Assembly: GCA_903933815.1 (NCBI GenBank)
Contig: CAIZLN010000017.1
Span: 1-53,154, forward strand
Reading direction: 5' to 3'
Source of the DNA: an uncultured Solirubrobacterales bacterium
GTDB lineage: Bacteria > Actinomycetota > Thermoleophilia > Solirubrobacterales > 70-9
DNA length: 53,154 nt
Shown here piece by piece: positions 1 to 53,154 of this stretch. The notes beneath the pieces are model-generated. The model did no database searches. It saw only the letters and a program-made list of their open reading frames with translations, and was not told the DNA's origin. A program made the translations under genes and the position numbers. The number at the start of each line of letters is the position of its first letter. Position 1 is the stretch's first letter.

Positions 1-1353
1 CCACTCGCCGAGGTGATGGGCGCACGAATCACCAGCCGGGGCAGCAAGGACTTTCCGACCTCAGCCGTGATCGACTCGCGCGCCATAGGCGGCGGCGAGC
101 TGTTCTTCGGCATCAAGGGGGAGTCGGAGGACGGTGGTCGTTTTGCCCCGGCGGCGCTTGATGACGGTGCCTGGGGGGTGGTTGTGGAACCCGTACATTC
201 CGAGGCTGTCTGCGGGCCTGATGGGGCCGGACCCGACGGCTGGGTGTTCGTCGTCGAAGACCCCCTGCTGGCTATGCAGGAGTTGGCCAGGGCATGGCGC
301 AGGGAACTTGGCTCGACCGTAATCGGGATCACCGGCTCGGTCGGAAAGACCTCAGTCAAGGACATCACCAGAGCGATACTGCCGGGCTCGGTTCATGCCT
401 CGGAAGAGAACTTCAACACCGAGATCGGGCTCCCGCTAACCATCCTCTCAGCGCCTGCGAACACCGATACGTTGGTGCTGGAAATGGCGATGCGCGGCCG
501 CGGTCAGATCGCCGAACTGGCGATGATCGCCGAGCCCGACATCGGTGTCATCACGACTGTCGGACCCGTTCACCTGGAACTGCTCGGCTCAATCGAGGCG
601 ATCGCCGCCGCCAAGGCCGAGATTATCGGGGGGTTGAAGCCGGGCAATCCGGTGATCGTGCCGGTCGAGGCCGGATACCTCGAGCCGCACCTGAAGGGCG
701 TTGCCGGAATCGTCCGTTTTGGTGACGGGGGCGATGTCTACGCTGAATCCGTGGTCCGCACCCCGGCAGGCATTTCGGCAACGGTAGTGACCCCCGCCGG
801 CCCCGCCCGATTTGATTTCCCGTTCACGGAGGCCCATAACCTGGCCAACGCCATGGCAGCGGTCGCGGCGGCGGTCGCGGCAGGTGCAGCACCCGAAGAT
901 CTGGCTGCGAGGGCGTCTTCCGTCACCTTCTCGAAGCTGCGCGGTGAGCACCTGACCCTCCCGGGAGGAACCCTCGTGGTGAACGACTGCTACAACGCCA
1001 ATCCCGTTTCGATGCGGGCTGCGCTTGACTACCTGGCCACCCTTGACCGCCAGCCAAAGGTCGCCGTCCTGGGAATGATGGGTGAACTCGGCCCGGGGGC
1101 CGCTGATTTTCACCGTGAGGTAGGCGCTTACGCCCGCTCGCTGAAGATCGACGTGATCATCGGGGTCGGTCCCGAGGCTGCGCATTATGGACCCGACCAC
1201 CTGGTCGAAGACCAGGCAGCGGCAGTCGAGCTACTGGAAGGAATGCTGGACCCTCAGGGTGTCGTGCTTGTCAAGGGGTCGAGGGCGGCAGGGCTTGAGG
1301 TCGTGACCGAGGGTCTCGCCCGAGGATCCGTCGGCACGGAAGGGGTTTCCTGA
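1..1353 (+). CDS. murF: UDP-N-acetylmuramoyl-tripeptide--D-alanyl-D-alanine ligase MurF (5' truncated by window edge)
   Basis: MurF adds D-Ala-D-Ala to UDP-MurNAc-tripeptide in the cytoplasm, using ATP, and so completes the soluble peptidoglycan precursor. The reading frame is open from base 1 and the first visible codons read PLAEVMGAR, a sequence typical of about ten residues inside a MurF N-terminus. The GTG/ATG at 13-18 are therefore internal and the real start lies before the window. The Mur-ligase P-loop GITGSVGKT is at about visible residues 109-117, followed by the central ATPase domain and the C-terminal ligase domain with VVNDCYNANP near residue 330. About 450 residues are present, close to full length. 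The stop TGA shares its A with the ATG of mraY, so the two are translationally coupled. Identity is very secure from motifs and context. Confidence 0.95.
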   Translation, partial: PLAEVMGARITSRGSKDFPTSAVIDSRAIGGGELFFGIKGESEDGGRFAPAALDDGAWGVVVEPVHSEAVCGPDGAGPDGWVFVVEDPLLAMQELARAWRRELGSTVIGITGSVGKTSVKDITRAILPGSVHASEENFNTEIGLPLTILSAPANTDTLVLEMAMRGRGQIAELAMIAEPDIGVITTVGPVHLELLGSIEAIAAAKAEIIGGLKPGNPVIVPVEAGYLEPHLKGVAGIVRFGDGGDVYAESVVRTPAGISATVVTPAGPARFDFPFTEAHNLANAMAAVAAAVAAGAAPEDLAARASSVTFSKLRGEHLTLPGGTLVVNDCYNANPVSMRAALDYLATLDRQPKVAVLGMMGELGPGAADFHREVGAYARSLKIDVIIGVGPEAAHYGPDHLVEDQAAAVELLEGMLDPQGVVLVKGSRAAGLEVVTEGLARGSVGTEGVS

Positions 1354-2327
1354 TGGGCGAGATTGTCCTCGGCTCGATGGCCTCCATGCTCATCTGCCTG
1401 TTCCTCTCACCGAGATTCATCGCCTTCCTGAGGCGGCGCGAGTTCGGCCAGAACATAAGGGAAGAGGGCCCCTCCGGCCACCAGACCAAGGCCGGCACAC
1501 CGACCATGGGCGGCCTGATCATCTTCACCGCCGTGCTGGTCCCCTTCCTGGTACTTTCGGATCACAGCTTCGCCGCGATGACCGTGTTCTTCGTTGCGCT
1601 TGGCTGCGCAGCACTTGGCTTCGCAGACGACTTCATAAAGATCGTCAAGCGGCGCTCCCTCGGGCTCTCGGCCCGCTACAAGCTCGTCGGTCAGGTCCTG
1701 CTGGCCCTGGTTCTCTGGTGGGTTGCCCGTCACGAAGTTGGCCTGGAGCCGGTGATCCTGATCCGCGGTCTTGATCTGAGCTTCGACATCGGTCCTGTCG
1801 GCTACTTCGTGCTCGTGTTTCTGGTGATCGCGGGGGCTACCAACGGCGTCAACCTGACCGACGGACTCGACGGGCTTGCCGCAGGGACCAGCGCGATCGT
1901 CCTGTTGACCTATACGGCCATCTGTTACATCACCGTAGGCCAGCAGGACCTTGCCTTGCTGGCGGTCTGTCTCGTCGGCGCCTGCGTCGGCTTCCTCTGG
2001 TTCAATGCCTTTCCGGCTTCCATTTTCATGGGCGACACCGGATCGCTCGGGCTCGGTGGTGCCATCGGTGCGCTGGCGGTCATGACCCAGACTGAAATCC
2101 TTCTGATCGTGATCGGCGGCCTCTTCGTGATTGAGGCACTTTCAGTGCTGGTTCAGGTCTTCAGCTTCAAGACCTTTGGCCGCCGGGTTCTGCTCATGGC
2201 CCCACTCCACCATCACTTCGAGATGATGTCCTGGTCGGAGACCAAGATCATGCTTCGATTCTGGATCATCGCTGCGGTCTGTTCCGGGCTCGGCTTCGCG
2301 ATCTACCAACAGTCTGTTGGTGGATAA
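1353..2327 (+). CDS. mraY: Phospho-N-acetylmuramoyl-pentapeptide-transferase MraY
   Basis: MraY transfers phospho-MurNAc-pentapeptide from UDP to undecaprenyl phosphate and makes lipid I at the inner face of the membrane. The 324-aa protein is strongly hydrophobic, with about ten membrane segments. It has the family signatures in order: ADDFIK (residues 91-96, catalytic Asp pair), NLTDGLDGLA (167-176), FMGDTGSLGLG (225-235) and PLHHHFE (284-290). The length is slightly shorter than the E. coli enzyme (360 aa) but usual for Actinobacteria. The ATG overlaps the murF stop by one base, and a 65-nt or longer gap separates it from murD. The gene belongs to the dcw operon. Confidence is very high. 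Confidence 0.97.
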   Translation: MGEIVLGSMASMLICLFLSPRFIAFLRRREFGQNIREEGPSGHQTKAGTPTMGGLIIFTAVLVPFLVLSDHSFAAMTVFFVALGCAALGFADDFIKIVKRRSLGLSARYKLVGQVLLALVLWWVARHEVGLEPVILIRGLDLSFDIGPVGYFVLVFLVIAGATNGVNLTDGLDGLAAGTSAIVLLTYTAICYITVGQQDLALLAVCLVGACVGFLWFNAFPASIFMGDTGSLGLGGAIGALAVMTQTEILLIVIGGLFVIEALSVLVQVFSFKTFGRRVLLMAPLHHHFEMMSWSETKIMLRFWIIAAVCSGLGFAIYQQSVGG

Positions 2328-2446
2328 AGGTCGTTCTCAGGATTGGCCTGAGAGGGCGGCCGGCCATCCCTTCAGAGCCCGCCCGGACCGGTGTGAATTG
2401 CCTTCCCGGCTACAGGAATCGGGTTATCGGCGTTGAAGTACGAAAG

Positions 2447-3829
2447 GTGGAATATGTCCACTCATCCAGGGCTCGCCCGCCACTGCCCCATGGCCCCTTT
2501 CTCGTAGTCGGTCTTGCCCGCTCTGGGGTAGCGGCTGCGAGGGCGCTCAAATCCCGTGGCGAAGCCGTTTCCGGATTCGATTCGGGTCATCCGACTGCGC
2601 TCGGGGAGCTGGATCTGGCCGGGGTCGAATACTCGACTGGCGGTAGTGGCGTGGACCAGCTGGACGGAGTCGGGACCGTGATCAAGAGCCCTGGTGTGCC
2701 GAAGGAGGCGCAGATAATCGTCGAAGCCGGCAACCGTGGGATCCCGGTTATCGGGGAGCTGGAACTTGGCTGGCGGCTCGTCGGGGCTACCTTCGTCGGC
2801 ATCACCGGCACCAACGGCAAGACGACGACGACCGAGCTCGTCGCCCATATTCTGCGAACGGCGGGCCGCGCAGTCCATGCGGTAGGAAACATCGGCAGCC
2901 CGCTGACCAGCCTCGCGGAGCGGCCGGTAGGGCCGGAGGTCACTGTCGTCTGCGAGTGCTCGTCTTTCCAGCTTGAAGACATCGAGTTCTTCGCTCCGGA
3001 GTGCGCGGTCTACCTCAATCTGGCGCCTGACCACCTTGACCGCCACGGAAGCATGGCTGAGTACGGCCGGATCAAGCAGCGGATCTTCATCAACCAGATC
3101 GAAGGGGATGTTGCGGTGCTCAACCAGAGCGATCCGACCCTGATGGACCTCGATCCACCCGGAGAGGCGGCCGTCGTGAGGTTCATTCCAGCCGGAAAGG
3201 ATGATCTGCCGGTCGACCTTTGGCTCGAAGATGGCGCGATCACCGTTGATGGCCACAGGCTGCTCGATCGCTCGGAACTCAGACTGATCGGGGACCACAA
3301 CGTGGCCAATGCGATGGCAGCCGGGGCGGCCGCACTCAGCCTTGGTCTGTCGACCGAGGCCGTCGCCGAGGGCCTTCGGAGTTTTGCCGGTGTCGCCCAC
3401 CGGCTGGAGCCGGTCGCCATGATCGGCGGCATCAGGTTCATCAATGATTCGAAGGCGACCAACGTCGAGGCTACTGCCACGGCGCTCGCCTCGTTTGATC
3501 ACGGCGTCCGACTCATTCTCGGCGGCAGTCACAAGGGTGAATCGTTCGAGTCGTTGACTGACCCGGTTGAGTCAGCCTGCTCCGGTGTCTACCTGATCGG
3601 TGAAACGGCCTCCGAGCTTCTTGAGGTATTCGAGCCGCTCGTGTCTGCCGGCCTGCATTTACGGGACTGCGGGGACCTTGAGACTGCTGTGAGACTCGCC
3701 TGGCAGGACGCGGGTCCGGGCGAAACCATTCTGTTGTCACCATCCTGCGCCAGCTTCGATCAGTTCAGGGACTTTGAGGATCGCGGCGATCACTTCCGGA
3801 GATTTGTGGGGACGATCGATGAGGTCTGA
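2447..3829 (+). CDS. murD: UDP-N-acetylmuramoyl-L-alanine--D-glutamate ligase MurD
   Basis: MurD adds D-glutamate to UDP-MurNAc-L-Ala. An N-terminal Rossmann-like UDP-binding region begins PFLVVGLARSG. The ATP P-loop GITGTNGKTTTTE follows at about residues 118-130 and the C-terminal domain contains NDSKATN. The start is uncertain. The frame is open back to a GTG at 2393, but the first 30 residues from there resemble no MurD. GTG 2447 gives 460 aa, nearer the family length. Neither start has a convincing ribosome site, and an ATG at 2454 with AAAGGTGG before it is out of frame. The 3' end overlaps the ftsW start by 11 nt. The function is secure; only the first residues are in doubt. Confidence 0.9.
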   Translation: MEYVHSSRARPPLPHGPFLVVGLARSGVAAARALKSRGEAVSGFDSGHPTALGELDLAGVEYSTGGSGVDQLDGVGTVIKSPGVPKEAQIIVEAGNRGIPVIGELELGWRLVGATFVGITGTNGKTTTTELVAHILRTAGRAVHAVGNIGSPLTSLAERPVGPEVTVVCECSSFQLEDIEFFAPECAVYLNLAPDHLDRHGSMAEYGRIKQRIFINQIEGDVAVLNQSDPTLMDLDPPGEAAVVRFIPAGKDDLPVDLWLEDGAITVDGHRLLDRSELRLIGDHNVANAMAAGAAALSLGLSTEAVAEGLRSFAGVAHRLEPVAMIGGIRFINDSKATNVEATATALASFDHGVRLILGGSHKGESFESLTDPVESACSGVYLIGETASELLEVFEPLVSAGLHLRDCGDLETAVRLAWQDAGPGETILLSPSCASFDQFRDFEDRGDHFRRFVGTIDEV

Positions 3830-5204
3830 TTCCAGCCGTCGCAGGGGCCGCAGTCCGCGAGGGGGAAAACTGGCAGCTACCGATACCGGGGGTGGCCGCG
3901 GGTCCCGGTCGAAGCGGGTTCGTGGCGAGACATCAGTCGAGTACAACCTGCTTCTCACCGCTACCCTGATCCTGCTTGCCTTTGGTGCGGTCATGGTCTT
4001 TTCTGCCAGCTCGACCTCCGCGATCCTCAAGGACGGCGGACTGGCAGACAGCGCTTCCTACCTTCAGCGCACATTGATAGCCATCGGTATCGGCCTCGTG
4101 CTCATGTGGTTTGCCATCCGGATACCACTGACCCGGGTTCGGGAGTTTGTGCCCCTGATGATCATCCTGATTCTGGTTGCACTCGCCGGTGTATTGATCG
4201 TCGGTACTGCTGTAAACGGAACCAAAGGCTGGTATACGGCCGGTCCGATCCAGATTCAGCCAGCCGAGTTCCTCAAGGTAGGTCTTGTGGTCTACGGGGC
4301 CCACCTGTTCGCCAACCGGCCCGACAGGCTTCATTCGGTCAAGGAATTGGCGCCCTATCTCTGCCTGACCGGGATAGCTTCGGCGCTGGTCATGGCGCAG
4401 CCTGACATGGGCACGATCATGGTTGCCCTGGCGGCAGCCGGGATCACCCTGTTCGCCGCCGGGGCAAGGATCCGGGACCTCGGACTGCTCTTCGCCGGGC
4501 TTGTGTTGGCCGCCCTGACCATGGCCCTTATTGCGCCCTACCGGAGGCAGCGCCTGCTCACGTTTCTGGATCCGTCAAGCGATCTGACTGGGTCCGGCTT
4601 CCAGACCTATCAGGCGAAGATCGCAATCGGCTCCGGAGGCCTGGATGGTGTCGGAATCGGCAACGGTGTTCAGAAGGCTTCTTATCTTCCCGAGGCGCAT
4701 ACCGACATGATTTCGGCGGTGATAGGCGAGGAGTTCGGCCTGATAGGCATGGTTTTGCTCATCGCCGTCTACGGCCTCGTTGGCTACGCCGGCTTTCGGA
4801 TTGCCCGCGCGGCAAAGGATGATTTCGGTCGAATTATTGCCTCCGGGCTCACCGGCCTGATCCTTTTTCAGGCGGGCTTGAACCTCTACGCAGTGATGGG
4901 CTGGGCGCCACTCACCGGAGTGCCACTGCCACTGGTCTCCTACGGAAATAACAGTCTGGTCGTGAGCCTGATCGCGATCGGGCTGATCCTGAACGTGGCC
5001 CGAGGTGGAAAGGCGGCGACACTCGTCAAGGCACCGCCACGGCGAAGACGGGATCAGGGTGCCAGACTGAGGCTTGTCGAGGACGCAAGCAGAGATCAAC
5101 CGACCAGAAGGACGGCGACAGGTGCCCACGGTAGTCATGGCGGCGGGCGGTACGGCGGGACACGTGGTCCCGGCCGTGGCGATCGCAGACGAGCTTCGAG
5201 ATAG
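3819..5204 (+). CDS. ftsW: SEDS-family peptidoglycan glycosyltransferase FtsW
   Basis: FtsW polymerises lipid II at the septum together with a class B penicillin-binding protein. A basic, low-complexity cytoplasmic N-terminus (about 45 residues rich in Arg, Ser and Gly) precedes about ten membrane segments. SEDS hallmarks are present: GPIQIQPAEFLKVG, MAQPDMGT, the loop with EAHTDMISAVIGEEFGL, and PLVSYGNNSLV near the end. The start is placed at ATG 3819, which overlaps the murD stop by 11 nt. An upstream in-frame start at 3774 would cut deeper into murD. The C-terminal tail of about 45 residues is Arg/Gly-rich and its last 83 nt overlap murG, which is unusually long. FtsW rather than RodA is inferred from its place between murD and murG. 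Confidence 0.94.
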   Translation: MRSDSSRRRGRSPRGGKLAATDTGGGRGSRSKRVRGETSVEYNLLLTATLILLAFGAVMVFSASSTSAILKDGGLADSASYLQRTLIAIGIGLVLMWFAIRIPLTRVREFVPLMIILILVALAGVLIVGTAVNGTKGWYTAGPIQIQPAEFLKVGLVVYGAHLFANRPDRLHSVKELAPYLCLTGIASALVMAQPDMGTIMVALAAAGITLFAAGARIRDLGLLFAGLVLAALTMALIAPYRRQRLLTFLDPSSDLTGSGFQTYQAKIAIGSGGLDGVGIGNGVQKASYLPEAHTDMISAVIGEEFGLIGMVLLIAVYGLVGYAGFRIARAAKDDFGRIIASGLTGLILFQAGLNLYAVMGWAPLTGVPLPLVSYGNNSLVVSLIAIGLILNVARGGKAATLVKAPPRRRRDQGARLRLVEDASRDQPTRRTATGAHGSHGGGRYGGTRGPGRGDRRRASR

Positions 5205-6261
5205 AGGAGCAGAGGTGTTTTTCATGGGTGCGCGCGGCCGTCTCGAGGCCGAGCTTGTCCCGGCTGCCGGCTACGAAATTGATCTGCTCAACCTGGCTGG
5301 CATTGACCGCCGAAACCCGCTCAAGGCTCTGCGGGCAGCAGGTTTGGCTGCGGCGGCGCTCCCGGGTGCCCGACGGATCCTCGCTGAGCGTGAGGCCGAT
5401 GTAGTTGTCGGTGGCGGCGGGTTCGTCGCCGGCCCAGCGGGCCTTGCGGCGAGGTCGAAGCGAATCCCTCTCGTACTTACTGAAGCTGATCGCCATCTGG
5501 GCCTGGCCAACCGCATGCTGGCCCGGTCAGCCGAGCGGGTCTGTCTGGCCTTTCCAATCGAGGGCTGTGAGGGAAGCCGGTTCACGGTTACCGGCCGAGC
5601 GGTCGGTCGTGCTGTTCTGGAGGCCGACAGAGGCAGGGCCCGCAGGCGTTTCGGGATTGATCCGGGTTCAAAGGTGCTGCTGATCATGGGCGGAAGCCTG
5701 GGCGCAAGGTCGATCAACTACGCCGCGATCGAGGGGTTGGCCGAGCAGTCGGGGCGCAACTTCGAAGTGATCCATGTGGCCGGGAGCCGGGACTTTCCAG
5801 GGGTTTCCGAGCGCCTTGCGATCGCGGGCAATCGCTCCGGTTACACACTGCTCGAGTACGAACCCGATCTGGGTGATTGCCTGGCGGCCTGTGATCTGGT
5901 GCTTGCCCGCTCCGGTGGTTCGGTGTTCGAATTGACTGCCACCGGCAAGCCCGCTGTGCTCGTTCCTTATCCCCACGCGACCGGTGACCACCAGAGTGCC
6001 AACGCTGAATGGATGACCGCGGCCGGCGCTGCGGTCGTCGTTCCAGATGACCAGCTTGATGCCACCCGGCTGACAGCAGAGGTCGGGTCCATCTTCACGG
6101 ACCGTGACAGGCTCGAAAGCATGTCGGCTGCCTCCCGGGGACTGGCGATGCCAGACGCCTCCGGCCGGATCGCCGACCAGGTCATGGCTGCTGCATCCAC
6201 ACCCGGCGAAGGCTCCGGAACCGCGGACGGTAAAGCGGTCACTACAGGGGCGTTTGATTGA
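5122..6261 (+). CDS. murG: Lipid II synthase MurG (UDP-GlcNAc transferase)
   Basis: MurG adds GlcNAc to lipid I on the cytoplasmic membrane face and makes lipid II, the substrate of FtsW. It has the GT-B fold: the N-terminal glycine loop AAGGTAGHVVPA (residues 7-18) binds the lipid acceptor, a second loop GGSLGARSIN opens the C-terminal domain, and LARSGGSVFEL with the ATGDHQ region binds UDP-GlcNAc. I chose GTG 5122 because AGAAGGACGG lies 8 nt or so before it and the protein then starts directly on the first beta strand. The open frame extends back to 5074 without family-like residues. The product is 379 aa. The gene starts inside ftsW and its stop shares a base with the murC ATG. Confidence 0.95.
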   Translation: MPTVVMAAGGTAGHVVPAVAIADELRDRGAEVFFMGARGRLEAELVPAAGYEIDLLNLAGIDRRNPLKALRAAGLAAAALPGARRILAEREADVVVGGGGFVAGPAGLAARSKRIPLVLTEADRHLGLANRMLARSAERVCLAFPIEGCEGSRFTVTGRAVGRAVLEADRGRARRRFGIDPGSKVLLIMGGSLGARSINYAAIEGLAEQSGRNFEVIHVAGSRDFPGVSERLAIAGNRSGYTLLEYEPDLGDCLAACDLVLARSGGSVFELTATGKPAVLVPYPHATGDHQSANAEWMTAAGAAVVVPDDQLDATRLTAEVGSIFTDRDRLESMSAASRGLAMPDASGRIADQVMAAASTPGEGSGTADGKAVTTGAFD

Positions 6262-7574
6262 TGACCGGGGACTGGCCCGACAGAGGGCTTCACTTCATAG
6301 GGGCAGGTGGAGCCGGCATGAGCGGGCTGGCGTTGGTCTGCCACGGACTCGGTGCTTCGGTTTCGGGCAGTGACAGATCAGATTCGTCGTATCTTCGGCG
6401 GATCGCAGATGCCGGCGTCGCTGTGACCGTGGGCCACGACGCAGCCAATCTGCCTGAAGGTGCGGAGGTGGTCGTGTCTACTGCCATCGCATCCGATAAT
6501 CCCGAGCTGGAGCGAGCCCGCCAGGAGGGCAGGAGGGTGCTCCATCGCTCCGACATGCTGGCCGAGCTGTGCGCGGCCAAGCGCACGATCGCCGTCGCCG
6601 GCACTCATGGAAAGACAACAACAACAGGAATGCTGATCTGGGCCATGAGGGCGCTGGGTATGGACCCGGCATTCTTTGTCGGTGGCGAGCTTCCGGGGAT
6701 TGGACCAAGGGGGGCCGCGGCCAACAGCGGCTGGGGTGAGGGTGAGTGGGTTGTGGTCGAAGCAGACGAGAGCGACGGCAGCTTCCTGGTTCTGAACCCC
6801 GAAGTTGCCGTAATCACCAACATCGAGATGGATCACCATTCGCGTTGGAGCGGCCTTGCTGAACTGAGGGCAGCTTTTGAGACCTTTGCCGGCAGGGCTT
6901 CGAAGGTGGTCGAGCCACCGGGACTGACCGAGTCCCCGGGACAGCGCACCAACTTCGACCTTGACCGGCCCGGACCGGCTGATCTGCAGTTGCTGGTCCC
7001 GGGAGACCACAACCTTTTTGATGCCCGCGCCGCAATTGCGGCCCTACAGGCGATCGGAGTAGAGCCAGATGCCACGGCTGCCGCCTTGCTCAGCTTCCCC
7101 GGTGTCAAGCGCAGACTGGAGTACAAGGGGGATTCACGCGGTACCCGCGTATACGACGACTACGCGCACCACCCGACGGAGGTAGAGGCTTCGCTTACCG
7201 CCCTTCGCGGACTCCAGCCCGATCGCCTCATTGCTGTGTTCCAACCCCACCTCTACTCCCGGACCAAGGCCTTCAGTTCGGCATTCGGCTCCGCACTCGC
7301 CCTCGCCGATGAAGTGGTGGTACTCGATGTTTACCCGGCTCGCGAGGAGCCGGTCGGTCCGTTTGAAGGGGTGAGCGGCCTTGATGTCCTGCGGGCGGCT
7401 GCGGACAGGCAGAGTGCGACCAGAACCTGGTGGGCCCCGGATCTCAAAGCAGCCGAGCGGGCAGTCGAAGGGCTGCTTGGCCCCGGTCGCATACTCGTCA
7501 CGGTCGGAGCGGGGGACATCACGAGACTCTCCGACCGACTGGTTGAACCTTCCGGCGAAGGTGCCCCGAAGTGA
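6261..7574 (+). CDS. murC: UDP-N-acetylmuramate--L-alanine ligase MurC
   Basis: MurC adds the first residue, L-alanine, to UDP-MurNAc. Signatures visible in the 437-aa protein are the N-terminal UDP-binding GAGGAGMSG (about residues 14-22), the ATP P-loop GTHGKTTTTGM (about 118-128), EADESDGSF and the C-terminal DDYAHHPTE. The start is the ATG in the TGATG overlap with murG, and a TTG one codon earlier is less likely. It ends in a GTGA overlap with murB. All features are normal for the family, and the order murG-murC-murB-ftsQ is a known dcw arrangement. Confidence 0.96.
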   Translation: MTGDWPDRGLHFIGAGGAGMSGLALVCHGLGASVSGSDRSDSSYLRRIADAGVAVTVGHDAANLPEGAEVVVSTAIASDNPELERARQEGRRVLHRSDMLAELCAAKRTIAVAGTHGKTTTTGMLIWAMRALGMDPAFFVGGELPGIGPRGAAANSGWGEGEWVVVEADESDGSFLVLNPEVAVITNIEMDHHSRWSGLAELRAAFETFAGRASKVVEPPGLTESPGQRTNFDLDRPGPADLQLLVPGDHNLFDARAAIAALQAIGVEPDATAAALLSFPGVKRRLEYKGDSRGTRVYDDYAHHPTEVEASLTALRGLQPDRLIAVFQPHLYSRTKAFSSAFGSALALADEVVVLDVYPAREEPVGPFEGVSGLDVLRAAADRQSATRTWWAPDLKAAERAVEGLLGPGRILVTVGAGDITRLSDRLVEPSGEGAPK

Positions 7575-8569
7575 GCTCACCCTCAGCAGCAGGCTCACCC
7601 GGACCACCTGCCGGAGTCGAGACCAACCATCCTCTGTGGCGGCTCACAACCGTCAGAACGGGCGGCAACGCCGACTTCTTCGCAGCGCCTGATTCCACCG
7701 AACTCCTGGTCGAGCTGCTCGACTGGGCAAGGCGTAGCGGCCTGAGGGTCGGTGTGATCGGCTCCGGCTCCAACCTGCTGGTGTCAGACGATGGATTTCG
7801 CGGTTTGGCCCTGAAGCTTTCCGGCGACTTGTCCGGGATCGAGCGCCGGGGTACCGACGTAGTCTGCGGCGGCGGCGCCCGACTACCTTCGGTTGCCGCC
7901 AAGTGTGCGGGCTGGGGTCTTTCGGGCCTTGAGTTCGGAGTAAACATCCCGGGAACGGCCGGCGGCGCGGTCCGGATGAACGCCAATGCCTATGGAGGCA
8001 GGCTCGCTGACGTCCTCCACCGGGTGGAGGTCTGCTCGGCATCGGGCTCTGCGACTGTGGAGCCCGCCGAGCTTGGTTTTTCCTATCGTCACTCGAACCT
8101 GACCGACGGGCAGGTTGTCTCTCGCGCCTTCTTCTCGCTGAAGGAGGACACCACCGAGGCAATCAAGGAGCGGCTGGCCGAGATGCGTGCCTGGCGTCGT
8201 GATGCTCAGCCATCCGGAATCAAGACCTTTGGCTCTACTTTCAAGAATCCGGACGATTCACGGGCGGATGGTCGCAGCGCCGGGCAACTACTTGATGCTG
8301 CCGGCTGTCGTGGCCTGTCGATTGGGGGCGCGCGACTTTCGGAAAAGCACGCAAATTTCGTCGACAACATGGGCGATGCCACCACTGCGGACGTGATCGC
8401 GGTCATGTCTGCGGCCAGGAGGAGGGTCATGGAGAAGTTCGGCGTCACCCTCGAACCGGAGGTTCAGGTGATGGGTGACGTCGAGTGGCCGGACGACTGG
8501 AGACAGTCTGGCGAACCGGAAGTGGATCAGGGCGATCAGGGGCCGGGCAGGGGGCTGGACCTTGGCTGA
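7571..8569 (+). CDS. murB: UDP-N-acetylenolpyruvoylglucosamine reductase MurB
   Basis: MurB is the FAD/NADPH reductase that converts UDP-GlcNAc-enolpyruvate into UDP-MurNAc. The N-terminal FAD_binding_4 domain shows TTVRTGGNADFF and VIGSGSNLLVSDDGF. The C-terminal MurB domain shows GSTFKNPDD, whose Ser is the expected proton donor, then KHANFVDN and the terminal EPEVQVMG. The product is 332 aa. The GTG start overlaps the murC stop as GTGA. The 3' end overlaps the proposed TTG start of ftsQ by 8 nt. Its place between murC and ftsQ is common in Gram-positive lineages. Confidence 0.95.
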   Translation: MSSPSAAGSPGPPAGVETNHPLWRLTTVRTGGNADFFAAPDSTELLVELLDWARRSGLRVGVIGSGSNLLVSDDGFRGLALKLSGDLSGIERRGTDVVCGGGARLPSVAAKCAGWGLSGLEFGVNIPGTAGGAVRMNANAYGGRLADVLHRVEVCSASGSATVEPAELGFSYRHSNLTDGQVVSRAFFSLKEDTTEAIKERLAEMRAWRRDAQPSGIKTFGSTFKNPDDSRADGRSAGQLLDAAGCRGLSIGGARLSEKHANFVDNMGDATTADVIAVMSAARRRVMEKFGVTLEPEVQVMGDVEWPDDWRQSGEPEVDQGDQGPGRGLDLG

Positions 8570-9350
8570 CCGCAGGTTGTCCGTTCGGCGGACGGTAGAG
8601 CTGGCGGAGCGCCGCGAACGCCGACGTCGCAGACTGATGTTCACCCTGATCAGCTTGATGGTTCTGGGGATCACCCTGATCGCCCTTTGCTGGTTCGTGC
8701 TCCGCGACCTGGCCGTCGTCGAGATCCGTGACCTGGAGATCCGCGGACTGGATACCGGTACGCCTGAAGGCAGGCAACTGGCGGACGCGATCGAGGTTGC
8801 AGCGGGAGAGATGACGACTCTCCACGTAAAGCAGGAGGTCCTTACCGAGGAAGTGTCTCGCTTTCCCAGGGTCAAGTCAGCAGAGATCGAGGCCGATTTC
8901 CCCAACGGCGCGACCGTAATCGTGACGCAGCGTGAGAACGGCTCGATCTTTGGTGAGGATGAAGACGCACTGTTGATCGCCTCAGATGGAACAGTGCTCG
9001 GCTCTCCGGGTGATCAGTACGAACTTCTGCCGCTGATCGGTGACGGTGAGCCACCGAAAGGGGGTCGCCTGCGAGGCATCGCCCTCGAGCAGGCGATCGT
9101 ACTCGGCTCCGCGCCGACTGAACTGAAGACCTACGTGGACCGCAGCGACAGCACGGAAAACGGGGTGGAGGTGACGCTCTCCAACGGCCTCGTGCTGCTG
9201 TTCGGCGGCCCGGAAAAGGCGGTCGAAAAGTGGAAGGCAGCAGCGACCGTGATCGCCGATCCGGAGCTCGGCGACGTTGGCTACGTGGATCTCACGGTTC
9301 CAATGAGGCCCGCAGTCGGGATCGGTACGGAGCCGACCGGGGAAGGGTAG
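8562..9350 (+). CDS. ftsQ: Cell division protein FtsQ/DivIB
   Basis: FtsQ is a bitopic divisome protein that links early and late division proteins outside the membrane. The layout is typical: a short, very basic cytoplasmic segment (about 25 residues, rich in Arg), one membrane span of about 23 residues beginning MFTLISLMVLG, a POTRA region starting near VVEIRDLEIRG, and a beta domain. The start is set at TTG 8562, which overlaps the murB stop in TTGGCTGA with a G-rich stretch (GCAGGGGGC) 8-10 nt before it. The open frame continues up to 8475 inside murB. Sequence identity in this family is low, so the call rests on topology and position before ftsZ. The product is 262 aa. Confidence 0.88.
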   Translation: MADRRLSVRRTVELAERRERRRRRLMFTLISLMVLGITLIALCWFVLRDLAVVEIRDLEIRGLDTGTPEGRQLADAIEVAAGEMTTLHVKQEVLTEEVSRFPRVKSAEIEADFPNGATVIVTQRENGSIFGEDEDALLIASDGTVLGSPGDQYELLPLIGDGEPPKGGRLRGIALEQAIVLGSAPTELKTYVDRSDSTENGVEVTLSNGLVLLFGGPEKAVEKWKAAATVIADPELGDVGYVDLTVPMRPAVGIGTEPTGEG

Positions 9351-9459
9351 GGCCGTTTTGAAGGCTGTGGGTGGCGTGGCCTGTCAGGCCCCGGATTGAG
9401 CCGGATCCCGCTCCGGCAGGGGACTGACGGGTGAATCAATCGGTCCCCGAAACCGCAGC

Positions 9460-9515
9460 ACCCTCAACCTTGACCACAACTTGAGGGTAGTGAAACTCTC
9501 AAGTAACCCTTGAGA
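9460..9515 (+). promoter_or_regulatory. Clustered CTCAA/TTGAG palindromes upstream of ftsZ promoter
   Basis: Two adjacent inverted repeats share one half-site. ACCCTCAA (9460-9467) is exactly complementary to TTGAGGGT (9481-9488). TCTCAAG (9497-9503) is exactly complementary to CTTGAGA (9509-9515) with a 5-nt loop. They end about 30 bp before the -35 box of the ftsZ promoter. No T-run follows, so a terminator for the murB-ftsQ unit is less likely than a protein binding site, though both remain possible. I do not recognise the motif as the site of a known regulator. Confidence 0.5.
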
Positions 9516-9545
9516 AAGACCCGTTGCAGGAGGCAGTGCGAACCG

Positions 9546-9574
9546 TTGACATCTGCGAATGTATGCCTTACTTT
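9546..9574 (+). promoter_or_regulatory. Predicted sigma-A type promoter of ftsZ
   Basis: The -35 box TTGACA (9546-9551) is a perfect consensus match. It is followed after exactly 17 nt by TACTTT (9569-9574), which fits the TAnnnT -10 pattern of Actinobacteria. The predicted start near 9581 leaves a leader of about 145 nt before the ftsZ ATG. This is the best -35/-10 pair I found in the window. Confidence 0.7.
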
Positions 9575-9726
9575 GAGCGGAATTCCAGAGAACCGGCCAG
9601 CCCCGCGAACCCTGAAGCGGGACTGAAGGTCCGGGACATGGACTACTCAGATCAGATTTCAACTCACGCATCAAAGCTTCAACACAAGACAGGCTTCAAC
9701 TCAGGCAACACGATTGGGACGGGAAG

Positions 9727-10806
9727 ATGGATAGCACCTACCTAGCGGTGATTAAGGTCGTCGGTTGCGGCGGCGGTGGTACGAACGCAGTCAGCAGGAT
9801 GGTCGATGCCGGAGTGCGCGGAGTCGAGTTCATCGCGGTCAACACGGACGCGCAGGCCTTGCAGGCCTGTGATGCAGACATCAAGATTTCGATCGGCCAG
9901 GAGCTGACGCGCGGGCTCGGCGCCGGTGGACGACCAGAAGTCGGGGCCGGCGCAGCGGCAGAGACCCGTGACGAGATCAAGGAGGCGCTCAAGGGTGCCG
10001 ACATGGTTTTCGTGACTGCCGGGGAGGGCGGTGGCACCGGGACCGGTTCAGCCCCTGTAATCGCCGAAATCGCCAAAGAGGAAATCGGCGCGTTGACTGT
10101 TGGCGCGGTCACCAAGCCGTTCGAGTTCGAGGGCAGGAACAGGATGCAGCAGGCGATGGAGGGAATCGAGAAGCTCCGCAACCACGTCGACACGCTGATA
10201 ATCGTTCCGAACGAAAAGCTGCTCCACGCAGTTGAACGGCGTACGAGCGTGCTCGATGCGTTCAAGATGGCCGATGACATCCTAAGGCAGGGTGTCCAGG
10301 GCATCACCGATCTGATCACGATTCCGGGATTGATCAACCTCGATTTTGCAGACGTCCGCACGATCATGCGCGATGCCGGTTCCGCTCTGATGGGCGTTGG
10401 GGTCGGGCAGGGTGAGAACCGTGCCCTCGATGCCGCCAAGGCAGCGATCACCTCCCCATTGATTGAGGAGTCGATCAAGGGCGCAACGGGAATGCTGCTG
10501 AACATCACCGGCCCTGAGGAGCTCGGTCTTTTCGAGGTCAACGAGGCGGCGCAGCTGATCCAGGAGGAAGCCGACCCGAACGCGAACATCATCTTTGGTT
10601 CGGTTGTCGACCAGTCGCTTGTTGACGAGGTCAGGGTTACCGTGATCGCAACGGGCTTCGAGGGCTTCGAGTTGCTCGCCCGCTCGCCGCAGAGGGTTCG
10701 TCGCCGCTATGAGAGCCGCAAGCGGGTCTCGGGCGATGACACTGATCTGAACAGCCTCCGCGTCGGTGACTCGGACATAGAGGTTCCGCCCTTCCTTCAG
10801 GATTAG
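9727..10806 (+). CDS. ftsZ: Cell division GTPase FtsZ
   Basis: FtsZ is the tubulin homologue that polymerises into the Z-ring. Motifs are the N-terminal [13 protein letters not shown], the tubulin signature [13 protein letters not shown] (about residues 103-115), the T7 synergy-loop region with [11 protein letters not shown], and a short C-terminal peptide DIEVPPFL that should bind partners such as SepF or FtsW. The linker between GTPase core and tail is short (about 35 residues). GGGACGGGAAG lies directly before the ATG as ribosome site. Transcription is probably driven by the promoter at 9546-9574. Neither ftsA nor, downstream, sepF, ylmG or divIVA is present here; glycine cleavage genes follow instead. 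The product is 359 aa. Confidence 0.98.
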
Positions 10807-10811
10807 TACCG

Positions 10812-10881
10812 CCGGGCCCGGTCAGCCTCGGCCCGGAGCAGATCCTTGTCGTGAAGCGTCCCCATTCGGAGGCGCTTCACG
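10812..10881 (+). terminator. Two stem-loops after ftsZ, possible terminator
   Basis: CCGGGCC (about 10812-10818) pairs with GGCCCGG (about 10830-10836). A second perfect 9-bp stem is formed by CGTGAAGCG (10850-10858) and CGCTTCACG (10873-10881), with a 14-nt loop. No run of T follows either stem, so this would be a weak or factor-assisted terminator. High-GC Actinobacteria often have such T-less stem-loops. A binding site or RNA-processing element cannot be excluded. Confidence 0.45.
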
Positions 10882-10950
10882 TCTGGCTGCCCGGAAGAGT
10901 GTTCCCCTTGATCGCCGTCCGCGCCTGACCCGCCCTGTCGAGCCCCTGAG

Positions 10951-10978
10951 TCTGACTCGTCGGCCTGCTGCCTTAAGC
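10951..10978 (+). promoter_or_regulatory. Predicted leaderless promoter of gcvT
   Basis: TAAGCT (10973-10978) fits the TAnnnT -10 pattern and ends 7 nt before the GTG at 10986, so transcription would begin at or next to the start codon. CTGACT (10951-10956), 16 nt upstream, is a partial -35 match. There is no ribosome site between the box and the start. I saw no glycine-riboswitch core in the 179-nt gap. Confidence 0.5.
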
Positions 10979-10985
10979 TGATCGG

Positions 10986-12083
10986 GTGAGTACTCCCTCG
11001 ACACAGGCGCGAACCACTCCACTTCACGCAATTCATGTCGAGGCAGGGGCAAAGATGGTTGACTTCTCCGGCTGGGAGATGCCGGTCTATTACGACGGGA
11101 TTCGTGAGGAGCACGTCGCAGTTCGGACTCACGCCGGGATCTTCGATGTCTCCCACATGGGTCAGATCGAGGTCGAGGGGCCAGGCTCACTCGCCTTCCT
11201 TCAGCGTTTGCTCAGCAACGACATCTCGAGGATCCAGGTCGGCGGAGCCCAGTACTCGATGCTCCTGAACGACGAGGCGGGCGTTGTCGACGATCTGTTC
11301 GTCTACCGCCTGGGGGGTGACCGCTACCTGGTGGTCACCAATGCCGGTAACCACCAGACCGATCTCCTCCACTTCGGGATTGTCTCGCGCGGCTTCGATG
11401 TCCATGTGAGGGATGCCAGTGATAACTACGTGATGCTCGCGGTTCAGGGGCCAAATGCGCGGCGCACTCTTTCCGAGCAGATGCATCTGGAACTTCCGGA
11501 CAGGATGAAGGTGATCGCGCATCAGGTCGGCCGGAGGGCAGGGATCATCTGTGGCACCGGCTACACCGGTGAGGACGGGGTGGAGCTGCTGATCGATCCT
11601 GAAATCGCCCCGGCCGTCTGGGCCGAACTGGTGGATGTCGGCATTGTGCCGTGTGGTCTGGGCGCCCGGGACACCCTGCGCCTGGAGGCCTGTTACCACC
11701 TCCATGGCAATGACCTCTCAACCGAAATAGATCCGATCTCGGCCGGTCTCGGCTGGGCCTGTGTCGAGTCAACCGGGTTCATCGGTTCCGACCGGGTGGC
11801 CGCCCTGAGGGCCGGTGGCACCGACGAGACGCTGGTTCCGTTTCTGATCGAAGGCGAGGGCATACCCCGGGCCGGTAACTCGGTGATGCTGGGCGAGGAG
11901 ACCGTGGGCGAAGTGAGCAGCGGCACCTTCTCGCCATCGCTGGGTTCAGGGATCGGTATGGCCTATGTCAGGAGCGACCTGATCAGCCCCGGAACGCTGC
12001 TCGCGGTGGATGTGCGGGGAAAGCGTCGGACGGCGCGCGTAAGCTCCAAGCCTCTTTACACGAAGGTGAAACAGGAGACCTGA
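10986..12083 (+). CDS. gcvT: Glycine cleavage system T protein (aminomethyltransferase)
   Basis: GcvT takes the aminomethyl group carried by lipoyl-GcvH, releases ammonia and passes the one-carbon unit to tetrahydrofolate. The 365-aa protein starts with the typical TPLHAIHVEAGAKMVDFSGWEMPV and continues with GIFDVSHMGQ, TGYTGEDGVEL and GLGARDTLRLEACYHLHGNDL, which distinguish true GcvT from YgfZ-type relatives. The C-terminal barrel ends normally. The GTG start is supported by the -10 box 7 nt upstream. It heads a compact four-gene unit gcvT-gcvH-gcvPA-gcvPB; gcvH begins 2 nt after the gcvT stop. Confidence 0.95.
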   Translation: MSTPSTQARTTPLHAIHVEAGAKMVDFSGWEMPVYYDGIREEHVAVRTHAGIFDVSHMGQIEVEGPGSLAFLQRLLSNDISRIQVGGAQYSMLLNDEAGVVDDLFVYRLGGDRYLVVTNAGNHQTDLLHFGIVSRGFDVHVRDASDNYVMLAVQGPNARRTLSEQMHLELPDRMKVIAHQVGRRAGIICGTGYTGEDGVELLIDPEIAPAVWAELVDVGIVPCGLGARDTLRLEACYHLHGNDLSTEIDPISAGLGWACVESTGFIGSDRVAALRAGGTDETLVPFLIEGEGIPRAGNSVMLGEETVGEVSSGTFSPSLGSGIGMAYVRSDLISPGTLLAVDVRGKRRTARVSSKPLYTKVKQET

Positions 12084-12085
12084 CG

Positions 12086-12472
12086 ATGTCCGAGCCAAGC
12101 TATCCAGAAGACCTCCGCTACCACCCGGAGCACGACTGGGCCCGCATCGACGGCGGGGAGGCCACGCTCGGAATCACCTGGTACGCACAGGATGCCCTGG
12201 GCGAGGTCGTCTTCTACGACGGCCCGGAGGTCGGCGCGGAGGTCAGCAAGGACCAGCCGTATGCCGAGGTCGAATCAGTCAAGGCGGTATCCGACGTGAT
12301 CGCGCCACTTTCGGGCGAGGTCATCGCGGTCAACGAGAGTCTGGCCGATGCCCCCGAGGCGGTCAACGCTGACCCATACGAGACCGGCTGGATGGTCAAG
12401 ATCCGGCTCAGCGAACCGTCCGAGGTCGACTCTCTGCTGGATTCAGCAAGCTACGCGGCGTCGCTGGAGTAG
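12086..12472 (+). CDS. gcvH: Glycine cleavage system H protein
   Basis: GcvH is the lipoyl carrier that shuttles the aminomethyl intermediate between the P, T and L proteins. The 128-aa protein contains the lipoylation region VESVKAVSD (Lys about residue 66) and the C-terminal NADPYETGWMVKI, both standard. GAAACAGGAGACC gives a good ribosome site before the ATG. It lies between gcvT and gcvPA with very short gaps, so stoichiometric expression from one transcript is likely. No L protein (dihydrolipoyl dehydrogenase) gene is in the window; it is normally shared with other complexes and encoded elsewhere. Confidence 0.96.
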   Translation: MSEPSYPEDLRYHPEHDWARIDGGEATLGITWYAQDALGEVVFYDGPEVGAEVSKDQPYAEVESVKAVSDVIAPLSGEVIAVNESLADAPEAVNADPYETGWMVKIRLSEPSEVDSLLDSASYAASLE

Positions 12473-12476
12473 TCCG

Positions 12477-13922
12477 ATGGCCGGGTACACACCTGCCACT
12501 GGTCCCGACCGCGAGGCGATGCTCGATGCGATCGGGGTCGACTCGATCGACCAGCTCTTCGAGCAGGTTCCGGAGGAGGTCCGACTGAACCGCCCTCTGG
12601 CGCTCGAGGACGGGCTCAGTGAATCCGAGGTCTACTCCCGGATGGCGGAGCTTGCGTCGAAGAACCGTAACCCCGAAGGGGACCCGGGCTTTCTCGGGGC
12701 CGGCATGTACGACCACTACGTGCCGGCGATCGTCGACGCGATCACCAGCCGGTCTGAATTCCTGACCCCGTACACGCCGTACCAGCCCGAGGTCTCCCAG
12801 GGCGGCCTCCAGGTGATGTTCGAGTTCCAGACTGCGATGTCGGAAATCACCGGCCTGCCGGTCTCAAACGCGGGCCTCTACGAAGGGCCTTCGGCCGCTG
12901 CTTCGGCCGCCTACCTGGCGATGGCGGTCACCGGCCGCAACGGCCTGGTCGCCTCGCGCGGCATACATCCGCACAGCCGGGAGACCCTCGCCACACACGC
13001 AGTCGGATTCGGTGCGGAGCTGAGCGAAGTCGGCCTTGAAGACGGCCTGACCGACGCTGCCGCGCTCGAGGCCGCGATCGGTGAAGACACCGCTGCCGTA
13101 TTTCTCCAGAACCCGAACTTTCTCGGATCGGTCGAGGACATCGCCCGGCTCGGCGAGTTCGCCTCCGCCCGCGGCGCACTGGTCGTGGTTGCGGTCGACC
13201 CGATGACCCTGGGCGTGCTCAGGCCACCCGGCGAATGCGGCGCTGACATCGCATTTGGCGAGGGCCAGCCGCTCGGCAACAGGCTTGACTTCGGCGGGCC
13301 GTCCTTCGGGTTCTTCTGTGCGCGGGAGGAGTACCTGCGCAAGATGCCGGGCCGGATCGCCGGCCAGACTGAAGACGTCGATGGCAGGCGGGGTTTCGTG
13401 CTCGCCCTCCAGACCCGTGAGCAGCACATCCGCCGGGAGAAGGCAACCAGCAATATCTGCACCTCCCAGGCCCTGAACGCTCTGGCCGGCGTTATCCACC
13501 TTTCCTGGCTCGGCAAGGCGGGATTCGTCGAGATCGGGGAGATGCTGGCCCGGAGAACCGCCTTCGCCCGTCGCCGGATCGCGGCGATCGACGGCTTCGA
13601 ACTGCTTCACGACGCCCCGGTGGTTCGTGAGTTCGCGGTGCGCTCGACCTCCGTGCCGGTGGAAGCACTGCGCTCCGGCGCCGACGCCACGGGCTCACGG
13701 CTTCAGGTCTACCCGCTCGGCCGCGATTACCCCGAGTTCGAGGACGGCTTTCTTGTCGCCCTCACCGAGCAGCGTGACGTGAAGGACATCGAGTGGCTCT
13801 GTGCCGCCCTGGAGCGCAGCGCAGCGGCCGGAGCCTCTGAGCCGGCGACATCCTCCGGTGCGGCGGGAACTCAAACGCCACCGGCCGACACGGCGGCGCC
13901 GAAGCTGAGGCTGGCCTCGTGA
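12477..13922 (+). CDS. gcvPA: Glycine dehydrogenase (decarboxylating) subunit 1
   Basis: This is the N-terminal half of the split P protein, which decarboxylates glycine with PLP and loads the aminomethyl group on GcvH. The protein begins with the family sequence of this subunit (GVDSIDQLFEQVPEEVR) and contains FLGAGMYDHYVPAIVD and TPYQPEVSQGGLQ, with QEHIRREKATSNICT-type residues later in the chain. The ATG at 12477 is 4 nt after the gcvH stop; the frame is open further upstream only because it overlaps gcvH. Length is 481 aa. The last 35 or so residues are an Ala/Pro/Ser-rich tail outside the family core. GTGA overlaps the partner gene, as expected for a complex. Confidence 0.95.
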   Translation: MAGYTPATGPDREAMLDAIGVDSIDQLFEQVPEEVRLNRPLALEDGLSESEVYSRMAELASKNRNPEGDPGFLGAGMYDHYVPAIVDAITSRSEFLTPYTPYQPEVSQGGLQVMFEFQTAMSEITGLPVSNAGLYEGPSAAASAAYLAMAVTGRNGLVASRGIHPHSRETLATHAVGFGAELSEVGLEDGLTDAAALEAAIGEDTAAVFLQNPNFLGSVEDIARLGEFASARGALVVVAVDPMTLGVLRPPGECGADIAFGEGQPLGNRLDFGGPSFGFFCAREEYLRKMPGRIAGQTEDVDGRRGFVLALQTREQHIRREKATSNICTSQALNALAGVIHLSWLGKAGFVEIGEMLARRTAFARRRIAAIDGFELLHDAPVVREFAVRSTSVPVEALRSGADATGSRLQVYPLGRDYPEFEDGFLVALTEQRDVKDIEWLCAALERSAAAGASEPATSSGAAGTQTPPADTAAPKLRLAS

Positions 13923-15442
13923 GCTCCGCCACGCTGACAGAGACTCCCCAGCAGGCCGAGCGGGCCGAGACGATTTATGAGAAGTCAGTCCCCGGACGTC
14001 GCGCTGCCCAGCTTCCGCCCAGTGGGGTCGGCGAGACCCCGATCGAGGAGCTGATTCCGGCCGGCCTGCTTCGGGAGACCCCGGCCGAGCTGCCGGAGGT
14101 TTCCGAGCCGGAGATCATCCGCCATTACAACCGGCTCTCACGCCGGAACTTCGACCTCGACACCGGCTTCTACCCGCTTGGCTCCTGCACCATGAAGTAC
14201 AACCCGCGGCTCAACGAACGGGTCGCCGCGCTGCCGGGCAACGCCAGACTCCACCCGGCGGCCGAGCCGGAGGACGCCCAGGGCGCGCTCGAGCTGATGT
14301 ACCTGCTGCAGGAGTCGCTGGGCGAGATCTGCGGCCTGCCTCACGTGAGCCTCCAGCCTTCGGCCGGTTCCCAGGGCGAGCTGGCGGGACTGCTTCTGAC
14401 CCGTGCCTACCACGCGGACCGCGGCCGCAATCCGCGCAAGGTGCTGACCCCCGACACCGCCCACGGCACCAACCCGGCATCGGTCACCATGGCCGGCTAC
14501 GAGGTGGTCAAGGTCGCGACCAACGAAGACGGCGGGGTGGACATCGACGACCTGCGCTCGAAGGTCGATGAAGACGTCGCCTGTCTGATGCTGACCAACC
14601 CGAACACACTCGGCGTGTTCGACTCGAACATCGTCGAGATCGCCGGTCTGGTCCACGATGCCGGCGGCCTGCTCTACTACGACGGTGCCAACCTGAACGC
14701 GATCATGGGCCAGGCCAGACCGGGTGACATGGGCTTCGACATCGTCCACGTCAACCTGCATAAGTCCTTCTCTCAGCCTCACGGCGGCGGCGGGCCGGGC
14801 GCCGGTCCGATCGCCGTATCCGACCGGGTCGAGCCGTTCATCCCGAGGCCGCAGGTGGTCCGGGTGGCCGACGGCGAAGGTGGCTGGAAGTACGACCTCG
14901 ATGAAGACAGGCCGAAGTCGATCGGCCGGATGCGCGGATTCCAGGGCAACTTCGGAGTATTCGTGCGCTCCTACGCCTACATCCTCAGCCTCGGTGGAGA
15001 CGGCCTGAGCGAAGCCTCAAGGCTGGCGGTGCTGAACGCGAACTACCTCAAGCAGCGCCTCTCCGAAGGCCGGGCAGGAAAGTACCTGCCGGTCGGGTTC
15101 GACCGCCACTGCATGCACGAGTTCGTGCTCTCCGGCGCGCCGATGAAGAAGCAGCTCGGGATTCGGACACTCGACCTGGCCAAGCGCCTGCTCGACTTCG
15201 GCTTTCATCCGCCGACCGTCTACTTTCCGCTGCTGGTCGATGAGGCCCTGATGGTAGAACCGGTCGAGACCGAGAGCAAAGAGGTCCTCGACTCCTTCGC
15301 AGACGCAATCGAGAAGATCCTCGAGGAGGCCGAGCGGGACCCGGCGATCGCCACAGAGGCGCCGTACACGACCCCGGTGCGCCGGCTGGACGAAGTCGCT
15401 GCCAGCCGCAACCCGGTGATCCGCCAGCCCAAGCCCGAGTAG
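13919..15442 (+). CDS. gcvPB: Glycine dehydrogenase (decarboxylating) subunit 2
   Basis: This is the PLP-carrying half of the split glycine decarboxylase. The PLP lysine sits in NLHKSFSQPHGGGGPG, and upstream are GSCTMKYNPR and DTAHGTNPASV, all diagnostic. The 507-aa length is normal, with a short variable N-terminal segment of about 20 residues. The GTG start overlaps the gcvPA stop by 4 nt, so translation of the two subunits is coupled. The gene ends the gcv unit; trpS follows 29 nt later with its own predicted promoter. Confidence 0.96.
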   Translation: MSSATLTETPQQAERAETIYEKSVPGRRAAQLPPSGVGETPIEELIPAGLLRETPAELPEVSEPEIIRHYNRLSRRNFDLDTGFYPLGSCTMKYNPRLNERVAALPGNARLHPAAEPEDAQGALELMYLLQESLGEICGLPHVSLQPSAGSQGELAGLLLTRAYHADRGRNPRKVLTPDTAHGTNPASVTMAGYEVVKVATNEDGGVDIDDLRSKVDEDVACLMLTNPNTLGVFDSNIVEIAGLVHDAGGLLYYDGANLNAIMGQARPGDMGFDIVHVNLHKSFSQPHGGGGPGAGPIAVSDRVEPFIPRPQVVRVADGEGGWKYDLDEDRPKSIGRMRGFQGNFGVFVRSYAYILSLGGDGLSEASRLAVLNANYLKQRLSEGRAGKYLPVGFDRHCMHEFVLSGAPMKKQLGIRTLDLAKRLLDFGFHPPTVYFPLLVDEALMVEPVETESKEVLDSFADAIEKILEEAERDPAIATEAPYTTPVRRLDEVAASRNPVIRQPKPE

Positions 15443-15457
15443 AACCCCGGTTCGCTC

Positions 15458-15463
15458 TAGAGT
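15458..15463 (+). promoter_or_regulatory. Predicted leaderless -10 box of trpS
   Basis: TAGAGT fits TAnnnT and ends 8 nt before the ATG at 15472. The intervening bases TGGCCGCG contain no ribosome site. I see no clear -35 box. Confidence 0.45.
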
Positions 15464-15471
15464 TGGCCGCG

Positions 15472-16467
15472 ATGAGAATCTTTTCCGGCATCCAGCCGAC
15501 CGGGCGCAAGCACCTTGGCAACTACATCGGCGCGATCCGTCAGTACGTCGAAGGCCAGGACCGCGGCGATCCGGCCGTGTTCTGCATCGTCGACCTGCAC
15601 GCGATCACGGTCGCCTACGACCCGAAAGAGCTGCGCGAGCGGCTGTACGACACCACCGCGATCCTGCTGGCGGCCGGCCTTGATCCGGCCCGCTGCATCC
15701 TTTTCCGGCAGTCGGACGTGCATGAGCACACTGAGCTCGCCTGGCTGCTGGGCGCGGTCTGCGCCCACGGCGACCTCAACCGCATGCATCAGTTCAAGGA
15801 CAAGTCCGCGACCCAGCGTGAGCTTGTCTCGGCCGGGCTGTTCTTCTACCCGGTGCTGCAGGCGGCTGACGTGCTCGCCTACCGGGCCGACGAAGTGCCG
15901 GTCGGCGAGGACCAGCGCCAGCACATTGAGCTGATGCGCGAGATCGCCCGGCGTTTCAATGAGCGCTTCGGCGAGACCCTGGTCGTGCCCGACCACCGCA
16001 TCCCCGAGATCGGGGCCAAGGTGATGGACCTTCAGGAGCCCGAACGCAAGATGTCGACGACGGTCGGCGCCGACAGCGGCCGGGTCTACGTGCTCGACGA
16101 AGAAAAGGCGATCCGCAAGAAGTTCGGCTCGGCCGTGACCGATTCCGGCCGCGAGATCCGTCGCGGGGAGGACAAAGCCGGGATCACCAACCTGATCGGC
16201 ATCCTCTCGGTCGCCACCGGGGTCCCGGAGGCGCAGATCGAAGCCGACTTCGAAGGCAAGGGCTACGGTGACTTCAAGAAGGCCGTCGCCGATGCCGTGG
16301 TCGAGTTCCTGGCCCCGGTGCGCGAGGCCTATCCGGAGATCCGCGCCGACGAAGGAGCCCTGGAGCTGGTTCTCTCCAATGGAGCCGATCGGGCTCGCGA
16401 GATCGCCTCCAGGACGCTGGAGGACGTACGCACGGCCATGGGCGTCGGCGTACCGCCTGCCCGATGA
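15472..16467 (+). CDS. trpS: Tryptophanyl-tRNA synthetase
   Basis: This class I synthetase charges tRNA-Trp in the cytoplasm. The start ATG gives MRIFSGIQPTGRKHLGNYIG, in which HLGN is the HIGH-type motif. The second ATP motif reads KMSTT (about residues 190-194) in place of KMSKS, a variant I recall from other bacterial TrpRS. FYPVLQAADVL and GEDQRQHIEL identify the Trp-specific family. The product is 331 aa. The frame could be extended by three codons to a TTG at 15463, but that lies in the proposed -10 box. It probably forms its own unit between the gcv operon and the small ORF before scpA. Confidence 0.95.
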   Translation: MRIFSGIQPTGRKHLGNYIGAIRQYVEGQDRGDPAVFCIVDLHAITVAYDPKELRERLYDTTAILLAAGLDPARCILFRQSDVHEHTELAWLLGAVCAHGDLNRMHQFKDKSATQRELVSAGLFFYPVLQAADVLAYRADEVPVGEDQRQHIELMREIARRFNERFGETLVVPDHRIPEIGAKVMDLQEPERKMSTTVGADSGRVYVLDEEKAIRKKFGSAVTDSGREIRRGEDKAGITNLIGILSVATGVPEAQIEADFEGKGYGDFKKAVADAVVEFLAPVREAYPEIRADEGALELVLSNGADRAREIASRTLEDVRTAMGVGVPPAR

Positions 16468-16508
16468 ACTGTGTCCGGGAATCAGCATTCAGGTAAGAAC
16501 CAGAGCGT

Positions 16509-16655
16509 ATGCCCGGTCCCAAGCTCGCAGTCCGGATCGCAGTGGTTGCTTTTGGCCTGCTGGTACTCGGCGGGGCCTGGTTGGTCTCCCGGAGTGAGCC
16601 ACCACGGCCAGATCCCCCGGCCCCGCAGTCCCTGGAGCGACCTTCAGGCAACTGA
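16509..16655 (+). CDS. Small predicted single-pass membrane protein (48 aa), unrecognised
   Basis: An ATG-started frame of 48 codons lies in the 218-nt gap between trpS and scpA. It encodes a basic N-terminus (MPGPKLAVR), a hydrophobic span of about 17 residues (IAVVAFGLLVLGGAWLV) and a Pro-rich polar tail of about 22 residues ending in TGA at 16653-16655. The positive-inside pattern and an uninterrupted span make a real membrane peptide plausible. No strong ribosome site is seen (CCAGAGCG before the ATG). I do not recognise the protein. Chance remains possible at this length. Conservation between trpS and scpA in relatives would decide. Confidence 0.45.
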   Translation: MPGPKLAVRIAVVAFGLLVLGGAWLVSRSEPPRPDPPAPQSLERPSGN

Positions 16656-16679
16656 CACCTAGCCGACCGGACGCCTCTT

Positions 16680-16685
16680 TAGCCT
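16680..16685 (+). promoter_or_regulatory. Predicted leaderless -10 box of scpA
   Basis: TAGCCT ends 6 nt before the GTG at 16692. A first GTG at 16686 directly abuts the box and would fall before the transcription start, so the second GTG is preferred. The -35 region is unclear; CTGACA at 16652-16657 is too far upstream. Confidence 0.4.
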
Positions 16686-16691
16686 GTGAGC

Positions 16692-17492
16692 GTGACTTCC
16701 CGCCTCGACCTTGACCTCGACCTTGATCTCGACGTGTTCGTCGGGCCTTTCGATCTTCTTCTGACCATCGTCCTGCGCGAGGAAGTCAGTCTGCTCGAGG
16801 TGGAGCTGGGCGAGGTGGTGGCAAGCTATGTATCCCGGCTGGAAGAGCAGGGAGAGATCGAGCTCGAAGTGGCGACCGAGTTTCTCGTGCTGATCGCCGC
16901 CCTGCTGGAACTGAAGTCGCGATTGATGCTGCCCGGGGTCGAAGAGGAGCTATCCGAGATGGAGCCGGCCGAGGCGGTAGAGGAGCTGGTCGCCAGAATG
17001 CTCGAATACCGCCGGTACCGGGACGCTGGCCGCGAACTGGCTGAACACTTCGAGAGCCAGCGTGGCTACATGTACCGCTCGGCGCCTCTGCCTCTGGATT
17101 TTCGCCGGGTCGCAGTCGAGGCGGCTGAGGCCGTATATGAGCCTGATCAGCTCGCCGCTGCACTCGGGGATCTGCTCCAGCCTCCGGAGAGGCCCGATAT
17201 CTCCCACATCAAGACGACCGTATCGCTTCAACGTCGGCTCTCGGTTCTTCGGTCAGCCCTTGCCCAGCTTTCCCGATTTGACTTCGATGAGGAGTTCGGT
17301 GAGGAGGACCGACTCACCCAGGCGGTCACCATCTTTGCCCTCCTCGAGCTCTACAGTGCCGGCGAAGCGGTCTGGGAGCAAAACGAGAACTGCGGCCCGA
17401 TTACTGTCCGTCGCATCCGAACGGGCGAAGTCAAAAGTACGGGCGGGGGTATCGGGGAATCAGCCCCGTCAGTCAGGCTGAGGACTGGATAG
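16692..17492 (+). CDS. scpA: Segregation and condensation protein A
   Basis: ScpA is the kleisin that bridges the SMC dimer and binds ScpB, for chromosome condensation and segregation. The family start is VFVGPFDLLLTIVLREEVSLLEVEL, followed by ELKSRLMLPG and a C-terminal winged-helix part (TFLALLE-like residues VTIFALLELY). The start is GTG 16692 (266 aa) or GTG 16686 two codons earlier. The N-terminus is odd: just before the conserved region the protein reads as five tandem Asp-Leu pairs, encoded by near-perfect GACCTT/GACCTC hexamers. scpB follows 4 nt downstream, as in most bacteria. Confidence 0.93.
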   Translation: MTSRLDLDLDLDLDVFVGPFDLLLTIVLREEVSLLEVELGEVVASYVSRLEEQGEIELEVATEFLVLIAALLELKSRLMLPGVEEELSEMEPAEAVEELVARMLEYRRYRDAGRELAEHFESQRGYMYRSAPLPLDFRRVAVEAAEAVYEPDQLAAALGDLLQPPERPDISHIKTTVSLQRRLSVLRSALAQLSRFDFDEEFGEEDRLTQAVTIFALLELYSAGEAVWEQNENCGPITVRRIRTGEVKSTGGGIGESAPSVRLRTG

Positions 17493-17496
17493 GGAT

Positions 17497-18081
17497 ATGG
17501 ACAGAGACCTCAAAGAAACAGTCCGCGAGATAGAAGCCCTGCTCTTCCTTTCGTCTTATCCGGTTTCGGAAATTGACCTTGCCGAGGCATGCCAGGTAGA
17601 TGCCGACCACCTGGCCGATGCCGTCGCCCAGCTTGAGCGCGATCTCGAGCCGGGAAAACGGGGCATCCACCTCCGGCGGGTTGCCGGGGGTCTGACACTT
17701 GCGACAGATCCCTCCACCGAGGCCGCTGCCCGTCGCCTGCTGGCGAAGCCCCGAACCCCACCTTTGACTCAGGCTCAGGCCGAGACTCTGGCGATAGTCG
17801 CCTATTTGCAGCCGGTCTCGAGGCCGGAGATCGCCCGCATCCGTGGTGTGTCCTCCGAGTCAGCCGTTTCCAGCCTCAATGAGCGCGGACTGATCGAGGA
17901 ATCAGGGCGCTCCCGCTTCGGAGCTGCGATTTACCGAACCTCGGCACTGTTCGAGAAAGTATTCGGCCTCGATGGACTCGATGCCTTGCCCGATCCTGGT
18001 CGCTTTGACCCCACACCTGAAGACGAGCGTGACCTGCGAGAGCGGCTCCTGGCAGCCGGCGAGCAGCGAGCAGAGGCCTAG
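17497..18081 (+). CDS. scpB: Segregation and condensation protein B
   Basis: ScpB dimerises and binds ScpA in the SMC complex. The 194-aa protein has two winged-helix domains. Recognisable segments are EIEALLFLSSYPVSEIDLA near the start and the conserved LTQAQAETLAIVAYLQPVSRPEIARIRGV in the second domain, then LIEESGRSRFGAAIYRTSALFEKVFGL. GGATAGGGATATG places a G-rich ribosome site just before the ATG. It is co-transcribed with scpA. rluB follows after 48 nt, a conserved scpA-scpB-rluB order. Confidence 0.95.
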   Translation: MDRDLKETVREIEALLFLSSYPVSEIDLAEACQVDADHLADAVAQLERDLEPGKRGIHLRRVAGGLTLATDPSTEAAARRLLAKPRTPPLTQAQAETLAIVAYLQPVSRPEIARIRGVSSESAVSSLNERGLIEESGRSRFGAAIYRTSALFEKVFGLDGLDALPDPGRFDPTPEDERDLRERLLAAGEQRAEA

Positions 18082-18117
18082 GTCACCGTCGGGTCCGCGT
18101 CCGGCCCGTTCAGGCCG

Positions 18118-18123
18118 TAGGTT
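18118..18123 (+). promoter_or_regulatory. Predicted leaderless -10 box of rluB
   Basis: TAGGTT ends 6 nt before the ATG at 18130, with TCGGCA between and no ribosome site. No clear -35 box. Confidence 0.42.
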
Positions 18124-18129
18124 TCGGCA

Positions 18130-18828
18130 ATGCGGCTTTCCAAATATCTGGCTCATTCGGGTGTTGCCTCCAGGCGAAAGTCTGAGGAGATCATCGGGTC
18201 CGGGCGGGTCCGGGTCCACGGACAGGTGGTGACCGACCCGGCTCACGGGGTGGAGATTGGTGACGACATCCGGCTCGACGGGCACGCAGTGGAGCCGGAG
18301 GGTCGGGAGGTCTGGATGGTCAACAAGCCGATTGACGTGATCTCGACTGCTGACGAGCCCGGCAAGCGGGCGGCCGTGGTTGATCTTGTCGACAGTCCGG
18401 CCCGGCTTTATCCCGTTGGCAGGCTCGACGCCGACTCAACCGGCCTGATGCTGCTCAGCAACGACGGCGAACTGGCCAACCGGCTGACCCACCCGCGATA
18501 CGGCGTCTCCAAGACCTACCGCGTCAAGACCCGGAACGACATCGGCGACGGTGACCTCCAGCAGCTCCGCGACGGGGTGGTGCTGGATGACGGCAGGTCC
18601 TTTCCAGCGGATGTACGGCGGCTCGGGACCGACTCCTTCGACATCACGATCGGTGAAGGCAGGAACCGCCAGGTGCGCCGGATGGTCGAGGCGGTGGGTA
18701 ACGAGGTGGTGGAACTCCAGCGAATTTCCTTCGGCTCACTGCGGCTCGGCAGGCTGGGTATCGGCAAGGCCCGGCTGCTTGACGAGGCCGAGGTCGCACG
18801 GCTCTGGAAAGATGCACGGGATGGCTGA
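18130..18828 (+). CDS. rluB: Ribosomal large-subunit pseudouridine synthase, RsuA/RluB family
   Basis: The enzyme isomerises a uridine in rRNA. An S4 RNA-binding domain starts at residue 1 (RLSKYLAHSGVASRRKSEEII) and the catalytic domain contains VGRLDADSTGLMLLSNDGELANRL with the catalytic Asp, then the GRNRQVRRMVEAVG signature near the end. Length is 232 aa. RluB (23S target) is inferred from the scpB-rluB neighbourhood; RsuA-type specificity for 16S cannot be excluded. The stop overlaps the aroH start by 8 nt (ATGGCTGA). Confidence 0.9.
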   Translation: MRLSKYLAHSGVASRRKSEEIIGSGRVRVHGQVVTDPAHGVEIGDDIRLDGHAVEPEGREVWMVNKPIDVISTADEPGKRAAVVDLVDSPARLYPVGRLDADSTGLMLLSNDGELANRLTHPRYGVSKTYRVKTRNDIGDGDLQQLRDGVVLDDGRSFPADVRRLGTDSFDITIGEGRNRQVRRMVEAVGNEVVELQRISFGSLRLGRLGIGKARLLDEAEVARLWKDARDG

Positions 18829-19198
18829 GCAGACAAAAGTCGTGGCGGTGCGCGGAGCGGCGCAGGCGGATGAAAATTCGGCCGAGGCGATCCTTGCCGC
18901 GACGGGCAAGCTCGTCCAGGAGCTGATGGAGATGAATGAGCTCTCTCCGGATCAGATGATCAGCGCGATCTTCACCACCACGCCGGACCTCGATGCTGAG
19001 TTCCCTGCCGTCGCCGCGCGCGGCATGGGGCTCGACGGGGTCCCCTTGATGTGTGCGCGGGAGATCCCGGTTCCGGGTGCCATGGCCAGGGTTATCCGGG
19101 TGATGGTCCACTGCAACTTTCCTGCGTCACGACAGGTCCGGCATGTCTACCTGGGCGAGACCCGCAGCCTGCGGACCGACCTCAACTCGGCCCAGTAG
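18821..19198 (+). CDS. aroH: Chorismate mutase, AroH type
   Basis: The enzyme converts chorismate to prephenate, the branch step to Phe and Tyr. The 125-aa protein has the AroH trimer-fold signatures: the N-terminal VRGAAQADEN with the active-site Arg, IFTTTPDLDAEFPA, and REIPVPGAMARVIRVM. The ATG at 18821 overlaps the rluB stop by 8 nt, with GGAAAG about 10 nt before it. It precedes the aminotransferase, aroF, tyrA and aroA genes, which supports a role in aromatic amino acid synthesis. It is a stand-alone enzyme, not fused to TyrA or AroF as in some lineages. Confidence 0.94.
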   Translation: MAEQTKVVAVRGAAQADENSAEAILAATGKLVQELMEMNELSPDQMISAIFTTTPDLDAEFPAVAARGMGLDGVPLMCAREIPVPGAMARVIRVMVHCNFPASRQVRHVYLGETRSLRTDLNSAQ

Positions 19199-19213
19199 GT
19201 AGCAGGGGGCAAA

Positions 19214-20326
19214 GTGAGCGCTAAGTTCAACAAGAGACTGGCCTCGATACCGGGCTACACCCCGGGCGTTCCCAAGGGCCAGACGGCTGAAGACGTCTCG
19301 GGCTCCGATCTGGCCCAGCTCGCCTCGAACGAGTCGCCACATCCTCCGCTGCCGCAAGTGGTTCAGGCGATCGGTTCGGCGGCGACCTCGATGAACCGTT
19401 ATCCGGACCCGGATGCCACCAGGCTACGCGGCCGGTTGGCCGAACTCCACGGAGTCGGCCCCGAGCGGATCGCCGTATCCAATGGTTCCTGCGAGATCTT
19501 GTTGGCCGCCGCCGAGGCCATGCTCGAGCCTGGCGCAGGGGTGGTCTACGCATGGCCTGCTTTCTCGATGTACCCGAACCTGGCCGCGATGTCCGGTGCC
19601 GACGAAGTACGGGTGCCACTGGCCGAAGGTGAGGTCCACGACCTCGAGGCGATACTGGCGGCGATCACCCCCGAGACCCGCCTGGTGATGATCTGCAACC
19701 CGAACAACCCGACCGGAACCTACGTTCCGTCGGCCGAGGTCGCTGCTTTCGTCAGGCAGGTGCCGGAAGACGTCACCGTGATCCTCGACGAGGCCTACAT
19801 CGAGTTCCAGCAGGGCGATGACCCGTCGGACTCCATCCGCCTGCTGGAGGAGCACGACAACCTGGTCGTCTTGCGGACTTTCAGCAAGTCCCACTCGCTG
19901 GCCGGCCTGCGGGTCGGCTACTCGATCTCGTCACCGGAGTTCCGGGCGGCGGTCGATGCGGTGCGCCAGCCTTTCAGCGTCAATGCTCTGGCCCAGGCCG
20001 CCGCCACCGAGGCCCTGGCTCACGGGGAAGAGATCGACGGGCAGATCGCCTCATCGATCGCCGAGCGTGAACGCGTAGAGGCCGGATTCACCGCAATCGG
20101 ACTCGACACTGCCGAAACTGCTGCCAACTTTTCCTGGGTCTCTCTCGGTGATCGCGGTGCCGAGATCGAAGCGGCAGTGGTCGCCGATCTGGCTGCGGCC
20201 GGCGTGGTCGTCCGCCCGGGAAGGCTGCTGGGGGGGCCCGGAAGGCTGCGGATCTCGTACGGAACCCGTGAGGAAAACGACCGCATGCTGGCTGCGCTCG
20301 GCGAGTCGTTGGCCCGCAATTCCTGA
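19214..20326 (+). CDS. hisC: Histidinol-phosphate / aromatic aminotransferase (HisC family)
   Basis: This is a fold-type I PLP aminotransferase of 370 aa. The segments LASNESPHPPLP, NRYPDPDATRLR, NPNNPTGTYVP and DEAYIEF, the PLP lysine in TFSKSHSLAGLRVGY, and the late RISYGTREEN are all HisC-family. The GTG start has AGGGGG about 6 nt before it. No other his gene is nearby, whereas chorismate mutase, DAHP synthase and prephenate dehydrogenase flank it. I infer that it may transaminate phenylpyruvate, 4-hydroxyphenylpyruvate or prephenate instead of, or besides, histidinol phosphate. Sequence alone does not settle this. The symbol denotes the family. Confidence 0.85.
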   Translation: MSAKFNKRLASIPGYTPGVPKGQTAEDVSGSDLAQLASNESPHPPLPQVVQAIGSAATSMNRYPDPDATRLRGRLAELHGVGPERIAVSNGSCEILLAAAEAMLEPGAGVVYAWPAFSMYPNLAAMSGADEVRVPLAEGEVHDLEAILAAITPETRLVMICNPNNPTGTYVPSAEVAAFVRQVPEDVTVILDEAYIEFQQGDDPSDSIRLLEEHDNLVVLRTFSKSHSLAGLRVGYSISSPEFRAAVDAVRQPFSVNALAQAAATEALAHGEEIDGQIASSIAERERVEAGFTAIGLDTAETAANFSWVSLGDRGAEIEAAVVADLAAAGVVVRPGRLLGGPGRLRISYGTREENDRMLAALGESLARNS

Positions 20327-20616
20327 CTCCGATACGCACACCTGATACAAAACACCCAGTGACGCAGTCGAACTCACAGAACTCCTTCCCGCCAGTCGGG
20401 TCACCGGTCTGCTCAGCGGATCCGCGTTCTGCTGCCGCTTCCTGGTCGTATCTGCGATTTATATAGGCGTCCGGTGACGTCGGCCCAAGGGTCGGCGCCA
20501 GAACAGTTTTCAGCCACCGGGCGCCGCCCCCGGGGCCCGTCCGTGGTCCCACCGCACCGTCTCGTGGACGGCGCTGAAAGTAGAGTCTCCACAACTTAAG
20601 AAAGGCATTCAGACAG
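20327..20616 (+). promoter_or_regulatory. 290-bp control region upstream of aroF
   Basis: No gene is visible. An AT-rich patch GATTTATATAGG lies at about 20456-20467. A GC-rich stretch at 20520-20575 can fold: CCGTCC (20537-20542) pairs with GGACGG (20566-20571). TAGAGT (20581-20586) is a candidate -10 box, with a predicted start near 20593. AAGAAAGG (20598-20605) is a clear ribosome site 11 nt before the aroF ATG. The stem could end transcription from hisC or modulate aroF. I looked for a T-box and for a Trp/Tyr/Phe-rich leader peptide and saw neither clearly. Confidence 0.4.
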
Positions 20617-21642
20617 ATGATGATCGTGATGAAGGAAGGGGCGACTGAGGAGGAGATCGCTCATGTAGTTGAGAGGGTCGAGCTGGTGGGTTGTACGGCC
20701 CATGTCTCAAAGGGTGAACTACTCACCGTTATCGGCGCCATCGGCGACCGCGACAAGGATCAGCAACTCTCGCTCGACGGCGCTCCCGGGGTGGACCACG
20801 TGGTTCCGATCGCCAAGCCGTACAAGCTGGCCTCCCGCCAGTTCAAGAAGGGCGAGGACTCGGTGCTCGAGATCGGCGGCCGCAAGGTCGGAGGGACCAA
20901 CTTCGCGCTGATGGCAGGGCCGTGCACCGTCGAAAACCGCGATCAGATGCTGACCTCGGCCGACGAGGTGGCGGCTGCCGGGGTAACCATGCTCAGGGGG
21001 GGTGCCTACAAGCCACGAACTTCTCCGTACAGCTTCCAGGGACTCGGCCGCGAGGGCCTGCGCCTGCTGGCTGAGGCCAAGGAGCGCACCGGCCTTCCGA
21101 TCGTCACTGAACTGCTCGACCTGCGCGATCTCGACGACGTGCTCGAAGTTGCCGACGTGATCCAGATCGGCGCCCGCAACATGCAGAACTACTCGCTGCT
21201 TTCGGAGATCGGCAAGTCGAAGCGCCCGGCTCTGCTCAAGCGCGGCCTCTCGGCGACCGTCGAGGAGCTGCTGATGGCCTCCGAGTACATCCTCAAGGAA
21301 GGCAACGAGAACGTCATGCTCTGCGAGCGCGGAATCCGGACCTACGAGACCGCCTACCGCTTCACGCTCGACCTGCTCGCCGTGCCGGCACTAAAGGAAC
21401 AGACTCACCTTCCGGTGATCGTCGATCCGAGCCACGCGCCGGGGAGGCGGGACTGGGTCGAGCCGATGTCGCTGGCCGCCGTTGCGGCGGGAGCAGACGG
21501 CATCATCATCGAGGTTCACAACGATCCCGACAAGGCGATCTGCGACGCTGCCCAGCAGGTTCCGACCTCGGAGTTCCGTGAGTTGACCTCGAAGATTGAG
21601 GCGATCGCTGCGGTGGTCGGCAAGACGGTCTCCAGGGCATAG
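20617..21642 (+). CDS. aroF: 3-deoxy-7-phosphoheptulonate synthase, type I-beta (Thermotoga-like)
   Basis: DAHP synthase joins PEP and erythrose-4-phosphate in the first step of the shikimate pathway. Residues 1 to about 70 form the ferredoxin-like regulatory domain (MMIVMKEGATEEEI start), which in the Thermotoga enzyme senses Tyr and Phe. The barrel follows with FALMAGPCTVEN, MLRGGAYKPRTSPYSFQGLG, LLKRGL and VDPSHAPGRRDWV. Length is 341 aa. Feedback inhibition by aromatic amino acids is expected from family knowledge, not proven here. A strong ribosome site precedes the ATG. tyrA begins 1 nt after its stop, so the two are co-translated. Confidence 0.94.
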   Translation: MMIVMKEGATEEEIAHVVERVELVGCTAHVSKGELLTVIGAIGDRDKDQQLSLDGAPGVDHVVPIAKPYKLASRQFKKGEDSVLEIGGRKVGGTNFALMAGPCTVENRDQMLTSADEVAAAGVTMLRGGAYKPRTSPYSFQGLGREGLRLLAEAKERTGLPIVTELLDLRDLDDVLEVADVIQIGARNMQNYSLLSEIGKSKRPALLKRGLSATVEELLMASEYILKEGNENVMLCERGIRTYETAYRFTLDLLAVPALKEQTHLPVIVDPSHAPGRRDWVEPMSLAAVAAGADGIIIEVHNDPDKAICDAAQQVPTSEFRELTSKIEAIAAVVGKTVSRA

Positions 21643-21643
21643 C

Positions 21644-22717
21644 GTGTTGCGCCTCGCCATCCTCGGCGTGGGACTCATCGGCGGCTCCATTGGCATGGCC
21701 GCCCGCGAACGCGGGCTGGCCGACGTCACGGGCTTCGTCCGGAACCCGGACCGGGCCGGTGAATGCGTCGGGCTCGGCGCTGCCGACCGCATGGCCGGTT
21801 CGATCGAGGATGCGGTGGCCGAGGCCGACATCGTCGTCTGCTGTGCTTCGGTCGGCTCGATGGTCGAGATGGCTCGAGCGGCGCTGGATGCGGCCGGCCC
21901 GGACTGTGTCGTGACCGATGTCGGTTCGACCAAGCAGGAGCTGGTCTCGGCGCTCGGCTCGGACCAGCGCTTCGTCGGCGGGCACCCTCTGGCGGGGGCC
22001 GAGACAGCGGGTGTAGCGAACGCCCGGTCCGACCTCTACGAAGGCGCCCGCTGGTACTTGACTCCGACCGAAGGCACCTCAGGAGTCCTCTACGACCGCG
22101 TTCAGAAACTGATCAAGGGCATCGGCGCGAGGCCGGTGGCGATCGCAGCGGCCGAGCACGACCAGGCGATGGCCGTGGTCAGCCACCTGCCGCACGTCTT
22201 CGCCAACCAGCTTGCCGTTCAGGGGCGTTCCGGTACTGACCGTTTGGGGGCATTGGCGCCCAGCCTTCGCGACGCAACCAGGGTCGCCGGGTCGAATCCG
22301 GCTATCTGGGGCGAGATCTTCAGCACCAACCACGAAGCGGTGGTCGCGGCGATCGACGACGCAATTGATGGCCTGAGCAAGGCTCGAGATTTGATTTCTT
22401 CAGCCGACGCCGAGCGGATTGGTGCCTGGCAGGAGGTCGCCGCTGGCGAACGGGCTGCGCTGTCGGGTATCGAGAGCGACGCTGGCGCAACCCGTCAGCT
22501 GCGTGTCCTCGTGCCGAACCGGCCCGGAGTGCTGGCGGAGCTGGCGCTGGCCCTCGGGAAAGCCGGGGTCAACATCACGGACATGTCGCTCGAACCGACC
22601 CCGGACATGAGTTCCGGTGCGATTTCGGTCTGGGTGGCCGGTGAAGAGGATGCAGCCAAGGCTGCGGAGTGCATCGACGGTCTCGGCCACTCCTTCAGTC
22701 CGGCCGGCGGGGACTGA
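21644..22717 (+). CDS. tyrA: Prephenate dehydrogenase with C-terminal ACT domain
   Basis: TyrA oxidatively decarboxylates prephenate to 4-hydroxyphenylpyruvate for tyrosine. The NAD(P) fold is at the very start (LAILGVGLIGGSIGMA), then TDVGSTKQELV, FVGGHPLAGAE and HDQAMAVVSHLPH. The last 70 or so residues form an ACT domain (LRVLVPNRPGVLAELALAL, NITDM), a usual amino-acid sensing module that suggests feedback by Tyr. The start is GTG 21644, one base after the aroF stop; the frame runs further upstream only as an overlap with aroF. Length is 357 aa. An arogenate-specific enzyme is possible. Confidence 0.93.
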   Translation: MLRLAILGVGLIGGSIGMAARERGLADVTGFVRNPDRAGECVGLGAADRMAGSIEDAVAEADIVVCCASVGSMVEMARAALDAAGPDCVVTDVGSTKQELVSALGSDQRFVGGHPLAGAETAGVANARSDLYEGARWYLTPTEGTSGVLYDRVQKLIKGIGARPVAIAAAEHDQAMAVVSHLPHVFANQLAVQGRSGTDRLGALAPSLRDATRVAGSNPAIWGEIFSTNHEAVVAAIDDAIDGLSKARDLISSADAERIGAWQEVAAGERAALSGIESDAGATRQLRVLVPNRPGVLAELALALGKAGVNITDMSLEPTPDMSSGAISVWVAGEEDAAKAAECIDGLGHSFSPAGGD

Positions 22718-22750
22718 GGTGGCCCCGGCGCGCCACGACCGAAGGACGGC

Positions 22751-24085
22751 ATGAGCCACGAGCCGAAGACCCGGCCTCCGGAGCCCGTCCGTTTCGAGCC
22801 CCGCGGCCCGCTCTCGGGCACGCTCACGCCGCCCGCCGACAAGTCAATCTCTCACCGGGCCGCGATCATCGGCGCCATCGCCGAAGGCCCGACCCGGGTG
22901 CTCAACTTCCTGGATTCCGACGACACCCGCTCCTCGCTGAGCGCTGTTGCGAACCTCGGTGCGATGCTCAACCCGGAGCCGCGTGACTTCATGCCGGACG
23001 AGTTCACGATCGAAGGGGTCGGTCCGGGCGGGCCGCGCAGCCTGGGCCGGATCGACGTCGGCAACGCAGGCACCCTGATGAGGCTGCTGCCCGGCTGGAT
23101 CGCAGGCTACGAAGGCGGCCTCTGGCGGATGAACGGCGATGCCTCGATCCGCAAGCGACCGGTCGACCGGATCGCCGACCCGCTGCGCCTGATGGGGGCC
23201 GAGATCGAAGTCACCGACGGCCGTTTTCCCCCGATCAGGATCGACGGTCGTCGCCTTCACGGGATCGAGTACGAACTGCCGGTGGCCAGTGCCCAGGTCA
23301 AGTCCTGCCTTCTGATCGCAGGCCTGCAGGCCGAAGGGCCGACCACGGTGATCGAACCGCTGGCAACCCGCGACCACACCGAAGTGATGCTCGAAGCAGC
23401 CGGAGCGAAGATCGAGCGTGGACAGGGACGGGTGACCGTCTGGCCGAGCCCGGACCTGAAGCTCGACGAAGTCGAGGTCCCCGCTGACATTTCATCTGCC
23501 GCGTTCTTCATGGTCGCCGCTTCGATCGTGCCCGGCTCCGAGGTTGTGCTCGACCGGATCGGGATCAACCCGACCCGAACGGGCATCCTCAGCATCCTTG
23601 AGCGCATGGGCGCAGACATCGAAGTCGAACCTCAAGCCGGCGGCGAACCGGGCCAGGGCGGCGAGCCGATCGGCCGGATCACCGTCAGGTCGGCAGGCCT
23701 CCGCGGGACCAGCGTCGAAGGTGCCGAGGTTCCGCTGGCGATCGACGAGCTTCCACTGGTCGCGCTGGCGGCCTGCTTCGCCAAAGGGGAGACCGTGATC
23801 GCTGACGCCGAAGAGCTCAAGCGCAAGGAGTCCGACCGGATCGCAGTGGTGGTCGATGCGCTGTCGGGGCTCGGGGCCGAAATCGAGGCGACAGCAGATG
23901 GTATGAAGATCAACGGAACTGGCATGTTGCGTGGCGGTATCGTCAACTCACATGGCGATCATCGGATCGCGATGCTCGGTGCGATTGCCGGCATTGCCAG
24001 CCGCGAGGGGGTCGGGGTAGTCGGGATGGACGCCTCTTCAGTCAGTTACCCGGGCTTTGAGTCCGATCTGCGTCGGCTCAGCTGA
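22751..24085 (+). CDS. aroA: 3-phosphoshikimate 1-carboxyvinyltransferase (EPSP synthase)
   Basis: AroA condenses shikimate-3-phosphate with PEP, the sixth shikimate step. Signatures in the 444-aa protein are PADKSISHRAAIIGAIAEG, VGNAGTLMRLLPGW (PEP site), LKRKESDRI and GDHRIAMLGAIAGI, with SVSYPGF near the end. GAAGGA lies 4 nt before the ATG. The gene follows tyrA after 33 nt and completes the aromatic block. In most relatives I know, cmk follows aroA directly; here a reverse-strand acyltransferase lies between them. Confidence 0.95.
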   Translation: MSHEPKTRPPEPVRFEPRGPLSGTLTPPADKSISHRAAIIGAIAEGPTRVLNFLDSDDTRSSLSAVANLGAMLNPEPRDFMPDEFTIEGVGPGGPRSLGRIDVGNAGTLMRLLPGWIAGYEGGLWRMNGDASIRKRPVDRIADPLRLMGAEIEVTDGRFPPIRIDGRRLHGIEYELPVASAQVKSCLLIAGLQAEGPTTVIEPLATRDHTEVMLEAAGAKIERGQGRVTVWPSPDLKLDEVEVPADISSAAFFMVAASIVPGSEVVLDRIGINPTRTGILSILERMGADIEVEPQAGGEPGQGGEPIGRITVRSAGLRGTSVEGAEVPLAIDELPLVALAACFAKGETVIADAEELKRKESDRIAVVVDALSGLGAEIEATADGMKINGTGMLRGGIVNSHGDHRIAMLGAIAGIASREGVGVVGMDASSVSYPGFESDLRRLS

Positions 24086-24093
24086 GGGGCGCT

Positions 24094-25221
24094 TCAGGAC
24101 GGATGCCGGTCGGGCGGCGGCTGGTCTTCAGGAGCAGCCGCAGCCGCCTCGGGGGCGCTGCCGTCGGTGAGGGTTTGCCTGTCTACCCAGTCGTCGAGCA
24201 TCTGCCAGCGGTCGTACAGCCACTCAGTGCGGGCCGCCTCGCCCTGAGGCAGATCTGCTGCCGGGTAGCGCCAGAAACGGATCCTGACAGTCCTGCCGAC
24301 CAGAACCCCGGCGCGGATGTCGGAGATGGTGCGCACTCCGTCAAAGCCGTAATGGGCACAGAAAACTATGTCGGTGCCGGTGGCCGCCTCTTCGATCAGT
24401 GCGAGGGGTCCTCCCAGGCGCGGCGGCAGCAGATGGTTCAGCCTCGCTGCCAATGGCGCAATATCCGGCTGACGCTCGGCGATTACCTCCTTGGCACGGG
24501 CGATTTTCTTTGGCGTGGGTCGGGTGCCTTCCGGGTAAATGGCAAGGATCTCCCCGGGACTCATCTCGTGGGTCAGGCGACGGACGGATTTGATCTCGGT
24601 GTCCGGGTCGGGGGAGCCACGCTTTATGAAAACCGTCGGTATCCAGCGTCCGCCGATATCGATTGCCGGCAGGGACCGGATCTCCTGCTTGATCACGTAG
24701 CGCACACCGATCCCCCACTTGTGGCCGATGAATACATCGCCGATCAGGTTGTCGAGGATGCTGGCGTGGCGCAGCATCAGTACGTAGGGCCCCTGCGCTG
24801 TCATCTCGAGGCCCTCGAGCTCGAACTTCATGCCGAAGAGGATGCGGAATGCTCCGAGGTGGTTGCGGGCCCAACGTATTCGCAGCACGTATATCCACCG
24901 CCGCCTGCGAATCGAGCCGGTGCCGAACGGGCCGCCTGTCAGCACGTAGATGAACGGCAGCTTCACGAGCGCTTCGAGCTCGCCGAGCAGGAACATCCAG
25001 AGTGCGGGCAGCAGCCGCACATAGACCCAGGGCTTGCGACGGGTTACCCACATGGTCAGGTCGACCCCGGCAGCGACCAGCATGATCAACGGCGAGAGCA
25101 AGGTCATGACGAGAAATGCCAGTACCTCGGCGCTGATCCCGACGAACCTTCTGGTCAACCTGGGAAGAAGGGGCCCATCGTCCGGAAACAGTGGGCCCGG
25201 GCCGGGTGTCTGGACGCGCAT
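24094..25221 (-). CDS. PlsC-like lysophospholipid acyltransferase family protein
   Basis: The 375-aa protein carries the two hallmarks of glycerolipid acyltransferases: HASILD (HxxxxD catalytic box, about residues 171-176) and YPEGTRPT (about 248-255). The N-terminal 115 residues hold two or three hydrophobic spans, so it is membrane bound. The C-terminus is an Ala/Pro/Glu-rich tail. It is longer than typical PlsC (about 240 aa), so the acceptor is uncertain: lysophosphatidate, or another lipid. It faces aroA tail to tail with an 8-nt gap and is divergent from cmk. cmk and plsC are often adjacent in other bacteria, usually on the same strand. Confidence 0.8.
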   Translation of the reverse strand: MRVQTPGPGPLFPDDGPLLPRLTRRFVGISAEVLAFLVMTLLSPLIMLVAAGVDLTMWVTRRKPWVYVRLLPALWMFLLGELEALVKLPFIYVLTGGPFGTGSIRRRRWIYVLRIRWARNHLGAFRILFGMKFELEGLEMTAQGPYVLMLRHASILDNLIGDVFIGHKWGIGVRYVIKQEIRSLPAIDIGGRWIPTVFIKRGSPDPDTEIKSVRRLTHEMSPGEILAIYPEGTRPTPKKIARAKEVIAERQPDIAPLAARLNHLLPPRLGGPLALIEEAATGTDIVFCAHYGFDGVRTISDIRAGVLVGRTVRIRFWRYPAADLPQGEAARTEWLYDRWQMLDDWVDRQTLTDGSAPEAAAAAPEDQPPPDRHPS

Positions 25222-25227
25222 CGGAGG

Positions 25228-25233
25228 ATCCTA
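25228..25233 (-). promoter_or_regulatory. Predicted leaderless -10 box of the PlsC-like gene
   Basis: On the reverse strand TAGGAT ends 6 nt before the ATG whose A is at 25221, with CCTCCG between. No ribosome site and no clear -35 box. Confidence 0.42.
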
Positions 25234-25296
25234 TTTTGCGGGCCCGGTACCGGGGGTCCAGCCCCTTCGGCCATTACCCGTACCATGCGATCTCCG

Positions 25297-25341
25297 ATGA
25301 ACGCTTCACATCACATCCAGACCGGCAGGCAGAGTTGGTAA
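25297..25341 (+). CDS. Possible 14-codon leader peptide before cmk
   Basis: ATG 25297 opens a 14-codon frame (MNASHHIQTGRQSW) whose TAA at 25339-25341 ends 2 nt after the proposed TTG start of cmk, in another frame. TACCAT at 25281-25286 could be the -10 box, 10 nt before this ATG. Translation of the leader could deliver ribosomes to the weak TTG of cmk. It is short enough to be chance, so this is a suggestion only. Confidence 0.22.
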   Translation: MNASHHIQTGRQSW

Positions 25342-25973
25342 TCGCAATCGACGGTCCGGCCGGTGCCGGGAAGTCAACCGTGGCCAGGGCGGTTGCGCAG
25401 GAACTCGGTTTCACCTACCTCGATTCCGGGGCGATGTACCGCTGCGTCGCACTGACCTGCCTCGAATGGGGGGCCGACCCCGAGAAGTCAGGTGAGGCGA
25501 CCTCAACCGCCGAGTCGATCCAGATCTCGTTCGAGGATGGCACTGTGTTGATCGACGGGGTGGACGTGAGTGAAGGGATCCGCACGCCTGAAGTAACCGA
25601 GGCTGCTTCAAAGGTTGCCGTCCACCCGGGCGTGCGCGCCGCGATGGTCAGTGAGCAGGGTCGACTGATCGCCGCAGGCAGGTACGTCGCAGAAGGCCGC
25701 GACATCGGCACCGTGGTCAGCCCGGACTCACCGCTCAAGGTGTTTCTCACTGCCAGTCCCGAGGTCCGCGCCGAGCGCCGGGCGGAGCAAACCGGGGCTG
25801 ATGCAGCCGAGATTCTCACCGCGCAGCTCGAGCGCGACCGCCGCGACACCGAGCGCGAGCACGGCGCACTCAAGGTTGCCGGTGATTCGGTCGAGATCGA
25901 CACTTCCGACCTCAGCCTTGAAGAGGTGGTCGGACGGGTGACCGCCCTGGCCCGCGATCGCGGACTGGCCTGA
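25335..25973 (+). CDS. cmk: Cytidylate kinase
   Basis: Cmk phosphorylates CMP and dCMP for nucleotide supply. The protein begins directly on the P-loop strand LVIAIDGPAGAGKSTVARAVA, then YLDSGAMYR and the AEGRDIGTVV signature, with ERRAEQTG late in the chain. There is no in-frame ATG upstream, so TTG 25335 (212 aa) is the likely start. The frame stays open back to 25191 but encodes nothing family-like. The stop is 2 nt before the der ATG. The cmk-der order is widely conserved. Confidence 0.93.
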   Translation: MVIAIDGPAGAGKSTVARAVAQELGFTYLDSGAMYRCVALTCLEWGADPEKSGEATSTAESIQISFEDGTVLIDGVDVSEGIRTPEVTEAASKVAVHPGVRAAMVSEQGRLIAAGRYVAEGRDIGTVVSPDSPLKVFLTASPEVRAERRAEQTGADAAEILTAQLERDRRDTEREHGALKVAGDSVEIDTSDLSLEEVVGRVTALARDRGLA

Positions 25974-25975
25974 TC

Positions 25976-27289
25976 ATGGCCTCAGTTCCCACAGTGGCCG
26001 TCGTCGGCTTCCCGAACGTGGGTAAGAGCACGCTGGTCAACCGTCTCGCGGGAGGCCGTGAAGCGGTTGTCCACAGCGAAGCAGGGGTCACTCGTGACCG
26101 CAAACGGGTCCGATGCGAGTGGAACGGTCTTGAGTTCGACCTGCTCGATACCGGCGGCATAGATCTCGAGGACGAATCCGAGATGGCCGCCGACATCCAG
26201 CGACAGGCCCGGCTCGGGATGGAGGAGGCCGACGCGATCGTATTGGTGACCGACGGAAAGTCGGGTCTGCGCTCGGGCGACACCGACATGGCCCGCAAGC
26301 TCTGGGACTCGCCGGTACCGGTGGTCCTGGTCGTGAACAAATCCGACCGGGCCGAGGATCAGTACGCGGCGGCAGAGTTTCATGCCTTGGGCCTGGGTGA
26401 GCCATTCCCGGTTTCCGCCACCCACGGAATGGGCAGTGGAGACCTGCTCGACCGAATCGTCGAAGCGCTGGGAGACAAGCCGCCCCGAATCGAAGATGAC
26501 GGCAGCGTGCGGGTGGCGGTAATCGGGCGTCCCAACGTTGGCAAGTCTTCGCTGGTCAACCGCATGCTTGGCGACGACCGGGTGATTGTCTCCGATGTGG
26601 CCGGAACAACACGTGATGCGATCGATACCGAGGTCGAGGTTGACGGTCGTCGATTAGTGCTGGTGGATACCGCTGGCCTGAGGCGCAAGTCGAAGGTCGC
26701 GGGTACGGTCGATCACTACGCGCAGCTCCGCTCAGAGCGGGCAATCGAGCGAGCCGACGTCGCGATCATCGTCTGTGACGCGTCCGAGGGTGTGCGCTCC
26801 GAGGACCTCAAGGCGGGAGAGATCGCCATGAAGGCTGGCTGCGCGACCCTGATAGTGATGAACAAGTGGGACATCACCGAAGCTGACATCGACGATACGC
26901 GAGCCCGGGTGGCCCGGAAAATGCGGCTCCGGCCCGACGTTGTCACCTGCTCAGCCAAGACCGGGCGAAACGTCGCCGGGCTGCTTTCGCGCGCTGCCGA
27001 GCTGGCAGATCGGGCCGCCCAGCGCATCCCGACTCCGGCGCTCAACCGCTTCGTAGCAGAGGTCGTAACCACAACGCCGCCGCCTTCCCGTCGTGGACGC
27101 CGTCTCAAGTTGCTCTACGCCGCCCAGATTGAGGTCAGCCCTCCCCGTTTTTCGATCCAGGTCAACGATCGAAGGCTGATCTTCAGGGACTGGGCCTACC
27201 ACCTCGAGAATCGCCTCCGGGACGCATACGGCCTTGAAGGCGTCCCCCTCGTTATCGACTACGTACCTCGCAGCCGTTCCTCGGATTAG
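25976..27289 (+). CDS. der: Ribosome-assembly GTPase Der (EngA)
   Basis: Der has two tandem GTPase domains and acts in 50S subunit assembly. Domain 1 shows GFPNVGKSTLVNRL (about residues 11-24), DTGGID and NKSD. Domain 2 shows GRPNVGKSSLVNRM (about 184-197), DTAGLRRKSK and NKWD. A KH-like C-terminal domain ends the 437-aa protein. It lies 2 nt after cmk and its stop touches a possible GTG start of metK, so cmk-der-metK may be one transcript. metK also has its own predicted -10 box inside this junction. Confidence 0.97.
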   Translation: MASVPTVAVVGFPNVGKSTLVNRLAGGREAVVHSEAGVTRDRKRVRCEWNGLEFDLLDTGGIDLEDESEMAADIQRQARLGMEEADAIVLVTDGKSGLRSGDTDMARKLWDSPVPVVLVVNKSDRAEDQYAAAEFHALGLGEPFPVSATHGMGSGDLLDRIVEALGDKPPRIEDDGSVRVAVIGRPNVGKSSLVNRMLGDDRVIVSDVAGTTRDAIDTEVEVDGRRLVLVDTAGLRRKSKVAGTVDHYAQLRSERAIERADVAIIVCDASEGVRSEDLKAGEIAMKAGCATLIVMNKWDITEADIDDTRARVARKMRLRPDVVTCSAKTGRNVAGLLSRAAELADRAAQRIPTPALNRFVAEVVTTTPPPSRRGRRLKLLYAAQIEVSPPRFSIQVNDRRLIFRDWAYHLENRLRDAYGLEGVPLVIDYVPRSRSSD

Positions 27290-27294
27290 GTGAA

Positions 27295-27300
27295 TAGGCT
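27295..27300 (+). promoter_or_regulatory. Predicted leaderless -10 box of metK
   Basis: TAGGCT ends 7 nt before the ATG at 27308, with GCCGGGA between. It favours that ATG over the GTG at 27290. No clear -35 box. No SAM riboswitch is possible in this space because der ends at 27289. Confidence 0.42.
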
Positions 27301-27307
27301 GCCGGGA

Positions 27308-28552
27308 ATGGAATCATCATTCTTCAGAGCCCCTGACCTCGCCGAGGGTGAGCACCTGTTCACTTCGGAGTCGGTCACCGAAGGCCATCCAGACAAGATC
27401 GCGGACAAGGTCTCAGACACCATTCTTGATGCCTGTCTTGAGCAGGATCCCTCGTCCAGGGTCGCCTGTGAGACCCTGGTCAACACGGGGATGGCAGTCA
27501 TCTCCGGGGAGCTTTCGACCGACGCGCAGATCGATGTCACTGATTTGGTGCGCAAGACTATCTGCGAGATCGGCTACGACAACGGAGATGTCGGTTACGA
27601 CGGCAACAGCATCGCCGTGCTGGTTGCTCTTGACAAGCAGTCCCCGGATATCGCCAAAGGTGTTGACGAGGGCATCGAGGCCCGGATAGGTGGTTCTGAG
27701 GACCGCTACGATGCCGAAGGCGCGGGCGATCAGGGCATGATGTTCGGATACGCAACCTCCGAGACCGAGGCGCTGATGCCGATGCCGATCCAGATCGCCC
27801 ATCGGCTTTCGGAGCGGCTTGCCCTGGTGCGGAAGAACGGCACACTGGACTACCTGCGGCCGGACGGCAAGACCCAGGTGACCGTGCGTTACGCCGATGG
27901 TCGCCCGGTGGCGATCGAGCAGGTCCTGATCTCGACCCAGCACGATGAAGGCATTGACAACAAGGACACTCTCAGGCCAGATCTCTGGGAGAACGTAATC
28001 CTGCCTGTGCTTACTGAGGATTACGGCAACCTGCTCGATGAGGCCAGGCTCTTCAAGGACATGCTGATCAACCCGACCGGCATTTTCGTGATTGGCGGTC
28101 CGGTAGGAGACGCAGGTCTTACCGGTCGAAAGATCATCGTTGACACCTACGGCGGCGCCGCCCGTCACGGTGGCGGTGCCTTCTCCGGCAAGGACCCGTC
28201 CAAGGTTGACCGCTCAGCCGCCTACGCTGCTCGCTACGCAGCCAAGAATGTGGTCGCAGCAGGACTGGCAGAGCGCTGCGAGGTGCAGGTGGCCTATGCG
28301 ATCGGCGTGGCTCATCCCGTCTCGGTCATGGTTGAGACTTTTGGCACCGGCAAGCTGCCCGACTTCCAGCTTTCGAAGATCGTCACAGACGAGTTCGACC
28401 TGAGACCTGTCGCCTTCAGGGAGTACCTGGACCTTCACCGCCCGATCTATCGCGAAACTGCTGCCTACGGACATTTCGGGCGAAGCAACGAGAACTTCAC
28501 GTGGGAGCGCACCGATCGTGCCCAGCTGCTCAGGGATGTGGCTGGCGCCTGA
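27308..28552 (+). CDS. metK: S-adenosylmethionine synthetase
   Basis: MetK makes S-adenosylmethionine from methionine and ATP in the cytoplasm. Signatures are [18 protein letters not shown] (ATP and metal site), [12 protein letters not shown], and [22 protein letters not shown]. Length is 414 aa from ATG 27308, or 420 aa from a GTG at 27290 that directly follows the der stop. The ATG has a -10 box at leaderless distance, and GCCGGGA could also serve as a weak ribosome site. It is followed by a 314-bp region and then the converging pgi gene. Confidence 0.95.
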
Positions 28553-28866
28553 GACGGGTCGGCTGTCCAGGCTGACGAAACGGATGACGGGGCTCGACCG
28601 GAGTGAGCGAGCTGGTCGATCAGCGAAGTCTTGCCGATTGCCTCAGGTGTGGACAGATGCTGTTCTGCAGCGGGAAAAGTAAGTGGAGAACGAGTCGACC
28701 AGGATTGTTTTCATGCGGACAATCAAGGTTGGGCAGCGCAAAGTCGCACGGCTGCCTGCGCATGAACAACTCACGGGTCCGGGCCCTTGTAAAAATCATG
28801 AAGGGAACGGCAGTCAGGATCCGTCGCTGAGGTGGGTTCCGATCAAAGACACGGGACCCCGCTTCC
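28553..28866. other. 314-bp convergent intergenic region between metK and pgi
   Basis: Both flanking genes end here. One stem is visible: TCGACC (28594-28599) with GGTCGA (28614-28619). The stretch around 28680-28810 is less GC-rich than its surroundings. Two short frames cross it (28603-28830 and 28683-28916), but neither has a good ribosome site, and their residues resemble nothing I know. I found no tRNA fold, no terminator with a T-run and no mobile-element ends. Confidence 0.5.
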
Positions 28867-30528
28867 TCAGGAAAGGCCTTTGGCGCGGCGGTAACGGCGG
28901 ATCAGGCTCGAGGTAGAGGTGTCGTGCCCGAGATCTGGGACATCTGCCGATTCCAGTTCAGGGATTATCTTTCGGGCCAGGACCTTGCCTAGCTCGACTC
29001 CCCACTGATCGAAGGAATCGATCCCCCAGACCGCCCCCTGGGTAAAGACCGAGTGCTCGTAGAAGGCGACCAGCGCGCCGAGTGACCTGGGTGTCAGACG
29101 ATCCACCATGATCGTGTTTGTCGGCCTGTTTCCGACGAAGGTCTTGTGAGGGACGAGTGCCTCGGCGACACCTTCGGCCTGGAGCTCCTCCGGGGTCTTG
29201 CCGAAGGCGAGTGCCTCGGCCTGTGCGAACACATTCGAAATCAACAGGTCCTGATGATTGCCAAGCGGACTGAGAGCATGCGCGAAGCCGATGAAGTCGC
29301 ACGGGATCAGTTCGGTTCCCTGATGAATCAGCTGGTAGAAGGAGTGCTGACCGTTGGTCCCCGCTTCACCCCAGAAGACTGCGCCGGTCTGCCAGGAAAC
29401 CTGTTCGCCAGCGAGAGTCACGCTCTTTCCGTTCGACTCCATGGTCAACTGCTGCAGGTAGGCGGGGAAACGGTGGAGGTACTCGCTGTAGGGCAGCACA
29501 GCCTGGGTTCGGGTTCCAAAGAAATTTCGATACCAGAGGCTCAGCAGCCCGTGGATCGCCGGGAGATTCCGTGTCAGAGGGGTTTCGCGGAAGTGCTCGT
29601 CCATTTCGTGGAATCCGTCGAGCATGTCCTGAAATCGGTCGGGGCCGATCGCCAGCATCGTCGAGAGGCCGATCGCCGAGTCCATCGAGTAGCGCCCGCC
29701 AACCCAGTCCCAGAAGCCGAACATGTTTCCGGTATCGATACCGAACTCCGAGACACCCTCGGCATTGGTCGAGACAGCGACAAAGTGCCGGGCGACGGCG
29801 TCTTTGTCTCCGCCGAGTCCGGCCAGGCACCACTCGCGGGCGGTGTGAGCATTGGTCATCGTCTCAAGCGTGGTGAAGGTTTTCGAGCAGACGACGAAAA
29901 GGGTTTCTGCCGGGTCCAGATCCCGAGTCGACTCGTGGAAGTCGGCTCCATCCACATTGGAGACGAACCGGAAGGTCAGGTCGCGCATTGAGTAGCCCTT
30001 CAGCGCTTCATAGGCCATCACCGGCCCGAGGTCTGAGCCGCCGATCCCGATATTGACGACGTTGCGGATCGCCTTCCCGGTGTGCCCGAGCCAACGACCG
30101 GAGCGGACCTCTTCGCTGAAAGCGGACATCCGCTTGAGTACTGCGTGAACTTCCTTGACCACATCGACTCCATCGATGATGAGCGATCGGCTGGAGGGCA
30201 TGCGCAGGGCGACATGGAGCACCGATCGGTCCTCGGAAACATTGATCCTCTCGCCGGCGAACATCGCCTCCCGGCGGGCGGGCATCGACGCCTCCTCGGC
30301 CACTGCCGCCAGCAGGGGAAGGGTCTCCACGGTTATCCGGTTCTTTGAGTAGTCGAAGTAGAGGCCGGCGGCTTCGGCGACCAGGTTCTCCGGCGCGGGC
30401 GGTGCCTCCGGACCGCTTTCTCCGCGACCGGGGTGGTCCCTGAAGAGCTCCCTCAGGTGGACCTGAGCGATCCTCTCATGATGGCCCGCGAGAGTCTTCC
30501 AGGCGGAAGTCTCCGTGAGCCCCGGCAT
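28867..30528 (-). CDS. pgi: Glucose-6-phosphate isomerase
   Basis: Pgi interconverts glucose-6-P and fructose-6-P. In the 553-aa protein [73 protein letters not shown] and [14 protein letters not shown] cover the family signatures and the catalytic Glu and His. The start is ATG with its A at 30528 ([10 protein letters not shown]), 4 nt after the tkt stop. The open frame reaches 30630 inside tkt without family-like residues. The tkt-pgi pair links the pentose phosphate pathway with glycolysis. Confidence 0.95.
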
Positions 30529-30532
30529 GGGC

Positions 30533-32590
30533 TCAGCCCGCCCCGGCGATCTGGTCCTTGGCGGCCTCGACCACGCGGTCGGGCGTGAAGCCGAAGAACT
30601 TCTGCAGGTCCTTGAACGGGGCGGATGCACCGAAGGTGGTCATGCCGATCATCGTGCCGTTCTCGCCCACATACCTCTCCCAGCCCATGGTCGAAGCCTG
30701 TTCGATCCCCACTCTGGCCGTCACTGAAGACGGAAGCACTGACTCGCGGTACTCCTCGCCCTGAGAGTCAAAGATGAACCAGGACGGCAGGCTTACCACG
30801 CGTGAGTTGATTCCCTCGATTACCAGCGTCTCGTGGGCCTCCAGGGCCACATGGACTTCACTGCCGGTGGCAATCAGAATCACGTCGGGCTTGCCATCAC
30901 AGTCTGCGATCACGTAGCCGCCCCGGGCCAGTCCTGAGGCCGATCCGTACTTCTCGCGGTCGATCACTGGCACGTTCTGTCGGGTCAAAACCAGTGCCGT
31001 CGGCTGTTCTTTGCGGGGCATGATCACCTTCCAGGCTTCCGCGACTTCATTGGCATCGGCTGGCCGGATCACGTCGAGCTGAGGGATCGCGCGCAGAGAC
31101 GCAAGCTGCTCCACCGGCTGGTGGGTGGGTCCGTCTTCCCCGAGGCCGATCGAGTCATGGGTGAGCCAGTGGACTACCGGCTGCTCCATCAGAGCCGAGA
31201 GGCGGATCGCCGGTCGAGCGTAGTCGGAGAAGATCAGGTAGGTGGACCAGACCGGTCGCATCCCGCTGAGTGCCATCCCGTTGGCCATGGCGGCCGACTC
31301 GTGCTCACGCACGCCGAGGTGAATGCCGTGGCCGGAGCGTGAGCCTGGCTCGAACACCCCGGAAACCTCTGGGGAGAGACCGCTTGAGGCCGATCCCGTG
31401 AGGTCCGCCGAGCCGCTCATCAGCCAGGGCACACGGGGAGCGATTGCGTTCAGCGTCTTCTGGGCCGCCTTGCGCGTGGCAATCTGGTCACCGGTATCGA
31501 AAGACGGGATGTCGGAGTCCCATCCTTCAGGCAGGTCCCCGGCAAGCATCAGACCAATGTCCTTGCGCGTTTCCGGGGAGGCGGCATCGAACTTCTGACG
31601 CCAGGCCGCACTCAGTCTGGCGCCACGGGCGCCGATCCCGTTGCTGAAGTTGGGGTAGACGCCGTCGGGGACGAGAAAGTGGGCATCCTCGGGCCATCCG
31701 TATGCCTCTTTGGTCAGGATGGTCTCCGCAGCACCGAGCGGGTTGCCGTGCACGTCGGCCGTGTCGACCTTGTTTGGCGAGCCATACCCGATGTGACTGT
31801 GGACGATGATCATCGTCGGACGGTCCTTCTCGGCCTTGAACCCGTCCAGTGCCCGGCCGATTTCGTCGAGGTCGTTGGCGTCGTGTACGTGGTGCACGAC
31901 CCAGCCGTTGGCCTGGAAGCGGGCATCAACATCCTCAGTGAAAGCGAGGTCGGTGCTGCCGTCGATGGTGATCCTGTTGCTGTCGTAGATCCAGCAGAGA
32001 TTGTGGAGCTGCTGGTGACCGGCCAGGGATGCCGCCTCCTGGGATACGCCTTCCATCAGGTCGCCGTCACCGCAGACGGTGTAGACGTCGTAGTCGAAGA
32101 GGTCCTCGCCGAAGACCGAACGCTTCCAGAGGCCGGCGACAGCCATGCCGACCGAGGTCGCCACGCCCTGGCCGAGCGGCCCGGTCGTGGTCTCGACGCC
32201 GGTGGTGATGTGGGACTCCGGGTGGCCGGGGGTCGATGAGCCGAGCTGGCGGAAGTTCCTGATGTCTTCGAGGCTGATCGAGGGCTCGTCGAGCACGGTT
32301 CCGTCGTGGTCGACCTTCCTGACGCCAGCGAGGTGGATCAGCGAGTAAAGGAGCATCGAAGCGTGACCGGCCGAGAGCACGAAGCGGTCCCGGTTGGGCC
32401 AATGCGGGTCGGCGGGGTCGTAGCGCAGGTAGTCCTGCCAGATCTTGAGCCCCAGCGGGGCGAGCGCCATCGCCGTCCCCGGGTGTCCGGAGTTGGCCCT
32501 GTCGATCGCGTCGATCGAAAGGGTCCGGATGGTGTTGATGCTCAGCTGGTCAGGACTCTGGGATTCAAGGGTGTCGGTCACGCGCGGCAT
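30533..32590 (-). CDS. tkt: Transketolase
   Basis: Transketolase moves two-carbon ketol units in the pentose phosphate pathway with TPP. It supplies erythrose-4-P, a substrate of AroF encoded elsewhere in this window. Motifs in order are [14 protein letters not shown] (N-terminus), [13 protein letters not shown] (TPP/Mg binding) and, in the pyrimidine domain, SGSADLTGS and [17 protein letters not shown], then [24 protein letters not shown]. Length is 685 aa. The ATG has no strong ribosome site (GTTAGG immediately before). The gene lies 83 nt downstream of the PH-domain gene and 4 nt before pgi, so at least tkt-pgi form an operon. Confidence 0.96.
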
Positions 32591-32673
32591 CCTAACGCGA
32601 TTGCGACAGGATCATGATCACGTACGGTGAACACCGGTCGGACCTTCGGCAGGTGGTTGATCACGCTTCCGGC

Positions 32674-33177
32674 TCAGTAGCTGTCACTGGGGTGACCGAG
32701 TCCGTGTGACCCGGCAGCCCCGGCGGAGGTGGCTTTGTCGACCTGGGTGACTACTTCCTGAGGGTTGGCCACCCCGCTGAATACAAAGGTGTTCTCCGCA
32801 TCCGAGGCGGTGTCGAAATCGACAGACCCGACATTGAGCATGCGCTCGAAGGCAGTCTGGCTGTAGCTGACATTCTGCACGCGCTCGAGGCGGGTTTCCT
32901 GAATGTCGCGGGCGACAATCCCCCGTTTGATGTTCAGGCGGCGGTTGGTGATCGTGTAGATCGTGGCCATTCGCCTCACAAAGCCGATAACTACGGTGAA
33001 TCCAAGCACCACCAGCAGGATCATGAAGATGGCAAAGAAGCCCTGACCGACCAGCTTGGCGACCAGCGCGATAACGATTGCGATCAGCAGGCCCTTCAGG
33101 TAGAAGGCGAGGATCGAGCGCCAGGAGGGATGCCCCTGGAAGATGATCTGCTCACCCGGACTGGGAGTGAATGACAT
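32674..33177 (-). CDS. PH-domain (bPH2/YdbS-like) membrane protein
   Basis: The 167-aa protein has a short N-terminus (SFTPSPGEQIIFQGHPSWRS), two close hydrophobic spans at about residues 22-62, and then a bacterial PH-like domain. Its family pattern is YTITNRRLNIKRGIVARDIQETRLERVQNV, followed by FERMLNVGSVDFDTA, which matches DUF304/bPH_2. The biochemical role of the family is not well defined. The start is ATG with its A at 33177; the longer open frame to 33276 overlaps the divergent priA promoter. It is transcribed away from priA and towards tkt. Confidence 0.82.
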   Translation of the reverse strand: MSFTPSPGEQIIFQGHPSWRSILAFYLKGLLIAIVIALVAKLVGQGFFAIFMILLVVLGFTVVIGFVRRMATIYTITNRRLNIKRGIVARDIQETRLERVQNVSYSQTAFERMLNVGSVDFDTASDAENTFVFSGVANPQEVVTQVDKATSAGAAGSHGLGHPSDSY

Positions 33178-33184
33178 GCCGGCC

Positions 33185-33190
33185 AGCATA
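33185..33190 (-). promoter_or_regulatory. Predicted leaderless -10 box of the PH-domain gene
   Basis: On the reverse strand TATGCT ends 7 nt before the ATG at 33177. It lies in the 91-bp divergent gap shared with priA. Confidence 0.45.
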
Positions 33191-33256
33191 TTCGACCTCG
33201 GTGGGCCGTGGGTGACGGAATCTGCCGCCGGGCTTCGCCCCGTCCGGCCCTGGTCG

Positions 33257-33262
33257 TACCTT
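33257..33262 (+). promoter_or_regulatory. Predicted leaderless -10 box of priA
   Basis: TACCTT ends 6 nt before the GTG at 33269, with TGGCTG between. It supports that start over longer alternatives. Confidence 0.45.
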
Positions 33263-33268
33263 TGGCTG

Positions 33269-35455
33269 GTGTCCATCGCCAGGGTCGAGCCGCTGACGAC
33301 GGCCCGCGCTCTGCGGGGCCCGTTCGATTACCTGATACCTGATCGCCTCCCCGGGATCGACATCGGCACCGTGCTTGAGGTTCCGTTCGGACCCCGTCGG
33401 ATCACCGGCGTGGTCGTTGGGCTCGCGGCTACCTCGGAGGTTCCACCCGGGAAGCTGGCCGAACCGATCCGGATCCTTGGTACCGGTACGACACCGGAGC
33501 TGGTCGATCTCGGAATGTGGATCGCCCGCGAGTACTGTTCGACTCCGGCTCGGGGGGTCGGGCTGATGCTTCCTCCGGGAACTGGCACCGGTGGCCAGCG
33601 CACCAAGGCCAGGACCGAGACCCTGAGCCGGATCACCGAGCTCGGAAGAGCGGCCCTCGAGGACGGCAGCAGGCTGGGGGAGAAGCAGCGTCTTGCCCTG
33701 CGGTCCCTGCTCGAAGGTGAAATGACCGGACGGGAACTGATGGCGCGGGCTGCGGCCGACGCTTCTACCCTGAAGCGGCTTGAGTCCAGAGGCCTGATCG
33801 AACGCGAGCAGATCCGGGTCCGCAGACGTCCTGACTCTGGAACCATTGGAAGCGCCAGCGTCTCTGCGCCAGCCCTGACGGCAGACCAGCGGGCTGCCGT
33901 CTCCCGCCTGAACGATGCTGTCGACTCCGGTGTCGGGCAGGAGTTCCTGCTCGCCGGGGTCACCGGGTCCGGGAAGACCGAGGTCTACCTCGCCGCGGTC
34001 GAACACGCTCTTGCCCTCGGGCGCACCGCAATCGTTCTGGTGCCGGAAATCGGACTGACCCCCCAGGCGGTTGGTCGGTTCGAGGCGCGGCTGGGAGATC
34101 GAGTGGCGGTGCTTCACTCGGCGCTCTCGGCCGGGCAGAGGTTTGATGAGTGGCAGCGGCTCAAGAGCGGCGAGGCAACTGTCTGCGTCGGCCCGCGCTC
34201 GGCAATCTTTGCTCCGCTCATGAACCTCGGCCTGATCGTCGTAGACGAGGAGCACGATCCCTCCTACAAGCAGGAGAGCGACCCCCGGTACGACGCCCGC
34301 TCAGTCGCCCGCCGCAGATCCGCACAAAACGGCGCCTTGCTGATTCTCGGCACAGCAACCCCGCGGCCGGAGACCTGGCGGGACTTCGAGAGGATCGAAC
34401 TCCCCGACAGGGTGGACGGCCTCGGCATGCCACCGGTCGAAGTCATCGACATGCGCCTGGCCGATCCCCGGGGAGGACCGATACATCCCTCGACTTTCGA
34501 GGCTCTCAGCCAGGTCAGGAGTGAGGGCGGCAAAGCGATTGTGATGATCAACCGTCGTGGCTTTGCGCCCTGGCTGACCTGTCGCACATGCGGCCACCAC
34601 TGGGGCTGCCCGAACTGTGATGTCTCACTCATCGTCCACCGTGAGTCCGGTCAGCTCATCTGTCACCACTGCAGCCACGCCGAACCGTTGCCGCGCAGTT
34701 GTGGGGAATGCGGAGGTACCACGCTGGCTCAGTCCGGTGCCGGCACTCAGCGGATCGAGCGGCTCCTGGCAGAGGCAATGGATCCGATGCCGGTCTTCAG
34801 GCTGGACGCTGATACCAGTGCCGGACCTGGTGGTCACGGAAGGGTTCTGAGTGCGTTCGACCAGGCCGACAGTGCAATTCTGGTTGGAACTCAGATGGTG
34901 GCCAAGGGCCACGACTTCCCCGAGGTGACCCTGAGCGTAATCCTCGACGCTGACGCGACCTTGCGGTTCCCTGATTTCCGAGCCGAAGAGAGAACCTTTT
35001 CTCTGGTCACCCAGCTGGCCGGCCGGAGCGGCCGGGGTGCCGCCGGCGGCCGCGTGATCGTCCAGACTCTGGCGCCCGATGCCGCCAGTATCCGCGCGGC
35101 GTCCAAACACGACTCACCCGGATTCCTGGCCGGGGAACTGGTCCGACGCGAGGAGCTTGCCTACCCGCCCTTTTCGAGCCTCATCCGGATAGTTCTGGCG
35201 GCCGAAGACGAAGCGGCTCTGGATCGTGCTGCGGCAGAGGTCGCCACGCAGGTCGGTGAAGCCCTCCCCGGGGAGGCATCGATGCTGGGCCCGGCACCGA
35301 TGTTCAGGGCCAGAAACCGGTTCCGTCGGAGGTTCCTGATCAAGACGACCGCCCGCGAGCAGACCGTGGGTGCAGTCCACGAGACGGTCGAGAACATGCT
35401 CGCTGACCGTGTCTTCCGAGGAATCGTGCTCAGCATCGACGTTGACCCGCAGTAG
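33269..35455 (+). CDS. priA: Primosomal protein N' (replication restart helicase PriA)
   Basis: PriA reloads the replisome at stalled forks. The 728-aa protein has the N-terminal DNA-binding domain (VEPLTTARALRGPFDYLIP, VPFGPRR), a Walker A GVTGSGKTEVYL and Walker B VVDEEHDPSYKQ. A Cys-rich insertion (CRTCGHHWGCPNCDVSL, CHHC, CGECGG) binds zinc, and helicase motifs follow, including GTQMVAKGHDFP and QLAGRSGRG. All helicase motifs appear intact; in several Actinobacteria PriA has lost ATPase residues, but not here as far as I can see. GTG 33269 is preferred because of the -10 box; the frame is open back to 33143. Confidence 0.93.
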   Translation: MSIARVEPLTTARALRGPFDYLIPDRLPGIDIGTVLEVPFGPRRITGVVVGLAATSEVPPGKLAEPIRILGTGTTPELVDLGMWIAREYCSTPARGVGLMLPPGTGTGGQRTKARTETLSRITELGRAALEDGSRLGEKQRLALRSLLEGEMTGRELMARAAADASTLKRLESRGLIEREQIRVRRRPDSGTIGSASVSAPALTADQRAAVSRLNDAVDSGVGQEFLLAGVTGSGKTEVYLAAVEHALALGRTAIVLVPEIGLTPQAVGRFEARLGDRVAVLHSALSAGQRFDEWQRLKSGEATVCVGPRSAIFAPLMNLGLIVVDEEHDPSYKQESDPRYDARSVARRRSAQNGALLILGTATPRPETWRDFERIELPDRVDGLGMPPVEVIDMRLADPRGGPIHPSTFEALSQVRSEGGKAIVMINRRGFAPWLTCRTCGHHWGCPNCDVSLIVHRESGQLICHHCSHAEPLPRSCGECGGTTLAQSGAGTQRIERLLAEAMDPMPVFRLDADTSAGPGGHGRVLSAFDQADSAILVGTQMVAKGHDFPEVTLSVILDADATLRFPDFRAEERTFSLVTQLAGRSGRGAAGGRVIVQTLAPDAASIRAASKHDSPGFLAGELVRREELAYPPFSSLIRIVLAAEDEAALDRAAAEVATQVGEALPGEASMLGPAPMFRARNRFRRRFLIKTTAREQTVGAVHETVENMLADRVFRGIVLSIDVDPQ

Positions 35456-35478
35456 CAGGGCTTCGGTATCGGGGAAGC

Positions 35479-35484
35479 TAAACT
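35479..35484 (+). promoter_or_regulatory. Predicted leaderless -10 box of def
   Basis: TAAACT ends 8 nt before the ATG at 35493 with CGTCTTCG between and no ribosome site. No clear -35 box. Confidence 0.48.
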
Positions 35485-35492
35485 CGTCTTCG

Positions 35493-36122
35493 ATGAACGA
35501 CGAACAGGAAACTGCTGAAGACACAGGCACGAGCGGGGTAGTCCTTGAGGAGACTGCCCCTGCGCAGGCAGGCGGCCTCGACGAAGACACCCTGCGTCGC
35601 CGAGAGGCGGCCCTGGCTCAGGTGCTCCAGTACGGCGATCCAGTTCTGAAGAGCAGGGCCTCGGAGGTCACGGAGTTCGACCAGGCTCTTTCTGACGAGA
35701 TCGACCGCATGATCGTTCTGATGCAGGAGAGCATTGGTTGCGGCCTGGCCGCCAACCAGGTCGGCCGACTGCGCCGTCTGCTTGTTTTCCAGACGAACGC
35801 GGACGTAGAGCCGCAGGCCCTGATCAACCCGGAGATCGACTGGCTCTCGGACGAGACCGAGCCGATGACCGAAGGCTGCCTCAGCATCCCGCGGGTGGTT
35901 GTTGAGGTCGAGCGTCCGATCTACGCCCGAGTCCGGGGCAAAGACCGGGCCGGTGCCCAGGTCCTGATTGAGGCATCCGGACATGAAGCCCGAGTGCTCC
36001 AGCACGAGATCGACCACCTGAACGGCGTGCTGATCCTCGACCGCACCACGCGCTCTCAGCGTCGCGGTGCGCTGAAGGCGCTCCGGCGCGGCGAGAGTTA
36101 TTCACCCCCGGAAGACGAATGA
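35493..36122 (+). CDS. def: Peptide deformylase
   Basis: Def removes the formyl group from nascent proteins. The three metal-site motifs are present: GCGLAANQVG (box 1), EGCLSIP (box 2, Cys ligand) and QHEIDHLNGVL (box 3, two His and catalytic Glu). The 209-aa product carries an extra acidic N-terminal segment of about 40 residues before the usual start at VLQYGDPVL. The ATG is supported by the -10 box at leaderless distance. The frame opens further upstream only within priA. It overlaps fmt by ATGA, the classic def-fmt pair, followed by rsmB. Confidence 0.95.
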   Translation: MNDEQETAEDTGTSGVVLEETAPAQAGGLDEDTLRRREAALAQVLQYGDPVLKSRASEVTEFDQALSDEIDRMIVLMQESIGCGLAANQVGRLRRLLVFQTNADVEPQALINPEIDWLSDETEPMTEGCLSIPRVVVEVERPIYARVRGKDRAGAQVLIEASGHEARVLQHEIDHLNGVLILDRTTRSQRRGALKALRRGESYSPPEDE

Positions 36123-37051
36123 CCGTGAGCCAGGGCGTCTTCCTGGGAACTTCGGACTTCGCCGCAACGGTCCTTGGCCGGCTGGCGGCCTCCGAACACT
36201 GCCCTGAACTGGTGGTCACGCTGCCGGACCGAAAGCGCGGCCGCGGCCGCCGTCTCCAGGCCTCCCCGGTGGCCAACGCCGCCGAAGAACTCGGAATCGA
36301 GGTGCTGAAAAGCGCTGACGTCAACGCCGAAGGAGACCGTGAGAAGATTCTGGCTGTGGGCGGGGAGTGGGCCTCGATCTGTGCTTTCGGCCAGATCATC
36401 AAGGAGCCGCTGCTCAGCGAGATCCCGATGCTCAACGTGCACCCGTCGCTTCTGCCGCGATGGCGCGGTGCGGCACCGATTGAGCGTGCGATCATGGCCG
36501 GCGACCAGGAAACCGGGGTCTGTGTCATGAGGCTGGTGGCGGGGCTTGACTCCGGGCCGGTCGCTCTCAGGCGTGAGGTTCCAATCGGGATCGAAGAGGA
36601 CTTCGAACAGGTCTCCGGGCGCCTGGCCGATCTCGGCGGCGAAATGCTCGTGGAGGCCCTGGAGCTCGCGGTCGACGGCACGATCGAGTGGACCGAGCAG
36701 ATCGAAGAAGGCCTCACTTATGCCGAGAAGGTCGAGTCCTCGGAGCGACGGATTGATCCGGCGATGGCGGTCTGCCCGGTCAATGACCTGATCCGCGCCC
36801 TCACCCCTCACATCGGTGCTTACATTGAGCTCGGAGGTGGCGAGCGGCTCGGCGTGCGCCGGGCCACCCCGGCCGGCGAGGGCCTTCTCGCGGACCTGGA
36901 GGCAGGCAGCTTCACCGAGCGGGAGGACAGGCTCTTCTTTGGCTGTTCAGATGGCGCCCTCGAGTTGCTCACCGTCCAGCCAGCAGGTGGCAAGCCGATG
37001 GATGTCGCCTCATACGTGCGGGGCCGGGGCGTCCCGGCGGCTTCCGTTTGA
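36119..37051 (+). CDS. fmt: Methionyl-tRNA formyltransferase
   Basis: Fmt formylates initiator Met-tRNA. The N-terminal domain begins GVFLGTSDFAATVL and contains the formyl-folate site LNVHPSLLPRWRGAAPIERAI with catalytic Asn, His and, further on, Asp in AGLDSGPV. The C-terminal OB-like domain binds tRNA. Length is 310 aa. ATG 36119 overlaps the def stop; a GTG two codons later is an alternative. The stop overlaps the TTG of rsmB (TTGA). One point of interest is that several predicted leaderless genes here would be translated from formyl-Met without a Shine-Dalgarno step. Confidence 0.94.
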   Translation: MTVSQGVFLGTSDFAATVLGRLAASEHCPELVVTLPDRKRGRGRRLQASPVANAAEELGIEVLKSADVNAEGDREKILAVGGEWASICAFGQIIKEPLLSEIPMLNVHPSLLPRWRGAAPIERAIMAGDQETGVCVMRLVAGLDSGPVALRREVPIGIEEDFEQVSGRLADLGGEMLVEALELAVDGTIEWTEQIEEGLTYAEKVESSERRIDPAMAVCPVNDLIRALTPHIGAYIELGGGERLGVRRATPAGEGLLADLEAGSFTEREDRLFFGCSDGALELLTVQPAGGKPMDVASYVRGRGVPAASV

Positions 37052-38397
37052 GTGAGGTGACGCCGGAGCGGGAGGCCGCCTTCGCGGTACTGCGCCGGAC
37101 CTTCGAGCAGGACCAGTACACCGAACTCGCCTTCCGGGAGGAGGCGACTTCGCGTGGCATCGAGGGCCGGATTCGTGCCAAGGCACAGATGCTGGCCTAC
37201 GGCGCGGTGCAGCGACGGGGCACGAGCGACGCGATCGTCGGTGGGTACTCGAAGAAGCCCGGCCAGAGGCCTGTGCCGGAGGCGATGGCCGCACTTCGGC
37301 TCGGCCTTTTCGAGCTGCTCTTTACCCGGGACGGCGCCGATCACGCCATCGTCGACCAGGCGGTCAGCCTGACCCGTGCGGCCGGCGCCGGTCATGCCGC
37401 CGGGTTTGTCAACGCAATGCTGCGGCGCGCCCTGAGGGAGAAGGATTCGCTCTCTGCCCGGCTGAAGGATGACTCCAGCCCCAAAGCCGCCGCTTTCGCC
37501 CACTCGGCACCGCTGTGGCTGGCGAACATGTGGTGGGAAGAGCTCGGCGCAGAGCGGGCCCGGACCCTGCTCGCGTCCGCCAACCAGCCGGCTGAACGGG
37601 CGTTCCGGGTCAATCCGGACCGTACCGGTCGTGAAGAGATGATCGAACGGCTGGCCGCAGCGGACCTCGAGCTGTCGCCCGCCGAAGGTGAGTGGCCAAT
37701 GGCCGCCCCGGAGCTGGTCGTCGCCCGCGGCAACCTGGCCGCAGCCGAACAGGCAGCCGCCGAAGGGCTGGTGGTGATGCAGTCCAGGGGATCGGCCGCA
37801 GTGGTCGAGGTGCTCGACCCGCAGCTCGATGAGCGGGTTCTGGACCTCTGCTCGGGTCCCGGTATCAAGACCGGTCAGATCGCCTCCAGAGTGGGTCGCC
37901 AGGGAAACATGGTCGCCGTCGAGATCGATGCCGAAAGGGCCGAGCAGGTTGCCCTGCAAGTCCAGCGGCTGGGCTACCACCACGTGATGGTCGCTGAGAC
38001 TGACGGGCGCCGGGGAGAGGTCCTCTCGACATTTGACCGAGCGCTTGTAGACGCACCTTGTTCGGATCTCGGCGCCCTCGCGTCCCGGCCGGACGCACGA
38101 TGGCGAAAGAGCCCGGCAGTGATCGAGCGGTTGCTGCCGCTCCAGGCTGACCTGCTTGACCATGCTGCCGACTCGATCCGCTCCGGAGGAGTGCTCGTCT
38201 ACTCAACCTGCACGATCTCCCGGCGCGAGAACGCTGATCAGGTAGCGGCTCTTGCCCTGCGCAAGGGCCTGGTGGTCGACGACCTAGGTACGTTGGCACC
38301 GGGCTTCGCCGACAGCATTGACCCGCGCTGCCTGCAGCTGATGCCGGATCGGGATCACACGACCGGGTTCTTCATTTCGAGACTTCTGAAGCCATAA
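37048..38397 (+). CDS. rsmB: 16S rRNA (cytosine-967-C5) methyltransferase
   Basis: RsmB has an N-terminal NusB-like domain (about residues 1-140, EREAAFAVLRRTFEQ) and a C-terminal SAM methyltransferase domain. The latter shows DLCSGPGIKTGQIAS (SAM loop), VDAPCSDLGALASRPDARW and YSTCTISRREN, where the two Cys residues are the catalytic pair of m5C enzymes. Length is 449 aa. The TTG start overlaps fmt by 4 nt, giving the common def-fmt-rsmB order. A strong stem-loop follows the stop at 38427-38460. Confidence 0.94.
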   Translation: MSEVTPEREAAFAVLRRTFEQDQYTELAFREEATSRGIEGRIRAKAQMLAYGAVQRRGTSDAIVGGYSKKPGQRPVPEAMAALRLGLFELLFTRDGADHAIVDQAVSLTRAAGAGHAAGFVNAMLRRALREKDSLSARLKDDSSPKAAAFAHSAPLWLANMWWEELGAERARTLLASANQPAERAFRVNPDRTGREEMIERLAAADLELSPAEGEWPMAAPELVVARGNLAAAEQAAAEGLVVMQSRGSAAVVEVLDPQLDERVLDLCSGPGIKTGQIASRVGRQGNMVAVEIDAERAEQVALQVQRLGYHHVMVAETDGRRGEVLSTFDRALVDAPCSDLGALASRPDARWRKSPAVIERLLPLQADLLDHAADSIRSGGVLVYSTCTISRRENADQVAALALRKGLVVDDLGTLAPGFADSIDPRCLQLMPDRDHTTGFFISRLLKP

Positions 38398-38426
38398 AGG
38401 TCCCCGCCTCTTGACGGGAAGTCACA

Positions 38427-38460
38427 CCCGGCCGGTGTCCAAGGGACGCCTACGGCCGGG
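38427..38460 (+). terminator. Stem-loop after rsmB overlapping the next promoter
   Basis: CCCGGCCG (38427-38434) pairs perfectly with CGGCCGGG (38453-38460), and inside it GTCC pairs with GGAC. No T-run follows. It covers the position where a -35 box for the next gene would lie, so it may act as terminator, operator or both. Confidence 0.5.
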
Positions 38461-38468
38461 GCAGCGTT

Positions 38469-38474
38469 GATAAT
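38469..38474 (+). promoter_or_regulatory. Predicted leaderless -10 box of the zinc-ribbon gene
   Basis: GATAAT differs from TATAAT at one position and ends 6 nt before the GTG at 38481. Confidence 0.42.
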
Positions 38475-38480
38475 CCTTCC

Positions 38481-38726
38481 GTGTCAGATCAACCAGACCG
38501 ACCGTCCACCGGTGCCTTGACGGGCCTCGCCTGTCCGGGCTGTGGCGAGCCGTGGCTCCGGCCCACCCAGCTACCGGGTAGATTTCGCTGCGTCTACTGC
38601 CTCAGTCGGTATGAACTCGTTTCGCAGTGTCCGGAATGTGGCGTTCACCAGACGATCGCCAGAATGAGCACCACGGAAGACATGAGCTGCCAGACCTGTA
38701 GCGCCTCGATGCTGAGACCGATATGA
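38481..38726 (+). CDS. Small zinc-ribbon protein with four CxxC pairs
   Basis: The 81-aa protein has four CxxC pairs: CPGC, CVYC, CPEC and CQTC. The pattern CPxC...CxxCxxxY...CPxC...CxxC fits two treble-clef or zinc-ribbon sites and resembles the zinc-ribbon family of E. coli YfgJ (DUF1407). That resemblance is by cysteine spacing only. The function is unknown. The GTG start lies 6 nt after a -10-like box, and the stop overlaps the rpe ATG (ATGA), so it is translationally coupled to rpe. The residues between cysteines are ordinary and coding, and codon use matches the neighbours. Confidence 0.75.
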   Translation: MSDQPDRPSTGALTGLACPGCGEPWLRPTQLPGRFRCVYCLSRYELVSQCPECGVHQTIARMSTTEDMSCQTCSASMLRPI

Positions 38727-39412
38727 ACCGAGAAGACAGACTCGAAAAGTTCCAGGGGGTACACATCGCCCCATCCATCCTCTCTGCGGACTTCGCCCGC
38801 CTGGGATCGGCCATCGCCGAGGTCATGGAGGCCGGCGCGAAGGTGATCCACTTCGACGTGATGGACGGGCAGTTCGTTCCGCCGATCACGATCGGGCCGC
38901 TCGTTGCGGCGGGCATCGCAGATCAGGTCCATGACGCCGGCGGAGTGCTCGACGTCCACCTGATGATCGAGCAGCCGGACCGCCAGTTCGAAGAGTTCGC
39001 GAAGGCCGGGGCAGACAGCATCACCTTTCACGCTGAGGCCACACCTCACGTCCACCGAGCGCTGGGCGCCATCCGGGAGTTGGGCTGTCTGGCCGGGGTT
39101 GCGCTCAATCCGGGCACGCCGGTCGAAGCCATTTCCGAGCTTCGGGGCTCGGCTGACCTGATTCTTGCGATGACCGTGAACCCGGGCTGGGGTGGCCAGG
39201 CGTTCATCGAGGAATCGCCAGGCAAGGTGTCCCGCCTGAAGCCGCTGGCAGATGGTGCTCTGATTGAGGTCGATGGAGGGATCGGCACCGGGACAGCCGG
39301 TCGCATGACATCAGCTGGAGCCAGCCTGCTGGTTGCCGGTTCGGCGATCTTCGGCTCTCCGGATCCGGCCGCTGCCTACTCCGAGATTCTTCAGGCAGCC
39401 AGAGCCGGCTGA
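38723..39412 (+). CDS. rpe: Ribulose-phosphate 3-epimerase
   Basis: Rpe interconverts ribulose-5-P and xylulose-5-P. The TIM-barrel protein of 229 aa has IAPSILSADFARLG (Ser, Asp), HFDVMDGQFVPPITIG (His, Asp metal ligands), DVHLMI, VNPGWGGQAF and EVDGGIGTGTA with the second catalytic Asp. The ATG overlaps the preceding zinc-ribbon gene. It works in the same pathway as the transketolase encoded at 30533-32590, and ribulose-5-P is also the substrate of RibBA, encoded about 4 kb downstream. It ends 20 nt before the converging flippase gene. Confidence 0.96.
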   Translation: MNREDRLEKFQGVHIAPSILSADFARLGSAIAEVMEAGAKVIHFDVMDGQFVPPITIGPLVAAGIADQVHDAGGVLDVHLMIEQPDRQFEEFAKAGADSITFHAEATPHVHRALGAIRELGCLAGVALNPGTPVEAISELRGSADLILAMTVNPGWGGQAFIEESPGKVSRLKPLADGALIEVDGGIGTGTAGRMTSAGASLLVAGSAIFGSPDPAAAYSEILQAARAG

Positions 39413-39432
39413 CGGTCACAGCACACAGCAGA

Positions 39433-40854
39433 TCAGGGAGCTACCTCTTCGAGTCCTGCCAGACGTGCACTTATTTCGTCAGGGGTGCCCTCGAGGGGCA
39501 GCCCTTCTTCGGGCCCGGAGGGTCGCTGGTAGATGTAGTAGAGGCTGCTCATGAGAATCAGCGCGGTCAGCGTGAAACCGATCTCAACCCGGTGGTTGAC
39601 GTTCTGGATCATCGGCAGCACGGTCCAGACAATGAAAAAGACCGCGCATGCAATCCACCTGATCGAGGCTCGCCGGGCCTGACCCTGAGCCAGCGCTGCC
39701 TGGTTGAAAGTCACAGCCGCCAGGTAGAACCCCATCCCGGCGGTGACAAGCAGCAGGTCGGGTCTCGCGTAGCTGAACTTGTCGGAAAAGGCGAGCTGCA
39801 TCAGCTGCGGTCCGGCTACGAGCACAACGATCGCGGTCAGGCCGGTGAAGGCCAGGATGCCCATGAGGACAGACCTGATTGAGGAGCGGAACTCTTCTTC
39901 CGAGCCGGGTTCGCTGCTGTGGTGGAGCGAGGTCAGGTGAGGCAGGATGCTGGTTGAAACAGCCTGAAAAAGCTGCAACGGGGCTCGGGCGATCATCAGC
40001 ACATTGAAGATGTATCCAGCCGCAGCCGCGCCACTGATCGCGTTCACGAGCAAAGGGCCTGCGTTCAGGAAGACCTGCTCGCTGAACATGATCAGGAAGA
40101 CGGAACCGACGAATCCGGCCCCGGTCGACATCGAGAACTCGGCCCGCTCGGCACCCATGTCGATTTCTTCGCCTCCGGCTTTCCCACGCTCGGCCTCTTC
40201 GCGCCGGGTCCGTCGTGCGATCGCGTAGGGAACCACCATCAGGCTGAGCAGCGGTGCGGCGACAATGCCCATCGCAACCATTGTCTGACCGGAGAGAATG
40301 CCGATCGCTACCAGTACGGCAAAAAGTGTCCGGAAGACGGACTCAGAGAGAATCAGCGCCGTAAAGAGCCCGAACTGCTGATGGCCGGCGAAGTAGCCGC
40401 GTGCGTAGTAGCTGGCCGCGTAGAAAAGGACAGCCGAGAAAAAGATCCAGTAGAGGGCGGAGTTACCGTCGAGCAGGCCGTTTTCGATCGGGCCCTTGAG
40501 GATCAGGGTAATGAGGGCAAAGCCGAGGCTGAGAAAGAGCTGAATCCGGGCGGCAACCCTTACCGGCCCGGTGTCAGGATCGCCACGCTCGACGTGCTCG
40601 GAGATATGCCGGGAGAGAAGCTGGTCAACCGGCCGATAGAGGGTGGAGACGGTAATGAACACGGCCGACCAGAGCACCGTGATCTCGCCGTATGCGTCCC
40701 TGTCAAGGTTGTGGGCAGCGATGAAGAAGTAGACGTAGGTGATCAGGCCGGTCAGTCCGACACCGATCGTCAGAAAACCGGCGGCGCGCCGGAACCGGCT
40801 TTCCCTCCCACCATTTATCTCAGCCTCTGAGGAGGTCTGGGGCCCGTCCGCCAA
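39433..40854 (-). CDS. Polysaccharide flippase-like multi-span membrane protein (MOP/Wzx type)
   Basis: The 473-aa protein has roughly twelve to fourteen hydrophobic spans spread over its length and a polar C-terminal tail of about 30 residues. It looks like a lipopolysaccharide or polysaccharide flippase of the MOP superfamily (TVSTLYRPVDQLLSRHISEHVERGD, then YYARGYFAGHQQFGLF). The family exports lipid-linked glycans across the membrane. It begins with TTG 6 nt after the stop of the glycosyltransferase, and no in-frame ATG is near, so the two are one unit. The substrate is unknown. It could instead move another lipid-linked precursor. Codon use does not stand out from its neighbours. Confidence 0.75.
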   Translation of the reverse strand: MADGPQTSSEAEINGGRESRFRRAAGFLTIGVGLTGLITYVYFFIAAHNLDRDAYGEITVLWSAVFITVSTLYRPVDQLLSRHISEHVERGDPDTGPVRVAARIQLFLSLGFALITLILKGPIENGLLDGNSALYWIFFSAVLFYAASYYARGYFAGHQQFGLFTALILSESVFRTLFAVLVAIGILSGQTMVAMGIVAAPLLSLMVVPYAIARRTRREEAERGKAGGEEIDMGAERAEFSMSTGAGFVGSVFLIMFSEQVFLNAGPLLVNAISGAAAAGYIFNVLMIARAPLQLFQAVSTSILPHLTSLHHSSEPGSEEEFRSSIRSVLMGILAFTGLTAIVVLVAGPQLMQLAFSDKFSYARPDLLLVTAGMGFYLAAVTFNQAALAQGQARRASIRWIACAVFFIVWTVLPMIQNVNHRVEIGFTLTALILMSSLYYIYQRPSGPEEGLPLEGTPDEISARLAGLEEVAP

Positions 40855-40860
40855 GCCGGC

Positions 40861-41856
40861 TCAGACCGTGGTTCGGTTGGCGGGCGGATCAACCAGATGC
40901 GTGGGCTCAACCTCGAGTTCCAGTTCCACCCGTCGTACCCGCTCGAAGACCCGCTGAGTCATCACGCGCTGACCGGCCAGGAGGTCGCCGATTATCCCGA
41001 GCGCGAAAAGCTGCATCGAGACGATGAACAGGACTGCGCCAAGCAGCAGGGACTGGATGTTGCCGTCGCGGTCCCCGTTGAATATCCAGTCGGCAAGGAA
41101 AGGCATCCAGGAGGCGATCGCAAGCACGAACGCGATGACCCCGAAGGTGAAGAAGACCTTGAGCGGTTCGTAGCGCGCATAGATGCGCAGGATTGCCAGT
41201 CCGTTTCTGCGAACGTAGGTTGAGGTCGATCCGAACAGTCTCGACTCCCGTGTTTTCGGGTTCGTCCGGATCTCCACCTCGCTGAGGGCCACCCGGGTCT
41301 TGCCTGCCTGAATGAGGCTCTCCAGCGTGTAAGTGAAGTTGTCCACAACCATCAGTTGAAGGGCTGCCTCGCGACTGTAGGCGCGGAAGCCCGAGGTGGC
41401 ATCAGTGATTTCAGTGTCAGACAGCCGCCTTACGACCCAGCTGCCGATCTTCTGGAGCGATTTCTTCGAAGGAGAAAAGTGGTCGATCTCAGAGACGTCC
41501 CGGTCGCCCACGACCATCTCCGCCCGGTTCTCCAGTATCGGGCGAACCAGCTTGGTGATATCGCCGCCGTAGTACTGGTTGTCGGCATCGGTATTTACGA
41601 TGATGTCGGCGCCAAGCTTGAGGCAGGCATCGAGGCCCGCCTGGAATCCGGTAGCCAGCCCCTTGTTGCGGGGCAGCTTGACAATGTGGTCGACCCCGCA
41701 TTCCTGCGCCACCTCGACGGTCCGATCGGTCGAGCCGTCGTCGATGATCAGCGTCTCGATCTCGTCCACGCCTTCGATCGAGGTGGGCAGGTCGGCGAGC
41801 GTCACGGGGAGGTTTTCCTCCTCGTTCAGGCAGGGGATCTGGATCATTACCTTCAT
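40861..41856 (-). CDS. Family 2 glycosyltransferase with two C-terminal membrane spans
   Basis: The protein starts with the GT-A fold typical of dolichol-phosphate-mannose-synthase-like GT2 enzymes: QIPCLNEEENLPVTLADLP, LIIDDGSTDRT, NKGLATGFQAGLD and the metal motif NTDADNQY (DxD). About residues 230-300 hold two membrane spans, suggesting transfer to a membrane lipid carrier such as undecaprenyl phosphate. Length is 331 aa. The ATG is 20 bp from the divergent ribD. With the flippase it forms a two-gene unit that probably makes and exports a lipid-linked sugar; the sugar cannot be told from sequence. Confidence 0.88.
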   Translation of the reverse strand: MKVMIQIPCLNEEENLPVTLADLPTSIEGVDEIETLIIDDGSTDRTVEVAQECGVDHIVKLPRNKGLATGFQAGLDACLKLGADIIVNTDADNQYYGGDITKLVRPILENRAEMVVGDRDVSEIDHFSPSKKSLQKIGSWVVRRLSDTEITDATSGFRAYSREAALQLMVVDNFTYTLESLIQAGKTRVALSEVEIRTNPKTRESRLFGSTSTYVRRNGLAILRIYARYEPLKVFFTFGVIAFVLAIASWMPFLADWIFNGDRDGNIQSLLLGAVLFIVSMQLFALGIIGDLLAGQRVMTQRVFERVRRVELELEVEPTHLVDPPANRTTV

Positions 41857-41864
41857 GAGTCAGT

Positions 41865-41870
41865 CAAGAT
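41865..41870 (+). promoter_or_regulatory. Predicted leaderless -10 box of ribD
   Basis: CAAGAT ends 6 nt before the ATG at 41877 (TGTCAC between). It has A and T at the key positions but C in place of the first T. The whole divergent gap is 20 bp, so no FMN riboswitch fits upstream of the riboflavin operon. Confidence 0.35.
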
Positions 41871-41876
41871 TGTCAC

Positions 41877-43031
41877 ATGAGTTCCGATCGACCATCTGCC
41901 GAGGCCCGTTTCTGGGACAGAGCCGCCGAGCTGGCGGTTCACGGTCACGGGCTGGTCAGCCCCAACCCGATGGTCGGTGCGGTGCTGGTCAAGGACGGCG
42001 TGGTGATCGGTGAGGGCTGGCATCGCGCATACGGCGGGCTTCACGCCGAACGGGAAGCCATCAACGACGCGAAGGGTCGCGGAGAGAGCGTCGAAGGCTC
42101 GACCATCTTCGTCACCCTCGAGCCTTGCGGCCATACCGGCAGGCAGCCTCCCTGCGCTGACGCATTGATCGAGGCTGGCGTCGCCGAAGTGGTCTATGCC
42201 TGCGAAGACCCGACTCAAAAGACTGCAGGTGTCGGGCCGGAGCGGCTGCGCCAGGCCGGCATCGCGGTCCGCCGTGCCGAACCTGGCGTCGCGGCAGATG
42301 CCCGCGGATTGATCCAGGATTTTCTCAAGATGGCGGCCACCGGCCGTCCGCTGCTCATCCTGAAGCTCGCGATGAGCCTCGACGGCAAGGTCGCCACCAG
42401 CAGCGGCGACTCACGCTGGATATCCGGCCCGGAGAGTCGCAGCATGGTTCACCGCTGGCGTGCGGATCTCGACGCCGTTGCGGTCGGTGCAGGAACCTTC
42501 ACGGCTGACGATCCGCGGCTGACCGCCCGGCTCGAGCCAGCCGGGGACGATCCTGAAGCCGGGCCCGAACCGGTCAGGCAGCCGGTCCGGGTGGTGTTCG
42601 ATTCCGGCCCCGTCGTCACTCCCGGGGCGGCGCTGTTCGAAGACATCGACTCTGCCCCGGTGCTGCTGGTCACCGGGCCTGGAGCCGACCGCAAACGTCT
42701 TGCCGAACTGGAACAGGCAGGCGCCGAGGTGCTGGCAACCGGGTCAGGCAGCCGCCGGGAGCGTTTTCTTGAAGCCATGGACCTGATCGGCGAGCGGGGG
42801 ATCGGATCGATCCTGCTGGAAGGAGGACCGACCCTGGCTGGCATCGCCCTTGACTCCGGGGAGGTTGACCGGTTCGAGGCGTTCGTCGCGCCGATCCTGC
42901 TTGGCGGTGGACTGTCTGCTGTCACCGGGGACGGACCGTTGAAGATGGCCGATGCCATTGCCGTCCGGAACATGCAGGTGGGCCGAGTCGGTCAGGATGT
43001 ACACATGAGCGCCCGACTGAAAGTGTGGTGA
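41877..43031 (+). CDS. ribD: Bifunctional riboflavin deaminase/reductase RibD
   Basis: RibD deaminates the pyrimidine intermediate and then reduces its ribosyl side chain. The N-terminal zinc deaminase domain has NPMVGAVLVKDG, HAERE (His ligand and catalytic Glu) and PCGHTGRQPPCADALIEAG (two Cys ligands). The C-terminal reductase begins LILKLAMSLDGKVATSSGDSRWI and includes ILLEGGPTLAG. Length is 384 aa. It heads the unit ribD-ribE-ribBA-ribH, with ribE only 3 nt downstream. Confidence 0.95.
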   Translation: MSSDRPSAEARFWDRAAELAVHGHGLVSPNPMVGAVLVKDGVVIGEGWHRAYGGLHAEREAINDAKGRGESVEGSTIFVTLEPCGHTGRQPPCADALIEAGVAEVVYACEDPTQKTAGVGPERLRQAGIAVRRAEPGVAADARGLIQDFLKMAATGRPLLILKLAMSLDGKVATSSGDSRWISGPESRSMVHRWRADLDAVAVGAGTFTADDPRLTARLEPAGDDPEAGPEPVRQPVRVVFDSGPVVTPGAALFEDIDSAPVLLVTGPGADRKRLAELEQAGAEVLATGSGSRRERFLEAMDLIGERGIGSILLEGGPTLAGIALDSGEVDRFEAFVAPILLGGGLSAVTGDGPLKMADAIAVRNMQVGRVGQDVHMSARLKVW

Positions 43032-43034
43032 GCC

Positions 43035-43670
43035 TTGTTCTCCGGACTGATAGGCGACCTTGGTCGTCTGGCTGAGATCTCCCAGGGGCCCGAGGGTGCC
43101 CGGCTCAGGGTAGAGACATCGCTGTCGGGTGAAATCGAAACCGGCGACTCGATTGCCGTGAACGGCACCTGCCTGACCGCTACAACGGTCGAGCCGGCCG
43201 GTTTCACGGCCGACGCGATGAACCAGACTTTGGAAATGACCTCGCTGGGCGCACTTGAAACCGGCGATCCGCTCAACCTCGAGTTGGCACTGCGTGCGGG
43301 GGACCGGCTCGGCGGCCACATCGTTCAGGGGCATGTTGACGGTGTGGGCGTAGTGGTCTCGGCCGAGCCGGACGGCTTTTCGCTGCGGCTCAGGATCAAG
43401 CTGAGCAAGGAACTTCTGCGCTACGTGATCCCTCAGGGATCGATCACCCTCGAAGGGGTGAGTCTGACCGTGGCTGATTCGAAAGACGACTGGATCGAGG
43501 TGTCGCTGATTCCCGAGACTCGTGAGCGCACCAGCCTCGGCTCACTGAAGCCCGGCAGGGCGGTGAACGTCGAGTGTGACGTAATCGCACGATACGTCGA
43601 GAGAATGGTGTCACCATATGGTTCAGAGGCAGCGTTTCAGCCCGGCCCCCTCAAACAGAACGGTGAGTGA
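43035..43670 (+). CDS. ribE: Riboflavin synthase alpha subunit
   Basis: RibE dismutates two lumazine molecules to riboflavin. The 211-aa protein has the two lumazine-binding repeats: residues 1 to about 95 ([19 protein letters not shown]) and about 96-190 ([23 protein letters not shown]). The start is TTG 43035, the family N-terminus MFSGL being encoded exactly there. The C-terminal 20 or so residues are polar and variable. The stop overlaps a GTG in the frame of ribBA (GTGAGTGA). Confidence 0.94.
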
Positions 43671-43674
43671 ACAG

Positions 43675-45057
43675 ATGTCCAGCAGTGAGCGGCTACCGTC
43701 AGGCAACGTGACTGAGGCAGACAGCCCGTTTGCCACTATCGAGGAGGCCCTCGAGGACATCAGGCGCGGCCGCATGGTCGTAGTTGCCGACGACGAGGAC
43801 CGCGAGAACGAGGGCGATCTGGTGATGGCCGCGCAGTTCGTGACGCCGGAGGCGATCAACTTCATGGCCAAGGAGGGTCGAGGACTGATCTGTCTGGCCC
43901 TCACCCCGCAGCGCTGTGACCAGCTCGGCCTGAGTTTGATGACGGCCAAGAACGAGGCACCTCTGGAGACGGCTTTCACCGTTTCCATCGAAGCCGCCGA
44001 AGGGGTGACCACTGGAATCTCTGCCGCCGACCGTTCACAGACGATTCAGGTGGCGATCGACCCCGACTCGACCCCGCGGGACATCGTCGTGCCCGGCCAC
44101 GTCTTCCCGCTGAAGGCCAAGGAGGGCGGCGTACTCGAGCGCACCGGCCACACCGAGGCCAGCGTGGACCTGGCACGCCTCGCCGGACTCAACCCCTCGG
44201 GAGTCATCTGCGAGGTAATGAATGAAGACGGGACCATGGCGCGGATCGACGACCTGACCGGGTACGCCGCGCGGCATGACCTGAAGATGGTCACAATCGC
44301 CGACCTGATTGCCTACCGGCGTGAGAATGAAAAGCTGGTCGAACGCGTGGTCTCCACGGCACTGCCCACCTCATTCGGTGACTTCCGGGCCGTCGGTTAC
44401 CGCTCACTCGTAGACGACAAGCACCATGTCGCGATGGTCAAGGGAGAAGTGGACACCGGTGAGCCCGTGCTGGTCCGGGTCCACAGCGAATGCCTGACCG
44501 GCGATGTCTTCCACAGCATGCGCTGTGACTGCGGTGAGCAGCTGGCTGCCGCCCTCGGGATGATTGAGGAAGAGGGCCAGGGAGTTCTGCTCTACCTCTC
44601 GCAGGAGGGTCGTGGAATAGGCCTGCTGAACAAGCTTCGCGCCTACAAGCTCCAGGAAGAGGGACTCGACACGGTGGATGCCAACCTCAAGCTCGGCCTG
44701 CCCGCCGACCTCAGGGATTACGGCATCGGTGCTCAGATCCTCAGGGACCTCGGGTTGCGCGACATACGCATCCTGACCAACAACCCGAAAAAGATAATCG
44801 GGCTGGAGGGGCACGGTTTGCGGGTGACCGAGCAGATTCGGATAGAGGCCCCGCCGAATCTCCACAACGAGGCTTACCTGCAGACCAAGCGGGACAGAAT
44901 GGGTCACATCCTCCACCATCAGGGACTGGCCCTCGACGAGGAGATGATCCACGGCGAGGAAGTCAGCGACCGGGAGAAGCTCGATGACGATCAGAGGCCT
45001 GGTCGTCGCGAAGCCGAAAGCCCGGCTGATTCGCGGGGATCCGCCACTGATGCCTGA
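43675..45057 (+). CDS. ribBA: Bifunctional DHBP synthase / GTP cyclohydrolase II
   Basis: The two halves start the two branches of riboflavin synthesis. The N-terminal DHBP synthase shows the acidic metal site [13 protein letters not shown] and [14 protein letters not shown]. The C-terminal GTP cyclohydrolase II shows [23 protein letters not shown] with the three zinc Cys, then [13 protein letters not shown]. Start options are ATG 43675 with GGTGAG 7 nt before it (460 aa), or GTG 43663 in an 8-nt overlap with ribE. I list the ATG. A tail of about 30 polar residues overlaps the 5' side of ribH. Confidence 0.94.
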
Positions 45058-45490
45058 CCAGCGCTACGCCATCTGCATCGGCAGCTTCTATGAGGACCTG
45101 GCCGAGCGTCTTGTCGCCGGTGCCCGTGCCGAGTTCGGCCGGGCCGGCGTGGGGGAGGGAAACATCGAGGTCTTTGAGGTGCCCGGAGCCTTCGAGCTGC
45201 CGCTTGCCGCACATTTCTGCGCTACCTCCGGCAAGTTCGACGGGGTCGCCTGTCTCGGTGCGGTAATCCGGGGCGAGACAGACCATTACGACTTTGTTTG
45301 TGGAGAAGCCGCCCGCGGAATCCAGAACGTTCAGCTGGCCACAGGCGTGCCTTGCGGCTTTGGTGTGCTGACCGTTGACAACATGGATCAGGCTCTGGCC
45401 CGGACCGGTGGTGGAAAGCGCGATCAGGGCGCTGGTGCCGCCCGCGCCGTCCTGCGGATGAACGAGATACGTACTTCCCTGGCCGGCTGA
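45050..45490 (+). CDS. ribH: 6,7-dimethyl-8-ribityllumazine synthase
   Basis: RibH condenses the two branch products into lumazine and usually forms a 60-mer or decamer. Motifs are [35 protein letters not shown] (catalytic His) and [16 protein letters not shown]. With ATG 45050 (8-nt ATGCCTGA overlap with ribBA) the protein is 146 aa. ATG 44984 is an alternative with a better ribosome site (GGGAGAAG) but adds 22 residues unlike the family. It is the last gene of the riboflavin unit. Confidence 0.93.
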
Positions 45491-45524
45491 GCTGCGCCCG
45501 GCGTCAGCCGGACGGGCTTTCGGT

Positions 45525-45530
45525 TAGAGT
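45525..45530 (+). promoter_or_regulatory. Predicted -10 box of rpmB (near-leaderless)
   Basis: TAGAGT ends 10 nt before the ATG at 45541, so the mRNA leader would be only about 3-4 nt. No ribosome site is visible. Confidence 0.4.
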
Positions 45531-45540
45531 GCTCAACTCA

Positions 45541-45732
45541 ATGGCACGCGTATGTCACACCTGCGGTAAAGGCCCGTCCTTTGGCAACTCCCGGAGCCAC
45601 TCAATGATCGCTACCAGGCGACGGTTCAACGCGAACCTTCAGAAGGTTCGCATCGTGGAGGATGGCTCGCGCAAGCGGGTGAATGTCTGTACCCGCTGCC
45701 TCAAGGCAGACAAGGTCACCAAGGCCGCCTGA
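45541..45732 (+). CDS. rpmB: 50S ribosomal protein L28
   Basis: L28 is a 63-aa basic ribosomal protein. The sequence starts [15 protein letters not shown], includes [18 protein letters not shown] and ends [10 protein letters not shown]. The two CxxC pairs make this the zinc-binding (C+) form. ATG 45541 matches the usual family N-terminus; a GTG at 45529 is in frame but overlaps the proposed -10 box. The rpmB-yloV-recG-rsmD-coaD order downstream is conserved in many Gram-positive bacteria. Confidence 0.96.
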
Positions 45733-45775
45733 CTCTGTCCGTTCCGTTTCGGGCGGGTTTGTCCGGGTATCCCTG

Positions 45776-45781
45776 TAGGCT
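45776..45781 (+). promoter_or_regulatory. Predicted leaderless -10 box of the fakA-like gene
   Basis: TAGGCT ends 8 nt before the GTG at 45790, with CGCCGACT between. No ribosome site. Confidence 0.45.
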
Positions 45782-45789
45782 CGCCGACT

Positions 45790-47424
45790 GTGGCTGACCC
45801 AAGCATCGAACGGTTCAGACGGGTAGTTGCGTCTGCCTACGGATCCCTCGAGGCCCGCCGGCAGGAGGTCAACGACCTGAACGTCTACCCGGTCGCCGAC
45901 GGCGACACCGGGGAGAACATGGCTCAGACGATGCGGGCGGTGATGGAAGAACTCGACCGCCTTGATGACGGTCGTTCGCTCGATGAGATCGGGCGCACCC
46001 AGCTCGTGTCGGCTCTTGCCCGTGCGGCACTCATGGGCGCGCGGGGCAACTCCGGGGTCATCCTCAGTCAGATCGTCCGCGGGGCTGCCGAAGAGCTGGC
46101 GTCCCGGCCTGGTGAGCTGGTCGACCCTGTCCTTGTTGCCTCAGCCTTCGGTCGGGCGGCGGATGCCGCCTACGCTTCCGTCACGGAGCCGGCAGAAGGG
46201 ACAATGCTGACCGTCTTCAGGGAAATGGCCCACTCGATCTCCCGGCAGCTCGCCCACACGGAGGCCGGCCGCCAGCGACTCAGTCCTGATGCCACGCCGG
46301 AGGAGCAGGACCGGCTCCTGGCTGATGTGCTCGAGCAGGCGATCGCCGATGGCCAGAAGGCTGTTGAGCGGACTACCGAGCAGCTCGATGTACTCGCTGA
46401 GGCCGGAGTGGTTGACGCTGGCGGCTACGGACTCGTCCTGATCCTGGCTGGCGTGCTCGCTGCACTGCGTGGGGAGGACTCCGCACTGCCGGAGATCGAC
46501 CACCACGCTCCGCCCCGCCTCAGCCAGCCCCATCACGAAGACAGCAGATATCAGTACTGCACAAACTTCATCGTCTCCGGTTCGGGCCTGATCAGCCGCG
46601 ACTTCGTCGGCAGTCTCGAGGAGATCGGGGATTCAGTTCTCGTGGTCGGTGACGAAGCGACACTCAAGGTCCACGTTCACACAGACGACCCCGAATCAGC
46701 CATGGAGATCTTCAGCTCTGCGGGTCAGGTGACCAACCTCGACGTTGCCGACATGCGCAGGCAGGTGGCCGAGCGGCAGGCCCGGATGGCCGGTCATCGC
46801 ACCGGGGTCGTGGTCGTCTCCTGTGGGGAGGGGATGCGCTCGCTCTTTTCCAGTCTCGACGTCCATGTCGTCGACGGTGGCGAGACCCTCAACCCTTCGA
46901 CATCCGAGCTCCTGGCAGGCATTCGGGAAGTGCCTACGCCAGCGGTGATAGTCCTGCCGAGTTCCTCCAATGTGATCATGGCGGCGGAGCGGGCCTGTGA
47001 GCTGTCCGAGAAAAAGGCAATGGTCATCCCGACCAGGACCCAGCAGGCAGGGTTGCTTGCGCTGATCGAGTTCGATCCGGAACTCGATATCGATGAGAAC
47101 CAGGCGAGGTTGACGGCAGCCGTAGCCGAGACCACCACCGGAGGGATCGCACCGGCTGCGAGAGATGACGGTGCCGGGCGATTCCGGAGGGGTGACGCGG
47201 TCGGCTTCGTCGGTGACGAGATAGTCGCCTGGGGTGGCGCGGGCTCGACCCTCGCGACAACGATCGAGAAGATTGCCGCCGATGCAGAGATAATTACCGT
47301 GATCGCCGGCGAAGGCGCCCCGATCCCGCTCGACGAACTGGGCGATCACGTGCCTGACGGAGTTGAGCTCGAAGCCCATGAAGGTGGGCAGCCGAGTTGG
47401 TGGTGGCTGCTGGCCGGCCAGTAG
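45790..47424 (+). CDS. fakA: DAK2-domain protein, fatty acid kinase catalytic subunit-like (YloV/FakA)
   Basis: The N-terminal 200 or so residues form a DhaL/DAK2 domain with the hallmark LNVYPVADGDTGENMAQTM (Asp ligands for Mg-ATP) and LMGARGNSGVILSQI. The rest, about 340 residues, corresponds to the middle and C-terminal parts of YloV/FakA proteins (NFIVSGS, HVHTDDPESAMEIF). In Firmicutes FakA phosphorylates FakB-bound fatty acids. That role here is inferred from family membership. No fakB/degV gene is in the window. Length is 544 aa. It precedes recG, with which it overlaps by about 28 nt or less, depending on the recG start. Confidence 0.88.
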   Translation: MADPSIERFRRVVASAYGSLEARRQEVNDLNVYPVADGDTGENMAQTMRAVMEELDRLDDGRSLDEIGRTQLVSALARAALMGARGNSGVILSQIVRGAAEELASRPGELVDPVLVASAFGRAADAAYASVTEPAEGTMLTVFREMAHSISRQLAHTEAGRQRLSPDATPEEQDRLLADVLEQAIADGQKAVERTTEQLDVLAEAGVVDAGGYGLVLILAGVLAALRGEDSALPEIDHHAPPRLSQPHHEDSRYQYCTNFIVSGSGLISRDFVGSLEEIGDSVLVVGDEATLKVHVHTDDPESAMEIFSSAGQVTNLDVADMRRQVAERQARMAGHRTGVVVVSCGEGMRSLFSSLDVHVVDGGETLNPSTSELLAGIREVPTPAVIVLPSSSNVIMAAERACELSEKKAMVIPTRTQQAGLLALIEFDPELDIDENQARLTAAVAETTTGGIAPAARDDGAGRFRRGDAVGFVGDEIVAWGGAGSTLATTIEKIAADAEIITVIAGEGAPIPLDELGDHVPDGVELEAHEGGQPSWWWLLAGQ

Positions 47425-49574
47425 CGCCGCCGCCTTTTGCCGGTGGCGAGCCGCCTGGCTTTGCCGACCTGCTCAAGGCGCCGGTCCGCTGGCCGACTCA
47501 CGGTCTCTTTGAGCGCCCGCTCTCGGATCTCCGGGGCATCGGTCCCAGGCTCGAGCAGGCTGCTGGGGAGGCGGGCGTTTCGACCGTACTTGACCTGCTC
47601 TGGCGGGTTCCCGGGGCCTATGGAGAATCACCCGATCGCAGTCCTGTCAGCGAGCTTGTGGTGGGCGAGCGCTCTTCGGTTGCTGTCAGCGTTATCTCAG
47701 CCCGAAGGGTCCGTGTCCGGCGCCGCGGCCTGAGCGTGGTTGAGGCCGTGGTCGGTGACGACTCCGGCCAGGTCAAGGCTGTCTGGTTCAACCGTCACTG
47801 GGTCCTCGAACAGCTTCAGCCGGGTCGGGACCTGATCCTTGAGGGTCGCCTCGAGAAGAAGGGATTCATCGTTGCCGAGCATCAGGCAGCCGACAGCTCG
47901 TCGGGCGGGCCACCCGGCCTTGAAGGTGAGATGCCGCGCGCCCGCCATTCGTCCGGCGGTGAAATCGGCCCGGCAAGGTGGCGCCGATGGTCCTGGCAGG
48001 CCTGCGAGCTAGCGGGAGACATGGCCGACCCTCTGCCATCCGTGCTTTTGCACAGGCGCTCGCTCCCAGGAGCCGCAGCATCGATCCGCGAGGCTCATTT
48101 TCCGTCGAGCGAAGGAGGCCCTGGTGCCGCCCGTCGCCGACTTGCCTACCAGGAACTGTTCCTTCACCAGGTCGTCCTTGCCGGGCTTCGGGAGGGTGAC
48201 AACGCCCGTGATCTTCAGGCTGTTCCTCTCGTGGCAGCCCCCACGGTCTCGGATTCCTGGCTTGCCGGACTCCCATTCATGCTCACCGGCGAACAGGAAC
48301 AGGCTCGGGCCGCCATCAACGCGGATCTGGTCCGACCCCATCCCATGAGAAGGCTGCTCATGGGCGAGGTCGGATCGGGCAAGACAGTAGTCGCATTGTG
48401 GGCGATGCTGAGGGCGGTCGAGTCGGGCAGGCAGGCCGCACTCATGGCTCCGACCGAGGTGCTGGTAGAGCAGCACGCCTCGACGATCGCACGACTGCTG
48501 CGGGGGACCGGAGTCAAACTCGGTGTCCTGACAGGCTCCAGCACGGTTGTCCAGCGCCGGCAGATTCTCGCTTCGATCCGGAAGGGTGAGCCTTCGATCC
48601 TGATCGGTACTCAGGCGTTGCTGGAAGACCCGGTCCGGTTCGGCTCGCTGTCGGTCTGCGTGGTCGACGAAGAGCATCGGTTCGGGGTGAGGCAGCGGGC
48701 CCGCCTCGACTCAAAGGCCCCGGAAGGCGAGAGCGCCCACCTGCTTCATCTTTCAGCCACACCGATACCAAGGACGCTCTCCCTGACGTCGTATGGCGAC
48801 CTGGACGTCACGTCGATAAGGGAGCTGCCATCCGGCAGAAAGCCGGTCACGACCGAGGTTGTGGGAGAGGGTGATCGGGACCGCATATTCGAGAGGGTGA
48901 GACGGGAGGTCGCCAGCGGTCGCCAGGCGTTCGTAATCTGCCCGTTGGTCGAGGAGTCCGACTCGATCAAGGCCCGGGCTGCCGAGGCTGAGGCCGAGCG
49001 TCTGCGTGAGGAGGATCTGGCCGGCTGCGAGGTAGGCCTCGTTCACGGCAGGATGGCCGCGGACCGCAAGGAGATCGCCATGAAAGCATTTGAGGAAGGG
49101 AGGACCGATGTGCTGGTCGCCACCACCGTCGTTGAGGTAGGGATAGACGTGCCCAACGCAACCGTGATCGTGATCGAGGGTGCGGAGCGGTTCGGCCTGT
49201 CTCAGCTTCACCAGCTCCGGGGAAGGGTCGGGCGCGGCCAACATGGAGGATGCTGTTTGTTGATGACCTCCTCCGGAAGTCCCGTTGCCAGGCGTCGCCT
49301 CGCCGCAGTCGCAGCTGAAACCGATGGTTTCCGCCTGGCCGAGATCGATCTTGAGATTCGGGGAGAAGGAGAGGCGACAGGCACCCGCCAGCATGGACTG
49401 CCGCGCTTCAGAGTCGCCCGGCTCCCTCGCGATGCCGAGCTGCTCGAAGCCGCCCGCGAGGATCTCGACCGGCTGGTCGCAGAGCACAACGGTCTGGGCT
49501 GGCCTGGCTTCGGCCCGATGTCCGAACTAGCCCGTGACCGGTTCGACCGGACCGGAGCAATCCGGGGAGGGTGA
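47397..49574 (+). CDS. recG: ATP-dependent DNA helicase RecG
   Basis: RecG reverses stalled forks and remodels Holliday junctions. An OB-fold wedge domain (SVISARRVRVRRRGLSVVEAVVGD, VKAVWFN) precedes the helicase core with MGEVGSGKTVVALWAML (Walker A), VVDEEHRFGVRQR (Walker B), SATPIPRTL, the TTVVEVGIDVP motif, QLRGRVGRGQHG, and a terminal TRQHGLPRFRVA wedge-contact motif. The usual VYP-type segment after the OB fold is replaced by a Gly/Ser-rich stretch near residues 165-190. Starts at TTG 47397, GTG 47400 and GTG 47403 are equivalent; all overlap the previous gene. Length is 725 aa, slightly above the usual 690. Confidence 0.93.
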   Translation: MVVAAGRPVAPPPFAGGEPPGFADLLKAPVRWPTHGLFERPLSDLRGIGPRLEQAAGEAGVSTVLDLLWRVPGAYGESPDRSPVSELVVGERSSVAVSVISARRVRVRRRGLSVVEAVVGDDSGQVKAVWFNRHWVLEQLQPGRDLILEGRLEKKGFIVAEHQAADSSSGGPPGLEGEMPRARHSSGGEIGPARWRRWSWQACELAGDMADPLPSVLLHRRSLPGAAASIREAHFPSSEGGPGAARRRLAYQELFLHQVVLAGLREGDNARDLQAVPLVAAPTVSDSWLAGLPFMLTGEQEQARAAINADLVRPHPMRRLLMGEVGSGKTVVALWAMLRAVESGRQAALMAPTEVLVEQHASTIARLLRGTGVKLGVLTGSSTVVQRRQILASIRKGEPSILIGTQALLEDPVRFGSLSVCVVDEEHRFGVRQRARLDSKAPEGESAHLLHLSATPIPRTLSLTSYGDLDVTSIRELPSGRKPVTTEVVGEGDRDRIFERVRREVASGRQAFVICPLVEESDSIKARAAEAEAERLREEDLAGCEVGLVHGRMAADRKEIAMKAFEEGRTDVLVATTVVEVGIDVPNATVIVIEGAERFGLSQLHQLRGRVGRGQHGGCCLLMTSSGSPVARRRLAAVAAETDGFRLAEIDLEIRGEGEATGTRQHGLPRFRVARLPRDAELLEAAREDLDRLVAEHNGLGWPGFGPMSELARDRFDRTGAIRGG

Positions 49575-50113
49575 TCGCCGGCGAGTTCGGTGGCAGGCAG
49601 CTGCTGGCTCCCAGAGGCTGGAAGGTCAGGCCGACGCCCGAACGGGTGAGGGAGGCACTTTTTTCCGCCCTGGGTGATGTCACGGGATCTACCGTCGCTG
49701 ATCTCTACTGCGGCACAGGTGCCCTGGGGATCGAGGCGATCTCTCGCGGAGCCACGCGAGCGGTCTTCGTTGATCAGGACACACGCCCGGCCATGGGGAA
49801 TGTCCACAACCTGGGTCTGACCGGCAGGGTCGAACTCGTCCGTGGTGACTCCGCTGCGTGGGTCGCAGACGGTGCCGGCGGGCAGAGCTTCGACCTCATC
49901 CTGCTCGATCCTCCCTACCGGCAGGCCGATGTCGTGGCCGCAGCTCTTGACCCTGTCATCGCTTCGATCATGGCACCCGGAGCAAAGGTCGTTGTCGAGA
50001 GCGAGGCGGGTCGGCCTCTGGAACTCCCGTCTCTTGAAGTTGTCCGTGAGCGCAGGTACGGCCGCTCACTGGTTACATTTCACGTCCACCCCTCGTCCCC
50101 GGAAAGCACATGA
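49571..50113 (+). CDS. rsmD: 16S rRNA (guanine-966-N2) methyltransferase
   Basis: RsmD methylates G966 in the small subunit. The 180-aa protein shows the start IAGEFGGRQLLAPRG, RPTPERVREALFSAL, the SAM loop DLYCGTGALGIEA and the catalytic LLDPPYRQ (DPPY). The GTG overlaps the recG stop and the TGA overlaps the coaD ATG, both by 4 nt. The rsmD-coaD pair is nearly universal in Gram-positive genomes. Confidence 0.95.
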   Translation: MIAGEFGGRQLLAPRGWKVRPTPERVREALFSALGDVTGSTVADLYCGTGALGIEAISRGATRAVFVDQDTRPAMGNVHNLGLTGRVELVRGDSAAWVADGAGGQSFDLILLDPPYRQADVVAAALDPVIASIMAPGAKVVVESEAGRPLELPSLEVVRERRYGRSLVTFHVHPSSPEST

Positions 50114-50610
50114 ACCACAAACCACCTCGCACCGCGATCTGCCCCGGCAGTTATGACCCGGTAACAAACGGCCACCTCGACATCATCGGCCGCGCTTCCA
50201 ACATGTTCGACCGGGTAGTCGTCGGGGTAGTCAACAAGCCGATGCGAAAGAACGCGACTCTCTTCACAGCCGAAGAGCGCAAGGCATTCATCGAAGACGC
50301 TACCGTCGACCTCGACAATGTGGAGGTCCGAATCTTTTCGGATCTACTGGTCCAGTTCGCCCGGGAGGTCGATGCGACTGTGGTGATCAAAGGCCTGCGG
50401 GCAATCTCCGATTTCGAGTATGAGTTCGAGATGGCCCAGCTCAATCACAAGCTTGACCCAGAGATTGAAAGCATCTATGTCTTCGCCCGCTCCAACTTCA
50501 GCTTTCTTTCTTCGACCGGTGTGAAAGAGATGTCAATCTTCAATGCCGATATTTCCGACCTTGTTCCGGAGCCGGTAGCCGCCGCGCTTGCGGATAGACT
50601 CGGCCGCTGA
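50110..50610 (+). CDS. coaD: Phosphopantetheine adenylyltransferase
   Basis: CoaD adenylates 4'-phosphopantetheine in coenzyme A synthesis. The nucleotidyl-transferase signature GSYDPVTNGHLDII is at about residues 13-26 and contains the GH of the HxGH-type site. KGLRAISDFEYEFEMA and FLSSTGVKEM (the ISSTxVRE equivalent) follow. Length is 166 aa. The ATG overlaps rsmD by 4 nt. The stop TGA shares its A with an ATG that opens a 34-codon frame, described separately. Confidence 0.96.
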   Translation: MNHKPPRTAICPGSYDPVTNGHLDIIGRASNMFDRVVVGVVNKPMRKNATLFTAEERKAFIEDATVDLDNVEVRIFSDLLVQFAREVDATVVIKGLRAISDFEYEFEMAQLNHKLDPEIESIYVFARSNFSFLSSTGVKEMSIFNADISDLVPEPVAAALADRLGR

Positions 50611-50714
50611 TGAACGGATTCCTGACCAACAAGGAGTGGGCGATTCCGTGCAGAATGATGCAGCAAATGGTTACTTTCAGGCACGACCTCGGCCAGACAA
50701 ATAGGGTTCTCTGA
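50610..50714 (+). CDS. Possible 34-aa coupled small protein, unrecognised
   Basis: An ATG in a TGATG overlap with the coaD stop opens 34 codons (starts MNGFLTNKEWAIPCRM) and ends in TGA at 50712-50714, 3 nt before the ATG of the coiled-coil gene. The fit between both neighbours is neat, and the TGATG arrangement is used by real genes here (murF-mraY, murG-murC). Third-position GC looks somewhat lower than in the neighbours. TAGGGT (50702-50707) inside its 3' end could be a -10 box for the next gene. It could equally be a plain leader. I do not recognise it. Confidence 0.3.
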   Translation: MNGFLTNKEWAIPCRMMQQMVTFRHDLGQTNRVL

Positions 50715-50717
50715 GCA

Positions 50718-51191
50718 ATGGATGTACTCGTACTCATAGACAAGCTCGACGACCTCGTGCACAACGCGAGGCCTGTCCCTCTTACAGATCAGGTGCGCGT
50801 GGATCGCGAAGAGATCTACGACCTGCTCGACCAGATGCGGGCCACGATCCCTGAAGAGATCAAGCAGGCGCGCTGGATCGTCAAGGAGCGCCAGGAAATG
50901 CTCGAAGAGGCCAAGCGCGAGGCCGAAAGGGTCGTTCGTGAGGCCCGTGAGCAGCAGGCCAGGCTCGTCTCTGACGAAGAGGTGACCAAGCAGGCTGAGC
51001 GGGCTGCTGACGAAATCGTCGAAGATGCACGCTCGCGTGAGCGTGAGATCCGCCTCGGTGCTGAGGATTACGCTGATGAGATCCTGAACACGCTTGAGGT
51101 CAACCTCCAGAAGTTCACCGCTGCGGTTCAGCGTGGTCGTGACCGGCTCGCCGGACGCGATCAGGAATCGCTTGACGAACTCGAAGACTGA
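50718..51191 (+). CDS. SepIVA/DivIVA-like coiled-coil protein
   Basis: The 157-aa protein starts with a short globular part (VLVLIDKLDDLVHNARPVPLTDQVRVDREEIYDLLDQMR) and continues with a long, highly charged helix rich in Glu, Arg and Ala from about residue 45, ending in a second helical part (YADEILNTLEVNLQKF). The pattern of the first 60 residues and the layout match mycobacterial SepIVA, a DivIVA-domain protein in septation and polar growth. That gene also lies next to a DUF177 gene. Automated pipelines may call it ATP synthase subunit B-like because of the coiled coil. The function here is inferred. A role at septum or pole would fit with the dcw genes upstream. Confidence 0.72.
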   Translation: MDVLVLIDKLDDLVHNARPVPLTDQVRVDREEIYDLLDQMRATIPEEIKQARWIVKERQEMLEEAKREAERVVREAREQQARLVSDEEVTKQAERAADEIVEDARSREREIRLGAEDYADEILNTLEVNLQKFTAAVQRGRDRLAGRDQESLDELED

Positions 51192-51194
51192 CCG

Positions 51195-51743
51195 TCAGCG
51201 ATAGTCGGCGGCGACGACCACGAGGTCGTCGAGGGCCCACTTGACCTCGCCACCTGACCACTGAGCCAGTTCATCGGCTGTGTCGGGATACGCCGTGCCC
51301 GGCACCTCACTGTCGCCTTCCCCGGAAGGCAGGGACACGAAGTCGCCGAGCACCAGAGATCTGGATTGCTCTCTGACCCTGCGAAAGAGGGTGCGTTTCT
51401 GTTCGTCGGTGAGTCGGTGAACCGACAGGACCGAGATGATCAGGTCCCAGGGCCCGTCGGGGAGGGGATCCTCGATCCGGGCCAGCTTGACGTCGCTGAT
51501 CTGCTCACGGGCCCTGAATACCATCGTCGGATCGCGATCAAGCCCGGTGATCCGGGCCCGGGGAAATCGTTGAAGCAGGCGGGCACTGGTCTGTCCTGTA
51601 CCGATTCCCAACTCCAGAACAGTTTCGGGCTCGAACGGGATCGCCTCGATCGCCGCCGCCTGAAGAAGCTCGTAGTGAGGCACCTGGGACCGCATCGCAG
51701 CCAGGTAGGCAGATTCATCTGGTGTCGATTCCGGTGTGATCAT
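51195..51743 (-). CDS. Class I SAM-dependent methyltransferase
   Basis: The 182-aa protein has the Rossmann methyltransferase motif I VLELGIGTGQTSARLLQRFP (about residues 43-62), the motif II acidic ITGLDRDP, and motif IV WDLIISVLSVHRLTD. The SVLSVHRL segment resembles small-molecule methyltransferases of the Methyltransf_25/12 group, so an rRNA target is less likely. The substrate is unknown. The start is ATG with its A at 51743; the open frame to 51911 crosses the DUF177 start. It is reversed between the SepIVA-like and DUF177 genes, which are commonly neighbours, so it may be an insertion. Confidence 0.78.
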   Translation of the reverse strand: MITPESTPDESAYLAAMRSQVPHYELLQAAAIEAIPFEPETVLELGIGTGQTSARLLQRFPRARITGLDRDPTMVFRAREQISDVKLARIEDPLPDGPWDLIISVLSVHRLTDEQKRTLFRRVREQSRSLVLGDFVSLPSGEGDSEVPGTAYPDTADELAQWSGGEVKWALDDLVVVAADYR

Positions 51744-51802
51744 CTCGGTACGCTGGTGGTGCGTTTGACATCGTAGACCCATGCCAGTCTGGAGAGGTAA
51801 CC

Positions 51803-52360
51803 GTGCTGATGGAAACAGTGGATCTTGACTCTCTCGGCCTAGCCCACGGAGACGCGAAGCAGCTTCAGGGAGTGATCGAACCGGACGAAGTGCGCCTGGG
51901 CGGTCAGGCATACAGCCCTCAACCGGCTGCTTGCGATTTCCGTCTGGATGTTTCGAGAACCAGCACTGGCTTCGCCCTGCGACTGCTTTTCGAGGTGGTA
52001 CTTGCCGGTCCCTGCTATCGCTGCCTTGAGCCGGCGACCGTTCGGGTCAATGTCGATGCCCGCGAGGTGGATCAACCACCCGAGCCGATGCCAGCCCGTA
52101 CGGCAGCCGAAGAGGAGGAGGAGGACGAAAGCAGCGCCGCCGAACTGGAGAGCCCCTATGTGGAGGAAGGGATTCTCAATCTTGCTGCCTGGTCACACGA
52201 TGCCTTGATTCTCTCGCTCCCGAACCAGATCGTCTGCCGGCCGGACTGTCTGGGTCTGTGTGCCTACTGTGGTGAAAGCCTCAACGGAGCCGAACCGGAG
52301 GCCCATGATCACGGTCAGAATGTGGATCCCCGATGGTCGAAGTTGCGCAAACTTGGTTGA
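51803..52360 (+). CDS. DUF177 (YceD-like) protein
   Basis: The 185-aa protein belongs to the DUF177/YceD family, which is linked to 23S rRNA and ribosomal protein L32 in many bacteria. Typical features are the Cys-containing GPCYRCLEP in the middle, an acidic low-complexity stretch (EEEEEDES, about residues 107-114), and the C-terminal CRPDCLGLCAYCGESLN, which probably binds zinc. The end, DPRWSKLRKL, is standard. GGAGAGG lies 5 nt before the GTG; an ATG two codons later is also possible. In most genomes rpmF follows directly, but no L32 sequence is seen in the next 300 bp. Confidence 0.88.
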   Translation: MLMETVDLDSLGLAHGDAKQLQGVIEPDEVRLGGQAYSPQPAACDFRLDVSRTSTGFALRLLFEVVLAGPCYRCLEPATVRVNVDAREVDQPPEPMPARTAAEEEEEDESSAAELESPYVEEGILNLAAWSHDALILSLPNQIVCRPDCLGLCAYCGESLNGAEPEAHDHGQNVDPRWSKLRKLG

Positions 52361-52657
52361 GGCCTCACCTGATTCAGGTGGAGGGGCATTCCCTCTGGTA
52401 CCCCAGATCAAGCCCGGGACTGGCTTAGACAGCCGCTCGTTCAGACGAGATGGCGCTCCCAGCCCCGCTTCTGGCGAGGTATCTCTTCGGCCCGGAGGTG
52501 GATCCTTACCCCAGGAGGCCCCGCCTGTCACACTCTTTGCGTTAGTCAGGTTCCGAGGGGGTCCGCCCGGATGCGTGACAATTACTGACCGCCGGTCAGG
52601 TCGTTTGCCTTGATGCAGCGAGGTGGCGCAACCAGAGAAAAAAGAGGGAAAAACACC
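52361..52657 (+). other. 297-bp structured gap after DUF177
   Basis: No gene is seen; in particular no rpmF. Right after the DUF177 stop are two compact palindromes: CACCTGA-T-TCAGGTG (52366-52380) and GAGGG-GCATT-CCCTC (52381-52395). Further small stems follow, such as CTCGT-TCAG-ACGAG (about 52427-52440) and CCAG/CTGG. A TetR-type palindrome lies at 52585-52599 and a strong ribosome site GAGGG at 52644-52648. The first two stems may form a terminator without a T-run. The middle part could be a structured RNA of unknown kind or simply GC-rich sequence. Confidence 0.45.
52575..52599 (+). promoter_or_regulatory. Perfect palindromic operator-like site with -35-like box
   Basis: CTGACCG-C-CGGTCAG (52585-52599) is a perfect palindrome with 7-bp arms and one central base, the type bound by many actinobacterial TetR-family repressors. 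It lies just downstream of GTGACA (52575-52580), which matches the -35 consensus at five of six positions. That would place the operator in the promoter spacer. No convincing -10 box was found. Confidence 0.45.
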
Positions 52658-53154
52658 ATGACTACGATCTCGCACCTGAGCGGTTTTCAGCCAAGAGCAT
52701 TGCTTCGCTACCTGGCGCCTCCGGTTCTTTTCTGCCTGGCCCTGCTCGTCTTTGCTGCCCCGGCCAAAGCAGTCTCTTTCGCCCCGGCCACGCAATTCGA
52801 GGTCGGCTTAAGGCCCCAGCAGGTAGCGATCGGCAACCTCAACGGCGACGGCTTCGCCGACCTGGTGGTCGCCAACGATGTCTCCGGCACCGTCTCGATC
52901 CTGCTCGGGAACGGCGCCGGCTCCTTCGGAGCCTCCACTGACTTCGCGGTCGGCTCATCGCCCCGGTCAGTAGCGATCGGCAACCTCAACGGCGACGGCT
53001 TCGCTGACCTGGCGGTCGCCAACATTGACACCAACAGCGTCTCGGTCCTGCTCGGGAACGGCGCCGGCTCCTTCGAAGCCGCCACCACCTTCGCGGTCGG
53101 CTCAGCTCCGATCTCAGTAGCGATCGGCAACCTCAACGGCGACGGCTTCGCCGA
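52658..53154 (+). CDS. Secreted FG-GAP/VCBS repeat protein (3' truncated by window edge)
   Basis: ATG 52658 with AAAGAGGG about 9 nt upstream opens a frame that runs off the window after 165 codons. It starts with a signal peptide: a basic N-region, a hydrophobic stretch PPVLFCLALLVFAAPA and an AKA cleavage site at residues 36-38. From residue 56 it consists of 49-residue repeats, VAIGNLNGDGFADL, then VAN, ILLGNGAGSF and FAVGS, at residues 56, 105 and 154. NLNGDG is the calcium-binding loop of FG-GAP/VCBS blades, so a beta-propeller on the cell surface or secreted is expected. The 147-nt units are about 86% identical by hand count between the first two. Ligand and total repeat number are unknown. 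Confidence 0.85.
   Translation, partial: MTTISHLSGFQPRALLRYLAPPVLFCLALLVFAAPAKAVSFAPATQFEVGLRPQQVAIGNLNGDGFADLVVANDVSGTVSILLGNGAGSFGASTDFAVGSSPRSVAIGNLNGDGFADLAVANIDTNSVSVLLGNGAGSFEAATTFAVGSAPISVAIGNLNGDGFA
52823..53154 (+). repeat. Tandem 147-bp coding repeats (two full copies, third partial)
   Basis: Units begin at 52823, 52970 and 53117 with GTAGCGATCGGCAACCTC, an exact 147-nt spacing. The core up to AACGGCGACGGCTTCGC is identical in all three. The first two full units differ at about 21 of 147 positions by hand count, so duplication is recent or homogenised. The array continues past the window. Confidence 0.9.

What the first reader, a model, noticed from the sequence alone, without database searches (positions are those of the whole stretch)
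10973..45792. Widespread leaderless-transcript signature: TAnnnT box 6-8 nt before start codons
I read upstream of each gene that seems to start a transcription unit. A TAnnnT or near-identical box ends 6-8 nt before the start codon of gcvT, trpS, scpA, rluB, the PlsC-like gene, metK, the PH-domain gene, priA, def, the zinc-ribbon gene (GATAAT), ribD (CAAGAT) and the fakA-like gene. rpmB and the SepIVA-like gene have it at 10 nt. A bacterial -10 box lies about 7 nt before the transcription start, so these mRNAs would begin at the AUG/GUG. Shine-Dalgarno sites are missing at these genes but present at internal or leadered genes (murG, scpB, aroF, DUF177, the repeat protein). At this GC content a TAnnnT should be rare by chance. 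Leaderless mRNAs are known in Mycobacterium and Streptomyces; a density this high in a lineage of this kind deserves mapping. It also resolves several start codons.
Basis: partly seen in the sequence, partly recalled or inferred. Interest (0 to 1): 0.7.

Follow-up and report, generated by a model that had tools for sequence, protein, structure and literature searches.

The report
Leaderless genes marked by TANNNT boxes
In this uncultured actinobacterium many genes carry a minimal promoter box placed so that the messenger RNA should start at the start codon itself, an arrangement well known in actinobacteria that is here traced through a little-studied order.

Summary
In 501,555 bp of the window's genome (a quarter of a 2.03 Mb Solirubrobacterales MAG), TANNNT followed by an ATG/GTG that opens a long ORF peaks at 6, 7 and 8 nt, first of 64 xyNNNz patterns at each, with or without the window. 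With starts called blind to the motif, 66 of 429 genes have the box at 6-8 nt against 8.2 in shuffles; SD-like 5-mers occur in 1 of these 66 and in 73 of 363 others. Boxes are conserved at orthologous starts: priA 16/16, PH-domain gene 16/16, transketolase 12/12, scpA 18/21, but metK 2/6; operon-internal fmt, rsmB, pgi 0/31. These are most likely -10 elements of leaderless or nearly leaderless mRNAs; no RNA 5' end was measured. The density is ordinary: Zheng 2011 reports the signal in 86 of 89 actinobacterial genomes, average 19.2%. Less expected: no -35 signal was found, and RbpA, which helps mycobacterial polymerase at promoters without a -35, has no Pfam match in this genome or 24 relatives. 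CarD is present.

The parts
10974..10979 (+). TAAGCT -10 box, 6 nt before GTG 10986 (gcvT)
   Evidence: orthologues 16 of 22 at 6-8 nt, 5 more at 9-11; Pfam GCV_T
15458..15463 (+). TAGAGT -10 box, 8 nt before ATG 15472 (trpS)
   Evidence: Pfam tRNA-synt_1b; conservation not tested (no trpS hit in the fetched loci)
16680..16685 (+). TAGCCT -10 box, 6 nt before GTG 16692 (scpA; the upstream GTG 16686 directly abuts the box)
   Evidence: orthologues 18 of 21 at 6-8, 1 more at 9-11; Pfam SMC_ScpA
18118..18123 (+). TAGGTT -10 box, 6 nt before ATG 18130 (rluB)
   Evidence: orthologues 7 of 15; Pfam S4 + PseudoU_synth_2
25228..25233 (-). TAGGAT -10 box, 6 nt before ATG 25221 (PlsC-like acyltransferase)
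   Evidence: Pfam Acyltransferase; 1 of 1 testable orthologue
27295..27300 (+). TAGGCT -10 box, 7 nt before ATG 27308 (metK)
   Evidence: orthologues 2 of 6 with box, 4 of 6 without; SD 5-mers in 4 of 6
32589..32594 (-).
   Evidence: orthologues 12 of 12; Pfam transketolase domains
33185..33190 (-). TATGCT -10 box, 7 nt before ATG 33177 (bacterial PH-domain gene), divergent from priA
   Evidence: orthologues 16 of 16; Pfam bPH_2
33257..33262 (+). TACCTT -10 box, 6 nt before GTG 33269 (priA)
   Evidence: orthologues 16 of 16; Pfam PriA domains
35479..35484 (+). TAAACT -10 box, 8 nt before ATG 35493 (def)
   Evidence: orthologues 9 of 11 at 6-8, 1 more at 9-11; Pfam Pep_deformylase
38469..38474 (+). 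GATAAT variant -10 box, 6 nt before GTG 38481 (zinc-ribbon gene)
   Evidence: TANNNT at 6-8 nt in 0 of 10 orthologues, but GATAAT 6-7 nt before a candidate start in 6 of 10 (L014, L016, L019, L020, L021, L028, by eye)
41865..41870 (+). CAAGAT possible variant -10 box, 6 nt before ATG 41877 (ribD)
   Evidence: TANNNT at 6-8 nt in 1 of 9 orthologues; CAAGAT 6 nt before an ATG in 4 of 9 (L014, L016, L027, L028), GAAGAT in L020 (by eye)
45525..45530 (+). TAGAGT -10 box, 10 nt before ATG 45541 (rpmB)
   Evidence: orthologues 14 of 17 at 9-11 only, 3 of 17 at 6-8; Pfam Ribosomal_L28
45776..45781 (+). TAGGCT -10 box, 8 nt before GTG 45790 (fakA-like)
   Evidence: orthologues 14 of 21 at 6-8, 2 more at 9-11; Pfam FakA-like domains
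50702..50707 (+).
   Evidence: no Pfam match; conservation not tested

Best explanation
The boxes are -10 promoter elements of the housekeeping sigma factor. RNA polymerase starts about 6-8 nt downstream of the box, which at these genes is the A or G of the start codon, so the mRNA has no 5' leader (or a leader of a few nt where the spacing is 9-11). A ribosome carrying initiator tRNA then engages the 5'-terminal AUG/GUG without a Shine-Dalgarno site; genes inside operons use Shine-Dalgarno sites more often. The arrangement is widespread in the genome and conserved in Solirubrobacterales. Shown here: position, enrichment, exclusion of SD, conservation. Inferred from known -10 geometry and from published work on mycobacteria: the sigma factor, the transcription start and the leaderless mode of translation.
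For: Peak at 6-8 nt, rank 1 of 64 patterns at each spacing, also without the window. 66 of 429 motif-blind starts against 8.2 in shuffles. SD 5-mer in 1 of 66 box genes against 73 of 363 others. Divergent genes 29 of 124, genes less than 30 nt behind another 15 of 145. Conservation at orthologous starts, with 0/11, 0/11 and 0/9 in three operon-internal genes. Whole-genome counts TANNNT-N6-ATG against -N12-ATG: 177 against 67 here, excess at p<0.001 in 38 of 41 genomes (this one and 40 relatives). E. coli control 1 of 83. Same signal described by Zheng 2011 (passages) and TANNNT found before mapped starts in M. tuberculosis by Cortes 2013 (passages).
Against: No 5' end was measured. Further upstream promoters giving leadered mRNAs cannot be excluded for any gene. 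The home-made gene caller hit 48 of 83 annotated E. coli starts, so single start calls are uncertain. Among the listed genes rluB keeps the box in only 7 of 15 and metK in 2 of 6 orthologues, ribD has TANNNT in 1 of 9 and the zinc-ribbon gene in 0 of 10. Of five aroA orthologues, meant as a control, one has a box. The 15 of 145 boxes at closely following genes exceed the roughly 3 that the shuffles would give, so the box is not confined to what spacing would call starts of transcription units.
Confidence: 0.92

Rival explanations
1. The boxes are promoter elements, but the principal mRNAs of these genes come from other, upstream promoters; leaderless mRNAs are minor products.
For: Some box genes lie close behind another gene (15 of 145 such genes), so read-through mRNA is likely for trpS and metK.
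Against: SD 5-mers are nearly absent at box genes (1 of 66), and most boxes tested are kept at orthologous starts, which suggests that they matter for expression.
Confidence: 0.05
2. TANNNT at 6-8 nt is a signal for translation within a longer leader, not a promoter box.
For: Its position is fixed relative to the start codon and it stands where SD sites are missing.
Against: The consensus is the known actinobacterial -10 box at its known distance from the start of transcription (passages of PMC3160421 and PMC3898074). Divergent genes have it more often than closely following genes (29 of 124 against 15 of 145), as expected for a promoter.
Confidence: 0.02
3. Chance or composition effect, or circular choice of start codons by a reader looking for boxes.
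For: The shuffles show that composition alone gives about 8 of 429, and some starts were chosen to fit (scpA, transketolase, PH-domain gene).
Against: Starts called blind to the motif give 66 against 8.2; the test without the window repeats it; 32 actinobacterial genomes with an N12 count of 500 or more show a mean N6/N12 ratio of 1.02, so the count itself does not make an excess.
Confidence: 0.01

Closest known systems
TA-led (leaderless) genes of Actinobacteria and Deinococcus-Thermus, Zheng et al. 2011 (PMC3160421; passages seen)
   Same: TANNNT about 12 bp (first T) upstream of the start codon, taken as a promoter of leaderless genes, in high-GC genomes; average share of genes 19.2% in Actinobacteria (range 2.3-29.8); here 66 of 429 strict.
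   Different: Conexibacter, Rubrobacter and Thermoleophil- do not occur in the main text (Solirubrobacterales was not looked for there). Here single boxes are also followed through orthologues.
Leaderless transcriptome of Mycobacterium tuberculosis, Cortes et al. 2013 (PMC3898074; passages seen)
   Same: TANNNT -10 box, no conserved -35 motif, about a quarter of genes with a primary start leaderless, half of the tRNA synthetase genes with a primary start among them (compare trpS).
   Different: There start sites were mapped; here not. There no ribosomal protein gene was leaderless; here rpmB has a box at 10 nt, conserved, which would give a leader of a few nt. Mycobacteria have RbpA (PMC5302886, passages); none was found here.

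Membership tests
Actinobacterial TANNNT-led leaderless genes | TANNNT with a positional peak about 12 bp (first T) before the start codon | tested here: met
Actinobacterial TANNNT-led leaderless genes | Shine-Dalgarno site absent at these genes | tested here: met
   5-mers in 1 of 66 against 73 of 363; looser 4-mers in 5 of 66 against 124 of 363 (the SD words are recalled)
Actinobacterial TANNNT-led leaderless genes | No conserved -35 element upstream of the box | tested here: met
   TTGAC at 15-20 nt in 1 of 193 pooled box genes against 0.5 in shuffles; no column from -50 to -1 above 0.09 bits
Actinobacterial TANNNT-led leaderless genes | mRNA 5' end at or within 5 nt of the start codon | not testable with these tools
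   no RNA data
Mycobacterial-type RbpA/CarD-assisted promoters without a -35 | RbpA encoded in the genome | tested here: not met
   PF13397: 0 of 25 genomes (this one and 24 relatives), positive control Corynebacterium glutamicum. Profile of 9 RbpAs: hits in 9 of 31 genomes, all at E 0.04-0.8; three of the nine were read and are zinc-ribbon-like proteins, six were not. The MAG is 94.7% complete
Mycobacterial-type RbpA/CarD-assisted promoters without a -35 | Stand-alone CarD encoded | tested here: met
   In this genome the ORF L199:639-1103 matches CarD_C. CarD/TRCF RID domain in 25 of 25 genomes, but that family also matches TRCF

The most novel reading that the evidence does not exclude
Solirubrobacterales, and probably several other deep actinobacterial classes, run a large share of their genes from promoters that consist of little more than TANNNT, without a -35 element, without a leader and without RbpA. 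If so, RbpA is not what makes -10-only leaderless promoters possible in this phylum; it is a later addition, and CarD alone or a property of the sigma factor or polymerase does the job here.
Probability: 0.45. Interest if true: 0.55.

Novelty: new member of a known kind. Interest (0 to 1): 0.33.

Why it matters
It suggests corrected start codons (scpA, transketolase, PH-domain gene) and a simple rule for annotating a mostly uncultured order. It also offers a natural test of what RbpA is for: work on mycobacteria ties RbpA to promoters without a -35 (PMC5302886, passages), yet 55 of 128 actinobacterial genomes outside this class that have no PF13397 match show an excess of the same signal.

Tried and rejected
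Loss of the signature in genus g10: TANNNT-N6-ATG showed no excess in G026 (26 against 29) and G029 (33 against 31). I took it for a possible real loss, fetched 420,000 bp of G026 and found it an artefact of fixing spacing 6 and ATG: with called genes 34 of 353 starts have the box at 6-8 nt against 3.4 in shuffles, but the spacing runs from 6 to 11 and GTG starts are commoner than ATG. The counts can therefore miss genomes.

A -35 element: sought in 66 genes and in 193 pooled genes, some of them orthologous; none found. The one enriched string, GTCCG at -15, probably comes from the priA orthologues in the pool (inference).

A hidden RbpA: weak profile hits in G000, G002 and G016 are proteins beginning MPxYEYRC (FmdB-like zinc ribbons; name recalled, no family search done). 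The weak hits in G001, G004, G008, G026, G032 and G033 were not read (a G026 stretch, L198, was fetched and left unread).

RNA families or tRNA in the window as another explanation: no match.

No excess of the N6 count: G022 (46 against 24, p 0.006), G026 and G029 among 41 genomes; G054, G069 and G103 among 9 of the same class; 73 of 143 genomes of other classes. Threshold p<0.001 throughout.

Rows dropped before counts: genes at contig edges, with N or too near an end (16 of 445; 22 of 447), loci where the start could not be placed (for instance L027 for metK); seven of 90 annotated E. coli CDS (cut, joined or very short ones). Box counts leave out spacings 9-11 (7, 4 and 0 boxes).
Full report
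What the window is. The window is contig C17 of a 2.03 Mb, 168-contig genome, 64% GC. The priA protein has 17 matching loci in the species collection: 14 in records titled Solirubrobacterales, one Thermoleophilia, one titled only Actinobacteria (63-76% identity), and one remote Desulfobulbaceae hit at 40%. Genes were identified with Pfam.

Checking the listed boxes. It adds transketolase (7 nt). Of its 25 rows the others mostly lie inside genes and look like chance. The two near matches, GATAAT at the zinc-ribbon gene and CAAGAT at ribD, are there as described.

Chance. I took 51 stretches of the same genome, 501,555 bp with the window. Of 1,158 TANNNT sites, 54, 31 and 22 have an ATG or GTG opening an ORF of 100 codons or more at 6, 7 and 8 nt. 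TANNNT is first of the 64 patterns xyNNNz at each of these three spacings and at one other of the 31 tested (27 nt, where it drops to fifth without the window). Without the window the counts at 6, 7 and 8 are 48, 28 and 18 of 1,029, again first. With a simple self-trained gene caller that ignores the motif, 445 genes were called; of 429 with usable starts, 66 have the box at 6-8 nt, against 8.2 in shuffled upstream sequence. The caller hit 48 of 83 annotated starts in 100 kb of E. coli, where 1 of the 83 annotated starts has a box at 6-8 nt. Wrong starts should hide boxes, so 66 of 429 is probably an underestimate (inference).

What goes with the box. SD-like 5-mers are found in 1 of 66 box genes and 73 of 363 others; looser 4-mers in 5 of 66 and 124 of 363. 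The box is at 29 of 124 divergent starts, 11 of 79 and 9 of 59 same-strand starts with gaps over 100 and of 30-100 nt, 15 of 145 starts less than 30 nt from the gene before, and 2 of 22 at contig edges. There is no -35 signal in 66 genes or in 193 pooled genes from five sets, some of them orthologous.

Conservation. Allowing any nearby in-frame start, TANNNT stands at 6-8 nt in orthologues of priA 16 of 16, the PH-domain gene 16 of 16, transketolase 12 of 12, scpA 18 of 21, gcvT 16 of 22, def 9 of 11, fakA 14 of 21, rluB 7 of 15, metK 2 of 6, ribD 1 of 9, the zinc-ribbon gene 0 of 10, rpmB 3 of 17 (14 more at 9-11), the acyltransferase gene 1 of 1. Operon-internal genes: fmt 0 of 11, rsmB 0 of 11, pgi 0 of 9; aroA 1 of 5; aroF had no testable orthologue. 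Eleven other xyNNNz patterns, given the same freedom, reach at most 0-3 at ten of the thirteen listed genes plus 4 at ribD, 6 at def, 7 at the zinc-ribbon gene and 8 at rpmB; their mean is 0-1.2. SD 5-mers stood before some candidate start in 7 of 9 ribD and 3 of 10 zinc-ribbon orthologues, which speaks against those two unless the far upstream candidates are wrong, as one search suggests for ribD. metK seems to switch between modes: boxes in L023 and L025, SD-like sequences in L016, L019, L020, L021 and L027.

Spread. Whole-genome counts of TANNNT-N6-ATG against TANNNT-N12-ATG (same reading frame) show an excess at p<0.001 in 38 of 41 genomes (this one and 40 relatives), in 6 of 9 other genomes of the class and in 70 of 143 genomes of other classes of the phylum. 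The 32 genomes with an N12 count of 500 or more have a mean ratio of 1.02; of 40 with fewer than 60, 38 have a ratio over 2. The apparent absence in genus g10 was an artefact of fixing spacing 6 and ATG. In G026 and G035 spacings 9-11 are common too (15 and 15 boxes, against 34 and 12 genes at 6-8).

What is known. Zheng 2011 describes this signal and its meaning, in 86 of 89 actinobacterial genomes with an average of 19.2% of genes (passages). Cortes 2013 mapped start sites in M. tuberculosis: TANNNT at 73% of primary starts, no -35 motif, about a quarter of genes leaderless (passages). A 2024 survey of SD sites (PMC10783764, passages) lists Thermoleophilia with 45 in a percent column. Searches for leaderless together with Thermoleophilia, Conexibacter, Rubrobacter, Solirubrobacter or Solirubrobacterales and with metagenome-assembled and Actinobacteriota showed no paper that treats leaderless genes in this group; two searches listed only 20 of 56 and 15 of 214 papers, I saw listings only except for PMC10783764, and the library lacks most subscription journals.

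The less expected part. In mycobacteria RbpA and CarD help polymerase at promoters without a -35 (PMC5302886, passages). The RbpA family PF13397 matches in none of 25 genomes (this one and 24 relatives), while the control C. glutamicum rings. A profile of nine RbpAs gave only weak hits (E 0.04-0.8) in 9 of 31 genomes; the three I read are zinc-ribbon-like proteins, six were not read. In the phylum sample 15 of 158 genomes have RbpA. All 15 show the N6 excess, but so do 55 of the 128 genomes of other classes without it. CarD-type domains are in 25 of 25 genomes (the family includes TRCF), and this genome has a CarD_C protein beside an ORF that looks like DisA (recalled). So -10-only leaderless-type promoters occur without detectable RbpA. 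I saw no paper on RbpA in these classes (listings, of which one search showed 10 of 268, and passages of PMC4255298).

Verdict. It is a new, largely conserved instance of a known kind, at normal density for the phylum.

Noticed in passing
window 33177-33269: priA and the PH-domain gene are divergent and both have conserved boxes (16 of 16 orthologues each), so 91 bp between two start codons hold two facing leaderless promoters.
   Followed up: partly
L046 11620-11659: A divergent pair with only 38 bp between the start codons; each has a TANNNT exactly 6 nt before its start, and the two boxes are 14 bp apart, so a -35 of either would fall on the other's box or start.
   Followed up: no
window 32581-32594: The transketolase box TAGGAT is followed by G, making an ATG that overlaps the box; the gene caller chose that ATG here and in several relatives, a likely source of wrong start annotation.
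   Followed up: partly
window 45525-45541 and orthologues in L131-L152: rpmB keeps its box at 9-11 nt (14 of 17; by eye 13 of them at 10) with similar letters between box and ATG, which suggests a fixed very short leader.
   Followed up: partly
G026 and G035 (family f3): Box-to-start spacing is broader than in the window's genome, with many at 9-11 nt.
   Followed up: partly
actinobacterial phylum sample (158 genomes): RbpA (PF13397) matches in only 15 of 158 genomes, in 6 of 48 families, although titles in the reference lists seen call it the actinobacterial transcription factor.
   Followed up: partly
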